Assembly: GCA_945862435.1 (NCBI GenBank)
Contig: CAMAXX010000019.1
Coordinates: 1-52,692, forward strand
Reading direction: 5' to 3'
Source: Pseudorhodobacter antarcticus
Lineage (GTDB): Bacteria > Pseudomonadota > Alphaproteobacteria > Rhodobacterales > Rhodobacteraceae
DNA: 52,692 nucleotides
Shown: in pieces, positions 1 to 52,692 of the stretch
Layout of the letters: each line of letters begins with the position of its first letter
How positions within the stretch are numbered: position 1 is the first letter of the stretch
Made by a program: the position numbers and the translations under genes
Notes under the pieces: model-generated
What the model was told of the DNA's origin: nothing
Database searches by the model: none
What the model saw: the letters and a program-made list of their open reading frames with translations, nothing else

Positions 1-659
1 CCATCGGTGCGCATTTTGATGCAGGTCTCAAGGGTTTTGGCCTTGTCGCCACCATTGGATTTTTTGATAACCTTATCGGATTTGAACATTTTGCAGCCAG
101 CTTCCATCACGCGCAGGTCGAACACTTCGCGTGTGCCGTGCTTGGTGCCTGGAATGAAGGCCATGATCTCTTGCGCGGGCAAGGTGGCATCGACTTCGTT
201 CCACGAGTTGTAAGGGTTTGCAACCAGCTCGCCATTGATGACGACTTCAGCGGCCAGTGCACTATACACGGTCGATGGGGTCAAGACAAAGTCAGCGCCG
301 CTGACTGCCGAAGCAAACACAACGCCGTCAAAGCCGATTTTCACTTGCGTGATGCCGTCAACACCGTTGGCTTTGCACTTTTTGACTTCGGACGATTTCA
401 TTTTGCGCGATGCGTTCACAACGTCGTAGGTGTTTGGGCCAACGCCCTCGCAGAATTTGGTAATGCCAGCACCCGTGCCGCCGCCTTCAACGACAGGTGT
501 CGCGAAGCTGGTGTTTTCGCCGAAGGATTCGGCTGCAATGATGGCGAAAGGAAGAACGGTCGAAGAACCGCCCATGAAAATGCCGTCTTGGGCATTGGCC
601 GCCGTCGTCAGCGATGCAAGGGCCAGAAGGCCAACTGCCGTAAATTTAGCAAAAGTCAT
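1..659 (-). CDS. pstS: Phosphate ABC transporter substrate-binding protein, 3' part missing
   Basis: Periplasmic phosphate-binding protein of the PstSCAB uptake system; the gene runs off the left edge, leaving about 219 residues. The translation starts with a signal peptide (MTFAKFTAVGLLALASL, cleavage near ANA-QD). It continues with GGSSTVLPFA and EGGGTGAG, the phosphate-contacting loops of this family. The start is set by GGAG about 8 bases upstream of the ATG. A Pho box lies about 50 bp upstream, so induction by phosphate starvation through PhoB is likely. The family call is firm; whether this copy is the main PstS of the genome cannot be seen. Confidence 0.88.
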   Translation of the reverse strand, partial: MTFAKFTAVGLLALASLTTAANAQDGIFMGGSSTVLPFAIIAAESFGENTSFATPVVEGGGTGAGITKFCEGVGPNTYDVVNASRKMKSSEVKKCKANGVDGITQVKIGFDGVVFASAVSGADFVLTPSTVYSALAAEVVINGELVANPYNSWNEVDATLPAQEIMAFIPGTKHGTREVFDLRVMEAGCKMFKSDKVIKKSNGGDKAKTLETCIKMRTD

Positions 660-706
660 GTCATTCTCCAGAAGAAATTTATGAAGACGGCAGTTATCAA
701 GCAATT

Positions 707-724
707 ATCACAGTTTCGTGACCG
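707..724 (-). promoter_or_regulatory. Pho box upstream of pstS
   Basis: On the minus strand CGGTCACGAAACTGTGAT matches the PhoB consensus CTGTCATAAAACTGTCAT at 14 of 18 positions, including the second ACTGT half-site. It lies about 50 bp before the pstS start, a usual place for an activating Pho box. The consensus is established knowledge; use at this site is inferred. Confidence 0.65.
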
Positions 725-872
725 CGCGCACATCTTTGGGATAGGTTGCGCGGCGGGTGTCACAGCGGCGCAATCACATCTACGTGAAGATGCAACCTTA
801 GGGTAAGTAGTCATAGAACCTTCAAGCAAAGCCTTCTAAGCTGCGAAAAATTCACCAACAGCGGAGACGAAA

Positions 873-1307
873 ATGAAATTCAAATTTATGTCGCTTGCCC
901 TTAGCGCGGCCCTGATTGGTGGGCTTGCCACCAGCGCAATCGCCGCTGATCCCAGTGTCGAAGCACGCCAAGCTTTGATGAAATCTTTCGGCGGCGCGGC
1001 CAAAACTTTGGGCGGCATGGCAGGCGGGGGCGCCTATGATGCCGCCGCAGCAGAGGCCGCCAAAGCTGCTTTGATCGCGGGCGCAGCCGAAATTGCCGCT
1101 AAGTTTGAGATGAATGTCGAAGACCCAGAATCGGAAGCCAAACCCGAAGTTTGGACAAATTGGGAAGATTTCTTGGTCAAGGCCAAGGCGCTGGGCGATG
1201 CGGCCGTTGCGCTGGACGTGGCTTCGGCAGAATCAATCGGCGCGGGCATGGGCGCGATTGGCGGCGCGTGCAAAGATTGCCACACCACTTACCGCGCTGC
1301 GAAGTAA
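873..1307 (+). CDS. Cytochrome c' family protein
   Basis: A 144-residue periplasmic c-type cytochrome. Residues 1-24 form a signal peptide ending SAIAA-DP. The rest is an alanine-rich four-helix-bundle sequence with a single heme site CKDCH at about residues 133-137, close to the C terminus, as in cytochromes c' and c556. GGAGACGAAA precedes the ATG. Cytochromes c' bind NO or carry electrons in the periplasm; the physiological partner is not evident here. The gene is monocistronic, divergent from pstS, and ends at a clear hairpin terminator. Confidence 0.88.
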   Translation: MKFKFMSLALSAALIGGLATSAIAADPSVEARQALMKSFGGAAKTLGGMAGGGAYDAAAAEAAKAALIAGAAEIAAKFEMNVEDPESEAKPEVWTNWEDFLVKAKALGDAAVALDVASAESIGAGMGAIGGACKDCHTTYRAAK

Positions 1308-1330
1308 ACAAGGCTTTCGGGCAGATCAAA

Positions 1331-1354
1331 CCCCCGCAGGAAACTGCGGGGGTT
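1331..1354. terminator. Bidirectional rho-independent terminator
   Basis: CCCCCGCAG-GAAA-CTGCGGGGG forms a 9-bp perfect stem with a GAAA loop. It is followed by TTTTGG on the plus strand and preceded by AAA. It sits between the convergent cytochrome c' gene and the stress-protein gene and can serve both. Confidence 0.85.
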
Positions 1355-1359
1355 TTGGT

Positions 1360-1815
1360 TTAGGTGATGCTTTCCAGCCGTTCTTTGGACATATCGCCGG
1401 GAACCAGCGTCATCGGCACCGGCAGGCTGCCAGACGCGCGAGAAAGCTGCAAAACCAGCGGGCCAGGGCCCGTTTTTTCGGTGCCAGCCCCCAGCACCAA
1501 AACGCCAACATCAGGGTCTTCGCGCACTTGGGCCAAGATTTCCGTGACAGGGTCGCCCTCGCGGATCACAAGTTCAGGGTTCACGCCCTGCTTGTCGCGC
1601 ATCCATTTGGCGAAAACTTCGAAATGCACTTCGATCCGCTCGCGCGCCTCGGCGCGCATCAGGTCAGCCACGCCCATCCAATGCTGAAACTCTTCGGGGG
1701 GAATCACCGACAAAACCTGCACCCCGCCGCCCGTTTTTGCCGCCCGCATTGCCGCGAATCGCATCGCATTTAGACATTCACGGCTTTCGTCCAGAACAAC
1801 CAGAAACTTCCGCAT
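1360..1815 (-). CDS. Universal stress protein (UspA family)
   Basis: A 151-residue single-domain Usp protein, starting MRKFLVVLDESRE. It has the family's beta-strand start with a conserved Asp and a C-terminal nucleotide-loop region (GAGTEKTGPGPLV, then VPMTLVP). A longer reading frame extends 21 residues upstream, but AAAGGAG eight bases before the ATG at 1815 fixes this start. Usp proteins are cytoplasmic ATP-binding or signalling proteins induced by stress. Neighbours give no specific role. Confidence 0.85.
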   Translation of the reverse strand: MRKFLVVLDESRECLNAMRFAAMRAAKTGGGVQVLSVIPPEEFQHWMGVADLMRAEARERIEVHFEVFAKWMRDKQGVNPELVIREGDPVTEILAQVREDPDVGVLVLGAGTEKTGPGPLVLQLSRASGSLPVPMTLVPGDMSKERLESIT

Positions 1816-2192
1816 CTTGCGTTCTCCTTTAGCGCAACCATGGCGGGGCGCGTGGGCAAAGGCAAGCGATTTGCCCAAAAGAAAGCCCGCGCCACGGGGG
1901 GTGGGCGCGGGCGGCCAAAGTGTCGCATCATGGCCAGTGTAGGACAGGTGAGTGCAGGTGAGCGCAGGTTAACCCTAAGCTGTGACGGGTGTGTGACGGA
2001 GGAATTACGCCACTTGGCACGGAATCAAGGCGTGAAACGCCGCCGTGCCGCGCCCGCCCGACGGAGTGCGCGGCCTTGTGGTGGGATTGTGGGGGAAGTG
2101 TGTAGGGTGCGTGATTTCACGCACCAGTGCGAGTGTGGCGGGGGCAGATGGTGCGTGCAAGCACGCACCCTACAAGCTAATGTGCTAATGTG
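1816..2192. other. Non-coding stretch with inverted repeats
   Basis: No convincing gene is seen in these 377 bases. It holds a GC-rich hairpin (GCCCGCGCC at 1885-1893 with GGCGCGGGC at 1904-1912) in the likely leader of the stress-protein gene. It also holds a double hairpin element at 2101-2174 and a short tandem TGTGCTAA repeat at about 2180-2198 next to the following gene. Confidence 0.6.
2101..2174. repeat. Nested inverted repeat GTAGGGTGCGTG...CACGCACCCTAC
   Basis: The outer arms TGTAGGGTGCGTG (2101-2113) and CACGCACCCTACA (2162-2174) are perfect reverse complements. Each arm also folds on its own (GTGCGTG-ATTT-CACGCAC and GTGCGTGC-AA-GCACGCAC). The structure resembles dispersed REP-type palindromes; only one copy is in this window. 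Confidence 0.7.
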
Positions 2193-2669
2193 CTAATGTT
2201 TCACAGGAAGCAGCATAGCGTCGATTGTCTTTTTGAAATTGTTTGCATCCTTTATTCCCGCCAACTGGATCGAACACCTATGCCCAGCCCAAAGAAAGCA
2301 AAATGGAACCCATTGCAATTGCGGTTTCTGCATTTCTAAAACGATACGATTCAGCTCGCCCCTTTGTTCGAAAAACTCAGGGTATGTGAATGTATAGCTC
2401 TTTATGTCAGCAAGAAAAATCGACTTTCCAACGGGAAGGAATTGGATTGCGTCAGGCGTTAAACGAATTACGCGCACCTGATAAGCCGAATACAGCAGCA
2501 AGGCGGAAGAAACCAATAGTCCCATAGAGAGGAACAGATCGTTTATAAAAAAATCATCCGTGTCAAAGAACATCTCGAAAGCGACCGATATGATCGCAAA
2601 GGGTAACAGGCTGCACCCTGTTATCCAATATTCTTTTCGCGATAGTTCAAATCTGTTCAGCGTTTCCAC
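2193..2669 (-). CDS. Hypothetical two-helix membrane protein
   Basis: A 158-residue protein of unknown function. It has two hydrophobic segments near residues 17-34 and 46-63 separated by an acidic loop (FFDTDDFFIND), followed by a soluble C-terminal half with no motif I recognise. The layout resembles small PH-like (YcxB/DUF-type) membrane proteins, but that is a guess. The start is GTG, 15 bases after the trpS stop, with a G-rich stretch just before it, so it may be read through from trpS. Its base composition is clearly more AT-rich than the flanking genes, which suggests recent acquisition. Confidence 0.6.
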   Translation of the reverse strand: METLNRFELSRKEYWITGCSLLPFAIISVAFEMFFDTDDFFINDLFLSMGLLVSSALLLYSAYQVRVIRLTPDAIQFLPVGKSIFLADIKSYTFTYPEFFEQRGELNRIVLEMQKPQLQWVPFCFLWAGHRCSIQLAGIKDANNFKKTIDAMLLPVKH

Positions 2670-2684
2670 TTCATTGCACCCCCC

Positions 2685-3731
2685 CTACACCACCCGCGAC
2701 CTAATCATCCCCACAATATCATAAACCTCATCCACAATCGGCCTTGCAATCGCATCGGCCCGTGCCGCGCCCTGCCCGATGATGCGGTCAATCTCGGCGG
2801 GGTCTTGCATCAGGCGGGTCATCTCTAGGGTGATGGGTTCCAGTTTCGCCACCGCCAGATCGGCGAGGGCGGGTTTGAAGGTGCCAAATTGCGCGCCTGC
2901 GTATTGGGTCATCACTTCGGCCGCCGTCATGTCTGAAAGGGCGGCATAGATGTTGACAAGGTTACGCGCCTCTGGGCGGTCTTTTAGCCCATCGAGCGTA
3001 TCGGGCAGCGGTTCGCTATCGGTTTTCGCCTTGCGGATTTTCTTGGAAATCGTATCGGCGTCATCGGTCAGGTTGATGCGCGATTGATCGGATGGGTCAG
3101 ATTTGGACATTTTCATCGTGCCATCGCGCAGGCTCATCACACGCGTGGCGGCCCCTTCGATGACGGGTTCGACCACGGGAAAGAAATTTACGCCATAGTC
3201 ATTGTTAAACTTGATCGCGATGTCGCGGGCGAGTTCTAGATGCTGTTTTTGATCCTCGCCCACGGGGACATGTGTGGCCTTATAGGCCAGAATATCGGCG
3301 GCCATGAGGGCGGGGTAGGCGAATAGGCCAAGGGACACATTTTCGGAATTCTTGCCTGCCTTGTCCTTAAACTGGGTCATGCGCGACATCCAGCCCATGC
3401 GCGCGACGCAGTTGAAAATCCAGCCAAGTTCCGCGTGGGCGGTGACTTGGGATTGGTTAAAAAGGATGGATCGGGCGGGGTCGATGCCCGATGCGATAAA
3501 GCCCGCCGCCGCCTCGCGCGTGGCATGGCGCAGTTTGGCGGGGTCTTGCCAGACAGTGATCGCGTGCATATCGACAAGGCAATAGATCGTCTCGATCCCC
3601 TCGTTTTGCTTATGCACAAAGCGTTTCAGCGCGCCAAGATAATTGCCCAAGGTCAGCCCGCCCGAAGGTTGGATGCCCGAAAAGATGCGCGCAGGAAATT
3701 GGGGGCCGGTGGGCGCGGGGGCTAAAGACAT
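2685..3731 (-). CDS. trpS: Tryptophanyl-tRNA synthetase
   Basis: A class I aminoacyl-tRNA synthetase of 348 residues that charges tRNA-Trp in the cytoplasm. It shows the HIGH-equivalent region [12 protein letters not shown] near residue 22 and the KMSKS loop followed by DPSDQSRI near residue 208. Length is typical for bacterial TrpS. The ATG at 3731 is preceded by AGAGGAA. It has its own promoter region facing away from the rhomboid-like gene. Confidence 0.97.
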
Positions 3732-3806
3732 GCGGCGGTTCCTCTGGATTATCTGCGGGCATAGGCTTATCTGCGGGTTGATGTTTCGTCAATGAAGGCA
3801 AGATCC

Positions 3807-4508
3807 ATGCACAGACCTGATCCCGCGCCGATGGAATCGCCCATTAACCCGCTGCCGTGGGTTATTTGGGTGATGGTGCTGCCGATGGCCGCGCTTGAGG
3901 CCATTTTCAGCGCCGCCGAGGCGGGGCTGGTGGGCGGCGCGCAGGGCGTTGGTTGGCGCGTGGCGGCGCTAGAAAACTATGCCGTTTGGCCGGCCTATTG
4001 GCGACAAGAATGGCAGGCGGGCAATTTGGATTTGGAACTGCTGGGCCGATTTGTGACCTATCCGTTTTTGCATATTAATCCGACCCATGCGATTTTCGCG
4101 GTGGTGATCCTTCTGGCTATGGGCAAGTTTGTGGGCGACGTGTTTCGCCCCGCCTCCACGGCGCTGGTTTACTTTGCGTCAGCGGCTGTAGGCGCGGTTG
4201 TGTATGCCAGCGTTCCCGCCATCGAGGCGCCGCTCATGGGCGCTTATCCGGGTGATTACGGGCTGATCGGGGCTTTTACCTTTATGATCTGGGTGCGGCT
4301 GGCGGGCACGGGGATCAACCAGTTGCGTGCCTTTACGATGATTGGGTTTTTGCTGGCGGTGCAGTTGCTGTTTGGCCTGCTGTTTGGAGGCGGGTATGAA
4401 TGGGTGGCCGATATTTCCGCCTTTGTCGCGGGGTTTTTGCTGTCTTTCATTGCCTCACCAGGCGGATTTGCGCGGGCCTTGGCGCGGGTGCGCCAGCGCG
4501 ATTTTTAA
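3807..4508 (+). CDS. Rhomboid-like membrane protein, probable pseudoprotease
   Basis: A multi-pass inner-membrane protein of 233 residues with about six hydrophobic segments in rhomboid arrangement. The first loop has a WR-containing stretch and FVTYPFLHINPTH resembles the family's F-xH-xxxxH region. The serine-protease signature GxSG is not present: the matching place reads GLIG, and the usual C-terminal catalytic His is replaced in ISAFVAG. It therefore probably lacks protease activity. The start at 3807 follows GAAGG by 8 bases; an ATG at 3792 in the same frame is possible. Its end overlaps convergent murJ by 4 bases. Confidence 0.75.
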   Translation: MHRPDPAPMESPINPLPWVIWVMVLPMAALEAIFSAAEAGLVGGAQGVGWRVAALENYAVWPAYWRQEWQAGNLDLELLGRFVTYPFLHINPTHAIFAVVILLAMGKFVGDVFRPASTALVYFASAAVGAVVYASVPAIEAPLMGAYPGDYGLIGAFTFMIWVRLAGTGINQLRAFTMIGFLLAVQLLFGLLFGGGYEWVADISAFVAGFLLSFIASPGGFARALARVRQRDF

Positions 4509-6058
4509 CCGCGTTTAAGCGCGCGAAAATCCGATAGTTTGAATGCGCCCAGCGCAGCGCCGCTGCCGAAATAGGCAATCACACCCGCAGCAATCAACCC
4601 CGCCAGCGCGATGTATCGCCAGCCCATGTGGTAAAGCCACGGCGCGATGGCAAATGCCACCCCATACAGCACCGCGCCCATGATAGCAGCGGCAGCGATG
4701 ATGCGCGGCAGGCGCTGGCGCGAACGTGCATCCAGTTGCACCGCGCTGCCCATGCCCCGCGCGCCCCAGATCAGTTGCGCCAGCATGATCCATGCGGCCA
4801 GTGTTGTGGCGACAGCGGCGGCGGCAAAGCCAATATAGGGCATCAGCCCCACAGCCAGCGCGGCATTGACGACCATCGCCAGCACGGCAAACTGAAACGG
4901 GCGGCGGGTGTCTTCGCGGGCGTAATACAAGGGCTGCCAGACCTTTTGCAGCACAAAGGCAGGCAGGCCCGCGCCGTAAATGGCCAGCGCCAGCGCGGTG
5001 GCGGCAGTATCTTCTGGCCCAAAGGCCCCGCGCTGATACAGCACAAAAGTCAAAGCATGCGCGATGACCACCAACGCCACGGCGGCAGGCAGGGTCAGCG
5101 CAAGTGCAAATTCTAAGGATCGGTTCAGGCTGGATTGTGCGCCTGCCTCATCATTTGCGCGCAAGCGCCGCGCCAGATCGGGCAGCAACACAGTGCCCAC
5201 GGCAATGCCCACCACGCCAAGGGGCAGTTGATACAGGCGGTCAGCATAGACCAGCCACGAAATCGCGCCTTCGGTAAAACTGGCCACTTGGCGGCCCACC
5301 AAAAGGTTGATCTGCACCACGCCGCCCGCCAGAACGGCAGGGCCTGCGATGATGAGAAGATGTTTCAAATCGAGCGTCCAGCGCGGCCAGTGCAGGCGGG
5401 CGCGAAAACCAATGCGGTGCGCTGCGGCCCAAGTGAACGCCAGTTGCGCAACCCCTGTCACAGGCACAGTCCATGCCAGCGTTTGCCCCAAATCCCAGCC
5501 TAGCCACACCGCCAGCCCAATGGCCGCGATAAAGATCAGGTTCATGAGTATCGGCACAAAGCCCGCTTCGGAAAAGCGGCCATGCGCGTTCATCACGCCC
5601 GACAGCAGCGCCACAAGCGAGATGAACAGGATATAGACAAAGGTGATGCGCCCAAAGCTAACCGCCAGATCAAAGCGCGCGTCACCCACAAACCCTGCCG
5701 CCATGGCCCAGACCAGCCACGGCATCGCCAGCGTGCCGATCAGCGTGACGATCAGCAGCACAAAAGACAGCCCCGAAAAGGCGTCGGATGCAAAGCGGGC
5801 CGCGTCGTCACCTGTATCGGGGCCGCCTTCTACCTTTTTGGCATACATCGGCACAAAGGCTTGATTGAACGCGCCTTCGGCAAAAAACCGGCGAAACATA
5901 TTGGGCAGGGAAAAGGCGACGTTAAAGGCATCTGCCGCCGCCCCCGTGCCCAAATATCCCGCCATCAGCACATCACGCGCAAGGCCCGATCCGCGCGACA
6001 GCAGCGTCCAGCCGCCAAGGATAATGGTATTGCGGATAAGCCTCCTGCCCTGCGCCAT
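4505..6058 (-). CDS. murJ: Lipid II flippase MurJ
   Basis: A 517-residue inner-membrane protein of the MOP exporter superfamily (MviN/MurJ) with about 14 hydrophobic segments. The N-terminal region SRGSGLARDVLMAGYLGTG and the conserved FRRFFAEGAFNQAFVP segment are diagnostic. It moves lipid-linked peptidoglycan precursor across the membrane. It begins 3 bases after the glnD stop, so it is translated from the same message. Confidence 0.96.
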   Translation of the reverse strand: MAQGRRLIRNTIILGGWTLLSRGSGLARDVLMAGYLGTGAAADAFNVAFSLPNMFRRFFAEGAFNQAFVPMYAKKVEGGPDTGDDAARFASDAFSGLSFVLLIVTLIGTLAMPWLVWAMAAGFVGDARFDLAVSFGRITFVYILFISLVALLSGVMNAHGRFSEAGFVPILMNLIFIAAIGLAVWLGWDLGQTLAWTVPVTGVAQLAFTWAAAHRIGFRARLHWPRWTLDLKHLLIIAGPAVLAGGVVQINLLVGRQVASFTEGAISWLVYADRLYQLPLGVVGIAVGTVLLPDLARRLRANDEAGAQSSLNRSLEFALALTLPAAVALVVIAHALTFVLYQRGAFGPEDTAATALALAIYGAGLPAFVLQKVWQPLYYAREDTRRPFQFAVLAMVVNAALAVGLMPYIGFAAAAVATTLAAWIMLAQLIWGARGMGSAVQLDARSRQRLPRIIAAAAIMGAVLYGVAFAIAPWLYHMGWRYIALAGLIAAGVIAYFGSGAALGAFKLSDFRALKRG

Positions 6059-6061
6059 CGC

Positions 6062-8833
6062 CTAGATCGCCCCAACCGCGCGCTGCGCACCATCGACAAT
6101 CGCTTGGCGCAATTTCTTTTCCAGCGCCTCTTGGCGGTGCTTAGCGTGCAGCTTTAGGCCAAACATATCTTTGACATAAAACACATCCACCACCTGCGCG
6201 CCGTAGGTCGCGATGACGGCGCTGGCGATATAGATGTTGTTGGCGGCCAAAGTGCGGGTGAGGTCATACAAAAGGCCGGTGCGGTCGCGGGTGTCGACCT
6301 CGATAATCGTGTAGATTTCCGAGCCTTCGTTGTCGAAAATGATATGGGTGGGAAAGCGAAACTCGCGGTCGCGTTTTTTCACCTTGTCGCGGTCTGCAAG
6401 TGCCTCGCGCGGCATCACCTCGCCGCGCAGGGTTTTCTCGATCATGCCGCGCAGGCGAGGCAGGCGGGCAATCTCGTAAGGCTTGCCTTCGGCGTCTTGC
6501 ACCCAGAACACGGCGGTGGCGTAGCCATCTTTGGATGTATAGGTGCGCGCATCGACCACGTTGGCCCCCACCAGCGCCAAGGCCCCTGCAAGGCGGCTGA
6601 AGATACCGGGATGGTCGGCAAGGGCAAAGCAGGCGCGGGTGGCATCGCGCGTGGGTTCAGGGTGCAGATCAATGCGAATTTCGTCGTCTTTGATAGCGTG
6701 CAAAAGCTGGGCAAAGGCAAGCTGTGTCTCAGTGGACAGCCCTTGCCAATAGGGGGCGTAATGGCGGGCGAGTTCGCCGGAAATATCGCCAGCGTCCCAG
6801 CCGACTAGTTTACCCCGCAACGCCACTTTCGATACATCTTCGCGCAAATGACGGCTGGCGGATTCCAGCCCACTTTCCAGCGCATCGGCGGTTTGCGAAT
6901 AGAGTTGCCGCAGCAGCATCGCCTTCCAGTTGTTCCATGTGGTTGGCCCCACGCCGCGAATATCGCACACGGTCAGCACTGTCAGCAGATCAAGGCGTGC
7001 TTTGCTTTCCACCGCTTTGGCGAAATCGCGCACAGTGCGCGGATCGCCGATATCGCGCTTTTGCGCCATATCTGACATCAGCAGATGATAGCGCACCAGC
7101 CATTCGACTGTCTCGCATTCCTGATCGTTCAGCCCAAGCCGCGGCGCAATGCGTCGGGCCAATTGTGCGCCAATGATAGAATGGTCTTCGGGGCGGCCCT
7201 TGCCAATGTCGTGCAACAAGAGGGCGATATAGATGATGCGGCGGTTTATGCCGTCTTTCAAAATACCCGAAGCGACGGGCAGTTCTTCGACCAATTCGCC
7301 GCGCTCTATCTGGGCCAAGACGGAAATGGTTTGGATGATATGCTCGTCCACCGTGTAGTGGTGATAGACGTTGAATTGCATCATCGCTACGATGTTTTCA
7401 AATTCGGGGATAAAGGCGGCCAGCACGCCAAGTTCGTTCATCCGCCGCAGGGCGCGTTCGGGGTTGCCGTGTTCCAGCAACAAATCCAGAAAAATGCGCA
7501 CCGCTTCGGGGTTGTCGCGCAGATCATCTTCGATCAGGTGCAGGTTATTGGCAATTAGGCGCATGACATTGGGGTGCAGCAAATAGCCAGATCGCAGCGC
7601 CTCTTCAAACACCTTAATCAGGTTCAGCGGGTCTTTAAGAAAGGCATCGCTATTTGCGCAATCGATACGGCCCTGCACCAGCTTATAGCCCGCGGCGACC
7701 TTTTTGCGGTTGAAAAATCCTAAAAGGCGCGCTTCGGGTTTGGCGTGCCTAGCCTCTAGCTCGGCCAAAAAGATGCGGGTCAACTCCCCCACGCGGGTGG
7801 CATGGCGGAAATAATCTTGCATGAAACGTTCCACCCCGCGCCGCCCGCCTGCATCGGCATATCCCATACGCTCGGCCACCTCGACTTGCAGATCAAAGGT
7901 TAGCTGATCGGCGGCGCGCCCTGTGATATGGTGCATATGGCAGCGCGCCGCCCACAGGAAATTTTCTGCGCGCTCGAAGGTTTCAAATTCGTCTTGGCTT
8001 AGCAGCCCCGCCCCAACCAAGCCCTGCGCCGATGGCACGCGGTGCAGATATTTGCCGATCCAATAGAGCGTTTGCAAATCGCGCAGACCGCCCTTGGCCT
8101 CTTTGACGTTGGGTTCCAGAACATAGCGCTGGCCGCCTTGGCGTTTGTGCCGTTCGGCCCGTTCGGTCAGTTTGGCGTCGATGAACTGCGGGCCTGTGTT
8201 GCGGAACAGATCGTTCCACAACCGCCCGTCCAGATCGCGCGCTAATTGGTCATCGCCTGCGATATAGCGCTGTTCTAAGAGGGCGGTGCGGATGGTGATA
8301 TCCTCGCGCCCCATGGACAGGCAATCGGCAATCGTGCGGCTGGAATGACCGACCTTTAGTTTTAAATCCCACAGCATATACAGCATGGATTCAATAACCT
8401 GCTCTGCCCAAGGGGTGATTTTGGCAGGCGTCAAAAACAGCAAATCCACATCCGAATGCGGGGCCATTTCGGCGCGCCCACAGCCGCCGACGGCGACAAC
8501 GCACAGGCGTTCGTCTGTGGTTGGGTTTGGGGCGGGGTGCAAAATACTGCGGGCAATCTCAAAGGCGATGGTCACCAAAACATCGGTCAGATGTGATTGG
8601 GCTGCCAGCAGAGGGCGCGCATCCAAGGATGCTGCGCGAAAGCCAGCCTGTAGGCGCTGGTTCACCTCGGACTTGAGTGCGATCATCTGGCGCACGGCCT
8701 CGTCGCGCAGCGCGCGGGGGGCTGCATCGGCGCGAGGTAGGGCTGCGCGAATGGCTGTAATCATATCAGCAGGTGTAGGGATGCCCGCCTCGGCCTGCAG
8801 GCGATTATTGCCCGAAAAGGCGGCGATACTCAT
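6062..8833 (-). CDS. glnD: Bifunctional [protein-PII] uridylyltransferase / uridylyl-removing enzyme
   Basis: A 923-residue nitrogen-status sensor that adds UMP to PII proteins at low glutamine and removes it at high glutamine. The nucleotidyltransferase motif GGCGRAEMAPHSDVDLLF sits near residues 116-133. The HD hydrolase motif LLHDIGKGRPEDHS is near residue 540. Two ACT domains for glutamine sensing fill the C terminus (around 720-790 and 830-910). Length fits the family. It follows the lipoprotein gene by 12 bases and precedes murJ. PII signalling is relevant to the nitrogen-yielding amine catabolism further right, but no direct link is seen. Confidence 0.97.
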   Translation of the reverse strand: MSIAAFSGNNRLQAEAGIPTPADMITAIRAALPRADAAPRALRDEAVRQMIALKSEVNQRLQAGFRAASLDARPLLAAQSHLTDVLVTIAFEIARSILHPAPNPTTDERLCVVAVGGCGRAEMAPHSDVDLLFLTPAKITPWAEQVIESMLYMLWDLKLKVGHSSRTIADCLSMGREDITIRTALLEQRYIAGDDQLARDLDGRLWNDLFRNTGPQFIDAKLTERAERHKRQGGQRYVLEPNVKEAKGGLRDLQTLYWIGKYLHRVPSAQGLVGAGLLSQDEFETFERAENFLWAARCHMHHITGRAADQLTFDLQVEVAERMGYADAGGRRGVERFMQDYFRHATRVGELTRIFLAELEARHAKPEARLLGFFNRKKVAAGYKLVQGRIDCANSDAFLKDPLNLIKVFEEALRSGYLLHPNVMRLIANNLHLIEDDLRDNPEAVRIFLDLLLEHGNPERALRRMNELGVLAAFIPEFENIVAMMQFNVYHHYTVDEHIIQTISVLAQIERGELVEELPVASGILKDGINRRIIYIALLLHDIGKGRPEDHSIIGAQLARRIAPRLGLNDQECETVEWLVRYHLLMSDMAQKRDIGDPRTVRDFAKAVESKARLDLLTVLTVCDIRGVGPTTWNNWKAMLLRQLYSQTADALESGLESASRHLREDVSKVALRGKLVGWDAGDISGELARHYAPYWQGLSTETQLAFAQLLHAIKDDEIRIDLHPEPTRDATRACFALADHPGIFSRLAGALALVGANVVDARTYTSKDGYATAVFWVQDAEGKPYEIARLPRLRGMIEKTLRGEVMPREALADRDKVKKRDREFRFPTHIIFDNEGSEIYTIIEVDTRDRTGLLYDLTRTLAANNIYIASAVIATYGAQVVDVFYVKDMFGLKLHAKHRQEALEKKLRQAIVDGAQRAVGAI

Positions 8834-8845
8834 CGCGCTGCCAGA

Positions 8846-10009
8846 TCAGAAACCTGCATCGCCAAAGCTGCTGGGCGCTGCCTCGACCACCACAATCTTA
8901 CCGCCTTCAACCTGCGCTACGGCCAAGCCACGCTGGTTGGTGCCATCGCCCAGCAGGCGGAACACGCCGTTCACGCCCACAAAGCCAGCAGGTTGGGTGA
9001 GCCCCGCGCGCGAGATTGGCCCGCTGTTTTCACTGCCCGCCAAAGCGCCCAAGGCGGCTATGCCATCATAGGCAAGCGCGGCAATGGGATGCGGCGGCTG
9101 GCCATTGGCCGCCTGATACCGCGCAACGAATTGGCTGTAGCGGCCAGGATCGGGCATGGCAAAAAGCCCGCCTTGCACGCCTGGCAGCGACAATGTCGCC
9201 TGTGGAATATCCCAGCGGGTCAGCCCAACAAATTGCACGCCCGATCCGCGCAGCCCATTGTCAAGCAAAAGCTGGCTTAAAAGGGGCAAAGCGCCCGCTG
9301 TATCAGCGGTTAGGAACAACGCATTTGCGCCGCTGGACTTGGCCTGCGCGGCAAGCTGTGGGGCCGCTGAAACAATACCGTTTTGCGAAAATTCGTAATC
9401 GGCGCTTGCAACAACAGTTGCGCCCGCAATCAAGGCTCCGCGGCGGATCGCATCGCGCCCCAATTCACCCGCGATATTGCGATCTGATGCAATCATGAAG
9501 TTGGTTTTGCCGGTGCGCACGGCATAGGCAGCCAAGCGCTCGGCCGTATTGGTAAAGGTGGGGCCAAGAATAAAGACGTTGTTGCCTGCGATGTCTGGGT
9601 TGTTCGAAAAGGCCAGAACATTCACACCTGATCCTGCAACAGCCACGCCTGCGGCATTCGCCTCTTGCGCAAATACGGGGCCAAGAATAACTTGCGCGCC
9701 CTCGTCAACAGCTTTTTTCGCCATAGCGGCGGCTTGGGCGGGTTGGCCAGCGGTGGCATAAACGGTCATTTCCACTTTGGTGCCTTCGCCCAAGTCGGCA
9801 ATGGCCAGACGCGCTGCGGCTTCCAGCGATTGGCCCAAAACTTCATCGCCCGCCTGACCCGAACCAGTTGGTACCAAAAGCGCAACTTTCACCGTGCCGC
9901 CACCGCCGCCACCCGCCATGGGGGTGCAGGCCGTGACAATTGCCAAAACGCCTGCGCCCAAAGCAAATTTTACGGCGCGAAGCCCTGCATTAATTGCCAA
10001 AGTTATCAT
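8846..10009 (-). CDS. LpoA-like penicillin-binding-protein activator lipoprotein
   Basis: A 387-residue secreted lipoprotein. The start at 10009 gives a signal peptide with lipobox IVTAC, after which the Cys would be lipidated; the frame stays open upstream but that part lacks a signal. The body is a type I periplasmic-binding (Peripla_BP_6) fold beginning VKVALLVPTGSG. In E. coli, LpoA is encoded next to rsmI and yraN and activates PBP1a. The same neighbours here (divergent rsmI-yraN) support that assignment over an ABC transporter binding protein. There is no N-terminal TPR part, as is usual in alphaproteobacteria. Confidence 0.82.
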   Translation of the reverse strand: MITLAINAGLRAVKFALGAGVLAIVTACTPMAGGGGGGTVKVALLVPTGSGQAGDEVLGQSLEAAARLAIADLGEGTKVEMTVYATAGQPAQAAAMAKKAVDEGAQVILGPVFAQEANAAGVAVAGSGVNVLAFSNNPDIAGNNVFILGPTFTNTAERLAAYAVRTGKTNFMIASDRNIAGELGRDAIRRGALIAGATVVASADYEFSQNGIVSAAPQLAAQAKSSGANALFLTADTAGALPLLSQLLLDNGLRGSGVQFVGLTRWDIPQATLSLPGVQGGLFAMPDPGRYSQFVARYQAANGQPPHPIAALAYDGIAALGALAGSENSGPISRAGLTQPAGFVGVNGVFRLLGDGTNQRGLAVAQVEGGKIVVVEAAPSSFGDAGF

Positions 10010-10149
10010 TTCTTTCGCTCCCCTGCGATCCCACGCGGCCCACGACTGTGGCCCACATCTTCGGCCCACATCTTCGGCTCGTGTAGATTTGTTCCCCGTC
10101 ATATGCAATCTAAGCGCCAAAGTAAACGCTTCAGGGGCAGGGCTGTCAT

Positions 10150-11016
10150 ATGAATACGCCAACGGCGCAGCGCGGCAAACTAGCGGCGGGGTTGTATCTG
10201 ATCGCCACACCCATTGGGGCTGCGCGCGACATCACGCTGCGCGCGCTGGATATTCTGACTTCGGCTGATGTTTTGGCAGCCGAAGATACACGCACGCTGC
10301 GCCATTTGATGGAAATTCACGGCATTCCCCTACAGGGCCGCCCCATGATCCCCTATCATGACCACAACAATGACAGTGCCGCCCCTCGCATATTGCGGGC
10401 AATTGAAGATGGAAAATCAGTGGCCTATGCGTCCGAAGCAGGCACACCGCTGATATCTGATCCGGGGTTTCAACTGGGGCGCGCTATTGTCGAGGGCGGG
10501 CATTTACTGATTTCAGCGCCCGGCGCATCTGCTGTGCTGTGCGCGCTGACGCTGTCGGGCTTGCCAACCGATCGGTTTTTGTTCGCAGGATTTGCCCCCG
10601 CACAATCATCGGCGCGTCAAAGTTTCTTGCGCGAATGGCAATCCGTGCAGGCAACATTGGTGTTTTACGAATCGCCAAAACGCGTTCATAAATTATTAGT
10701 TGATATGTGCGAAGTTTTGGGGGAATATCGCGCTGCGGTTGTATGCCGTGAGCTGACCAAAAGGTTTGAAGAGGTGTCGCGTGGCACCTTGGTTGATCTT
10801 GCAACGCAGTTTGATGGGCGCGACGTAAAGGGCGAAATTGTGGTGTTGGTAGACAGGGCAGCCGTGCCATCTGCCAGCGCCGAAACATTAGAGGCAGCTT
10901 TGGACAAAGCTTTGGCGCAAATGTCTGTAAAGGATGCAGTGGCCTCGGTGGCCAGCGCATACGGCGCGGCGCGGCGGGATGTGTACCAGATGGCATTGGA
11001 ACTTGGTAAGAAATGA
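10150..11016 (+). CDS. rsmI: 16S rRNA (cytidine(1402)-2'-O)-methyltransferase
   Basis: A 288-residue SAM-dependent methyltransferase that 2'-O-methylates C1402 in the decoding centre. It has the tetrapyrrole-methylase fold: GLYLIATPIG at the N terminus, AEDTRTLRHL near residue 45, and SEAGTPLISDPG near residue 97. It is divergent from the LpoA-like gene and overlaps yraN by ATGA, so the two are translationally coupled. Confidence 0.96.
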   Translation: MNTPTAQRGKLAAGLYLIATPIGAARDITLRALDILTSADVLAAEDTRTLRHLMEIHGIPLQGRPMIPYHDHNNDSAAPRILRAIEDGKSVAYASEAGTPLISDPGFQLGRAIVEGGHLLISAPGASAVLCALTLSGLPTDRFLFAGFAPAQSSARQSFLREWQSVQATLVFYESPKRVHKLLVDMCEVLGEYRAAVVCRELTKRFEEVSRGTLVDLATQFDGRDVKGEIVVLVDRAAVPSASAETLEAALDKALAQMSVKDAVASVASAYGAARRDVYQMALELGKK

Positions 11017-11378
11017 CTGCGAAACAGAACATGGGGCTGCGATCTTATCATGCGGGCCTTGCCGCCGAGGCGCAGGTGGCCCAGCTCTATGAGCGCAGCG
11101 GCAACATCTTGGTAGCCCAGCGTTGGCGCGGCAAATCGGGCGAGATTGACCTGATTGTGCGCGATGGCGTGCAGGTTATCTTTATCGAAGTCAAACAAAG
11201 CCGCACTCATGCGCAGGCGGCTGAACATCTTAGCGCGCGGCAAGTGGCCCGGCTTTACGCAGCGGCGGCCGAGTTTGTTGAAAACGAACCTATGGGCCAA
11301 TTGACCGAAGTGCGCCTTGATGCGGCGCTGGTTGATGGCGCGGGGAAGATCGAGATTTTGCAAAACTTCGCCGCCTGA
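11013..11378 (+). CDS. yraN: YraN family endonuclease-like protein (UPF0102)
   Basis: A 121-residue protein with the Holliday-junction-resolvase/restriction-endonuclease-like core. It has RWRGKSGEIDLIVRDG followed by FIEVKQS, i.e. the E-x(n)-D-x(n)-ExK active-site pattern. Function is not settled in the family. It overlaps rsmI by 4 bases, an association that is widely conserved. Confidence 0.92.
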   Translation: MTAKQNMGLRSYHAGLAAEAQVAQLYERSGNILVAQRWRGKSGEIDLIVRDGVQVIFIEVKQSRTHAQAAEHLSARQVARLYAAAAEFVENEPMGQLTEVRLDAALVDGAGKIEILQNFAA

Positions 11379-11436
11379 TCAATTGCATCTTGGGCAGGCT
11401 TGCGTCATCTAGTCCTTATGGTTCTGGGAGGCGAAA

Positions 11437-12378
11437 ATGACGCTTAAAGTTGCTTTGCAAATGGACCCCATCGGCGGGGTGAATGTCAATGCTGACAGCA
11501 CTTTTCGCATCGCGCTAGAGGCGCAGGCGCGCGGCCATTCGCTGTTTTTCTACACGCCCGATAAGTTGGCCTTTGTCGAAGGGCGCGTAATGGCGCGGGG
11601 GTTTCCCATTCATCTGCGCCGCGAAGTTGGCAATCATGTGAGGTATGGGCCCGAGGCAGAGGTTGATCTTGCCACGTTTGACGTGGTTTGGCTGCGCCAA
11701 GACCCGCCCTTTGATATGGGCTATATCACCACCACCCATTTGCTGGACATGATCCACCCCAAAACTTTGGTGGTGAATGATCCGTTTTGGGTGCGCAATT
11801 ATCCTGAAAAGCTGCTGGTTTTGCGCTTTGCAGACCTAACGCCGCCCACCGCCATTGCCCGCGATCTGGCGACGATCCGTGCGTTTAAGGCCCGGCATGG
11901 CGACATCATCCTAAAGCCGCTGTATGGCAATGGCGGGGCGGGTGTGTTTCGGCTGGATGAAAACGACCGCAACCTTGCCTCGCTCCATGAGATGTTTACC
12001 GCCATCAACCGCGAGCCTGTGATTGTGCAAAAGTTCATTCCCGCCGTGTCCAAAGGCGACAAGCGGGTGATTTTGGTGAATGGCGAGCCTGTGGGCGCAA
12101 TCAATCGCGTCCCGCAGGCGGGCGAGACGCGGTCGAACATGCACGCAGGCGGGCGGCCTGAAAAGGTGGGCCTAACCCCGCGCGATTTGGAAATTTGCGC
12201 CGCCATTGGCCCGACGTTGCGCGATCATGGCCAGGTTTTTGTCGGAATCGACATTATCGGCGATTATCTGACCGAGATTAATGTGACCTCGCCCACGGGG
12301 ATTCAGGAACTGGAGCGCTTTGACGGGATCAACACGGCCGCAAAGATTTGGCAAGCGATCGAGGCAAAGCGGGCCTAG
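11437..12378 (+). CDS. gshB: Glutathione synthase
   Basis: A 313-residue ATP-grasp enzyme joining gamma-glutamylcysteine and glycine. Recognisable parts are [15 protein letters not shown] at the N terminus, [15 protein letters not shown] (ATP-grasp lysine and loop) near residue 156, and [19 protein letters not shown] near residue 270. GGGAGG lies a few bases before the ATG. It follows yraN by 58 bases and converges on comM with a 4-base overlap. Confidence 0.97.
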
Positions 12379-13889
12379 GATTTTACGCCCACGGCAATGC
12401 GGAAGCTGACGGCTTCGGCCACATGATGACTGCGCACGTCGTCTGAGTGATCCAAATCCGCAATCGTGCGCGCCACGCGCAAAATGCGGTGATAGCCGCG
12501 CGCCGATAGCCCGAATTTCTGTGCCACGCGGGCAAGTAAGTCGCGCCCTTCGGCATCTGGGGCGGCCATATCTTCCAGAACGGATCCTTCCAGATCGGCG
12601 TTCACGCGGATGCGGTCGTGGCCTGCGTAGCGCGCGGTTTGCCTTGCGCGGGCATCCGCGACGCGGGCCGCAACCATTGCCGACGTATCACCCGACGGGG
12701 GCAAATCCAAATCGGTATAGGCCACGGGCGGCACTTCGATGCGCAGATCAAAGCGGTCCATCAAGGGGCCAGAGATGCGGCCCAAATAATCCTCGCCGCA
12801 GATCGGCACTTTGGCGCAGGCACGGGCAGGGTCGGCCAGATAGCCGCATTTACAAGGGTTGGCGGCAGCGACCAGCAAAAACTTGCATGGATAGCGCACA
12901 TGGGCATTGGCGCGCGCAATGACCACATCGCCCGTTTCAATCGGTTGGCGCAGGGTTTCCAGCACGGGGCGTGGAAATTCGGGAAACTCGTCCATAAACA
13001 ACACGCCGTTGTGGGCAAGGCTGATCTCCCCCGGTTTTGCGCCTTTGCCGCCGCCCACGATCGCCGCCATCGACGCGGTATGGTGCGGCTCGCGGAATGG
13101 TCGCACGCGCGATATGCCGCCTTCGGACAAAAGCCCTGCAAGCGAATGGATCATGGACGTTTCCAGCGCCTCGGCAGGGGACAGGGGCGGCATAATCGAC
13201 GGCAATCGCGCAGCGAGCATGGATTTACCCGATCCGGGACTGCCCACCAGCAGCATATGATGCCGCCCCGCCGCTGCAATTTCCAGCGCCCTTTTGGCGC
13301 GTTCTTGCCCTTTGACATCGCGCAGATCGCGGCTTTGTGGCGGCGCCACTACCTCGCCCGCGGTGGCTGGGGTCATCGGGGATGCGCCTGTGTAATGGCG
13401 CAGCACCTCATCCAGCGTGGATGCCGCCAAGACGCGGGTTGCGCCGACCCATGCCGCTTCGGCTCCGCAAGCCTTGGGGCACAAAAGCACGCGGTTTTCT
13501 TCCGCCGCAGCCATGGCCGCAGGCAATGCGCCGATGACAGCCACAAGTTTGCCATCTAGCGATAGCTCGCCCAAAGCCACCGTTTCCTCTACCATGTCTT
13601 TGGGAATAATTTCCAGCGCGGCAAGCAGCGCCAGTGCGATGGGAAGATCGAAATGCGAGCCCTCTTTGGGCAGATCGGCAGGGGAAAGGTTAACAACAAT
13701 GCGCCGCGACGGCAGGGCAATGGCCATAGATGCCAGCGCCGCACGCACCCTTTCTTTCGCCTCGGACACGGCTTTATCGGGCAAGCCGACAATGCCAAAA
13801 TAAGGAAGGCCCGCTGCCACGGCGCATTGCACCTCGACCATGCGGGCCTCTACCCCGTCAAACGCAACTGTATAGGCCCGCGCAACCAT
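12375..13889 (-). CDS. comM: ComM/YifB family Mg-chelatase-like AAA+ ATPase
   Basis: A 504-residue protein with an N-terminal Lon-protease-like/ChlI domain (about 20-140), a Walker A motif [15 protein letters not shown] near residue 217, Walker [10 protein letters not shown] near 297, and the C-terminal Mg_chelatase_C domain. ComM is a hexameric helicase promoting branch migration during natural transformation; many bacteria carry it without known competence. The ATG at 13889 has GGAG 9 bases before it; a GTG one codon earlier is less likely. Confidence 0.92.
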
Positions 13890-13930
13890 CACACCCGTCT
13901 CCTTAGGGCTTTTTGCGTTTGCGTCACCTC

Positions 13931-13959
13931 AGAATTCGAACCAAGTTCGCGCGAATTCT
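13931..13959. repeat. Inverted repeat upstream of comM
   Basis: AGAATTCG (13931-13938) and CGAATTCT (13952-13959) form a perfect 8-base dyad about 45 bp before the comM start. It could be an operator or a leader hairpin; no factor can be named. Confidence 0.45.
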
Positions 13960-14024
13960 AAGACTTTTCGATCAATGAAAACGTAAAACGCTTTAACCTT
14001 GGTTAACGAATAGGGGTGATTCGT

Positions 14025-14930
14025 TTACGATTGGTAAATTCCCATAAACTTTGGCCAAGCTTCGGGGTCGGATAGGGTTTTATCGCGGCAAAAGGCGTTG
14101 CAAAAGCCAAAGCGCCGCCCCCCCAGTTCTAAGGCGTGGGAAATGGCCTTGCCAGAATAAGGGCAGGCGGCGTTCACTGTGGCAGGGTTTGCGGCAAAAT
14201 CTGCATCCGAAACCGCTTTAGGCGACAATACTTGCGCGCCGGGCCAAGGGCGAGTGGGGTAATCACGGCGGTAAAACTCTTGATCCGCGCCGTCCACCAG
14301 CCCCATGGCGCGCCAGCGGCGAAAAGACGGGTGCGCCAGATGGGCTGCAACATAAGCGCGTGCGGCATCGCCAACCGGCAAGTTATAGCCCGCAATGCGC
14401 GCAGCCACGGGGGCAAAGAACACATCTGCTGCCGAATACGCACCGCACAGCCACGGCCCCCTGCTGCCCGAAACTGCGCTGCCCGATTGCTGCCGCCCCC
14501 AATCCCAAATGGTTTGCAGGCGGGCCAAATCAGCCAAAACAGCCTCGGTCGGGGCGCAGTCCGTATAGCTGGCGCGCAGGTTCATCGGGCAATGGCTGCG
14601 CAGGGCGGTAAAGCCCGCGTGCATTTCGCTGGCCAAAACGCGGGCCGTCGCGCGCGCGCGGGGATCTTGTGGCCAAATACCGGCTTGTGGGTGGCGGCTG
14701 GCCAATTCCTCGGCCACTGCGAGGGATTCGAAGACAACTGTTCCATCGCCGCAGACCAGTGTTGGCGCAGTGCGGGCGGGGGCATAGGGGGCCAGCATGG
14801 TGGCCAATTCATCGGTATAAAGGCGGGCCTTTTGGGTTTTCACGGCAATTGCAAAGGCATCAAACAGCAGCCAACCGCGCAGCGACCAACTGGAATAGCT
14901 GCGATCACCGATAATAAGGGTATAGGACAT
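14025..14930 (-). CDS. Glutathione S-transferase with C-terminal Cys-rich tail
   Basis: A 301-residue cytoplasmic protein. Residues 1-80 form a thioredoxin-like GST N domain (MSYTLIIGDRSYSSWSLRGW, with Ser as the likely catalytic residue). Residues about 90-210 are the helical GST C domain. The last 60 residues are unusual: CPYSGKAISHALELGG then FCNAFCRDK, a Cys/His pattern reminiscent of YHS/TRASH metal-binding modules. GGAGGTTGCA before the ATG sets the start. It is divergent from rpoH, whose likely RpoE-type promoter lies in the shared region, so a stress role is plausible. Confidence 0.82.
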   Translation of the reverse strand: MSYTLIIGDRSYSSWSLRGWLLFDAFAIAVKTQKARLYTDELATMLAPYAPARTAPTLVCGDGTVVFESLAVAEELASRHPQAGIWPQDPRARATARVLASEMHAGFTALRSHCPMNLRASYTDCAPTEAVLADLARLQTIWDWGRQQSGSAVSGSRGPWLCGAYSAADVFFAPVAARIAGYNLPVGDAARAYVAAHLAHPSFRRWRAMGLVDGADQEFYRRDYPTRPWPGAQVLSPKAVSDADFAANPATVNAACPYSGKAISHALELGGRRFGFCNAFCRDKTLSDPEAWPKFMGIYQS

Positions 14931-15074
14931 TGCAACCTCCATACTTGTTTTGCCCTGCCTAGTGTTGCCCTGCCTAGCAAACACGGGGCCACAACTCCAA
15001 TGTTGCTTTGCGGGGAAGGTCATCACAAAACGTGAAGATTTCACATGAAATTTATGACCAGACGCTAACCTCGG

Positions 15075-15104
15075 TGATCCAAGCAGATTTCCCCTGCGTA
15101 TACT
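15075..15104 (+). promoter_or_regulatory. Putative RpoE-type (ECF) promoter of rpoH
   Basis: TGATCC at 15075-15080, 18 bases, then TATACT at 15099-15104, about 45 bp before the rpoH start. In Rhodobacter, RpoE (singlet-oxygen response) recognises TGATC(C) at -35 and drives rpoHII. The -35 match is exact; the -10 is less typical and could also fit a housekeeping promoter. Confidence 0.5.
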
Positions 15105-15150
15105 TTTTAAATATGGGCGATGCACCAGCCCAATTTCAGGGGGTTAGACC

Positions 15151-16026
15151 ATGGCACTTGACGGCTATACCGACCAAATCCTGCCCCGCGCGGCGCGGCG
15201 TGCGGAACTGCTGGACGCCGAAACAGAATTGCGGCTGGCCTATGCGTGGCGCGACCAGCGTGACGAACAGGCCCTGCACCGCCTAATCACCGCTTACATG
15301 CGTCTGGCGATTTCGATGGCATCGAAATTTCGACGCTACGGCGCGCCGATGAATGATCTGATCCAAGAGGCAAGCCTTGGACTGATGAAGGCCGCCGAAA
15401 AGTTTGACCCAGATCGCGGCGTGCGGTTTTCGACCTATGCGGTGTGGTGGATTAAGGCCAGCATCCAAGATTACGTGATGCGCAATTGGTCGATGGTGCG
15501 CACGGGCTCAACTTCGGCGCAAAAAGCGTTGTTTTTCAACCTAAAGCGCGTGCAAGCCAAACTCGCACGCGAGGCGGAAGCCGTGGGCATGACGCTTGAC
15601 CAGCACCAGCTGCGCGAAAAGGTGGCGATGGAGATTGGCGTTTCGATGACCGAAGTTGCCATGATGGAAGGGCGGCTTGCAGGGTCTGATGCCTCGCTGA
15701 ATGCGACCCAAGCCAGCGACGAAGACGGGCGCGAATGGATTGACGTTTTGGAAGATGACGGGCCGGGTGCTGCCGAGCAGGTGGAATACGCCCATGACCA
15801 AGCCTGCCTTCGCGGCTGGCTGGCCGAGGCCTTGGCGGGATTGTCAGCGCGCGAGCGGCACATTGTGGCCCAGCGCCGGCTGATTGAAGAACCGCGGACA
15901 TTGGAATCTTTGGGCGTAGAACTTGGCCTATCGAAAGAACGCATCCGCCAGCTAGAAGCCGCCGCCTATGCCAAACTGCGCCGCCATTTAGAGGGTAACG
16001 CGCCCGAAGTGCTAGCGCTGCTTTAG
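15151..16026 (+). CDS. rpoH: RNA polymerase sigma factor RpoH (RpoHII type)
   Basis: A 291-residue heat-shock-family sigma-70 factor. Region 2 reads LIQEASLGLMKAAEKFDP and FSTYAVWWIKASIQDYVM. The RpoH box QKALFFNLKRV follows near residue 130, and region 4 ends with LGLSKERIRQLEAAAYAKL. The sequence looks like the alphaproteobacterial RpoHII group, tied to oxidative and singlet-oxygen stress. The ATG follows AGGGGGTTAGACC. The upstream TGATCC promoter supports control by RpoE. Confidence 0.93.
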   Translation: MALDGYTDQILPRAARRAELLDAETELRLAYAWRDQRDEQALHRLITAYMRLAISMASKFRRYGAPMNDLIQEASLGLMKAAEKFDPDRGVRFSTYAVWWIKASIQDYVMRNWSMVRTGSTSAQKALFFNLKRVQAKLAREAEAVGMTLDQHQLREKVAMEIGVSMTEVAMMEGRLAGSDASLNATQASDEDGREWIDVLEDDGPGAAEQVEYAHDQACLRGWLAEALAGLSARERHIVAQRRLIEEPRTLESLGVELGLSKERIRQLEAAAYAKLRRHLEGNAPEVLALL

Positions 16027-16100
16027 GCACCCTTCTTTAGGCAGTTGAGTTTGCCGCGCGCTGCGCCTAGACCTATGCCAAAGGCGGCTTGGTAAACACA

Positions 16101-17294
16101 ATGGATCAAAAACGGGTTTTGCTGATTATCGGCGGCGGGATTTCTGCCTACAAATCGCTGTTGCTGATCCGCCTGCTGCGCGGGGCAAGGATCGCCGTAA
16201 CGCCTGTTTTGACCCGCGCGGGAGAGGAATTTGTAACCCCCCTTTCTGTGTCGGCTCTTGCAGGACACAAGGTGCACAGTGCGCTGTTTGATTTGGGCCA
16301 AGAGGCCGAGATGGGCCATATCGAGTTGTCGCGCAGTGCGGATTTGATTGTTGTAGCCCCCGCGACCGCCGACCTGATGGCGAAAATGGCGGGCGGGCGG
16401 GCGGATGATTTGGCCTCAACCCTGCTGCTGGCCACCGATACGCCCGTCCTGCTGGCCCCTGCAATGAACGTGCGGATGTGGCATCACGCAGCAACCCAGC
16501 GCAATTTGGACGCGCTGCGCGGCGATGGTATTCATGTCGTTGGCCCAAACAGTGGCGATATGGCTTGCGGGGAATTTGGTCTTGGCCGCATGGCCGAACC
16601 TGACGAGATTATGGCCGCGATTACGGCACGTCTGACGGATGGGCCGCTGAAGGGGCGGCATATCATTGTCACCTCTGGCCCGACGCACGAGGCTATCGAC
16701 CCCGTGCGCTATATCGCCAACCGATCCTCGGGCGCGCAAGGTGCGGCGATAGCGGCGGCCTTGCGTGATCTGGGGGCAACTGTGACCTTTGTGACGGGCC
16801 CTGCGAGCGTGCCGCCGCCAAGCGGTGTGCAGGTGACGCGCGTGCAAACGGCGCAGCAGATGCTGGGCGCAGTGATGGCCGCCCTGCCCGCCGATGGCGC
16901 CGTGATGGCCGCCGCCGTCGCCGATTGGCATGTATCGAACGCGTCCGATCAAAAGATCAAGAAAACCGCCAGCGGCTTGCCTGTTTTGGAATTTGCCGAG
17001 AACCCCGATATTCTGGCCGAAGTGTCAAAGGGCGCAAACCGCCCTGAATTGGTGGTTGGTTTTGCCGCCGAAACGCAGAACGTAGCCGAATATGCCGCGC
17101 AAAAGCGCCTGCGCAAAGGGTGCGATTGGATTGTGGCCAATGATGTTTCTCCGCAAACGGGGATCATGGGGGGCAGCGAAAATGCCGTAACGTTAATCAC
17201 AGATGCAGGGGCCGAGGAATGGCCGCGCATGGGCAAGACCGAGGTGGCAGCCCGCCTTGCCGCGCGCATTGCGCAGGCCTTGGGCGCGAAATGA
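16101..17294 (+). CDS. coaBC: Phosphopantothenoylcysteine synthetase/decarboxylase
   Basis: A bifunctional coenzyme A biosynthesis enzyme of 397 residues. The N-terminal FMN-dependent CoaC decarboxylase has [17 protein letters not shown], the catalytic His in [20 protein letters not shown] and the [10 protein letters not shown] motif. The C-terminal CoaB synthetase starts around residue 185 with [20 protein letters not shown]. The ATG at 16101 is preferred over a TTG four codons upstream. It overlaps dut by ATGA. Confidence 0.96.
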
Positions 17295-17758
17295 CGGTGC
17301 AGGTTTTGATGCTGTGGGAAGACTGGGCCGATACATCGCTGGGCCTGCCCGCCTATCAAACCGCAGGGGCTGCGGGGGCGGATATTTGCGCCAATCTATC
17401 CCCAGATCAGCGCGCAGCGGGCATCACCCTTACCCCAATGGCGCGCGTGGTTATCCCCACGGGCCTGCGCGTGCAAATCCCAGCGGGGTATGAAATGCAA
17501 ATCCGCCCGCGTTCGGGCTTGGCCCTGAAACACGGGGTGTCGCTGCCCAATACGCCCGGAACAATCGACAGCGATTATCGCGGCCCCTTGGGCGTGGCGC
17601 TGATTAACTTTGGGGGTGCGCCCTATACGGTGCAGCATGGCGAGCGGATTGCCCAAGCCGTGATTGCCCCTGTGGTGCAGGCGCAGTTTGTGGTGGTTGA
17701 GGCGCTTACAGAAACCCCGCGCGGGGCGGGTGGGTTTGGCTCGACGGGGCGGACATGA
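17291..17758 (+). CDS. dut: dUTP diphosphatase
   Basis: A 155-residue trimeric dUTPase producing dUMP and lowering dUTP. All five family motifs can be found, including [46 protein letters not shown] and the C-terminal [11 protein letters not shown] arm. The start overlaps the coaBC stop (ATGA), giving translational coupling; coaBC-dut is a common bacterial pair. Confidence 0.97.
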
Positions 17759-18795
17759 CTATTCTTGTTCTAGCCGCTGGCCTGTGGATTTTGGGCTGGG
17801 CGCTTGCCACGCCAAAACTGCTGCGCTGGGGCGCGATTGCGCTGCTGTGGGCAGGGGCGATGCTGGTGCATCTGGCCCTGCCTGATGGTGCCGCGCTGCG
17901 GGCCAGCATTGGCGGCGACGCGCGCACTTGGGGGGCCTTTGGCGTCGTGGTGGCACTGGTATTGGCCTACCGCGCGGGGCTGGCGGCACTACGCCGCCGT
18001 GCGGCCCCCCTGCCTGCTGCCTCCCCATCTGGCCCCCAATCTGGCCCTTTTGCCGCAGGGGAACTCTCCCGCTATTCTCGCCACATAATGCTGCGCGAAA
18101 TTGGCGGGGCTGGGCAGGTGCGGCTGAAATCGGCCCGCGTGCTGGTGATTGGCGCGGGCGGTCTGGGATCGCCAGCGCTGATGTATTTGGCCGCTGCGGG
18201 CGTAGGAACCATTGGCGTGATCGATGATGATGTGGTCGAGGACAGCAACCTTTCGCGCCAGATCATCCACATGACCGATGCGCTGGGCCTGCCAAAAGTG
18301 CAATCTGCCAAAGACACGCTGAACGCGCTGAACCCTTATGTTACAGTTCTGCCCTATCAGCGGCGGATGGACGAAAGCAGCGAATCGCTGATACGCGAAT
18401 ACGACCTAATCCTTGACGGGTCTGACACCATGGCCACCCGCTATCTGGTCAACGCGGCCTGCGTGGCGGCGGGCAAGCCGTTGATTTCCGCCGCGCTGAC
18501 CCAGTGGGAGGGGCAGATTTCTGTCTATCATCCCCCGCAAAGCCCCTGCTTTGCCTGCGTCTTTCCCCATGCGCCCCAGCCAGGCCTTGCCCCCGCCTGC
18601 GCCGAGGCGGGGGTTCTATCGCCCTTGCCTGGCGTGATTGGCGCGATGATGGCGGTGGAGGCGGTGAAGCATATCACAGGCGCGGGCGAGGGGTTGGCGG
18701 GCCGCCTGCTGATTTACGACGCGCTGGACGCGCAGGTGCGCAGTATTCAGGTGAAACGCAATGCGAACTGCCCTGTTTGCAATGCCGTGGCTTAA
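17755..18795 (+). CDS. MoeB/ThiF-family adenylyltransferase with N-terminal membrane segments
   Basis: A 346-residue protein. Residues 1-85 carry two to three hydrophobic segments, then a full E1-like domain: [15 protein letters not shown], the nucleotide loop [27 protein letters not shown], and the structural zinc pairs CFAC and CPVC. Such enzymes adenylate the C-terminal Gly-Gly of MoaD or ThiS for sulfur transfer in molybdopterin or thiamine synthesis. MoeB is the most likely activity. The membrane-anchored N terminus is unusual for E. coli MoeB. It overlaps dut by ATGA. Confidence 0.85.
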
Positions 18796-18981
18796 TGGCG
18801 CTGTCATCTGCTGGCACGGGGATGCCTTCGAGACGGGCATCTTTATAAAAATCATATCATTAACCATTCTGTAAGCATCTTGCTCTAGTCTGAAAGGGAT
18901 ATGCTGGCGCGTCTGTTCTCTCTGAAATGGCAGCGCTGGCTTGGCCGACAGTGGCCAGATTGGATATGATCGGCTGCACAT

Positions 18982-19812
18982 ATGGGCGCTACAAAAAACA
19001 ATGTCACCGTTCTGGGCAAGGGGCCTCGGACCATTTTGATGGCGCATGGTTTTGGCTGCGATCAAAACATGTGGCGATTTTTGACTCCCGCCGTTCAGGA
19101 TGACTATCAAGTTGTCCTTTTTGACTATGTCGGCAGCGGCGGGTCTAACCCCAGCTATTTTGATGCCAAAAAATATGCCCGCCTTGAGGGTTATGCGGGC
19201 GATGTGATCGATGTTTGCACCGCCTTGAAGCTAAAGGATGTGTATTTCATCGGCCATTCGGTGAGCGCGATGATAGGTTTGATTGCGTCCATCAAAGAGC
19301 CTGCCCTTTTTGCCAAAATGGTCATGGTCTGCCCATCACCCTGTTTCTTGAACTTTCCCCCCACCTATTTTGGTGGATTTGAACACGCCGATCTGGAAGA
19401 ATTGCTGGCCCTTATGGATATAAACTATATTGGCTGGGCCAATTATTTGGGGCCCATGGTTATGGGGGCAAACGCGCCCGACCTAATTGCCGAGTTGTCG
19501 GATAGTTTTTGTTCAACCGATCCGCGCATTGCTAAGGTTTTTGCCCGGGCGACATTCTTTTCCGATTGCCGCGATTTGTTGCCCAAAGCGCAGCATCCAA
19601 CCCTGATTCTGCAAAGCAGCACCGATGCTTTGGCGGCGGTATCAGTGGGCGAATATGTGCATGCCCATTTGCCAAACAGCCGCCTGGAATTGGTGGCTGC
19701 CGAAGGACATTGCCTGCACATGACCCATAGCCAACAAGTGGCCCAGCTTGTACGCGATTTCTGCCCTAGCGCAGCGCAGTCTTATGATGCCGCGTCAAAT
19801 AGCCCCCTTTAA
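18982..19812 (+). CDS. RsbQ-like alpha/beta hydrolase
   Basis: A 276-residue alpha/beta hydrolase very like Bacillus RsbQ (AHGFGCDQNMWRF, DYQVVLFDYVGSG). The triad is visible: Ser in GHSVSA near residue 95, Asp in QSSTDALAAV near 216, His in EGHCLHM near 245. RsbQ is thought to convert or deliver a small hydrophobic ligand to the PAS domain of RsbP. Here the neighbour is a PAS-GGDEF protein whose gene overlaps by about 29 bases, so the pair probably forms a signal module feeding cyclic di-GMP. No strong ribosome-binding site is seen. Confidence 0.85.
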   Translation: MGATKNNVTVLGKGPRTILMAHGFGCDQNMWRFLTPAVQDDYQVVLFDYVGSGGSNPSYFDAKKYARLEGYAGDVIDVCTALKLKDVYFIGHSVSAMIGLIASIKEPALFAKMVMVCPSPCFLNFPPTYFGGFEHADLEELLALMDINYIGWANYLGPMVMGANAPDLIAELSDSFCSTDPRIAKVFARATFFSDCRDLLPKAQHPTLILQSSTDALAAVSVGEYVHAHLPNSRLELVAAEGHCLHMTHSQQVAQLVRDFCPSAAQSYDAASNSPL

Positions 19813-20719
19813 GCCGAACCTCGATTTGCTGCCGGGCGGGTGCTTGGTGTCAAGCCTGTCGCGGCAGATTTACTTTGCCAACAAGTTCTTCTTGCATGAA
19901 TTCGGATTTGACCCAAATCACCTGATTGGCAGAAAGTTAGAGACAATTTTTTCCCCCGCCTCACGCATCTTTTATGACAGCTATTTGCATCCGATGCTGC
20001 TGCATGAAGGCCAATGCCGCGAGGCGAATATCGTCATTCAGACAGGCCAAGGCGCACGTATGCCCGCCGTGGCCAATGCGCAGGTTTACGATGGCACAGA
20101 CCCCTATGTGATCTGGTGCATCACCCAATCAGAAAATCGAAACAAGATTTACGAAGATCTGGTGACCGCGCGCGAAGAGATAAAAGCATATGCCGACAAA
20201 ATGGAGACTTTGGCGTTGACTGACACCCTGACGGGCCTGCCCAACAGACGCTCGTTTGAGGCAAATGCCCAGCGTGATCTGCACAGTGCCGACCGCACGG
20301 GCCAACCGATTAGCTTTGTGATGATCGACATCGACCATTTCAAATCCATTAATGACAGTTTTGGCCATGCCGCTGGTGACCAAGTTCTTAGCACATTTGG
20401 CCGAAATCTGCGGGCGACCGCGCGCAAAAGCGAGGTGTCTGCCCGCTTTGGTGGCGAAGAGTTTGTGTGCTGCCTGCTTGGCGCGGATCAATATGGCGCA
20501 GGGGCCTTTGCGCGCCGTGTCCATCTTGCGGCGCGATCGGTTGCCCAGATAGGCATGCCCGTGACCGTCAGCATTGGCATTGTAACGCGCCAGCCCGCCA
20601 GCGATTTGGATTTGGAAGCATGTGTCGAATTGGCCGATGCGGCGCTTTATCATGCCAAAGCAAATGGCCGAAACCAAACGATCCTAAACACTCAAACTGC
20701 CTTTGAAATTTGCCCCTAA
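19784..20719 (+). CDS. PAS domain diguanylate cyclase
   Basis: A cytoplasmic protein of about 311 residues making cyclic di-GMP. The PAS domain spans about residues 20-130 (QIYFANKFFLHEFGF, IGRKLETIF). A short coiled coil (ENRNKIYEDLVTAREEIKAY) leads to the GGDEF domain with DTLTGLPNRRSFE, DIDHFKSINDSFGH and the active-site RFGGEEF. The product-inhibition motif RxxD reads RKSE, so feedback may be weakened. Start choice is between ATGs at 19784 and 19787, both inside the end of the RsbQ-like gene. Confidence 0.88.
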   Translation: MMPRQIAPFKPNLDLLPGGCLVSSLSRQIYFANKFFLHEFGFDPNHLIGRKLETIFSPASRIFYDSYLHPMLLHEGQCREANIVIQTGQGARMPAVANAQVYDGTDPYVIWCITQSENRNKIYEDLVTAREEIKAYADKMETLALTDTLTGLPNRRSFEANAQRDLHSADRTGQPISFVMIDIDHFKSINDSFGHAAGDQVLSTFGRNLRATARKSEVSARFGGEEFVCCLLGADQYGAGAFARRVHLAARSVAQIGMPVTVSIGIVTRQPASDLDLEACVELADAALYHAKANGRNQTILNTQTAFEICP

Positions 20720-20748
20720 GCGCAATACGCGTTTGGCATAGGCCACCT

Positions 20749-22749
20749 CTAAATCGCCGCCGCCAGTTCCGCGCCCTGCGCAATCGCGCGTTTGGCGTCA
20801 AGTTCGGCAGCCACATCTGCCCCGCCGATGATATGAACGCGCAGGCCCGCGGCAATTGCCTGATCTGCCAAATCACGCTGGCTGATTTGGCCTGCGCAGA
20901 TGACAACGCTGTCCACCTCGATCAAACGTTCCAGCCCGTTTTGCGCGATCAGAACGCCCTTCTTGGTGATGGCGCGATACGCGACACTGGCCAGCATCTC
21001 CACACCCTTCGCCTCTAGTTGGGCGCGGTGAATCCAGCCTGTGGTTTTGCCAAGCCTGCGCCCTAGTTTGCCAGCTTTGCGCTGCATTAGCGTCACTTGG
21101 CGGGCGGGGGCATCGGGCTGAGGAGTGGACAAACCGCCTGCCTGCACTGCGGGGTCACCCACGCCCCATTCGCGCTGCCAATGGGCCAAATCAAGGCTAG
21201 GGCTGTGCGCACCAGTCACCAAATATTCTGCCACATCAAAGCCAATCGCCCCTGCGCCAATCACCGCCACGCGGGGGCCAACAGGGGCACCGCGCAACAC
21301 ATCGGCGTAGGTCAGGGCGCTGTCTGCACCATCAATTGCCAGCGCGCGGGGGGCCGTGCCTGTGGCGATTATCACCTCATCCGCGCCGATCAAGTCATTC
21401 AGATCAGCGCGGACATTCAGGTTCACGACCACGCCAAGACGCGCCACTTCGGCGGTGAACCATGCCACAAGGCCCAGAAACTCTTCTTTCCCTGGTACTT
21501 GTTTGGCAAGGTTTAACTGCCCACCCAACGCGCCCGCAGCCTCATAAAGGGTTACGCTATGCCCGCGCGTGGCGGCGACTATCGCCGCCATCATCCCCGC
21601 TGCCCCGCCGCCGACAATGGTGATGCGTTTTAAAGTGGCAGCAGGATCGTAGCGCAAGGACAGCTCTCGCCCCGCACGGGGGTTTACCAGACAGGTGGCC
21701 GATTTGCCCGAAAACGTATGGTCAAGGCAGGCTTGGTTGCAGGCGATGCAGGGAGCAATCTGCGCCGCCTGCCCTGCCGCCGCTTTGGCGACAAAGGCAC
21801 TGTCGGCCAGAAATGGCCGCGCCATCGAAATCAGGTCAGCATCACCGCGCGCCAAAATATCTTCGGCAAGATCGGGCGTATTGATGCGGTTTGTGGCGAT
21901 GACGGGCAAGATTTGCGCCGCCTTCAGCTTTGCGGCCAAATGCACAAAGGCCCCGCGCGGCACGGATGTCGCAATGGTAGGAACCCGCGCTTCGTGCCAG
22001 CCTATCCCCGTGTTTAGCACATTCGCGCCAGCCTTTTTGATGGCGCGGGCAAGGTGCAAGACCTCGTCCCATGTGCTGCCATTTGGGATCAGGTCAATCA
22101 GCGAAATGCGGTAGATGATCAGAAAATCTGGGCCCAGCGCAGCGCGGATACGGGCCACAGCCTGCACGGGTGCGCGCATGCGACCCGCATAATCGCCGCC
22201 CCATTCATCGCCGCGCTTGTTGGTATGGGTAACCAGAAATTGGTTCAGAAAATACCCCTCTGACCCCATCACCTCGACCCCGTCATAACCTGCCTGCCGC
22301 GCGCGCAAGGCAGAGGTGACGAAATCGTTCAGTTCTGCATTAACCTCATCGCCGGTCAACTCGCGCGGGGCAAAGGGGGAAATGGGTGATTTGATTGGCG
22401 AGGGGGCAACGCAGCCCGGCGAATAGGCATAGCGGCCTGCGTGCAGAATTTGCATCGCAATGCGCCCGCCGCTTTGATGCACCGCGTCTGTGACGCTGCG
22501 GTGAAAGGTGATGTCTTTATCGCTGAACAGCCCCGCCGCGCCAGCATAGACTGCGCCATGCGGATTGGGCGCAATACCGCCCGTCACGATCAGGCCCACC
22601 CCGCCCGCAGCGCGCTCGGCATAAAACGCGGCAAGGGGGGCAGGATCGTGGCCTTCCTCTAGCCCCGTATGCATCGACCCCATCACAACGCGGTTCTTTA
22701 GGGTCAGCGGCCCAAGTGTAATCGGCGACATTAGGGTAGGGTAAGGCAT
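20749..22749 (-). CDS. fadH: 2,4-dienoyl-CoA reductase (NADPH), FadH type
   Basis: A 666-residue flavoenzyme. Residues 1-350 form an FMN-binding TIM barrel of the old-yellow-enzyme family. A 4Fe-4S site follows (CIACNQACLDHTF ... TCLVNPRAG). The C-terminal half is an FAD/NAD(P)H domain (IVGGGAAGMMAA; VIGAGAIGFDVAEYL). It reduces 2,4-dienoyl-CoA intermediates in oxidation of unsaturated fatty acids. AAAGGAG before the ATG at 22749 sets the start. Trimethylamine dehydrogenase has the same architecture, but length and location fit FadH better. Confidence 0.88.
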   Translation of the reverse strand: MPYPTLMSPITLGPLTLKNRVVMGSMHTGLEEGHDPAPLAAFYAERAAGGVGLIVTGGIAPNPHGAVYAGAAGLFSDKDITFHRSVTDAVHQSGGRIAMQILHAGRYAYSPGCVAPSPIKSPISPFAPRELTGDEVNAELNDFVTSALRARQAGYDGVEVMGSEGYFLNQFLVTHTNKRGDEWGGDYAGRMRAPVQAVARIRAALGPDFLIIYRISLIDLIPNGSTWDEVLHLARAIKKAGANVLNTGIGWHEARVPTIATSVPRGAFVHLAAKLKAAQILPVIATNRINTPDLAEDILARGDADLISMARPFLADSAFVAKAAAGQAAQIAPCIACNQACLDHTFSGKSATCLVNPRAGRELSLRYDPAATLKRITIVGGGAAGMMAAIVAATRGHSVTLYEAAGALGGQLNLAKQVPGKEEFLGLVAWFTAEVARLGVVVNLNVRADLNDLIGADEVIIATGTAPRALAIDGADSALTYADVLRGAPVGPRVAVIGAGAIGFDVAEYLVTGAHSPSLDLAHWQREWGVGDPAVQAGGLSTPQPDAPARQVTLMQRKAGKLGRRLGKTTGWIHRAQLEAKGVEMLASVAYRAITKKGVLIAQNGLERLIEVDSVVICAGQISQRDLADQAIAAGLRVHIIGGADVAAELDAKRAIAQGAELAAAI

Positions 22750-22809
22750 GGCGCGCTCCTTTGCCAAGACATGCCCCGCGCGGCGTCCAAAGTCACGAGA
22801 TACGTGGCG

Positions 22810-23610
22810 TTAGGCCGAATGGGCGCCCGCCGCCAGAGACGCGACAAAGGCCAAAATCTGTTCGACAGGCTTGCCGCCGGCGATTTCTTTAACAATCGCG
22901 CTGCCCACAACGCAGCCATCGGCAACGCTGGCAATGTCGCGCGCGGTGCCCGGTGTGTTGATGCCAAAGCCGACAATGATTGGCAAATCGGTGCTGGCCT
23001 TAATGCGCGCCACTTCTGGGGCCACATCGGATGGTTTGGCGGCGGCGGCACCAGTCGTTCCCGTAACCGAGACGTAATAGACAAAGCCAGATGTGTTTTG
23101 CAGCACCGTTGGCAGGCGTTTTGCATCGGTTGTGGGCGTGGCCAAACGGATGAAATTGATGCCCGCAGCCTGCGCGGGGATGCACAGTTCGCTATCTTCC
23201 TCGGGCGGCAGATCGACGATGATAAGCCCGTCAATGCCAGCATCATTCGCTTGACGCAGGAACAGTTCCACCCCGCGCGCATAGATGGGGTTGTAATAGC
23301 CCATCATCACAATCGGCGTGTCTTGGTTGCCCGCACGAAAGGCGCGCACCATGTCCAGTGTCTTATCCAGCGTCATGCCGCCTTCTAGTGCGCGCTGACC
23401 TGCAAGTTGGATCGTCTCGCCATCCGCCATTGGGTCAGTAAATGGCAGGCCCAGTTCGATAACATCCACGCCCGCGCTGGGCAGACCCTGCATCACCGCC
23501 AAGGATCGCGCCACATCAGGATCGCCCGCCATGATATAGGCCACGAACGCCTTTTTGCGGGCCGCTTTCAGCCGTGCAAAGGTTTGGTCGATGCGGTTAT
23601 TTTGTGCCAT
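22810..23610 (-). CDS. trpA: Tryptophan synthase alpha chain
   Basis: A 266-residue TIM-barrel subunit cleaving indole-3-glycerol phosphate. Conserved segments include [26 protein letters not shown] with the catalytic Glu and Asp, YYNPI and GFGINTPG. It is not next to trpB here. The start at MAQNNRID is preferred; nine upstream codons lack a better ribosome-binding site. Confidence 0.96.
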
Positions 23611-23667
23611 GATACGCCTATCTTTTCGGTGTTCCACCTGTGGCGCATGCGATGGGCGAAATCAAGA

Positions 23668-24582
23668 CTAGTCCAAACGGTTGGCGACAAATACCTGCGC
23701 GCCGCGCTGGGCGGCAAGGTCAAGCTGGCGCTGACGTTCCCGAAAACGATTGCGGTCGGCTTCGGTATGTTCGCCCGCGCAGGCAGGGCAGCAAGCCCCC
23801 CGTTCATACAGCGGGCTGGCCTTATCTGCGGCGCTGATCGGCCTGCGGCAGCCGTGGCAACTGTCATAGGGGCCGGGCTTTAGCCCATGGCCGACCGACA
23901 CGCGCCCATCGAACACATAACATTCGCCGTGCCATTGGCTTTGCTCGGCGGGCACCTCTTCAAGGTATTTCAAAATCCCGCCTTTTAGGTGAAACACCTT
24001 GTTCACACCTTGGGACAAAAGGTAATTGGTGGATTTTTCGCAGCGAATCCCGCCTGTGCAAAACATCGCAATCCGCTTGCCGCGATATTCGTCTTTGTGG
24101 GCCTGCCACCATGCGGGAAAGTCGCGAAAGCTGCGGATGTCAGGGTCAACCGCACCTTTGAAGGTGCCGATGCCCACCTCGTAATCATTGCGGGTGTCGA
24201 TCACCGCCACGTCTTCGCTGGCGATCAGCGCGTTCCAATCTTTAGGGGCAACATAGCTGCCAACCTGCGCGCGCGGGTCAACATTGGGGATGCCCATGGT
24301 GACAATCTCGCGCTTAAGTTTCACCTTCATGCGGCCAAAGGGCATGGCCTCGGCATAAGATTCCTTATGCTCTAGCGCGGTAAAGCCATCTTGCGCGCGA
24401 ATATAGGCCAACACGGTGGCAACGCCTTCGCCCGCGCCCGCAATGGTGCCGTTGATCCCTTCGCGCGCGATCAGCAGCGATCCGCGCACGCCGGTTTGCG
24501 CGCAGATATCGCCCAGCGCGGGGCGCAGCACGGCGGGGTCTGTTACCCGCGCAAAATGATAAAGGGCGGCGATTGTTATCAT
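23668..24582 (-). CDS. trhO: tRNA uridine(34) hydroxylase, rhodanese family (TrhO/YceA)
   Basis: A 304-residue protein with an N-terminal ferredoxin-like domain and a rhodanese domain whose active Cys lies in MFCTGGIRCEKS near residue 175. The C-terminal region is Cys-rich (CHGCRRPIS ... CCPACAGEH). TrhO makes 5-hydroxyuridine at tRNA position 34 using oxygen. It lies upstream of trpA on the same strand, 57 bases apart. Confidence 0.93.
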   Translation of the reverse strand: MITIAALYHFARVTDPAVLRPALGDICAQTGVRGSLLIAREGINGTIAGAGEGVATVLAYIRAQDGFTALEHKESYAEAMPFGRMKVKLKREIVTMGIPNVDPRAQVGSYVAPKDWNALIASEDVAVIDTRNDYEVGIGTFKGAVDPDIRSFRDFPAWWQAHKDEYRGKRIAMFCTGGIRCEKSTNYLLSQGVNKVFHLKGGILKYLEEVPAEQSQWHGECYVFDGRVSVGHGLKPGPYDSCHGCRRPISAADKASPLYERGACCPACAGEHTEADRNRFRERQRQLDLAAQRGAQVFVANRLD

Positions 24583-24687
24583 GCGCGCTGTTTACGCCCG
24601 CAAGCTGCCTGCATCAAGGGCCACGTTTTTGCATGTGCTTGACCTTGCCACAGACGCGCCTTAGCCATGCTGCAACTGGAGGATGCC

Positions 24688-25284
24688 ATGACCAAAGCCC
24701 TTATCGTGATCGACGTTCAGAACGATTTTTGCCCGCACGGCGCACTGGCAGTTGCTGGCGGGGATAAGATTGTAGGCGGTATCAACGCCCTGATGGGCGG
24801 GTTTGAGACGGTGGTTTTAACGCAAGATTGGCATCCTGCGGATCACACATCCTTTGCCGATAACCACGCGGGGGCGGCGGCGTTTTCGGTGGTGGATATG
24901 CCCTATGGCCCACAAGTTCTATGGCCGCGCCACTGCGTGCAAGGCAGCGATGGGGCGGCATTTCACCCTGCGCTAAACACGGCATCTGCCCAAATGATCT
25001 TGCGCAAAGGGTTCCGCCCGCAGATCGACAGCTATTCAGCGTTTTTTGAAAATGACCGCGCCACCCCCACTGGCCTGCACGGCTATTTGCAGGATTGCGG
25101 GGTTAAGGATGTGGTGTTGGTCGGCCTTGCCCTTGATTATTGCGTGGCCTACTCGGCATTGGATGCCGCAAAGCTGGGGTATTGCGTGACGGTGCAGTCA
25201 GACCTTTGCCGCGCAATTGATCTGAACGGATCGCTGTCCGATATGCAGGCTGCGATGCGCGCGGCTGGGGTGATCTTGGAATAA
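24688..25284 (+). CDS. pncA: Nicotinamidase
   Basis: A 198-residue isochorismatase-fold amidase converting nicotinamide to nicotinate for NAD salvage. The Asp-Lys-Cys triad is readable: Asp in VIDVQNDFCPHG, Lys in ILRKGF, Cys in GLALDYCVAYSA; metal-binding HxxxH residues occur at DWHPADH. A GGAGG eight bases before ATG 24688 sets the start over an ATG seven codons earlier. Its stop abuts the SRP RNA gene on the other strand. Confidence 0.95.
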   Translation: MTKALIVIDVQNDFCPHGALAVAGGDKIVGGINALMGGFETVVLTQDWHPADHTSFADNHAGAAAFSVVDMPYGPQVLWPRHCVQGSDGAAFHPALNTASAQMILRKGFRPQIDSYSAFFENDRATPTGLHGYLQDCGVKDVVLVGLALDYCVAYSALDAAKLGYCVTVQSDLCRAIDLNGSLSDMQAAMRAAGVILE

Positions 25285-25285
25285 G

Positions 25286-25382
25286 GTGAGAGGCTGACAA
25301 CGACCCAAGCGGGGCTCGTTACGGCTGCTTCCTTCCGGACCTGACCGGGTTGGCGAGGTGCCTGCCCGCGCCAACCTCTCGG
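25286..25382 (-). ncRNA. ffs: Signal recognition particle RNA, small bacterial (4.5S) type
   Basis: On the minus strand the universally conserved domain IV core GGTCAGGTCCGGAAGGAAGC is present. The ends GAGAGGUUGGC and GUCAGCCUCUC pair over 11 bases, closing an RNA of about 93-97 nucleotides. With Ffh it forms the particle targeting membrane proteins. Exact ends are estimated from the stem. A sigma-70 promoter lies just upstream. Confidence 0.95.
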
Positions 25383-25387
25383 TTCCT

Positions 25388-25416
25388 CATATAGGGGCTG
25401 TTGCGGGCGGTGGCAA
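25388..25416 (-). promoter_or_regulatory. Housekeeping promoter of the SRP RNA gene
   Basis: On the minus strand TTGCCA (25411-25416), 17 bases, then TATATG (25388-25393), ending about 7 bases before the inferred RNA 5' end. Spacing and both hexamers fit a sigma-70 promoter. Confidence 0.7.
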
Positions 25417-25516
25417 GATGGTGTGCAAAGCTGTGCCCAAGTTACAATTTTGTTTACCCGATCCTGCCCCGCCTTTTGCACCTCCGCCGATTTGGGTGCG
25501 CAACGACAATACTATG

Positions 25517-27895
25517 TCAGCTTTGAGGGCGGGTCTTTTTCGGGTCGTAATGCGACAATGGCACGATCACGGCAGGAAGCCGTTTTTGCTGACCGTCAAG
25601 CTTGCCGACCTCTAGCGCGGTGCCCACGGCCACATGGGCCACATCCACGCGCGCAAGGGCGATGTTTTTGCCGAGCAGGGGCGAGCGCATAGAAGATGTC
25701 ACAACGCCCACCTGCGCGCGGCCCAGATGCACAGGGTCGCCGTGGCCGACATCGACATTGGCGTCAATATCTAGCCCTACGAATTTGTGCAAAGAGTTCT
25801 CTTTGCGGCGGATCAGCGCCTCGCGCCCGATGAAATCATCGGTCTTGGTCTTTAGCGGCACAGTAAACCCTATGCCTGCCTCGAACGGGTCGGTTTGATC
25901 GGAAAAATCATAGCCCGCAAAGATTAGCCCAGCCTCGATTCGCACCATATCAAGTGCGGCAAGGCCCATAGGCTTTAACCCCAGATCGCCGCCATTGGCC
26001 CAGACAGCATCATAAACCGCCGTGCCGTCTTTGGGGTGGCAAAAGATTTCAAAGCCAAGTTCCCCCGTATAACCCGTGCGCGAAACAACCACAGGCGCGC
26101 CCGTTGGTCCGCCGATACGGCCCACCGTTAGGCGGAACCAGCCCAGTTCTTCGATGGTGGGTTGATGCGGCGCAGTCCAAATCATGCGCTTGATAATCTC
26201 GCGCGAGTTTGGCCCCTGAACGGCCAGATTGTGCAACTGGTCTGTCGATGAGCGCACCATCACCTTCAGCCCCAGTTTTTCGGCCTGCTCGCGCAGCCAA
26301 ACGCCTGAATAATCATCGCCGCCAATCCAGCGGAACTGATCGCGGCCCAGGCGGAACACCGTACCGTCATCGATCATCCCGCCGTGTTCATAGCACATGG
26401 CCGAATAGACCACCTGCCCCACCGACAGTTTCTTCATGTCGCGCGTCAGGCACCATTGCATCAGCGCCTCGGCATCTGGGCCAGTGACTTCGAATTTGCG
26501 CAAGGGCGACAGATCTAGAACGACGGCCTTTTCACGGCAGGCCCAGTATTCTTCGATCGCTCCGTTGGAGGAATAGACATTGGGCAGCCAATAGCCTTTG
26601 TATTCCACAACATTGCGGGTCTTGGCAGAAATCGGCGCGTGAAAGGCGGTTTCTTTGGTCATCTTCGGCTCTGACTCCGGCGTGGGGCGATAGGCGATGG
26701 AACGGCTGAATTTTTCTGCACCCGAATAGGTGCGAACATGAATATCGGACAGATACCACCCATTCGCGGGCGAGGTATCATCAGGGCAGGCGGAATTGAC
26801 GCAGACTAGATCGGTTAGCGCCCGCATCAGCACGTAATCCCCAGGCCGCGACCATGGCTCGTCCGAGATCAGCACGCCATGGGCATCGATATTGGTGTTG
26901 AAGAACAAATTGACCGCCATCCACCCGGGGCGGGCATCGACCCCGTGCTGTGCCAAAGCGCCGTTGAAATTGTCCGAACAGTTGGTATGGCCAGGATAGC
27001 CGATGTCGTCATAGTATTTTGACGCGCAGGCCATGGCGAAAGCATCATGGCGGCCCACAGTGTCTTGCACCACCTCGACCAGTGGCACCCAGTCTTGGTC
27101 AAAGTATTTGGAATGCAGGCCAGGCATGGAATAAGCGTGGCCCATCAGCGTGCGCGAAGTGGTGACGTCCAGCGCATGCTGAATGCCCTTGTCCAGCTTG
27201 CGGGCGTCAAAGCACTGAAAATCAGTGCATTGGCGTCCTTCGACATCAATGATCTGGATATAGTCGCCCGCCTTGACGAAGTAGGATTCGGCGGTGGCTG
27301 ATTTCACCCTCAGGTCAAGCACTGGGTCGGCCAGGGGGTCGGGCAGATCAAATTTGCCCATCTCGCGCAGATTGGCGCGGTGCAGATGCAAGGTGATCGG
27401 TGTGGCGGTGTCTTGCGCGTCGGGGGACATGGGCAGGCCCGGGGCGGCAACGATCAGCCAGCCATCATCAAGCGCGGTCAAATCTGCCCGCGTGCCGGCG
27501 TTGGTATCGGGCGCGAACAGGCGCAGGCCAGCGGCGCGGGCCAGATCAATGCCCTTGGCCGCGATACCACGGCGCAGGGCGGTAATCCCGCCGCCCGCCG
27601 CATCGCCCAAGGCCAGCATGGCTTTTAGCCCCTCGGCACCCGAATTGGACGCCTGCCCCAAAATGCTCGCATCAATCCTGCCTTCGGCTGTGGTGGCGAG
27701 CAATTCTACAATCTGCCCGCCTTCGTCGTTCACCAAGGTCAGGCGATCGCCCGCGCCAAGGCGCAGCATCATAGCCCCACCGCCCGCAATTACATGCCGC
27801 TCTCGCCCATGGTGGCGTTCCAGATCGCGCGGTGTCAGAATGCGCGAGGGGCGCGGTGGCCCTGAAATGATACTGGGATAAGGGGTGTCAAGCAT
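25517..27895 (-). CDS. tdm: Trimethylamine N-oxide demethylase (DUF1989-GcvT fusion)
   Basis: A 792-residue cytoplasmic enzyme. Residues 1-400 are a DUF1989-type domain whose Cys-rich loops (GRQCTDFQCFD, GHTNCSDNF, CVNSACPDD) fit the metal-binding catalytic part. Residues about 415-790 are a tetrahydrofolate-binding GcvT domain (TGYTGELGFEIF). This fusion is characteristic of Tdm, which splits trimethylamine N-oxide into dimethylamine and formaldehyde, passing the latter to tetrahydrofolate. The start at MLDTPYPS fits the family; the frame is open for 58 codons more. It is divergent from the EamA gene over 106 bp that contain a weak copy of the shared motif. Confidence 0.93.
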   Translation of the reverse strand: MLDTPYPSIISGPPRPSRILTPRDLERHHGRERHVIAGGGAMMLRLGAGDRLTLVNDEGGQIVELLATTAEGRIDASILGQASNSGAEGLKAMLALGDAAGGGITALRRGIAAKGIDLARAAGLRLFAPDTNAGTRADLTALDDGWLIVAAPGLPMSPDAQDTATPITLHLHRANLREMGKFDLPDPLADPVLDLRVKSATAESYFVKAGDYIQIIDVEGRQCTDFQCFDARKLDKGIQHALDVTTSRTLMGHAYSMPGLHSKYFDQDWVPLVEVVQDTVGRHDAFAMACASKYYDDIGYPGHTNCSDNFNGALAQHGVDARPGWMAVNLFFNTNIDAHGVLISDEPWSRPGDYVLMRALTDLVCVNSACPDDTSPANGWYLSDIHVRTYSGAEKFSRSIAYRPTPESEPKMTKETAFHAPISAKTRNVVEYKGYWLPNVYSSNGAIEEYWACREKAVVLDLSPLRKFEVTGPDAEALMQWCLTRDMKKLSVGQVVYSAMCYEHGGMIDDGTVFRLGRDQFRWIGGDDYSGVWLREQAEKLGLKVMVRSSTDQLHNLAVQGPNSREIIKRMIWTAPHQPTIEELGWFRLTVGRIGGPTGAPVVVSRTGYTGELGFEIFCHPKDGTAVYDAVWANGGDLGLKPMGLAALDMVRIEAGLIFAGYDFSDQTDPFEAGIGFTVPLKTKTDDFIGREALIRRKENSLHKFVGLDIDANVDVGHGDPVHLGRAQVGVVTSSMRSPLLGKNIALARVDVAHVAVGTALEVGKLDGQQKRLPAVIVPLSHYDPKKTRPQS

Positions 27896-27933
27896 GAGGT
27901 GGCCCTTGCCGTAAGTTTTATTGCTGTTAAAAC

Positions 27934-27953
27934 TTGTTTCTTCACAAGAATAA
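27934..27953. promoter_or_regulatory. Weak copy of the shared methylamine-region motif
   Basis: TTGTTTCTTCACAAGAATAA matches the consensus TTTTTYCTTG-N(3-4)-GRAAAA only partly but has its own dyad (CTTGT...ACAAG). It lies 39 bp before tdm and 49 bp before the EamA gene. Confidence 0.35.
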
Positions 27954-28001
27954 CAACCATCCAACGATGGCACAAGCACGACTTTTGCGGAAGGACACAA
28001 A

Positions 28002-28859
28002 ATGCTGGCACTGATCTGCGGTTTAACAGCAGCCTGCGCTTGGGCGGTGCATGACCTTTTGGTGCGCAAGATCGGGCAACGGGTGCGTGTATTGCCGATG
28101 ATGCTGGTGGTTTTTGCCGCGGGTTTGGTGGCTTTGGCACTGCCAACTGCGCTGATCGCCGATTGGGGCGCAATGACAGCGCCCGCCTATGGCTTTTCGG
28201 CTGTGGCAGGGCTTGCCTATGCGGTGGGCATGGGCGCGCTTTACCGCGCCTTTAGTCTGGCCCCCGTGCGTCTGGTTGCCCCAATTCTGGGGTCTTTTCC
28301 AATGATCTCGCTGGGGTTCGCGGCCTTCGGCGGCAAGGCGGTGTCGCTGATAGAACTGCTTGCGGTTTTGGCGGTTGTGGGCGGGATCGTCATTGTGGCG
28401 CTGACTGGGCGGGCCGAAGCAGGCCAAAGCCATGGCACGCGGCCAGGCGAGGCGATGCTTTGGTCGGTGTTGGGGAGTGTCGGCTTTGCGGCAAGCCTTT
28501 GGCTGGCGCAAGAAGGGGCGCGGCAGGGTGATGAAATGGCCTCGATTGCGGTGACGCGTGTGGCGGCGCTGGCCGTTGTCTTTACCATAGTACTTGCCGT
28601 GCGGGTGCCTTTGCGCGCACCCACTGGCACAGGGCGCCCCCTGGCGCTGATGGGGGTTCTGGATGCCCTTGCAATCAGCCTTGTCACCCTGTCGGCTCGT
28701 CTGCCCAACCCAGAATATGCCGCCATCAGCTCGTCCCTTTTTGGCGTGCTAACCATCCTTCTAGCGTGGAAGTTCCTAAAGGAAGCCGTTCTTCCCGTGC
28801 AATGGCTGGGCATCATCACCGTCTTCGCAGGGATTGCAGCGCTGTCTCTGCAAGGCTAA
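28002..28859 (+). CDS. EamA/DMT family transporter
   Basis: A 285-residue inner-membrane protein with ten predicted hydrophobic segments in two EamA repeats; the second repeat ends FLKEAVLPVQWLGIITVFAG. Drug/metabolite transporters move small organic molecules; the substrate is unknown. It is divergent from tdm and shares its promoter region, so export or uptake of a methylated amine or by-product is possible but unproven. GGAAGGACACAAA precedes the ATG. Confidence 0.85.
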   Translation: MLALICGLTAACAWAVHDLLVRKIGQRVRVLPMMLVVFAAGLVALALPTALIADWGAMTAPAYGFSAVAGLAYAVGMGALYRAFSLAPVRLVAPILGSFPMISLGFAAFGGKAVSLIELLAVLAVVGGIVIVALTGRAEAGQSHGTRPGEAMLWSVLGSVGFAASLWLAQEGARQGDEMASIAVTRVAALAVVFTIVLAVRVPLRAPTGTGRPLALMGVLDALAISLVTLSARLPNPEYAAISSSLFGVLTILLAWKFLKEAVLPVQWLGIITVFAGIAALSLQG

Positions 28860-28878
28860 GGCGCGGTGGCCTTATGGG

Positions 28879-29877
28879 CTATTCTGCTGCCACAGGCACA
28901 GGCTGGTTTAGGCCCGAGGCGAGACGGCGTTCATCTTTGGGGCTGACGCCGAACAGTTCGTGATAATGCCGCGCCATTCGGGCCAATGTCACATAGCCTA
29001 CAGCCACAGCAATCTCGCGCAGGTTATCATTAGAATAGAGCACCCGTTGCCGCGCCTTGGCCAGCCGCAAATGGCGGTAATAGCGCAGCGGGCTTTGCCC
29101 CGTTTCCCGTTTGAACAGCCGCTCAAAATGCCGCCCCGACATGTCCACTGCCGCCGCCACGTCAGGGATGCGAAGCGGGTCTTCGACATGGGTTTCGAAA
29201 AGCCGTATCGCCTTGCGGATGGGCGGGGTCAGGCGGTCGGCGGTGGATGCGGTACGCGCCACGGGCACCTTTTGGCTTGCATCCTCATCGCGCACAAAGG
29301 GGTGCTGGAACCAGCACGCAACTTCGGTCATGCATTGGCGGCCCAGACGTTCCTCGATCAGCCGCAGCATCAGATCAAACACCACGCCCGCGCCAGACGC
29401 CGTGATGCGCCGCTTATCGCGCAAAATCAGCGCCTCTGAGGCCTTTACATCGGGGAACTCTGCCTTGAAAGCAGCCTCATAGCACCAATGAACTGAACAG
29501 CCGCGCCCCTCCATCAGGCCCGCGCGCGCCAGCGGAAATATCCCGCCCGAAAACGCGCCCAGCGTTAGCCCCGTGCGATCAAGCCAGCGCAGGCGCGCGG
29601 GGCTTTGGCGCGGGTCAGCAAATTCGGCGGTGGGCGGCGAGATCAGATACAGGTGATCCACGCCCGCCAGTTCGGCCAAGGTCACGTCAGGCTGGAACCG
29701 CACTTCGGCAGAAGATCGCACAGGCGCATTGGTTTCTGCCACCAACTGCCATACAAATTCGCGCCGCCCCATAATTTCATTAGCCGCGCGCAAAGGCTCG
29801 ATCGCCGAGGTCAAGCACGCCATCGGAAATCCTGGAAACATCAGGAATCCAAAACGCAGCGGGCCCTCGCCAAGCAT
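28879..29877 (-). CDS. GlxA-type AraC family transcriptional regulator
   Basis: A 332-residue regulator. The N-terminal DJ-1/PfpI-like domain (RFGFLMFPGFPMACL) lacks an obvious catalytic Cys. The C-terminal AraC DNA-binding domain spans about 225-325 (AAVDMSGRHFERLFKRETGQSP, ending LGVSPKDERR in family style). Regulators of this class control carnitine, glycine betaine and dimethylglycine catabolism in Pseudomonas (CdhR, GbdR). GGAGACAGGAA before ATG 29877 sets the start. It lies 13 bases after the heme-subunit gene and is probably the last gene of the dmm operon. Confidence 0.87.
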   Translation of the reverse strand: MLGEGPLRFGFLMFPGFPMACLTSAIEPLRAANEIMGRREFVWQLVAETNAPVRSSAEVRFQPDVTLAELAGVDHLYLISPPTAEFADPRQSPARLRWLDRTGLTLGAFSGGIFPLARAGLMEGRGCSVHWCYEAAFKAEFPDVKASEALILRDKRRITASGAGVVFDLMLRLIEERLGRQCMTEVACWFQHPFVRDEDASQKVPVARTASTADRLTPPIRKAIRLFETHVEDPLRIPDVAAAVDMSGRHFERLFKRETGQSPLRYYRHLRLAKARQRVLYSNDNLREIAVAVGYVTLARMARHYHELFGVSPKDERRLASGLNQPVPVAAE

Positions 29878-29890
29878 TTCCTGTCTCCTG

Positions 29891-30958
29891 TCAGTCTTCG
29901 GGCCACCAACCGGGCGAGGTGGGCTGACCATCGTCATACTGTGACAGCCACTGGGTCATCTCATCGCGGTTGCGCAAAAAGCCTTTGTAGGCGGCCAGAT
30001 CAGGGTGCAGATCGCGCACCACGCGGTGGAGGCGGCGGCCCCATTTTGGCACTGTGACCAGCTCTTCAAACTTGCCAAGGTAGGCGCGAATATCAAAGCA
30101 AATCGCGTTAGACCGTGGCAGGCGGTACAGCGTCTGCAGTTCGACCCGCAGGTGCATCATATGGCCCATGTTCTTTGGCGTTAGCGCGGTGCGCATATGG
30201 CCCCAGTCGGGATATGTTTCTGGCGCAGTGTCCAGCAGCGGGTTCACCGTCATCGTCCAGTTGTAACGCCGCACGGGTGAGCCCTGCTGCAGCTTCATCA
30301 GAAACTTAAGCGCACGATCAAAAATGCCCTTTTCATGTGCCAAAGGCACAGGCGCGTGCCATTCGTGAAAGTTCATTCCGATGTTGAAATCAAGCGACCA
30401 ATCGGCCTGCGTGGTCACCATTCCCGCATCCACCCACAGCGTGCCTTCGCGTTCATCTTGCAAGGTAAAATCACCTTGGGTCTGGCGGCTGATGTATTCC
30501 ATTGGCCCATACGGTAGGGTGGACTCGTCTAGAAAGGTGAACTTCTGGTCAATGCCCAAGGGGCGGTTGATCCAATGCCAGCGGTTCCCATCCTTGGCCA
30601 GCGAAAACCACTGCGGGTATTCGCGCGCCTTGGTTTCCATAATAAGTTCCAGCAGATCCCATCCTGCCAGCGTCATATGCGGCAAGGATTGGCAGCGCAG
30701 CGGGTCGCTGGCCAGCACGCGCGCGCGGTCGCGCATCTCACTTAGGTAATGCTCGTCCACGTCAAAGGTATGCTCAAAGACCGACCCTTTGCGCCCTGCC
30801 ACATGCGGCTCCATGTTGACCGAATACATGTAATCGTCGCGGTCAAACGGAAACGGAAAGCGGCGGATCGCGGCGGGAGAATTGCGATAGGTGAAGTCGT
30901 CGCAATAAGTCTCGTCGCGAAAAAAGTCATCAAAGCCGTATTTGAAATCAAGGCTCAT
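29891..30958 (-). CDS. Dimethylamine monooxygenase heme subunit (DUF3445, HODM alpha-like)
   Basis: A 355-residue protein of the heme-dependent oxidative N-demethylase family. Family-type stretches include PFPFDRDDYMYSVNMEPH near the N terminus, WDLLELIMETKAREYPQWF, and the LRVELQTLYRLPRSNAICFDIR region. It is the catalytic oxygenase subunit converting dimethylamine to methylamine and formaldehyde with electrons from the adjacent reductase. Published subunit letters differ between species, so no symbol is given. AGGAGCGCGCG precedes the ATG. Confidence 0.9.
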   Translation of the reverse strand: MSLDFKYGFDDFFRDETYCDDFTYRNSPAAIRRFPFPFDRDDYMYSVNMEPHVAGRKGSVFEHTFDVDEHYLSEMRDRARVLASDPLRCQSLPHMTLAGWDLLELIMETKAREYPQWFSLAKDGNRWHWINRPLGIDQKFTFLDESTLPYGPMEYISRQTQGDFTLQDEREGTLWVDAGMVTTQADWSLDFNIGMNFHEWHAPVPLAHEKGIFDRALKFLMKLQQGSPVRRYNWTMTVNPLLDTAPETYPDWGHMRTALTPKNMGHMMHLRVELQTLYRLPRSNAICFDIRAYLGKFEELVTVPKWGRRLHRVVRDLHPDLAAYKGFLRNRDEMTQWLSQYDDGQPTSPGWWPED

Positions 30959-30967
30959 CGCGCGCTC

Positions 30968-31930
30968 CTATCTGTCGATCACCAGCGCCGTGCCGGTGAA
31001 CCGACTGACGCAGGGCATGATTTTGGTGTTGCTGGCCACTTCATCGGGCGAAAGCCAATGGTCGCGGTGGTCAATATGACCATCGCAGCGGATGACGTTC
31101 GTCTCGCACTGCCCGCAGGCACCGCCACGGCAAAGGTATGGCGCATCGACGCCAGCGGCCTCCATCGCCTCTAGCAAAGATTGGGCCTTGCCAACCGATA
31201 TGGTCTTGCCCGATGCGGCAAGTTCGACCTCAAAGCGATCGCCGGTGGCAGGCGCGGTGAATTCTTCGAAATGCACGGCATGTTCGGGCATGCCTGCCGC
31301 ATTTGCCGTGGCGCGCACCCAGTTTAGCATTCCCTTTGGCCCACAGCAGTAAAGATGTGTGCCAATGGGTTGCCGCGCCAGAATATCGGCCAAGGGCATT
31401 TGCTGGCCCATTTCGTCAAAATACAGGTTTATCTTATCGCCATGCGCAGCTTTCAGCACATCGCCATAGGCGCACAGCGCGGGGTTGCGCGCGGCGTAGT
31501 GCAATTCAAACTTGCCGCTAAAGCGGGCCAGTTGGTGCATCATCGCCAAAAAGGGCGTAATCCCAATGCCGCCCGCCAAAAACAGATGCTTGCGCGCGCG
31601 GTTATCCAGCGGAAACAGGTTCATCGGATGGCTTAGCACCATCTCTGTGCCTGCTTTGATATGGGTGTGCATAAACAAAGACCCGCCCCGCCCCGCATCA
31701 TCGCGCCGCACCGAGATTTCATAGCCTGAACGATCTTCGGGATCGGACATCAGCGAATAGGGGTTCAGTCGCCGCGTGCCATGGTCGTCCATTTCCACCA
31801 CAGTATGCGCGCCACCCGAAAAGGCTGGCAGATCGCTGCCATCACGGGCGACAAAGCGGAACCGCGTTATCAGGTCGTTGACGGGCACCACTTCGGCCAC
31901 GCGGACATTCAGTTTTGCACCGCCGCTCAT
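30968..31930 (-). CDS. dmmB: Dimethylamine monooxygenase reductase subunit
   Basis: A 320-residue phthalate-dioxygenase-reductase-type protein. A flavin domain (about 1-105, with RLNPYSLMSDP) and an NAD(P)H domain (AGGIGITPFLAMMHQL near 118) are followed by a C-terminal plant-type 2Fe-2S ferredoxin with CRGGACGQCETNV and a last Cys in MPCVSR. It passes electrons to the heme oxygenase subunit. Its start overlaps the zinc-ribbon subunit gene by ATGA. Confidence 0.9.
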   Translation of the reverse strand: MSGGAKLNVRVAEVVPVNDLITRFRFVARDGSDLPAFSGGAHTVVEMDDHGTRRLNPYSLMSDPEDRSGYEISVRRDDAGRGGSLFMHTHIKAGTEMVLSHPMNLFPLDNRARKHLFLAGGIGITPFLAMMHQLARFSGKFELHYAARNPALCAYGDVLKAAHGDKINLYFDEMGQQMPLADILARQPIGTHLYCCGPKGMLNWVRATANAAGMPEHAVHFEEFTAPATGDRFEVELAASGKTISVGKAQSLLEAMEAAGVDAPYLCRGGACGQCETNVIRCDGHIDHRDHWLSPDEVASNTKIMPCVSRFTGTALVIDR

Positions 31931-32535
31931 TTAAACCGCTCCACCGCTGGGGGGATATGCCCCTTTTCCTCTGCATCAATGTTCACGCCCTGAAAGGCCG
32001 CCAAACGGCGTGAATAGTGGTCGCGCACAAACAGGTGCAGCCCGCAATGGCTGCATGGGAATGGATCGGTTTTCACATTCTCGGTGATGCCCTTGCAATG
32101 CACGCATTGCACGCGGCGCATGGTTGATCCGCGATGTTCTTTTTGAATGTCGGCATGGGGAAAGCCCAAGGCCATAACATCGCGCTCGGCCTGCCCCATC
32201 AAACCTTCGGTGCCTGTCAGATACACCTGCGCGCCCATCGGCGCATCTTGCAGCACGCGCGCCAGACGGAACAATAGGGTTGGGATAGAGGCAGCCTTTT
32301 GCGCCTGCTTGGCCCCAAGCGCGTTTATGCTGTCCCACTGATCGGTGCCATTTGGGCCTGCGGTGTAAAGGATATGGGATTTGTGCAAAATGCTGGGGTC
32401 TTTGGAAACCAGATCGGCCACCGCTTTTGCCCCTTCGCCATCGGCCACGATCAGATGAACCGCGCCTGGGCGCGGTTCAAGCACGCCGTACACAGGGCGA
32501 CTTATCATTGAAGAAGGAAACTCGGTCTTTGTCAT
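31927..32535 (-). CDS. dmmA: Dimethylamine monooxygenase small subunit (DmmA-like, zinc ribbon)
   Basis: A 202-residue protein. The N-terminal two-thirds resembles the NAD(P)-domain end of ferredoxin reductases (QVYLTGTEGLMGQAERDVMA). The C-terminal third has a zinc-ribbon pattern CVHC ... CSHCG near residues 143-164. This matches proteins annotated as DmmA in roseobacters; naming is not consistent across species. It probably helps assemble or link the oxygenase and the reductase. A strong hairpin lies just upstream. Confidence 0.82.
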   Translation of the reverse strand: MTKTEFPSSMISRPVYGVLEPRPGAVHLIVADGEGAKAVADLVSKDPSILHKSHILYTAGPNGTDQWDSINALGAKQAQKAASIPTLLFRLARVLQDAPMGAQVYLTGTEGLMGQAERDVMALGFPHADIQKEHRGSTMRRVQCVHCKGITENVKTDPFPCSHCGLHLFVRDHYSRRLAAFQGVNIDAEEKGHIPPAVERFK

Positions 32536-32576
32536 CTTGTCTGCACTTTGCCCATTGATCTGTTCCTAAACGCTCT

Positions 32577-32613
32577 CGCGACGGGCCTGCCAAACGGGGG
32601 CAGGCCCGTCGCG
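32577..32613. other. Strong intercistronic stem-loop in the dmm operon
   Basis: CGCGACGGGCCTGCC (32577-32591) and GGCAGGCCCGTCGCG (32599-32613) form a perfect 15-bp stem in the gap between the GcvT-like gene and dmmA. No U-run follows on the minus strand, so it is more likely an RNA-stability or processing element than a full terminator. Confidence 0.7.
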
Positions 32614-32626
32614 GGGTGGCGCAGTG

Positions 32627-33766
32627 TTATCCCTGAACGGTGCGGCGTTTCTTGTCGATGTCGTAGAACGGCAGGGATGCCGACTTGACCTGTATCGGGC
32701 CATGCGTGCCGCAGCGCACTTCCAAAGCAGTGCCGTTATTGGCATCGGCCACGGGCAGGCGGGCGATTGCCACAGTCCAGTCGTTCAGGGGCGAGTGCAT
32801 TGCTTGGGTGACAACGCCCACCTTGACGCCATCTTTAAACACGGGCGCGCCGTTGCCGGGCACATTCTTGCCTTCCAGCATCATGCCAGAAATCTTGAAC
32901 CGCTCGCGGCCCTTTAAACGGTAATGCTCTTCGGCACCGCGAAAGCCAACCTTGCCGGGCGAGACGGTGAAATCAAGGCCCAGTTCCCACAGGGTGTCAC
33001 CCGGGCCTTCGTTTTCGAACGGATACATTTCCGAATTATCAAACGGAAAGAACAAAAGATACGATTCGGTGCGCAGCATATCCAGCGTGGTAAAGCGGCA
33101 CGGGATGATGCCCATGCTGGCGCCTTCTGCTAGAATGCGATCCCAGATCATTACGGCATCTTGCCCACGGCAAAAAATCTCATAACCACGCTCGCCCGTG
33201 TAACCCGTGCGGCTGATGGTGATCGGCTTGCCAAACAGGCTTGCGCCCATATGGCTGAAATAGGCCAAATTGCGAATGCCTGGAATGTGCTTTTCCAGAT
33301 AATCCACCGCCAGCGGCCCTTGCAAGGACAGATCGTGCAAATTGTCGTCAAAACGCACCGACACATCGCGCCCCGTGGCGGCCATGGTCAGTTGTTCATG
33401 CCCTTGGCCCGACCCATGCACAACCATAAAGCTGTCTGGCCCCATGCGGTAAATCACACAGTCATCCACGAACTTGCCCGCGTCGTTCAGCATACAGGCG
33501 TAAACCGCGCGGCCCGGCATCAGCTTTTCCATGTTGCGCGTGGTGGCGCGTTCAATGACATGGGCGGCTGCATGGCCCGTGATATGCACCTTTTTCAGGC
33601 CCGATACATCCATAAGGCCCGCCTTGGTGCGGATCGCCATGTATTCGGCATCGGGGTCGCCTTTCTCATAAGACCAAGCGGTGCCCATGCCCGACCAGTC
33701 TTCCAAGTTAGAGCCAAGCGCGCGGTGGCGGTCACCCAGCGTTGAAAAGCGCCAAGAATTGGTCAT
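32627..33766 (-). CDS. GcvT-like (aminomethyltransferase family) protein of the dmm operon
   Basis: A 379-residue protein with the GcvT fold: an N-terminal folate-binding domain with TGYTGERGYEIFCRG near residue 190 and a C-terminal barrel (GVVTQAMHSPLNDWTVAIARL). It is the first gene of the dmm operon and is expected to trap the formaldehyde released by dimethylamine oxidation on tetrahydrofolate. It is the fourth dmm gene of roseobacters (dmmDABC); which letter applies was not verified. GGGAGA before ATG 33766 sets the start; the open frame upstream covers a regulatory motif. Confidence 0.85.
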   Translation of the reverse strand: MTNSWRFSTLGDRHRALGSNLEDWSGMGTAWSYEKGDPDAEYMAIRTKAGLMDVSGLKKVHITGHAAAHVIERATTRNMEKLMPGRAVYACMLNDAGKFVDDCVIYRMGPDSFMVVHGSGQGHEQLTMAATGRDVSVRFDDNLHDLSLQGPLAVDYLEKHIPGIRNLAYFSHMGASLFGKPITISRTGYTGERGYEIFCRGQDAVMIWDRILAEGASMGIIPCRFTTLDMLRTESYLLFFPFDNSEMYPFENEGPGDTLWELGLDFTVSPGKVGFRGAEEHYRLKGRERFKISGMMLEGKNVPGNGAPVFKDGVKVGVVTQAMHSPLNDWTVAIARLPVADANNGTALEVRCGTHGPIQVKSASLPFYDIDKKRRTVQG

Positions 33767-33842
33767 CTGCAGTCTCCCTGAGCTACGTTCATTTTGGGCA
33801 AGTTTGTGAGGCTTCGCGGCGAAAATCAATAATGAAGTGCAA

Positions 33843-33866
33843 TTTTTTTTCTTGCCAGAAAACATT
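33843..33866. promoter_or_regulatory. Shared regulatory motif upstream of the dmm operon
   Basis: TTTTTTCTTGCCAGAAAACA within this span has perfect arms TTTTCT and AGAAAA and matches TTTTTYCTTG-N(3-4)-GRAAAA. It lies about 80 bp before the first dmm start. A partial second copy (ATTCTTGCTTAAAAAA) follows at once. Confidence 0.55.
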
Positions 33867-33876
33867 CTTGCTTAAA

Positions 33877-33903
33877 AAAGGGGCCACTTTCGCAGCCCCT
33901 TTC
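33877..33903 (-). terminator. Rho-independent terminator of the APC transporter gene
   Basis: On the minus strand AAAGGGGC-TGCGAAAGTG-GCCCCTTTTTT forms a GC-rich stem with a run of six T, 23 bases past the transporter stop. Confidence 0.85.
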
Positions 33904-33925
33904 GGATTAAGCATAAGGCGCGCCT

Positions 33926-35689
33926 TTAGACGGGCAGCACAAAGAACCAGTTAGACAAAAGTACCACCGCAGCCCCAGCCACAAGGGCCAGATAGGGCAG
34001 CATTCCTGCCTTACGCTCGCCCATATCACCCTCGGCAAGCCCAAGATCGATATAGGTCTCTTTCGGGAACTTGCCGCCATCTTGCTGGTAATGGCGATAC
34101 CAGAACACCGGAATAATGAACGAAGCAAAGATCAGCCCCGCCCACAGCGCATTTTCATAGCCCCAAACTTTGGCACCCGCGCCAAGGAACAGCGCGTTGA
34201 CGAAAGCCAGAACTGTGTTAATGCCGATCAGCACAGTCGGTGCTTTCCACGGACGTTCAATATGCGCCGAATCGATGCGGTGGATCCATCCTGCGTTCAG
34301 GTTCAAGAAGTTGAACAGGATGTAGCCAACGTTCGAGATAGCTAGAACGTAGAAATACCCACCCACGTCCGAGGCCAGCGCAAGCAAGATTACGTTAAAG
34401 CCGAAGTCAGTCCACATCGCTTTGGATGGCACTCCCTTGTCGTTGACTGTGGATAGATACTTGGGCAGCCAGCCGTCTTTCGACCCCTGATACAGCGTGC
34501 GCGAGGAACCAGCGAGCGCTGTCATGATTGCCATGAACAACGCCATAATCATCAAGATCACGAAGATTTGGGTAATCACTGGCCCGCCGCCAATCATATT
34601 GCCCAGCGCTTCGCCCACGCCTGTGCCGTCAACAATGCCAGCGGCCAGCATACCCTCTTGGCCCAAGACCCCTTGGAACGAGAAGGGGATTAGAAAGAAG
34701 AACACCGCACACAAAAGGCCAGAATAGAAGATAGCGCGGAACGTGTCGCGCTTGGGGTCTTTTAGTTCGGCAGTATAGCAAACGGCAGTTTCAAAGCCGT
34801 AGGTCGACCATGCTGCGATATACAGACCGCCCAAGAACAGCGTCCAGCCGCCGATATTCCATTCGCCGTCCACGCCCGAATAGGCGGCCGTTGGGGGCAG
34901 CAGATTGGTGACGTTCATAGTGTTGATTGCGCCCGTGAAGATTGGCACAAGGCCCACCAGCAGCAAAGGCACCAGAACGATGATCGCCAACCATTTCTGG
35001 GCAGTCGCGGTCGAAGCAATACCGCGATGCTGGATGGTCATAATGACCAGCATCAGCGCAACACCGATCAGGAAGGTCGAGTTGAAGTGCAGTGTTCCAA
35101 GGCCCGGAATGTTCAGGGCAAAGGCTTCGAACACGCGGAACCACGGGGTCATTGCAGACACACCATCGGCGGCTGCAACAGCCTTGATAGCATCCTCAGC
35201 CGTCACACCCGCATTAGCCGCCATATATTCCATCACCGATTGGGTTTCAGCGGTGTAACTGGCAATATTCGCCGCGACCCAATCGATCACCTGCTGGCTT
35301 TCAGCCAAGGGAATCGGGAAAAGCGCGTTTAAAATGTAACCCGCCGCAATGGCGCAGCCCAATGACAACACGGGCGACCATGCAAACCAGTTGCACCACA
35401 CCGAAAGGGGCGCAATCAGCTTGGAATAACGCAGCCATGCGGTTGCACCATAAATGCTTGTCCCGCCCGACTTGTTACCGAACATCCCCGCCATTTCTGC
35501 GTAGGTAAAGCTTTGCAAAAACCCCATCACCATCGAGATCATCCAGACCGCGAAGGCGAGTTTGCCCGTCGTTCCCGCGATCCCACCAATTGAGAACAGC
35601 ACCAAAGGCGGCACACCTGCCGCAACCCAAAATGCACCCTTCCAATCCAGCGCTCGAACCATCTGGCCCGATCCAGCTTTGTCTGTCAT
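33926..35689 (-). CDS. APC superfamily permease of the methylamine region
   Basis: A 587-residue inner-membrane transporter with about 12-14 hydrophobic segments. The first helix carries the glycine-rich stretch FSIGGIAGTTG, and AEMAGMFGNKSGGTSIYGA fits amino acid/polyamine permeases. A hydrophilic insert of about 60 residues (around 135-195, Ala/Thr/Glu-rich) is longer than in typical APC carriers. Being between tmm and dmm with a shared motif upstream, it may import a methylated amine, but the substrate is not known. GGAGAAAAGGGA before ATG 35689 sets the start. Confidence 0.85.
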   Translation of the reverse strand: MTDKAGSGQMVRALDWKGAFWVAAGVPPLVLFSIGGIAGTTGKLAFAVWMISMVMGFLQSFTYAEMAGMFGNKSGGTSIYGATAWLRYSKLIAPLSVWCNWFAWSPVLSLGCAIAAGYILNALFPIPLAESQQVIDWVAANIASYTAETQSVMEYMAANAGVTAEDAIKAVAAADGVSAMTPWFRVFEAFALNIPGLGTLHFNSTFLIGVALMLVIMTIQHRGIASTATAQKWLAIIVLVPLLLVGLVPIFTGAINTMNVTNLLPPTAAYSGVDGEWNIGGWTLFLGGLYIAAWSTYGFETAVCYTAELKDPKRDTFRAIFYSGLLCAVFFFLIPFSFQGVLGQEGMLAAGIVDGTGVGEALGNMIGGGPVITQIFVILMIMALFMAIMTALAGSSRTLYQGSKDGWLPKYLSTVNDKGVPSKAMWTDFGFNVILLALASDVGGYFYVLAISNVGYILFNFLNLNAGWIHRIDSAHIERPWKAPTVLIGINTVLAFVNALFLGAGAKVWGYENALWAGLIFASFIIPVFWYRHYQQDGGKFPKETYIDLGLAEGDMGERKAGMLPYLALVAGAAVVLLSNWFFVLPV

Positions 35690-35900
35690 GTCCCTTTTCT
35701 CCTGTTGAACTCGGCGGATGCTGGGAGGCACCTTGCCACCCCCTCCGCACGTTGATTTTCAAGTTACCCTCCTGCCTTACGTCTGACTGGCTGGGCCTTG
35801 TCTCCTTGTTCCTACGTGACCGCATATCGGCGTAGACGATTTATGTACTGCGACGCGATGCCACATTGAAAGCACGAGGCCGCTCGCAACGCGAGAAGAA

Positions 35901-35920
35901 TTTTATCTTTTGGGGAAAAA
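35901..35920. promoter_or_regulatory. Shared regulatory motif upstream of the APC transporter
   Basis: TTTTATCTTTTGGGGAAAAA aligns with TTTTTYCTTG-N(3-4)-GRAAAA; a further half-like TTTCCTTGG follows. It lies about 210 bp before the transporter start. Confidence 0.45.
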
Positions 35921-35980
35921 ATGTTTCCTTGGGGTCGGGCGGCCCAAGCTGCCATGGGTCGAACTGCCTTAATTTTAAAC

Positions 35981-36013
35981 AAAAGGCCCCCAGCGTTGCG
36001 CCAAGGGCCTTTT
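35981..36013 (-). terminator. Rho-independent terminator of tmm
   Basis: AAAAGGCCC and GGGCCTTTT arms are separated by 15 bases; read on the minus strand it ends in TTTT, 16 bases beyond the tmm stop. Confidence 0.75.
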
Positions 36014-36028
36014 GGCGATGCAATGGGA

Positions 36029-37372
36029 TCAGTTTTCTAGATAGCTTTCCATCGAATCTTCCAGTGCATGTTTCCACGGCGTGTGGTGCACTGGGGCCAT
36101 CGTGCCCGTGATGACGGATTTGTAGGCATTGTCGCGAAATGCCATGACGTCTTTTTTCTTATGCTCTTTCCACTCGAAGAAGGCCTCACAGGCGCCGTCA
36201 ACGTCAAAGGTCGGATAGTCAGTTTCTGCGACCAGTTCCTTTATGTAGTCGCCTTGATAGTGGATCGCATCGTGGGCGTCTTGGCCTGCATCTTCGCCCG
36301 CCACGCGGTCTGCCACGTCTTTTTGCAGCGCATTTTTGTCAGACGGAATCGCAATGCGCCCCATAATTGCATCGCGCACCCACCAAGCTTGGGCATCGAA
36401 CATGTTGAAGGTAAACCATTGATCTTGCATGCCGATGTAAAACAACTTGGGGTTATGCACCCATGCGACACCTTTATACAAGTCCGCCGTTGCCAAACGG
36501 TTTGCGGTTTTTAGACGCAGATCGTCGGGCAGGTAGGGGAAGTGGTGCTTGTAGCCTGTGCACAGTATGATGGCGTCGATTTTCTTCGAGGTGCCGTCCT
36601 TGAAATAGGCGGTATCCTCGTCCATCCGCAACAGCGCAGGGACTTCTTGCCAGTTGTCGGGCCAGTCAAAGCCCATTGGCGCGTTGCGATAGGCCACAGT
36701 GATCGACTTGGCCCCATATTTCCAGCACTGGCTGCCGACATCTTCGGCTGAATAGGACGAGCCCAGCAACAATAGGTCTTTGCCCGTAAATTCGCGCGCG
36801 TCGCGGAAGTCGTGGGCGTGCATCACGCGGCCATGGAATTTGTCGAATCCAAGATATTCTGGCACGCTGGGCGTGCTGAAATGGCCCGAAGCTACGATCA
36901 CATGGTCGAATTCTTCGTCATACATGCTGTCCTTTTTCAGATCATGCACGGTGACGGTGAAATTGCTTTTATCCTTGTTGTAGCGCACCATCCGAATAGT
37001 GGACGAAAAGCGGATCCAATCCCGAACCCCAGCCTTTTTCACGCGGCCTTCGATATAGTCAAACAGCACTGCACGTGGCGGATAGCTGGCGATCTGTTTG
37101 CCGAAATGCTCTTCAAACGAATAGTCGGCAAATTCCAGCCCCTCTTTTGGGCCGTTCGACCAAAGGTAGCGATACATCGAACCATGAACGGGTTCGCCAT
37201 GCTCGTCCAAACCGGTGCGCCAAGTATAGTTCCACAGGCCACCCCAGTTGGATTGCTTTTCAAAGCAGACCACTTCGGGAATCTCGGCCCCTTTGGCCTG
37301 AGCGGACTGGAACGCGCGCAACTGCGCAAGCCCCGACGGCCCCGCACCAATGACGGCTACTCTTTTCTTCAT
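36029..37372 (-). CDS. tmm: Trimethylamine monooxygenase
   Basis: A 447-residue flavin-containing monooxygenase oxidising trimethylamine to its N-oxide with NADPH and O2. It has the FAD loop [13 protein letters not shown], the NADPH loop [12 protein letters not shown] near residue 205, the FMO-type stretch [11 protein letters not shown] and the conserved [18 protein letters not shown] region. The whole sequence closely follows roseobacter Tmm proteins, including WYF-rich [22 protein letters not shown] five bases before ATG 37372 sets the start; a GTG two codons earlier would sit on that site. Confidence 0.97.
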
Positions 37373-37459
37373 GGACACCTCCGGCTATTCGATTCTGGCA
37401 GATAATTTCGCGCGCTGCCTTGAGGCGATGTTAGAATCCGAGTTGCGCCTGTGTCAAAT

Positions 37460-37480
37460 ATTATTCCTGCTGTGAAAAAT
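37460..37480. promoter_or_regulatory. Shared regulatory motif upstream of tmm
   Basis: ATTATTCCTGCTGTGAAAAA aligns with the consensus TTTTTYCTTG-N(3-4)-GRAAAA; it lies about 90 bp before tmm. Confidence 0.5.
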
Positions 37481-37579
37481 AGAAACTGCCCTTAAAGCAT
37501 TGGGCTGTCCGTGTTTTTGGCGGTTGCGCGCTGCAAAAATGTGCAAGCGTGACGCGACACTGCCATCTGCCCAGTGCTG

Positions 37580-37600
37580 ATTTTTCTTGCTCGGGGCAAT
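37580..37600. promoter_or_regulatory. Second shared motif in the tmm-cupin region
   Basis: ATTTTTCTTGCTCGGGGCAA matches the left half almost exactly (TTTTTCTTG) but the right half poorly; about 125 bp before the cupin start. Confidence 0.4.
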
Positions 37601-37653
37601 ATTCCCTTTGATACTATACAATATGAAAGCCACCCTAAGACTTGGCGTCAACA

Positions 37654-37697
37654 AAATACACTGGTTCCACCAAATACACTGTTCAAATACACTGTTC
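37654..37697. repeat. Three short direct repeats AAATACACTG(G)TTC
   Basis: Copies start at 37654 (with one extra G), 37672 and 37685; the last two are directly adjacent 13-mers. They lie 30-70 bp before the cupin start, in operator or leader position. Confidence 0.7.
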
Positions 37698-37725
37698 ATA
37701 GACAAAAATCCCAAGGAAACCCGCC

Positions 37726-38088
37726 ATGAAACCTATCGCCACCGCCGACCGCAAGATCGCCAATATCCATTCCGCTGCTTTTCAGGCCTTTGTCTATCCA
37801 GACGGCACTGCACTGGGTGACAGCATCCTGCAATTGGATGACGGGATTGCGCTTGGCACGGGTTTTCACGTGTACCGCATGCCTGCGGGCATGACGACGC
37901 TGGGGCACCGGCACAACGGGCACGAGCAATTCTTGATCCTTGAAGGTGAGTTGCACGAAAGCGACGGCACTATCCTGCGTGCGGGCGATATGGTGTTCTA
38001 CCGCGATGGCACCGAGCATAATTCCCATACCCCGAACGGCTGCCTTTTGGCCGTGCATATCGCTGGGCCAGAATTCCCTGTCGCGTAA
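37726..38088 (+). CDS. Small cupin-domain protein
   Basis: A 120-residue single-domain cupin. Motif 1 is GHRHNGHEQFLILEGE near residues 60-75 and motif 2 GDMVFYRDGTEHNSH near 87-101, giving His/Glu ligands for a metal ion. Such proteins can be dioxygenases, isomerases or sensors; no reaction can be named. It is divergent from tmm and ends at a shared terminator with gmaS. AAGGA 8 bases upstream sets the start. Its position in the cluster suggests a role in amine metabolism. Confidence 0.85.
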   Translation: MKPIATADRKIANIHSAAFQAFVYPDGTALGDSILQLDDGIALGTGFHVYRMPAGMTTLGHRHNGHEQFLILEGELHESDGTILRAGDMVFYRDGTEHNSHTPNGCLLAVHIAGPEFPVA

Positions 38089-38104
38089 GACCCGCAATTC
38101 AAAA

Positions 38105-38125
38105 GGCCCCGGAACACCCGGGGCC
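38105..38125. terminator. Bidirectional terminator between cupin gene and gmaS
   Basis: GGCCCCGG-AACAC-CCGGGGCC is a perfect 8-bp stem, preceded by AAAA and followed by GATCTTTTT, so it works in both directions for the two convergent genes. Confidence 0.85.
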
Positions 38126-38149
38126 GATCTTTTTGGTGCTGCGCTGGGA

Positions 38150-39457
38150 TTAAATATCCAGCGTGTTTTCGGTTTCCCACTTTGAAAAATGCGACGCATA
38201 GCTGTCCCATTCTTTGTGCTTCAGCTTTAGGAACGCCGACGAGAATTCTTCGCCCATCATGGATTTCAGCGTCTTGTCCTTGTCAAACTCGCGCAACGCG
38301 TCCAGCAGGTTAAGCGGAAGTTTCGGCGCGTTTTTCACCGTATGGCCCATCTGGTACATATCGATGTCATAGCGCCGCCCAGGATCGGCCTTGGTACGTA
38401 CCCCGTCCAGACCTGCGGCCAAAATCACCGCCTGCATCAGATAGGGGTTAGCCGCCCCGTCTGGCAAGCGCAACTCAAACCGCCCCGGGCCTGGCACGCG
38501 CACCATATGGGTGCGGTTATTGCCTGTCCATGTCACAGTATTGGGTGCCCATGTGGCCCCCGAAGACGTGCGCGGCGCGTTGATGCGTTTATAGCTGTTG
38601 ACCGTTGGGTTGCAGATCGCAGCTAAGGCGCTGGCGTGCTTCATGATGCCGCCTAGGAAATGGCGACCCTGATCTGACAGGCCCAGCTCTTTCGACTTAT
38701 CCGCAAAAGCGTTGGTTTTGCCATCCAATGACCAAACCGAGATATGCGCGTGGCAGCCCGAACCCGTTAGGCCCTTGAACGGCTTGGGCATGAATGTGGC
38801 GCGTAGCCCGTGTTTTTCGGCCACCGATTTCATCATAAACTTGAAAAAGCTATGCTTGTCGGCGGTTTGCAGCACATCGTCATACTTCCAGTTCATCTCG
38901 AACTGGCCAGTGGCATCTTCGTGGTCGTTCTGATAGGCCTCCCAGCCCAGTTCCAGCATATAATCGCAGACCTCGGCGATGCAGTCATACTGGCGCATAA
39001 CGGCCTGCTGGTCGTAGCAGGGCTTTTCGGCGGTGTCATAGGGGTCGGCGATCTTGTCGCCTTCGGGCGTGAGCAAAAAGAATTCAGGCTCGACCCCCGT
39101 TTTCACCCGCAAGCCATCTTTGGCGGCCTCTTCGATCAGGCGGCGCAGCACGTTGCGCGGGGCCTGTGCCAACGGCTGTTCTTCCATCACGCAGTTAGAG
39201 GCAAGCCATGCCACTTCGCGCTTCCATGGCAGTTGAATGGCCGATTCGGGATCGGGCACCGCCATCATGTCGGGGTGCGCGGGGGTCAGATCTAGCCACG
39301 TGGCAAAACCAGCGAAGCCAGCCCCGTCCACTGCCATGTCATTGATCGCTTGCGTTGGCACCAGTTTCGCACGCTGCCCACCGAACAAATCGGTATAGGA
39401 CACCATGAAATACTTTACGCCTTTATCCTTGGCCCATTTGGCAAGATCTTTCGCCAT
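38150..39457 (-). CDS. gmaS: Gamma-glutamylmethylamide synthetase
   Basis: A 435-residue member of the glutamine synthetase fold (GlnT/type III-like). Expected segments are present: GVEPEFFLL near residue 120, the GSGCHAHISVW region with the ATP-site His near 230, and NRTHMVRVPGPGRFELRLPDGAANPYL near 315. It condenses glutamate and methylamine with ATP. Its place at the end of mgsABC, and the tmm-tdm-dmm genes around it, support GmaS over ordinary glutamine synthetase. GGAGG seven bases before the ATG. Confidence 0.94.
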   Translation of the reverse strand: MAKDLAKWAKDKGVKYFMVSYTDLFGGQRAKLVPTQAINDMAVDGAGFAGFATWLDLTPAHPDMMAVPDPESAIQLPWKREVAWLASNCVMEEQPLAQAPRNVLRRLIEEAAKDGLRVKTGVEPEFFLLTPEGDKIADPYDTAEKPCYDQQAVMRQYDCIAEVCDYMLELGWEAYQNDHEDATGQFEMNWKYDDVLQTADKHSFFKFMMKSVAEKHGLRATFMPKPFKGLTGSGCHAHISVWSLDGKTNAFADKSKELGLSDQGRHFLGGIMKHASALAAICNPTVNSYKRINAPRTSSGATWAPNTVTWTGNNRTHMVRVPGPGRFELRLPDGAANPYLMQAVILAAGLDGVRTKADPGRRYDIDMYQMGHTVKNAPKLPLNLLDALREFDKDKTLKSMMGEEFSSAFLKLKHKEWDSYASHFSKWETENTLDI

Positions 39458-39502
39458 GTTAAACCTCCCTGTCGTTTTTATGTTTTGTTAAGGGGGGGCG
39501 GC

Positions 39503-40831
39503 TTAGAAGCCGCCATTCCGCCCAGGTATCCAGTTGGTGCCCGCCAAAGGCACTCCCGCCATTGCAGATGCTTCGATGGTCAACGAACACAGGTCTTCTG
39601 GTTCCAGATTGTGCAAGTGGTTCTTGCCGCAAGCCCGCGCGATGGTCTGCGCTTCTAGCGTCATCACCTTAAGGTAGTTCTTCAAGCGGCGGCCGCCCAG
39701 AACAGGATCAAACCGCTTGGACAGTTCGGGGTCTTGGGTGGTGATTCCGGCAGGGTCACGGCCTTCGTGCCAGTCGTCATAGGCGTCTGCCGTTGTGCCC
39801 AGCTTTTGATACTCCTCTTCCCAAATAGGATCATTATCGCCCAGTGCGATCAGTGCGGCAGTGCCAATGGCCACCGCATCCGCACCCAGCGCCATTGCCT
39901 TTGCCACATCGGCCCCAGAGCGGATACCGCCCGACACGATCAGTTGCACTTTGCGGTGCATGCCAAGGTCTTGCAGCGCCTTCACCGCCTGCGGAATACA
40001 GGCCAAGATCGGCATGCCGACATGTTCGATGAACACATCCTGCGTCGCCGCCGTGCCGCCCTGCATACCGTCCAGCACCACCACATCTGCCCCCGCCTTC
40101 ACCGCCAAAGCGGTGTCGTAATAGGGGCGCGCGCCGCCGATTTTCACATAGATCGGCTTTTCCCAATCGGTGATTTCGCGAATTTCCATGATCTTGATCT
40201 CCAGATCATCAGGGCCAGTCCAGTCAGGATGCCGACAGGCCGAGCGCTGGTCAATCCCCTTTGGCAGGTTGCGCATATTGGCAACCCGATCCGAGATTTT
40301 CTGACCCAGCAGCATACCGCCGCCGCCTGGCTTTGCACCTTGGCCCACCACAACTTCGATGGCGTCTGCACGGCGCAAATCGTCGGGGTTCATGCCGTAA
40401 CGGCTGGGCAGATATTGATAGACCAGCGTTTTGGAATGGCCGCGCTCTTCTTCGGTCATGCCGCCGTCACCTGTGGTGGTCGAGGTGCCTGCTGCAGATG
40501 CCCCACGGCCCAGCGCCTCTTTTGCGGGGCCAGACAGCGCACCAAAGCTCATGCCCGCGATGGTGATTGGAATTTCCAAATGGATTGGCTTTTTGGCAAA
40601 ACGGGTTCCAAGCCAAACATCGGTCGCGCATTTTTCGCGGTAGCCTTCTAGCGGATAGCGCGAGATTGACGCGCCAAGGAACAGAAGGTCATCGAAATGC
40701 GGCAGATGCCGCTTGGTTCCGCCGCCGCGAATGTCATAGATGCCCGAGGCCGCAGCACGGCGGATTTCCGCGTTGATCGCAGGGGTGAAGGTGGCCGAGT
40801 AGCGTGGCGGTGTTTTGGGGAATTCGGTCAT
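39503..40831 (-). CDS. mgsC: N-methylglutamate synthase subunit C (FMN-binding GltB-like)
   Basis: A 442-residue protein equal to the FMN-binding synthase domain of glutamate synthase. It shows GMSFGALSGPAKEALGRGA, GKSLVYQ-like and GDGGMTEEER segments near 95-140, then GAKPGGGGMLLGQKIS. The catalytic barrel continues with KIGGARPYYDTALAVKAGAD. It makes N-methylglutamate from gamma-glutamylmethylamide and 2-oxoglutarate together with MgsA and MgsB. It lies 9 bases after mgsB. Confidence 0.93.
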   Translation of the reverse strand: MTEFPKTPPRYSATFTPAINAEIRRAAASGIYDIRGGGTKRHLPHFDDLLFLGASISRYPLEGYREKCATDVWLGTRFAKKPIHLEIPITIAGMSFGALSGPAKEALGRGASAAGTSTTTGDGGMTEEERGHSKTLVYQYLPSRYGMNPDDLRRADAIEVVVGQGAKPGGGGMLLGQKISDRVANMRNLPKGIDQRSACRHPDWTGPDDLEIKIMEIREITDWEKPIYVKIGGARPYYDTALAVKAGADVVVLDGMQGGTAATQDVFIEHVGMPILACIPQAVKALQDLGMHRKVQLIVSGGIRSGADVAKAMALGADAVAIGTAALIALGDNDPIWEEEYQKLGTTADAYDDWHEGRDPAGITTQDPELSKRFDPVLGGRRLKNYLKVMTLEAQTIARACGKNHLHNLEPEDLCSLTIEASAMAGVPLAGTNWIPGRNGGF

Positions 40832-40840
40832 TCTCTCGCC

Positions 40841-41530
40841 TCAGTAAGCCGACGCATTGTCGATGTTAAAGTTATATAGTTTGCGGGCAGAGCCATAGCG
40901 CTTGAACTCTTCGGGCCGCGCTTTGCCGTCGGCCTCGCCGCGTTTCAAAAGATCGGACAGAAGGGCGATATGTTCGGGACGCATCTCTTTTTCGATACAA
41001 TCCGCGCCAAGCGATTTGACCGAACCGCGCACGAACAAACGCGCCTCATACAGGCTGTCGCCCAGCGCCTCGCCTGCGTCGCCCAAGACAACCATGTTGC
41101 CCGATTGCGCCATAAAGCAGGACATGTGGCCAATGCTGCCATGCACGACAATGTCGATGCCTTTCATCGAAATGCCGCACCGGCTAGACGCGTTGCCCTT
41201 GATTATCAAAAGGCCACCGCGCCCCGTGGCCCCCGCATATTGGCTGGCATCACCATCGATGATGACAGTGCCTGACATCATGTTTTCCGCCACACCAGGC
41301 CCGGCTGATCCTTTGATGCGGATCGTGGCCAGCTTGTTCATGCCTGCGCAGTAATAGCCCGTAGATCCGCGCACTGTGATGTCCACTGGCGCATCAACGC
41401 CAGCCGCAATCGCATGCGCGCCCTTGGGGTTGATTACCTCCCACGCGGTCATGTTGGTCTGGCCTTTCAGCGCGTGCAAAGACGAATTCAGCGCGCGCAG
41501 CCCCTCTTTACCCAGATCGAAAGTCTGCAT
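40841..41530 (-). CDS. mgsB: N-methylglutamate synthase subunit B (GXGXG domain)
   Basis: A 229-residue protein corresponding to the beta-helical C-terminal (GXGXG) domain of glutamate synthase. Repeats include VRGSTGYYCAGMNKLATI, IKGSAGPGVAENMMSG and IDGDASQYAGATGRGGLL. It is structural and links amidotransferase and synthase parts. The start MQTFDLG follows the mgsA stop by 4 bases; AGAGA just before the ATG serves as ribosome-binding site. Confidence 0.93.
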   Translation of the reverse strand: MQTFDLGKEGLRALNSSLHALKGQTNMTAWEVINPKGAHAIAAGVDAPVDITVRGSTGYYCAGMNKLATIRIKGSAGPGVAENMMSGTVIIDGDASQYAGATGRGGLLIIKGNASSRCGISMKGIDIVVHGSIGHMSCFMAQSGNMVVLGDAGEALGDSLYEARLFVRGSVKSLGADCIEKEMRPEHIALLSDLLKRGEADGKARPEEFKRYGSARKLYNFNIDNASAY

Positions 41531-41534
41531 TCTC

Positions 41535-42431
41535 TCAACGCTCCCAGAAGTAGACGGTGGCGGGCTCTGGCTCCCAGACGCGGGCAGTTTCGATGCCCGG
41601 TAGGTTGACCAGCGCGCGGTATTCGCTGCCAAAGGCAACGTATTGATCGGTTTCGGCCATAACGGCGGGTTTGCAAGCAATAGGGTCACGCACCACGCCA
41701 AAGCCGTTGCGGGTGCCGACGACAAAGGTAAAGAACCCGTCAAGATCGGTCAGCGTCGCCTCAAGTGCGCGGCCAAGGGTCTCGCCCGTTTGCAATTTGT
41801 GACTGATGAAAGCTGCGCCAACCTCGGTGTCGTTTTCCGTCTCAAACGTCATGCCCAGACGCTTCAACTCGCGCCGCACGCCGTTGTGATTCGACAAGCT
41901 GCCATTGTGCACAAGACACTGATCGGGCCCCGTCGAAAACGGATGCGCGCCCATGGTGGTGACAGCGCTTTCCGTGGCCATACGGGTATGCCCAATGCCG
42001 TGGGTGCCACCCATCTTGGCCACTTCAAAGCGGGATGCCACATCTTTTGGCAGGCCGACCTCTTTGAAAATTTCGATATTCTCGCCCGAAGACATCACCT
42101 TGACCTCTGGCCGCAGATGCGCAACTGCCGCGCGCGCCGCGTCGAGTTGGCCCAAGGGAACCTCCAGCACGGCATGGGTCGATTTCACCTGCATCGCCAC
42201 GGGCGCGCCGATAGCCTCTTTCAAATCACCATCCAGATCCTTGAAATCCTTATCAGGTTTCGCCGACTGTAAGGTAAGCTTGCCCAGCCCTTTACCCGCC
42301 GAAGAATAGATCGCGATGCCAGCAGAATCAGGCCCGCGATCTGTCATAGTGATAAGCATGTCTGTCAGCATGGCCCCTAATTGGGGTTCAAGCTTTGGGT
42401 CTTTTAAAAATAACCCTACGATTCCGCACAT
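41535..42431 (-). CDS. mgsA: N-methylglutamate synthase subunit A (class II amidotransferase)
   Basis: A 298-residue Ntn-type glutamine amidotransferase domain. Cys2 in MCGIVGLF is the nucleophile; RGPDSAGIAIYS and GHTRMATESAVTTMGAHPF carry the substrate-binding residues, and VHNGSLSNHN the oxyanion loop. In this pathway it would release methylamine from gamma-glutamylmethylamide into the synthase channel. It leads the operon mgsA-mgsB-mgsC-gmaS. GGAGG eight bases before the ATG; the shared motif lies 75 bp upstream. Confidence 0.94.
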   Translation of the reverse strand: MCGIVGLFLKDPKLEPQLGAMLTDMLITMTDRGPDSAGIAIYSSAGKGLGKLTLQSAKPDKDFKDLDGDLKEAIGAPVAMQVKSTHAVLEVPLGQLDAARAAVAHLRPEVKVMSSGENIEIFKEVGLPKDVASRFEVAKMGGTHGIGHTRMATESAVTTMGAHPFSTGPDQCLVHNGSLSNHNGVRRELKRLGMTFETENDTEVGAAFISHKLQTGETLGRALEATLTDLDGFFTFVVGTRNGFGVVRDPIACKPAVMAETDQYVAFGSEYRALVNLPGIETARVWEPEPATVYFWER

Positions 42432-42505
42432 GGATTCGCCTCCTTTTTGATTTACTTAACTTCAGTGGTAGCACCGAAGAATCCGCATTTCAACTGTCAA
42501 GAAAC

Positions 42506-42526
42506 TTTTTTCCTTGTTGGGAAAAA
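42506..42526. promoter_or_regulatory. Best copy of the shared motif, between mgsA and the permease cassette
   Basis: TTTTTCCTTGTTGGGAAAAA is a near-perfect dyad (arms TTTTTCC and GGAAAAA). It lies 75 bp before mgsA and about 150 bp before the divergent small membrane gene, so one site could control both directions. Confidence 0.6.
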
Positions 42527-42673
42527 TCTACAAACTGCCTAAAGATTAGGCAGGTTTTGCTTGACAGATTGTCGCAGTTATCTTTCCCTACATTAAACAA
42601 ATTTGCCAGACAGAGAAACGGCGGAGAGGCCCAGCCAAATCTGGCAAGCCAACAGGGCCCAAGGGAGGGAAGC

Positions 42674-42955
42674 GTGTTAGACCTAAATCAACGGATTGAG
42701 GCGATGCACAAACGCGATGTCGCTGTGGCGTGGGCGTTTGTCATCGGTATGTGGTTCTCAGTGATTTTTGTTGCAATCTCCACTTGGGGGCTTGCCCCCT
42801 CGGGCGCCGCCCGCGTCGCGCTACTTTTTGCTGGTGCGATGATTCTTTTGTTCAACACGGCAGCCATTATGGCCATGCTGCGCCACTACCGCGACGACCG
42901 CGATTTCATCTACGGCCTTGATATCAGGTTTCTTGACGAAGCACGGGGGCGCTGA
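42674..42955 (+). CDS. Small two-helix membrane protein (93 aa), first of permease cassette
   Basis: A 93-residue protein with a short amphipathic start (LDLNQRIEAMHKRDVAVAW) and two hydrophobic segments, about residues 17-37 and 44-65. It ends in a charged tail (RHYRDDRDFIYGLDIRFLDE). I do not recognise the family. The start is GTG with GGGAGGG five bases upstream. It is followed after 2 bases by another small membrane gene and then the permease, so it is probably an accessory subunit. Confidence 0.7.
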   Translation: MLDLNQRIEAMHKRDVAVAWAFVIGMWFSVIFVAISTWGLAPSGAARVALLFAGAMILLFNTAAIMAMLRHYRDDRDFIYGLDIRFLDEARGR

Positions 42956-42957
42956 AC

Positions 42958-43338
42958 ATGGCACATTACACTCCCCCTGCCCAAAGCAAGCTTGGCCAAA
43001 TCATTGACGTGATCGTTCTGGTCACGCTGACGGTAGGCGCTCTATTTGCGCCGTTGTGGCTGAACCTGGCGGGCGCGGCAAAAACGGTCGCAACCCCCGT
43101 GGAAAACCCGACATGGGAGGCGCTTGGCCAGAACGCCGTCCAAGCAGGCCAATATGAGGCCCTTGGATATACCCCCGAAAGCGCGCACGACTTAATCCTT
43201 GCGCGCTTTGACTACAGTTTCACCAGTGGAGCGCTGATAGTCATGATCGTGGTGATCGTCGCCTATTACGCGCTGCTTCTGAAGTTTTCCGAATCGGAGT
43301 ACCGCGAGGTCATCTCCGAAAAATTTGGCAAGAAATAG
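42958..43338 (+). CDS. Small two-helix membrane protein (126 aa), second of permease cassette
   Basis: A 126-residue protein with hydrophobic segments at about 15-38 and 88-110. The loop of about 50 residues between them (TPVENPTWEALGQNAVQAGQ, ESAHDLI) is predicted to face the periplasm. The tail is charged. Family unknown. It lies 2 bases after the preceding gene and 6 before the next one. Confidence 0.72.
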   Translation: MAHYTPPAQSKLGQIIDVIVLVTLTVGALFAPLWLNLAGAAKTVATPVENPTWEALGQNAVQAGQYEALGYTPESAHDLILARFDYSFTSGALIVMIVVIVAYYALLLKFSESEYREVISEKFGKK

Positions 43339-43344
43339 GGGGCT

Positions 43345-43518
43345 ATGATGGAAACTTGGAACTACATAGAATACGCGGCCTGGGGCCTATCGGCCCTGTT
43401 CGGCCTGCTAATGGTGATGGATTGGATCAAGACCGACAGCACCTATTCCGAAGATGTCCTGACCTCTTCTCGCGAAGGCGAGCTTGAGGCCATGACAGAA
43501 GAATCCCACAAGGGCTGA
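43345..43518 (+). CDS. Single-helix membrane microprotein (57 aa), third of permease cassette
   Basis: A 57-residue protein starting MMETWNYIEYAAWG, with one hydrophobic segment at about 9-26 and an acidic cytoplasmic tail (STYSEDVLTSSREGELEAM). GGGGG precedes paired ATGs. It lies 7 bases before the permease gene. No family recognised; operon position and composition support it being real. Confidence 0.65.
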   Translation: MMETWNYIEYAAWGLSALFGLLMVMDWIKTDSTYSEDVLTSSREGELEAMTEESHKG

Positions 43519-43525
43519 GGGCATC

Positions 43526-44962
43526 ATGGCACAAACTGACATCACATCTTCTGAACGCGATGGCATGGGGCCGCATGGCACCAAAGTTGGCCTTTTGCGT
43601 GTACTTGGGCCTGCCCATGTCTGGGCACTGGGCGTTGGCATCGTTCTGGTGGGCGAATACATGGGCTGGAACTTTGCCGTCGGCAAAGGCGGGGCCTATG
43701 CCGCGCTGATGGCCTGCTGGTTTGCTGGCATCCTGTATTCCTGTGTCGCAATGATCGATTCCGAAGTGACATCGACCGTTGCCGCCGCTGGGGGGCAGTA
43801 CACCCAAGCCAAACACATCGTCGGCCCGCTGATGGCCTTTAACGTGGGCCTTTACCTTGTGTTCGCCTATACAATGCTAGAGGCGGCGAACGCGATTACG
43901 GCGGGCTACCTTGTTTCCGTCGTAGCCACGATGACGGGCTATGGCGGTGCATTAGACCAGCGTCCGTTCATTATCTTGGTCATCATGTTCTTGGCATGGC
44001 TGAACTATCGCGGGGTTTTGGCGACGCTGACATTTAATCTTGTCATCACCTCCATCGCCTTTATCGCCATTATTGTTCTGTTCTTGTCGACCAGCGGAAT
44101 TATCGGCGACGGCATCATGCAACATGCGGCTCTGTTCGAAGGGCACGAAAAGCCCTACGGCTGGATCGGTATTGTCGCGGCCATGCACTTTGGCCTGTGG
44201 TTCTATCTGGGCATCGAAGGCACCACCCAAGCTGCCGAAGAAGTCCGCTCGCCCGCCCGCGCGCTGCCCTTTGGCACGCTGGCTGGCATCATGACGCTTC
44301 TTATCGCAGCAACACTGACGTGGTATATCTGTTCGGGCGTGCTGCCGTGGGAGTTTCTGGGCGATGGCGTGAACGGTTCGGTAGCGCCGCTGTTTGACAC
44401 TGCGCGGCTGTCAGGATCGAATGCGCTGATCTGGTTCTTGGGCATTGGCACCCTTTTTGCCACGCTTGCCAGCGCCAACGGCTGCATCAATGACGCGTCC
44501 CGCGCGTGGTTCGCACTGGGGCGTGACAAGTATTTGCCCGCTTGGTTTGGGGCCGTGCATCCGCAATACCGCACGCCCTACCGATCGATTGTGTTCTTGG
44601 TGCCGATCGCGCTGATCTTCGCCTTGGGCGCGCCTTTGGATCAGGTCATCACTTTCTCGATCTTGTCCGGGCTTTTGGGTTATACGTTCATGCCGCTGAA
44701 CATTCTGATGTTCCGCAAAAAGTGGCCCATGGGAACGATCAAGCGCGGCTATGAACATCCGTTCCACCCGATCCCGGCGATTGTGCTTTTGTGCCTGTGT
44801 GCGTTCACGTTCTTTGCGGTGTTCCTTGGCTATGGCACCCAACTGGTTGCGATGATTGGCTTTTACATCGTCGTGTCGCTGTGGTTCCACTTCTGGCGCT
44901 ATCGCTTTGTGAACCGTGGCGCACAGTTCACCATGCCTTGGCCGAAACCTCTGGGCTACTGA
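43526..44962 (+). CDS. Ethanolamine-permease-like APC transporter
   Basis: A 478-residue inner-membrane carrier with 12 hydrophobic segments. The N-terminal helix reads WALGVGIVLVGEYMGWNFAVGKGG and TTQAAEEVRSPARALPFGTL lies midway; both are typical of the ethanolamine/amine branch of APC permeases. Placed divergently from mgsABC-gmaS with a shared motif, it is a strong candidate for uptake of methylamine, another amine or N-methylglutamate. GAGGGCATC precedes the ATG. It is preceded by three small membrane genes and followed by a hairpin. Confidence 0.88.
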   Translation: MAQTDITSSERDGMGPHGTKVGLLRVLGPAHVWALGVGIVLVGEYMGWNFAVGKGGAYAALMACWFAGILYSCVAMIDSEVTSTVAAAGGQYTQAKHIVGPLMAFNVGLYLVFAYTMLEAANAITAGYLVSVVATMTGYGGALDQRPFIILVIMFLAWLNYRGVLATLTFNLVITSIAFIAIIVLFLSTSGIIGDGIMQHAALFEGHEKPYGWIGIVAAMHFGLWFYLGIEGTTQAAEEVRSPARALPFGTLAGIMTLLIAATLTWYICSGVLPWEFLGDGVNGSVAPLFDTARLSGSNALIWFLGIGTLFATLASANGCINDASRAWFALGRDKYLPAWFGAVHPQYRTPYRSIVFLVPIALIFALGAPLDQVITFSILSGLLGYTFMPLNILMFRKKWPMGTIKRGYEHPFHPIPAIVLLCLCAFTFFAVFLGYGTQLVAMIGFYIVVSLWFHFWRYRFVNRGAQFTMPWPKPLGY

Positions 44963-44977
44963 TTCTGAACAGCATCC

Positions 44978-45007
44978 GCTGGCCCGCCCACAGTGTGGCG
45001 GGCCAGC
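44978..45007. terminator. Strong hairpin after the permease gene
   Basis: GCTGGCCCGCC and GGCGGGCCAGC form a perfect 11-bp stem with an 8-base loop, 16 bases past the permease stop. No T-run follows, so it may end, stabilise or process the transcript. Confidence 0.6.
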
Positions 45008-45023
45008 GACTTGAAAGCGCTCG

Positions 45024-45692
45024 ATGACCTCTCACATCCTTCTTGCGGCAATATTCGGGGCCACCGCGCTTTGGCTGGCATGGACGACGGTTCAGGCCCA
45101 CAAAGCCCGCAAGGCCGCGCGCGCCAGCTATTTCCGCAATGTGGAACCCCTGTTCAATAAGGTCGCGACCCGCATCCAGCCCACTGGGTTTGCACGGATG
45201 ACGGCGCATTTTGATAGTGCCGCCTTTGACCTGCAGGCCATTCCCGACAGCCTGACATTTCGCAAACTGCCTGCGCTGTGGGTCATGCTGACGCTTCCCG
45301 AACCAATGCCAGTAAAGGCAACGCTTGACATTATGGCCCGCCCTGCGGGCAATGAGCCGTTTTCCCATTTCGCCAATCTACCCCAATCTCTGCCCTGCCC
45401 GCCCAGCCTGCCCGACGGCACGGCCCTGCGCAGTGACGATGCCAGTGGCGTGCCGCCACTAGAATTGATCGCGGCGCATCTGGCTGTATTCGACGACCCA
45501 AAGGTCAAAGAACTGGTGATCTCGCCAAAGGGCCTGCGCCTTGTTATCCTAGCGGATGAGGCAGAACGCGGCCGCTTTTTGATTTTCCGAGATGCCGAAG
45601 TGGGAACGTCGCCCCTGCCCGCCGTGCGCATGACGCCCCTGATTTCGGCGCTTATCGCGCTGCGCGACACATTAACAAAGGCCCCCCAATGA
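45024..45692 (+). CDS. Hypothetical membrane-anchored protein (222 aa)
   Basis: One N-terminal hydrophobic segment (residues 3-20, ILLAAIFGATALWLAW) is followed by a soluble domain of about 190 residues with no motif I know. Basic residues after the helix (HKARKAARA) suggest the domain is cytoplasmic. It overlaps the next gene by ATGA and follows the permease gene by about 60 bases. Confidence 0.65.
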   Translation: MTSHILLAAIFGATALWLAWTTVQAHKARKAARASYFRNVEPLFNKVATRIQPTGFARMTAHFDSAAFDLQAIPDSLTFRKLPALWVMLTLPEPMPVKATLDIMARPAGNEPFSHFANLPQSLPCPPSLPDGTALRSDDASGVPPLELIAAHLAVFDDPKVKELVISPKGLRLVILADEAERGRFLIFRDAEVGTSPLPAVRMTPLISALIALRDTLTKAPQ

Positions 45693-45967
45693 CCGCACCG
45701 AAAGCCCCGCCCCTGCCATATCTTGTGCTTGCCATCGCCACCATGCTGCCCGGCATGGGGCAGGTGATGAACCGCCAGCCGCTGCGCGGGCTGATGTTCG
45801 TATTCTTTGCCGTGCTTTTGGGGGCCTTCACGCTAAAAACCGCCGCCCCCGACGTGTCTTTTGTTGGCAAAACTGCGGGCGCGCTGTTTGTTTGGGCCAT
45901 GGCGCTGATGGACGCCTACCGCACCGCCCGATTGCGCCGCGCGATTTGGGAGAGGGACGCGAAGTGA
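45689..45967 (+). CDS. Small membrane protein with TM2/DUF5683-like PG-x-GQ motif (92 aa)
   Basis: A 92-residue protein with hydrophobic segments near 10-20, 33-50 and 60-75. The stretch LPGMGQVMNRQPLRGLMFVFF resembles the PGxGQxYxGxxxKG pattern of TM2 and DUF5683 proteins. Function unknown. It overlaps the previous gene by 4 bases, so the two probably act together. Confidence 0.68.
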   Translation: MTAPKAPPLPYLVLAIATMLPGMGQVMNRQPLRGLMFVFFAVLLGAFTLKTAAPDVSFVGKTAGALFVWAMALMDAYRTARLRRAIWERDAK

Positions 45968-45993
45968 ACATAGCGGGGGTTACATCCCTTAGC

Positions 45994-46114
45994 GGGCGTT
46001 CGGCGGGAAAACAGTCCACTGGACTGTTTTCTGCCCCGCCTCCTCCAGCCCTCGCAGGCGTGCTCGGGCGTTCGGCGGGAAAACAGTCCACTGGACTGTT
46101 TTCTGCCCCGCCTC
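45994..46114. repeat. Tandem pair of 49-bp palindromic (REP-like) elements
   Basis: Two identical copies (45994-46042 and 46066-46114) are separated by 23 bases. Each contains AAAACAGTCCA-C-TGGACTGTTTT inside GGCGGG...CCCGCC, an almost perfect cruciform. The second copy touches the stop codon of the XRE-cupin gene. Placed between convergent genes, they may end transcription in both directions. Confidence 0.85.
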
Positions 46115-46772
46115 ACCCCTGAGGATACGAGATGACAGAAAGATAGCGGGCGGGCAGTTTGACCAGCACTTCTGGCCCATGCGGCGCATCGGCGTCGAAG
46201 AACAGCGTATCGCCCGGCTTTAGCGGATAGACGTGGTCGCCGTGGCGGTAATCCACCTCGCCCTCTAGCATATACAGCAGTTCTAGCCCTTCGTGTTGAA
46301 AGGCTGGAAAGGTGTCACTTTCGGTGGTCAGAGTGATCAGATAAGGTTCTACCACCACACCCGAAGAATTGGATCCGATATGGCCAAGCAGGTTATACTG
46401 GTGCCCCGCCCGTGTGCCGCGCCGCTCAATCTCTAGGTGCGCGCCCGCTTTGACATGCTGCGCCTCGCGCCGTTCTTCATAGCTGCGAAAGAACGCGGTC
46501 ACAGGCACAGAAAAGGCATGCGACAGCACCTGTAGCGTGGTCAGGCTGGGCGAGGTGTTGCCGTTTTCAATTTTCGACAGCATCCCGATGGACAGGCCAG
46601 TCACCGCCGCCAAATCTGCCACTGTAATGCCCTGTTGGCGGCGAAAGTTCCGCACCTCGCGGCCAATAGCTGCCTCTAGATTGCGTTCTGTGATTTCGCG
46701 AACCCGGTGAGGGTCTTGGTCAAACGCTGGTTTTGTGCGCGGCAAGGCAACAGGATCGGGCAAGTCACTCAT
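46113..46772 (-). CDS. XRE-family regulator with C-terminal cupin domain
   Basis: A 219-residue regulator. The helix-turn-helix spans about residues 35-90 (VADLAAVTGLSIGMLSKIENG, TSPSLTTLQVLSHAF). The cupin sensor domain fills about 130-215 (HEGLELLYMLEGEVDYRHGDHVYPLKPGDTLFFDADAPHG). Relatives such as PuuR control amine and amino acid catabolism. It is downstream of mgdABCD on the same strand, and a copy of the shared motif lies 41 bp before its start, which suggests it binds that motif and controls itself. The start at ATG 46772 is preferred over a GTG one codon earlier. Confidence 0.88.
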   Translation of the reverse strand: MSDLPDPVALPRTKPAFDQDPHRVREITERNLEAAIGREVRNFRRQQGITVADLAAVTGLSIGMLSKIENGNTSPSLTTLQVLSHAFSVPVTAFFRSYEERREAQHVKAGAHLEIERRGTRAGHQYNLLGHIGSNSSGVVVEPYLITLTTESDTFPAFQHEGLELLYMLEGEVDYRHGDHVYPLKPGDTLFFDADAPHGPEVLVKLPARYLSVISYPQG

Positions 46773-46812
46773 CACGGGGCCTCATTAACCTTATGGCTGA
46801 ATTCATACGGAT

Positions 46813-46834
46813 GTTTTTCATACAAGGAAACAAC
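46813..46834. promoter_or_regulatory. Shared motif upstream of the XRE-cupin regulator
   Basis: On the minus strand TTGTTTCCTTGTATGAAAAA matches the consensus with a spacer one base shorter; 41 bp before the regulator start, in autoregulation position. Confidence 0.5.
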
Positions 46835-46940
46835 GTATTCATCAAGCGCGGCCCCTGCGACTTAAGGTCGATACCCTTACCGCAAGAATGCGAATCTATC
46901 ACGCCACATCGGGCAAAAAGGAAAGCGGACTAGGGCCGCT

Positions 46941-47504
46941 TCAGATTATCGACTTGGCGGTAACCTGAAGCGCGTGCAGCAGCCCAAGGGCCGATGAACG
47001 CGGGCCATAAAGCACAACTTCGGTGGCTGATCGCTTTATCAGGTAAACCCCCAAATGTTCAATCACGGTGCGGCTGGCAAATCCATCGGGCAGGGACACC
47101 AGATCAATGTTCGTCAGCCTCTCGAACAGCGCAGCCAAACCAGTGCCCGCCACATCAAACCGCACCCATGCATCGGTTTGTTCGGTAATTGATGCCGTAT
47201 CGCCAAATAGGGGCTTTAGATGCGCGGTGATATCCTGATGGCTGGCAAAATCGGCTTCTATAAACCACATCTCGGGCGTGACCCAAAACGCGCTAAACAC
47301 TTCGCCTGCCGCAAAGGATGACGCAGGGGGCAAAGGCACGCCCGCCGTTTGGGCCGCCATTGCAAAAGCAGCGTTTTGCCCGCGCCGCACCGCAAGCGAG
47401 GCGAGGGCCACATCGAAGCGTTCGCTAATCTGATAGGGGCCAATTGCCACCACCTGCGCCGTATCTTGCCCCAAGGCGGTTAGGCTTTTCCATGCATTAG
47501 CCAC
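46941..47504 (-). CDS. mgdD: N-methylglutamate dehydrogenase subunit D (SoxG-like)
   Basis: A 187-residue protein with the sarcosine oxidase gamma fold (related to the GcvT N domain), including LTNIDLVSLPDGFASRTVIEHLGVYL. It is the last gene of a four-gene set in sarcosine oxidase order (beta, delta, alpha, gamma). GTG 47504, overlapping the previous stop by 8 bases with GGGGAG upstream, is the likely start; an ATG further up lies deep inside the alpha gene. The mgd call rests on pathway context; sarcosine oxidase remains possible. Confidence 0.8.
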   Translation of the reverse strand: MANAWKSLTALGQDTAQVVAIGPYQISERFDVALASLAVRRGQNAAFAMAAQTAGVPLPPASSFAAGEVFSAFWVTPEMWFIEADFASHQDITAHLKPLFGDTASITEQTDAWVRFDVAGTGLAALFERLTNIDLVSLPDGFASRTVIEHLGVYLIKRSATEVVLYGPRSSALGLLHALQVTAKSII

Positions 47505-50445
47505 GAAGACGCTCCCCCTGCGGATCAAAGAAATGCGGGCTGACGATTTCAACCAAAGTATCGGTCTTAGTCAGGAAGTTCACCGCGCGCATCTTGCGAC
47601 CAATCTTTTGATCGCCCGCTTTCAGATAGCCCAGCGCAATGTCACAGCCCAGATGCGGGCTGTAAACTTTGGACGTCAGCCAGCCCCCATCCGAAGCCAA
47701 ATCCACAGGTGCGCCGATTTCCATGAAATGGCTTCCCGCCGAAATTGACCCTGTTGGATCGACTGGCCGCACCCCCACCAAACGATAGCCTTCGTCGCGG
47801 TTCATGCCTTCGCGCTGGCTTAGCACCATGCCGATGCTGTCTTTCTTTTTCGACACCATCTTGCCCAGACCCATGTTCAGCGCGGTGGACTGGCCATTCA
47901 ACTCGCCGCCCGCCACATGGCCCTTTTCAATGCGCATAACGCCCAAAGCTTCGGTGCCGTAAACAATGGCGTCAAACTCGGCGCCTGCCGCCATCAGCTT
48001 GCGGATCATGGCATCGCCATAGCGCGTGGGCACGGCAATTTCATAGGCCAGCTCGCCCGAGAATGAGATGCGGAACAAACGCCCGCGCAAGCCGCCAATC
48101 GTGATATTGCCCGCCCCCATATAGGGGAACGCCGCATCAGAAATGTCCTGATCGACAATCTTTTGCAAAAGGCTGCGCGCGTTAGGGCCAGCCACCGAAA
48201 ACTGCGCCCATGCTTCGGTGGTTGAGATGATCTGCACATCCATATCTGGCCACAGCACTTGGCGGCAATATTCCAGGTGGCGGAACACTGTCACCGCATT
48301 GGCCGTGGTGGTGGTCATGACAAATTCATGCGTCCCCATCCGCGCCGTAGTACCATCGTCAAACACAATGCCGTCTTCGCGCAGCATCAGGCCATAGCGG
48401 CATTTACCCACAGCCAATGTGCTGAACGTATTGGCATAAACCTTGTCCAAAAAGGCCCCAGCGTCGGTGCCCTGAATGTCGATCTTGCCCAGCGTGGTTA
48501 CATCGCAAATCCCAATCGAGCGGCGCGTTGCCAAAACCTCGCGGTCGACGCTTTGCCGCCATGTCGTCTCGCCCGCCTTCGGCACCCATTGCGTGCGCAG
48601 CCAGTTGCCCACCTCGACAAAGATCGCGCCTTGCTCTGCGGCCCACTGATGCGACGGCGTCAGGCGGAAAGGTTTAAAATCTTTCCCGCGCGAACGCCCC
48701 GCCAGCGCGCCCATCGCAACTGGCGTATAGGGTGGGCGGTAAATGGTTGTGCCCGTCGCTGGGATCGACTGGCCCGTCAGTTCGGCCATAATTGCAATGC
48801 CCAATACGTTGCCAGTCTTGCCCTGATCGGTCGCCATGCCCAGCGTGGTATAGCGTTTCAGATGCTCGACAGCTATAAAGTTTTCCTGATGGGCCAGCTT
48901 CACATCTTTGACCGTCACGTCGTTTTGCTGGTCAATCCATGCCCGACCCTTACCCTCATGCACAAACCATAAGGGGCTGATTACAATCGGCGTGTCTTCT
49001 GCGCGCGGCAGTTCATCTGCCTTAGCGGCAAACCCCAAATCCGCCAGCGCCGCCAGCGCCTGCGCCTGACCGGTTGCCAACGCGCCATGGGTTGACATTG
49101 CACCACTCGCGGCCCCTGCCGACGACAGCCCAGCAGGGCCGCCCGTTCCGGGTACAAAGGCAGCAATATCGTCCCGCCATTCGGGGCGCGAGCGGTGATG
49201 CGAAGTTATGTTGACATTAGGGTTCCACCCCCCCGACACGCCCAAAGCGGTGCAAGAAATCGTCTCGGTCTTACCATCGGCCAGCCGCACCGTCACCGAT
49301 TTCAGCCCCAGACGGCCCGATGAATCGATCACCTGCGCGCCTTGCAGATGACGGATACCAGGCAGCAGATCGCCGCCTTGTCGGCTGTCAATCACCGCTG
49401 CCACATCCACGCCCTTGGCCAGCAAATCGCGCGCAGTCCGCAGCCCGTCATCGTTATTGGTGAACATCGCAACGCGGTCGCCCACTGCCACGCCCCAACG
49501 GTTGGCATAGGCGCGCAGGGCACCCGCCAGCATCACACCAGGCCGATCATTGTTTTCAAATGCAATTGGGCGTTCCGTTGCCCCGCCCGCCAAAATCGCG
49601 CGTTTGGAATAGATGCGCCACAAAGTCTGGCGCGGCTTGCCCGCGGCGGGTACTGAAAGATGATCGGACACCCTCTCGACCGCCGAATAAATCCCGTGGT
49701 CAAACGCCCCGACAATCGTTGTGCGGTTCATCAGCCGCACATTGGGCGTTGCCGCTAGCTCGGCCACAACCGCACTGGCCCAATCGGCCCCAGCCACGCC
49801 GCCCACCTCGAACGTCTCGGCATTCAGCCGCCCGCCCATACGAAAATCTTCATCGGCCAAGACCACCCGCGCGCCCGCACGGCCGGCCATCAGCGCCGCC
49901 ATCAACCCCGCAGGCCCAGCGCCAATGATTAAAAGATCACAGTGAATGAAGCCCTTGTCATATTCATCTGGGTCTTCATCTTTGGTCAATGCACCAAGGC
50001 CCGCCGCGCGGCGAATGATCGGCTCGTATACCTTTTCCCAAAACGCCGCTGGCCACATAAAGGTTTTGTAGTAAAAACCGGCGGTTAAAAAGCTGTTCAG
50101 CTTATCGTTAATCGACATCGCATCAAACTTCAGGCTTGGCCACGCGTTCTGGCTTGTGGCGTGCAATCCGTCAAACAGTTCGGCTACCGTCGCGCGCGTG
50201 TTCGGCTCTTGCCGCGCACCTGTGCGCAGATGCACCAGCGCATTGGGCTCTTCCGACCCTGACGAAAGCGGCCCGCGCGGGCGGTGATACTTAAAGCTGC
50301 GCCCCATCAGCCGCACGCCATTGGCCAGCAGCGCCGAGGCCAGCGTATCGCCCGCATGGCCGACATAGCTGCGCCCATCAAAGGTGAATTGCAAACTTGT
50401 CTTGCGGTCTATCTGGCCGCCTGAAATGCGATTGGACTGGCTCAT
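47497..50445 (-). CDS. mgdC: N-methylglutamate dehydrogenase subunit C (SoxA-like)
   Basis: A 982-residue sarcosine-oxidase-alpha-type protein. In order: an N-terminal ferredoxin-like Fer2_4 domain (about 15-100, GRSYVGHAGDTLASALLANG) without iron-sulfur cysteines; an FAD/NAD-binding domain (GAGPAGLMAALMAGRAGA near 173); a SoxA linker domain; and a C-terminal GcvT domain (about 600-980) that binds tetrahydrofolate. The complex oxidatively demethylates its N-methyl amino acid and hands formaldehyde to tetrahydrofolate. Overlaps mgdB by ATGA. Given gmaS-mgsABC nearby, N-methylglutamate is the likely substrate. Confidence 0.83.
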   Translation of the reverse strand: MSQSNRISGGQIDRKTSLQFTFDGRSYVGHAGDTLASALLANGVRLMGRSFKYHRPRGPLSSGSEEPNALVHLRTGARQEPNTRATVAELFDGLHATSQNAWPSLKFDAMSINDKLNSFLTAGFYYKTFMWPAAFWEKVYEPIIRRAAGLGALTKDEDPDEYDKGFIHCDLLIIGAGPAGLMAALMAGRAGARVVLADEDFRMGGRLNAETFEVGGVAGADWASAVVAELAATPNVRLMNRTTIVGAFDHGIYSAVERVSDHLSVPAAGKPRQTLWRIYSKRAILAGGATERPIAFENNDRPGVMLAGALRAYANRWGVAVGDRVAMFTNNDDGLRTARDLLAKGVDVAAVIDSRQGGDLLPGIRHLQGAQVIDSSGRLGLKSVTVRLADGKTETISCTALGVSGGWNPNVNITSHHRSRPEWRDDIAAFVPGTGGPAGLSSAGAASGAMSTHGALATGQAQALAALADLGFAAKADELPRAEDTPIVISPLWFVHEGKGRAWIDQQNDVTVKDVKLAHQENFIAVEHLKRYTTLGMATDQGKTGNVLGIAIMAELTGQSIPATGTTIYRPPYTPVAMGALAGRSRGKDFKPFRLTPSHQWAAEQGAIFVEVGNWLRTQWVPKAGETTWRQSVDREVLATRRSIGICDVTTLGKIDIQGTDAGAFLDKVYANTFSTLAVGKCRYGLMLREDGIVFDDGTTARMGTHEFVMTTTTANAVTVFRHLEYCRQVLWPDMDVQIISTTEAWAQFSVAGPNARSLLQKIVDQDISDAAFPYMGAGNITIGGLRGRLFRISFSGELAYEIAVPTRYGDAMIRKLMAAGAEFDAIVYGTEALGVMRIEKGHVAGGELNGQSTALNMGLGKMVSKKKDSIGMVLSQREGMNRDEGYRLVGVRPVDPTGSISAGSHFMEIGAPVDLASDGGWLTSKVYSPHLGCDIALGYLKAGDQKIGRKMRAVNFLTKTDTLVEIVSPHFFDPQGERLRG

Positions 50446-50726
50446 TTCGAACGCCCTCCAGCGCGGGCCACATCACGGGCCATTTCCACCTTTAAAATCT
50501 CATGGGTCACAGTATTGCGAGTGACAACAAGCCAAGAGCGGTCGCCCTGCTCGTGATACCACAACTCGCGATGCGCGCCCGCGGGGTTGTCGCGGTTATA
50601 AAGGTAGTCATGAAACGCCTCGATTCCTGCCGTCATGCCGTCTGGGCGGCCCATAAGGTTCGCGTCCCCAAGATAGACGAATTCCTGCGCATCGCGGGGG
50701 CCAAGAATGGGGTGATTGATGATCAT
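50442..50726 (-). CDS. mgdB: N-methylglutamate dehydrogenase subunit B (SoxD-like), zinc ligands missing
   Basis: A 94-residue sarcosine-oxidase-delta-type subunit with GPRDAQEFVYLGDA near the N terminus and HRELWYHEQGDRSWLVVTRNT near residue 60. Canonical delta subunits have CPxCGxR and a later His-x3-Cys holding a zinc ion. Here those positions read HPILGPR and HEQGD, so no Cys is left and the zinc site is absent. AAGGA before ATG 50726 sets the start. It probably still wedges between alpha and beta subunits. Confidence 0.82.
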   Translation of the reverse strand: MIINHPILGPRDAQEFVYLGDANLMGRPDGMTAGIEAFHDYLYNRDNPAGAHRELWYHEQGDRSWLVVTRNTVTHEILKVEMARDVARAGGRSK

Positions 50727-50798
50727 GCGATAATTCCTTTTGGCATTTTCGAACCGCAAAACGGGTTCCCACTTTTGCTGAAAATGCTCATTATGCCC

Positions 50799-52049
50799 TC
50801 AATGCAGGTTCGGCTGGGCGCCTTGGCCCTTTTCGTCGATCATCAACCCCTTAAGGAAGCGATCAAATCGGTAGGCCGTGGCGGTCTTGTGCGGCTCGTC
50901 TTTAGCCAGAAGATGCGCAAAGCACCATCCACTTGCAGGGGTCGCCTTGAATCCGCCATAGCACCAACCGCCGTTGAAATAGAGACCCTCGACATGGGTC
51001 TTGTCGATGATGGGCGAGCCGTCCATCGACATATCCATAATCCCGCCCCATGTGCGCAAAAGCCGCGCGCGGCCAATCGCGGGCATAAGCGCCATGCCGC
51101 CCTCGGCCACATCCTCGATCACGGGCAGGTTGCCGCGTTGGGCGTAAGAGTTATAGCCATCAATGTCGCCGCCAAAAACCAAACCGCCCTTGTCGGATTG
51201 GCTGACATAGAAATGCCCTGCGCCAAAAGTCATCACCCCGTTGATAAAGGGCTTGAGCCCCTCGCTTACAAATGCCTGCAAGACATGGCTTTCAATCGGC
51301 AACCGCATACCTGCATGGGCCATCACCTTAGATGACGATCCCGCGACAGCAACGCCGACTTTCTTTGCCCCGATAAACCCGCGAGAGGTTTCCACCCCGC
51401 GAATGCGACCGTTTTCAATCCGCATCCCCGTGACTTCGCAGTTCTGGATCAGATCAACACCGCGCATGTCAGCCCCGCGCGCATAGCCCCATGCCACAGC
51501 ATCATGGCGCACTGTGCCACCGCGCCGCTGCATCAACGCCCCTTTGATCGGAAAGCGCGCATTGTCGAAATTCAAAAACGGATACAGCGCCCGCACCTGA
51601 TCGCGGTTTAGCATTTCTGCATCGGCACCGTTCAAAATCATCCCATTGCCGCGACGCGTGAAGGCGTCGCGCTGCGCATCTGTGTGGATCAGATTGATGA
51701 TCCCGCGCTGGCTGACCATGGCGTTATAATTAAAGTCCTGCTCAAGCCCTTCCCACAATTTCAGCGAAAACTCGTAAAACGGCTCGTTGCCTTCCAAAAG
51801 ATAGTTTGAACGAATGATCGTGGTGTTGCGGCCGACATTGCCGCCGCCAAGATAACCCTTTTCCAAAACTGCAATGCGGGCTTGTTTGAATTCTTTGGCC
51901 AGATAGTAGGCCGTGGCCAAACCATGCCCGCCGCCGCCAACAATAATGTAATCATACTCGGCCTGCGGCGCTGGATCGCGCCAGACAGGCTTCCAGCCCT
52001 TATGCCCCGTCAATGCCTCGGCAATAACGCGAAACCCCGAATAGCGCAT
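50799..52049 (-). CDS. mgdA: N-methylglutamate dehydrogenase subunit A (SoxB-like)
   Basis: A 416-residue FAD-dependent oxidoreductase of the DAO family, like sarcosine oxidase beta. It has GGGGHGLATAYYLA near residue 37, GGGNVGRNTTIIRSNY, RRGGTVRHDAVAWGYARG with the His that carries covalent FMN in the family, and LYFNGGWCYGGFKATPASG near the C terminus. It oxidises the secondary amine. It is the first gene of mgdABCD; GGAGG lies 8 bases before the ATG. N-methylglutamate is inferred as substrate from the neighbouring gmaS-mgs genes. Confidence 0.84.
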   Translation of the reverse strand: MRYSGFRVIAEALTGHKGWKPVWRDPAPQAEYDYIIVGGGGHGLATAYYLAKEFKQARIAVLEKGYLGGGNVGRNTTIIRSNYLLEGNEPFYEFSLKLWEGLEQDFNYNAMVSQRGIINLIHTDAQRDAFTRRGNGMILNGADAEMLNRDQVRALYPFLNFDNARFPIKGALMQRRGGTVRHDAVAWGYARGADMRGVDLIQNCEVTGMRIENGRIRGVETSRGFIGAKKVGVAVAGSSSKVMAHAGMRLPIESHVLQAFVSEGLKPFINGVMTFGAGHFYVSQSDKGGLVFGGDIDGYNSYAQRGNLPVIEDVAEGGMALMPAIGRARLLRTWGGIMDMSMDGSPIIDKTHVEGLYFNGGWCYGGFKATPASGWCFAHLLAKDEPHKTATAYRFDRFLKGLMIDEKGQGAQPNLH

Positions 52050-52459
52050 AAACGGTCCTCCTGCTTTGGCTTTAACTTAAGCCGAACTGCCGCAAAAGCA
52101 CGCACCGTTTTCGCCACGACTTATGCGATTTTCGCCATTAGGCGCTGTGCGGCGCCACAGCTTTGCCCCCACCATCCGATTGCGTGCTGACCTAAGCGGG
52201 ATGCAAAAGGACTTTGTCAGCGGGCAACTGCTTGCCCAGATGGGAACACAAGCGAATGCTGAACGCTTCCTAACTAGCCAAATATCCTCGGCAGTGACAT
52301 TCATAAATTCTGTGGCACATGATTTGTCTTGCAAATACAGCGTTTTTGCAGTTATTCTGGTGTCGCAGAGATACTTTTTCGGTATCAGTTGCACACAATT
52401 TGCACAGGGATGTGCAGTGTGTTTACCGCAATTGCAACTTCGTCCTACAGGCTTCGCAC
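52050..52459. other. Intergenic region between mgdA and integrase
   Basis: 410 bases without a supported gene. It contains the mgdA leader, a small inverted repeat (GCTGTGCGGCGCCACAGC near 52143-52160) and a weak half-copy of the shared motif (TTTGTCTTG near 52323). No tRNA is seen that could serve as an attachment site on this side. Confidence 0.5.
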
Positions 52460-52692
52460 ATGGCAACGATTACCAAGCTTCCCTCGGGAAAATACCGCGC
52501 GCAAATCCGGCGCAACGGTGTCTACCGCGCCCAGACCTTTCTACGCAAACTCGATGCGCAGGCCTGGTCATCGGAATTGGAGCGATCGATTGAGGGGGGC
52601 AGTTCGGCGGGTGTTATTCAACCACCCTCGCGAATGTTGGTTGCAGATGTGATAGATGCCTATCTGCGGCAGGTGCGCGTCTCGAAGGCGGC
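52460..52692 (+). CDS. Tyrosine recombinase/integrase, N-terminal part only
   Basis: About 77 residues before the right edge. The start MATITKLPSGKYRAQIRRNG, continuing YRAQTFLRKLDAQAWSSELE, is the Arm-type DNA-binding beta-sheet domain of phage-like integrases. It is followed by the beginning of the core-binding helices (LVADVIDAYLRQVRVSK). The catalytic domain lies outside the window. It probably marks the end of an integrated element extending to the right. Confidence 0.75.
   Translation, partial: MATITKLPSGKYRAQIRRNGVYRAQTFLRKLDAQAWSSELERSIEGGSSAGVIQPPSRMLVADVIDAYLRQVRVSKA

Follow-up and report, generated by a model that had tools for sequence, protein, structure and literature searches.

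Eight XRE-cupin proteins have been studied in Pseudomonas aeruginosa, and they act as inhibitors (PMC7901475). Proteins of this type are associated with palindromic operators beside their own genes, their control of gamma-glutamylation genes is known, and one of them, PauR, has a palindromic site together with a site upstream of pauR itself (PMC7901475). For methylamine breakdown, a master activator, TmaR, was published in 2026 (PMC13390433). In Ruegeria pomeroyi, TmaR binds the tmm, tdm, dmm, gmaS-mgs and mgd promoters as well as its own in vitro; loss of tmaR lowers target transcripts by 2.5- to 12.9-fold, whereas a block of the pathway lowers mgdA by approximately 500-fold on TMA, and since expression suffers much less from losing tmaR than from the block, a further input is likely (PMC13390433). 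The regulators named in that study are TmaR and TmoR, the inducer is left open there, and the words "XRE", "cupin" and "motif" are absent from its main text (PMC13390433). An XRE family gene is labelled in methylamine clusters of Rhodobacteraceae in the legend of Fig. 5 of PMC7574528.

A methylamine locus with two regulator genes

The DNA analyzed here, hereafter the window, is a 52,692-nucleotide stretch of Pseudorhodobacter antarcticus (contig CAMAXX010000019.1). It contains an XRE-cupin regulator gene (46113..46775, minus strand), which probably starts at the ATG at 46772 and whose product has the XRE-cupin architecture in domain scans (HTH_3, 1.4e-12; Cupin_2, 8.8e-13); the nearest solved relative is 1Y9Q, with a good match in the HTH and a weak one in the cupin part (domain E 0.039). 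Matches at E <= 1e-30 are present in 59 of the 198 family genomes, this genome included, and mgs, mgd, dmm or gmaS genes lie in the fetched flanks of 78 of the 80 named XRE-cupin loci, the exceptions being L182 and L225.

The main predicted target is mgsABC-gmaS (38150..42431, minus strand), in which gmaS passes its family cut-off and the mgs names are based on weaker family matches and gene order. Further predicted targets are dmmD, the first gene of dmmDABC (32627..33766, minus strand), and tmm (36029..37372, minus strand), both assigned by profile scan, and a permease cassette on the plus strand (42674..44962), which consists of small genes followed by an APC-type permease; no family match was obtained for the two small genes scanned. 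The two genes adjoining tmm, for a cupin protein and a TMAO permease, are not GntR-like in family and domain scans. Directly behind dmmC lies an AraC-type regulator gene (28879..29937, minus strand; HTH_18, 1.6e-21, with a weak DJ-1/PfpI match), which adjoins mgdD in many relatives and, by family and neighborhood, is probably the TmaR counterpart. Because this gene is also in the window, the single local regulator proposed by the sequence-only reading is unlikely. We consider it rather probable, on comparative grounds, that the motif described below serves as operator for the product of the XRE-cupin gene at 46113-46775, working beside TmaR on the methylamine genes; the protein would thus be a second, local regulator of these genes and probably a repressor.

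A dyad motif and its sites in the window

The motif had been described as recurrent in the form TTTTTYCTTGN{3,4}GRAAAA, which has a single exact match in the window (42507-42526; none in 100 shuffles). What recurs is the core, a 16-bp dyad close to TTTYCCTnnAGGRAAA that is in places doubled at a spacing of 20-21 bp. A palindromic matrix, with symmetry imposed, gives the predicted dyad TTTccCt..aGggAAA, and both dyad halves were also recovered by a motif search without palindromic constraint. When the window was scored with a matrix for which solely XRE-cupin promoters from 11 other genera had been used (log-likelihood 211, compared with 68-81 in 10 single-base shuffles), the best distinct sites fell in the mgsA/permease, XRE-cupin, TMAO-permease, dmm and tmm promoters, where copies had indeed been reported.

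The strongest dyad (42509..42524; matrix and exact-core match) is on the mgsA side of the mgsA/permease gap, with its center 23.5 bp upstream of the directly read mgsA -35 element, TTGAAA, and a second dyad, detected by tandem scoring (42489..42504), overlaps this -35. On the permease side, the first dyad of a tandem (42583..42598; matrix, tandem scoring and relatives) begins 17 bp past TTGACA (42561-42566) and lies over the presumed -10, and the second is at 42603..42618 (tandem scoring and relatives). The XRE-cupin promoter is read directly as TTGATG-N17-TATGAA, and its dyad (46815..46830, minus strand; matrix and phase in the clade) covers the spacer and the -10. The dyad upstream of dmmD (start 33766) is at 33847..33862 (matrix and phase), centered 25.5 bp upstream of the -35 TTGATT, and that upstream of tmm (start 37372) is at 37462..37477 (matrix and relatives), centered 12.5 bp upstream of the -35 TTGACA. 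A weak dyad (35903..35918; matrix and a block in relatives) is located 214 bp upstream of the TMAO-permease start, and tandem scoring yields a tdm/eamA pair at 27916..27931 and 27937..27952, the latter being the weak site reported earlier. The second dyads 20-21 bp away at mgsA and tdm/eamA, as well as the permease-cassette tandem, had been missed by the sequence-only reading.

Throughout the 2.74-Mb assembly of this genome, the core TTTYCYTGTNNGRAAA occurs exactly only at 42509 (mgsA) and 46815 (XRE-cupin), and with one mismatch at ten more places, including dmm (33847). At two or fewer mismatches, 131 matches were found versus 114 for the reversed pattern; as the assembly shows no clear excess of the relaxed consensus, matrices were used instead. 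The palindromic matrix, derived from 60 promoters of other genomes and ranked against 800 kb of this genome, gave scores of 19.5 for the mgsA dyad (0 equal-or-better places), 18.0 for dmm (1), 17.35 for XRE (2), 12.75 for TMAO-permease (35903; 24), 12.1 for tmm (37462; 33) and 8.6 for tdm (27937; 168). The tdm/eamA copy, weak by itself, reaches a tandem sum of 22.8 (27916+27937); together with the sums for mgsA (42489+42509; 29.5) and the permease cassette (42583+42603; 22.2), it exceeds the best tandem sum in the 800 kb, 19.4. An exact wide tandem pattern has no match in this genome. By themselves the sites at tmm and the TMAO permease are weak; what supports them is that relatives keep their position. 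A half-site proposed for the cupin gene (37583) scored 2.9, with 1000 equal-or-better places in the first 400 kb, and was rejected.

Conservation and phase in relatives

The matrix used for cut-off counts in relatives was trained on clade xre, mgsA, dmmD and tmm promoters, so that counts for these are not independent; the 250-bp mgsA training pieces extend into the permease side, which is therefore not independent either, while the tdm, mgdA and TMAO-permease promoters were outside the training. Within the clade, 22 of 23 members carry the own-promoter dyad over the -10 (shuffle mean 1.8, maximum 7). In 46 of 53 dmmD promoters the dyad center is 24.5-26.5 bp away from the -35; the distance is 23.5-24.5 bp in 34 of 75 mgsA promoters and 11.5-14.5 bp in 24 of the 25 tmm promoters scored, and the permease-side tandem is found within 130 bp of the gene start in 12 of 13 relatives. 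The tdm/eamA tandem, a weak site, occurs in 5 of 20 relatives, and the block around the TMAO-permease dyad, a pattern drawn by eye from the same sequences, recurs in 6 of 8, with the dyad cut-off passed by 2 of 8. At mgdA, the single-dyad cut-off is passed by 2 of 45 relatives, about as often as by AT-rich background pieces of this genome (3.7%), and a tandem is present in 3 of 45 (background 0.5%); the motif thus leaves part of the pathway uncovered. Across the family, 48 of 110 XRE promoters pass the clade cut-off, and in the eight genomes tested that have XRE-cupin without a close tmaR this promoter scores only -5.0 to 9.5, suggesting that the own-promoter dyad drifts; for the autoregulation proposed earlier, a predicted site thus lies on the -10 within the clade, with no clear counterpart beyond it. 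A de novo search of at most 64 promoters per class (hence 64/110 xre and 64/88 mgsA) did not return the dyad from the mgdA, tdm and tmaR classes. The top mgdA motif of that search, CATGCGCTATT, looks like a conserved coding-sequence start.

The rate at which AT-rich pieces pass the single-dyad cut-off, and the small excess of relaxed matches over the control, are what would be expected of a mere UP element or of chance matches in AT-rich promoters. This explanation is nevertheless very improbable, as both dyad halves are conserved, dinucleotide shuffles are exceeded, the dyad is kept over the XRE -10 in the clade, and the mgsA dyad is absent from the genomes without XRE-cupin described below.

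The dyad tracks the XRE-cupin gene

Composite models were trained on genomes with both XRE-cupin and tmaR (21 tmm and 22 mgsA, this genome included), and an operator was called in held-out genomes at p < 0.02 against 200 dinucleotide shuffles each. Among genomes with XRE-cupin and no close TmaR, the mgsA operator was found in 12 of 12 tested (from 29) and the tmm operator in 6 of 7 tested (from 13, the other six having no fetched upstream DNA); without XRE-cupin, the numbers were 0 of 5 for mgsA (all five genomes) and 2 of 10 for tmm (from 11, G102 having no upstream DNA). The contrast is significant (Mann-Whitney, p 1.6e-4 for mgsA and 1.0e-4 for tmm), although the tested XRE-cupin genomes are mostly best matches and those without XRE-cupin may be more distant. 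Two genomes with a weak XRE match (G014 and G024), kept apart in the mgsA test, lacked the operator, and two of the 12 mgsA positives have misplaced sites (G068, 76% complete, at -228; G134, at -77). The plain 16-bp matrix separates the groups less well than these composite models do: its tmm scores run from 1.2 to 12.4 in the ten genomes that lack XRE-cupin, from 9.3 to 17.4 in the seven with XRE-cupin as the only one of the two regulators, and from 3.5 to 18.9 in the 21 that have XRE-cupin and tmaR. XRE-cupin and mgsA occur together in 53 genomes and alone in 6 and 5, respectively (Jaccard 0.83), and XRE-cupin is present in 28 of 28 dmmD genomes; the Jaccard index of tmaR and mgsA is 0.35. 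Sequence comparison thus shows the dyad itself, the phase it keeps and that it occurs together with the XRE-cupin gene, and the earlier proposal of a shared operator tied to the local XRE-cupin gene agrees with both the ranking by other genera and the held-out test.

The motif genes overlap the R. pomeroyi targets of TmaR (tmm, tdm, dmm and gmaS-mgs), raising the alternative that the motif is the site of this AraC-type protein, for which in vitro binding to these promoters and to that of tmaR is reported (PMC13390433). Near the -35, the motif is repeated at 20-21 bp as a second dyad or a third half-site. Repeats of this spacing beside the -35 resemble the direct repeats of AraC-type regulators. 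We nevertheless regard this alternative as improbable, since the core is a dyad rather than a direct repeat, the TmaR target mgdA carries the single dyad at background rate (despite tandems in 3 of 45), and the motif persists at mgsA and tmm in the tested genomes without close TmaR. A low-threshold TmaR search of 20 genomes (7/7 tmm and 11/12 mgsA test genomes, G068 being the exception, and seven without XRE-cupin) revealed in TmaR-negative genomes AraC proteins whose identity reaches 36% in long matches and 40% in short ones confined to a domain, one of them, in G187, with 27% identity and encoded just upstream of tdm; such distant proteins might substitute for TmaR. In all five genomes with tmaR and no XRE-cupin, the motif is missing before tmaR (scores of 6.4 or less); the 25 gaps from which XRE and tmaR diverge reach 6.5-22.6, the matrix having been trained partly on them.

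Proposed mode of action

Binding by the XRE-cupin protein, the sign of regulation and the ligand are what we infer here. A dimer would bind the 16-bp dyad, and the tandems at mgsA, the permease cassette and tdm would probably each accommodate two dimers, 20-21 bp apart on the same helix face. Because its own dyad covers the spacer and the -10, the protein most likely represses itself, and the permease cassette is probably repressed in the same manner. At mgs-gmaS, dmm and tmm, where the dyad lies shortly before the -35 in constant phase, the bound protein may block RNA polymerase or TmaR, or else help them; blocking is likelier, given the inhibitory action of the eight XRE-cupin proteins examined in P. 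aeruginosa. The geometry thus appears to fit repression at xre and the permease and is ambiguous at dmm, mgs and tmm, where dyads upstream of the -35 are unlike the usual core-promoter position of XRE-cupin repressors and count against this model. The cupin domain would probably sense an early methylamine product, such as gamma-glutamylmethylamide or N-methylglutamate (cf. putrescine for PuuR), and the regulator would act beside TmaR rather than in its place.

It is possible, though we think it rather unlikely, that the XRE-cupin protein activates some operons from an upstream dyad, with repression confined to its own gene and the permease. The fixed distances to the -35, which differ by about one helical turn between tmm (12-13 bp) and mgs/dmm (24-26 bp), and the gap between the effects of tmaR loss and pathway block (PMC13390433) speak for activation; the uniformly inhibitory P. 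aeruginosa proteins (PMC7901475) speak against it, and the second mgs dyad over the -35 and the tmm dyad abutting the -35 also fit repression. A tentative variant is a dual-acting protein, which would repress itself from the -10 dyad but, from the dyads phased near -48 and -60, would activate transcription or assist TmaR; sensing a methylamine catabolite, it would gate the pathway jointly with TmaR. We know of no non-repressing XRE-cupin protein; if true, this variant would be the first, and it would supply a missing further input of the published circuit.

Comparison with known systems

Methylamine breakdown in Rhodobacteraceae feeds nitrogen cycling. An operator bound by the XRE-cupin protein, as favored here, would add to its control another conserved regulator, one that accompanies mgs even where no close TmaR is present and for which an operator sequence and a set of targets are predicted, and would make the gap in the published circuit, which comprises TmaR and TmoR with the inducer left open (PMC13390433), directly testable. 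In R. pomeroyi DSS-3 the pathway is the same as in the window and the target promoters overlap, but TmaR is of AraC type and TmoR of GntR type, whereas the window regulator is an XRE-cupin protein; moreover, mgd is a TmaR target (PMC13390433), while the dyad there is only at about the background rate. The XRE gene of PMC7574528 is a label in that figure, where it is given without function, operator or regulon. Closest in protein type are PuuR of Escherichia coli and PauR of P. aeruginosa, two XRE-cupin proteins that regulate the breakdown of gamma-glutamylated polyamines and share HTH_3 and cupin domains with the window protein. PuuR is its best NCBIfam match, but the score for NF007408 (57.7 bits against a cut-off of 211) places it outside the PuuR equivalog, and the neighboring gmaS product likewise matches gamma-glutamylputrescine synthetase below cut-off (263.5 bits). 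The window system differs from both in its pathway, which handles methylamine through gamma-glutamylmethylamide, in its tandem dyads and several sites upstream of the -35, and in sharing its targets with a second, AraC-type activator.

Methylamine Gene Cluster and Its Probable Regulator Genes

Family scans support a methylamine cluster in the window that comprises tdm (25517–28069), dmmDABC, a TMAO permease gene, tmm, gmaS, mgs-type genes and a permease cassette; tdm, the TMAO permease gene, tmm and gmaS passed the cut-offs of their families, and the names given to the remaining dmm, mgs and mgd genes depend in part on lower-scoring matches and on the order of the genes. Sarcosine-oxidase-type subunit genes extending from 52049 down to 46941 in these scans were taken as mgdABCD, and the XRE-cupin regulator gene (46113–46775) lies next to them. 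The sequence-only reading missed an AraC-type regulator gene (28879–29937), located directly behind dmmC, which is likely the counterpart of TmaR. In Ruegeria pomeroyi, TmaR, an AraC-type protein, is encoded between dmmDABC and mgdABCD, binds the tdm, dmm, gmaS-mgs, mgd and tmm promoters as well as its own, activates tdm, dmm, gmaS-mgs and mgd, and mildly represses tmm, which is also repressed by the GntR protein TmoR (PMC13390433). The main text of that paper does not contain the words "motif", "XRE" or "cupin"; an XRE gene in such methylamine clusters is named in a figure legend of PMC7574528, and no description of the function or operator of this regulator was found by title and abstract among the matches listed for open-licence papers. 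The type of system is known already, and its regulon and operator appear to be undescribed in the literature searched.

Among 80 named loci, 78 carry the XRE-cupin gene with mgs, mgd, dmm or gmaS genes inside the fetched flanks (Ruegeria, Roseovarius, Leisingera, Phaeobacter, Marivita, Tabrizicola and others), with that of a pond Rhodobacter MAG (L243, 98% identity) the most similar. XRE-cupin genes near mgs genes, 67–90% identical to that of the window, also occur in records labeled Hwanghaeella (L223), Granulosicoccaceae MAG (L240) and Rhizobium MAG (L250), which suggests transfer or mis-binned MAGs.

Several other features were observed. Two small genes preceding the APC permease (42674–43338) have no NCBIfam or Pfam matches and travel with the permease in close relatives. 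The dmmD match contains stops in L147, L153, L156, L160, L161 and L165, which may be an effect of an upstream-extended query ORF rather than broken genes; the true start is probably 33766. An ORF without a Pfam match (52460–52692) adjoins mgdA and runs past the contig end; by eye, we take it to resemble the start of a tyrosine recombinase. Behind the XRE-cupin gene, a 50-nt repeat is present in two identical copies (45993–46042 and 46065–46114), each containing the palindrome GAAAACAGTCCACTGGACTGTTTTC, which has no further exact copies elsewhere in the source assembly; the pair may have arisen by duplication of a terminator or may be a small mobile repeat.

Identification and Phase of the Dyad

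The pattern first proposed as the operator, TTTTTYCTTG-N(3-4)-GRAAAA, has a single exact occurrence in the window. Across the 2.74 Mb assembly, exact copies of its core lie only at mgsA and the XRE-cupin gene, and the two-mismatch form is barely commoner there than the control. Therefore, a matrix was trained on XRE-cupin gene promoters from 11 other genera, never including the window's own genome. Within the 52.7 kb, the distinct sites that this matrix scored highest are at 42507 (mgsA/permease), 46815 (XRE-cupin), 42583 (permease), 35901 (TMAO permease), 33847 (dmm) and 37461 (tmm). With a clade matrix built from 60 promoters, all of other genomes, three window sites scored at least 17.35, a value reached at two places when 800 kb of the source genome was scanned (Poisson p = 3.5e-4 for a threshold picked afterwards).

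When each promoter class was searched separately, the same half-site element was recovered for xre, mgsA, dmmD and tmm and not for mgdA, tdm or tmaR. The full unit is a dyad of approximately TTTYCCTnnAGGRAAA. In the source genome, mgsA, the permease cassette and tdm each carry a pair of dyads 20–21 bp apart, with score sums of 29.5, 22.2 and 22.8, respectively, all above the best sum in an 800-kb scan of that genome (19.4). Among relatives, such tandems are found in 47 of 88 mgsA, 12 of 13 permease and 5 of 20 tdm promoters. In 22 of 23 clade members, the dyad at the XRE-cupin promoter covers the spacer and −10 element of TTG-N3-N16-18-TA; shuffling the 20 bp that precede the dyad gave this arrangement in 1.8 members on average and in 7 at most. 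The dyad center lies upstream of the −35 element by 24.5–26.5 bp at dmmD (46/53 promoters scored), 23.5–24.5 bp at mgsA (34/75, the narrow −35 pattern not being found in 34 more) and 11.5–14.5 bp at tmm (24/25). The chief alternative to repression is that the XRE-cupin protein acts as an activator from these upstream sites.

Association of the Dyad with the XRE-cupin Gene

In 198 family genomes, the XRE-cupin gene was detected in 59 (E ≤ 1e-30), mgsA in 58 (1e-60), tmm in 46 (1e-100), tmaR in 34 (1e-60) and dmmD in 28 (1e-100). XRE-cupin and mgsA occur together in 53 genomes, and XRE-cupin is present in all 28 dmmD genomes; the pairing of tmaR with mgsA is weaker (24 genomes with both). In a held-out test, models were trained on genomes that have both regulators and then used to score genomes left out of the training. 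Where XRE-cupin was present without a close TmaR, the operator was found at mgsA in 12/12 (G068 and G134 having sites at unusual positions) and at tmm in 6/7 (the sole miss being G187), versus 0/5 and 2/10 where XRE-cupin was absent, the two positives being a site over the start codon (G183) and one off consensus (G195). These counts support the proposed tie between the motif and the XRE-cupin gene; separation of the tmm groups is poorer when the plain dyad matrix is used. In five genomes with tmaR and no XRE-cupin, no tmaR promoter scores above 6.4, and among 45 mgdA promoters, a good single dyad was found in 2 and a tandem in 3. A substitute AraC protein may nevertheless stand in where a close TmaR is absent: in a low-threshold search of 20 genomes, identities of TmaR-like proteins were up to 36% (long matches) or 40% (short), and G187 has a 27% match just upstream of tdm.

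The copy proposed on the XRE-cupin gene's own promoter holds within the clade, but only 48 of 110 such promoters family-wide reach the clade cut-off, and scores range from −5.0 to 9.5 in eight tested genomes without close tmaR; outside the close clade, this promoter is not clearly marked by the dyad.

Proposed Mode of Action

For the XRE-cupin protein, we infer binding, the sign of regulation and a ligand. As a dimeric repressor released by ligand, it would shut its own gene and the permease, would also act at mgs-gmaS, dmm and tmm, beside or over the −35 element, and would work in parallel with TmaR. The XRE-cupin proteins of Pseudomonas aeruginosa are reported to act locally as inhibitors, binding beside their own genes, at palindromic sites where determined, and PauR and its Escherichia coli homologue PuuR serve polyamine breakdown via gamma-glutamylation (PMC7901475). 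Family matches place GmaS among the gamma-glutamylating enzymes related to glutamine synthetase, which makes the system described here a close parallel to PauR and PuuR.
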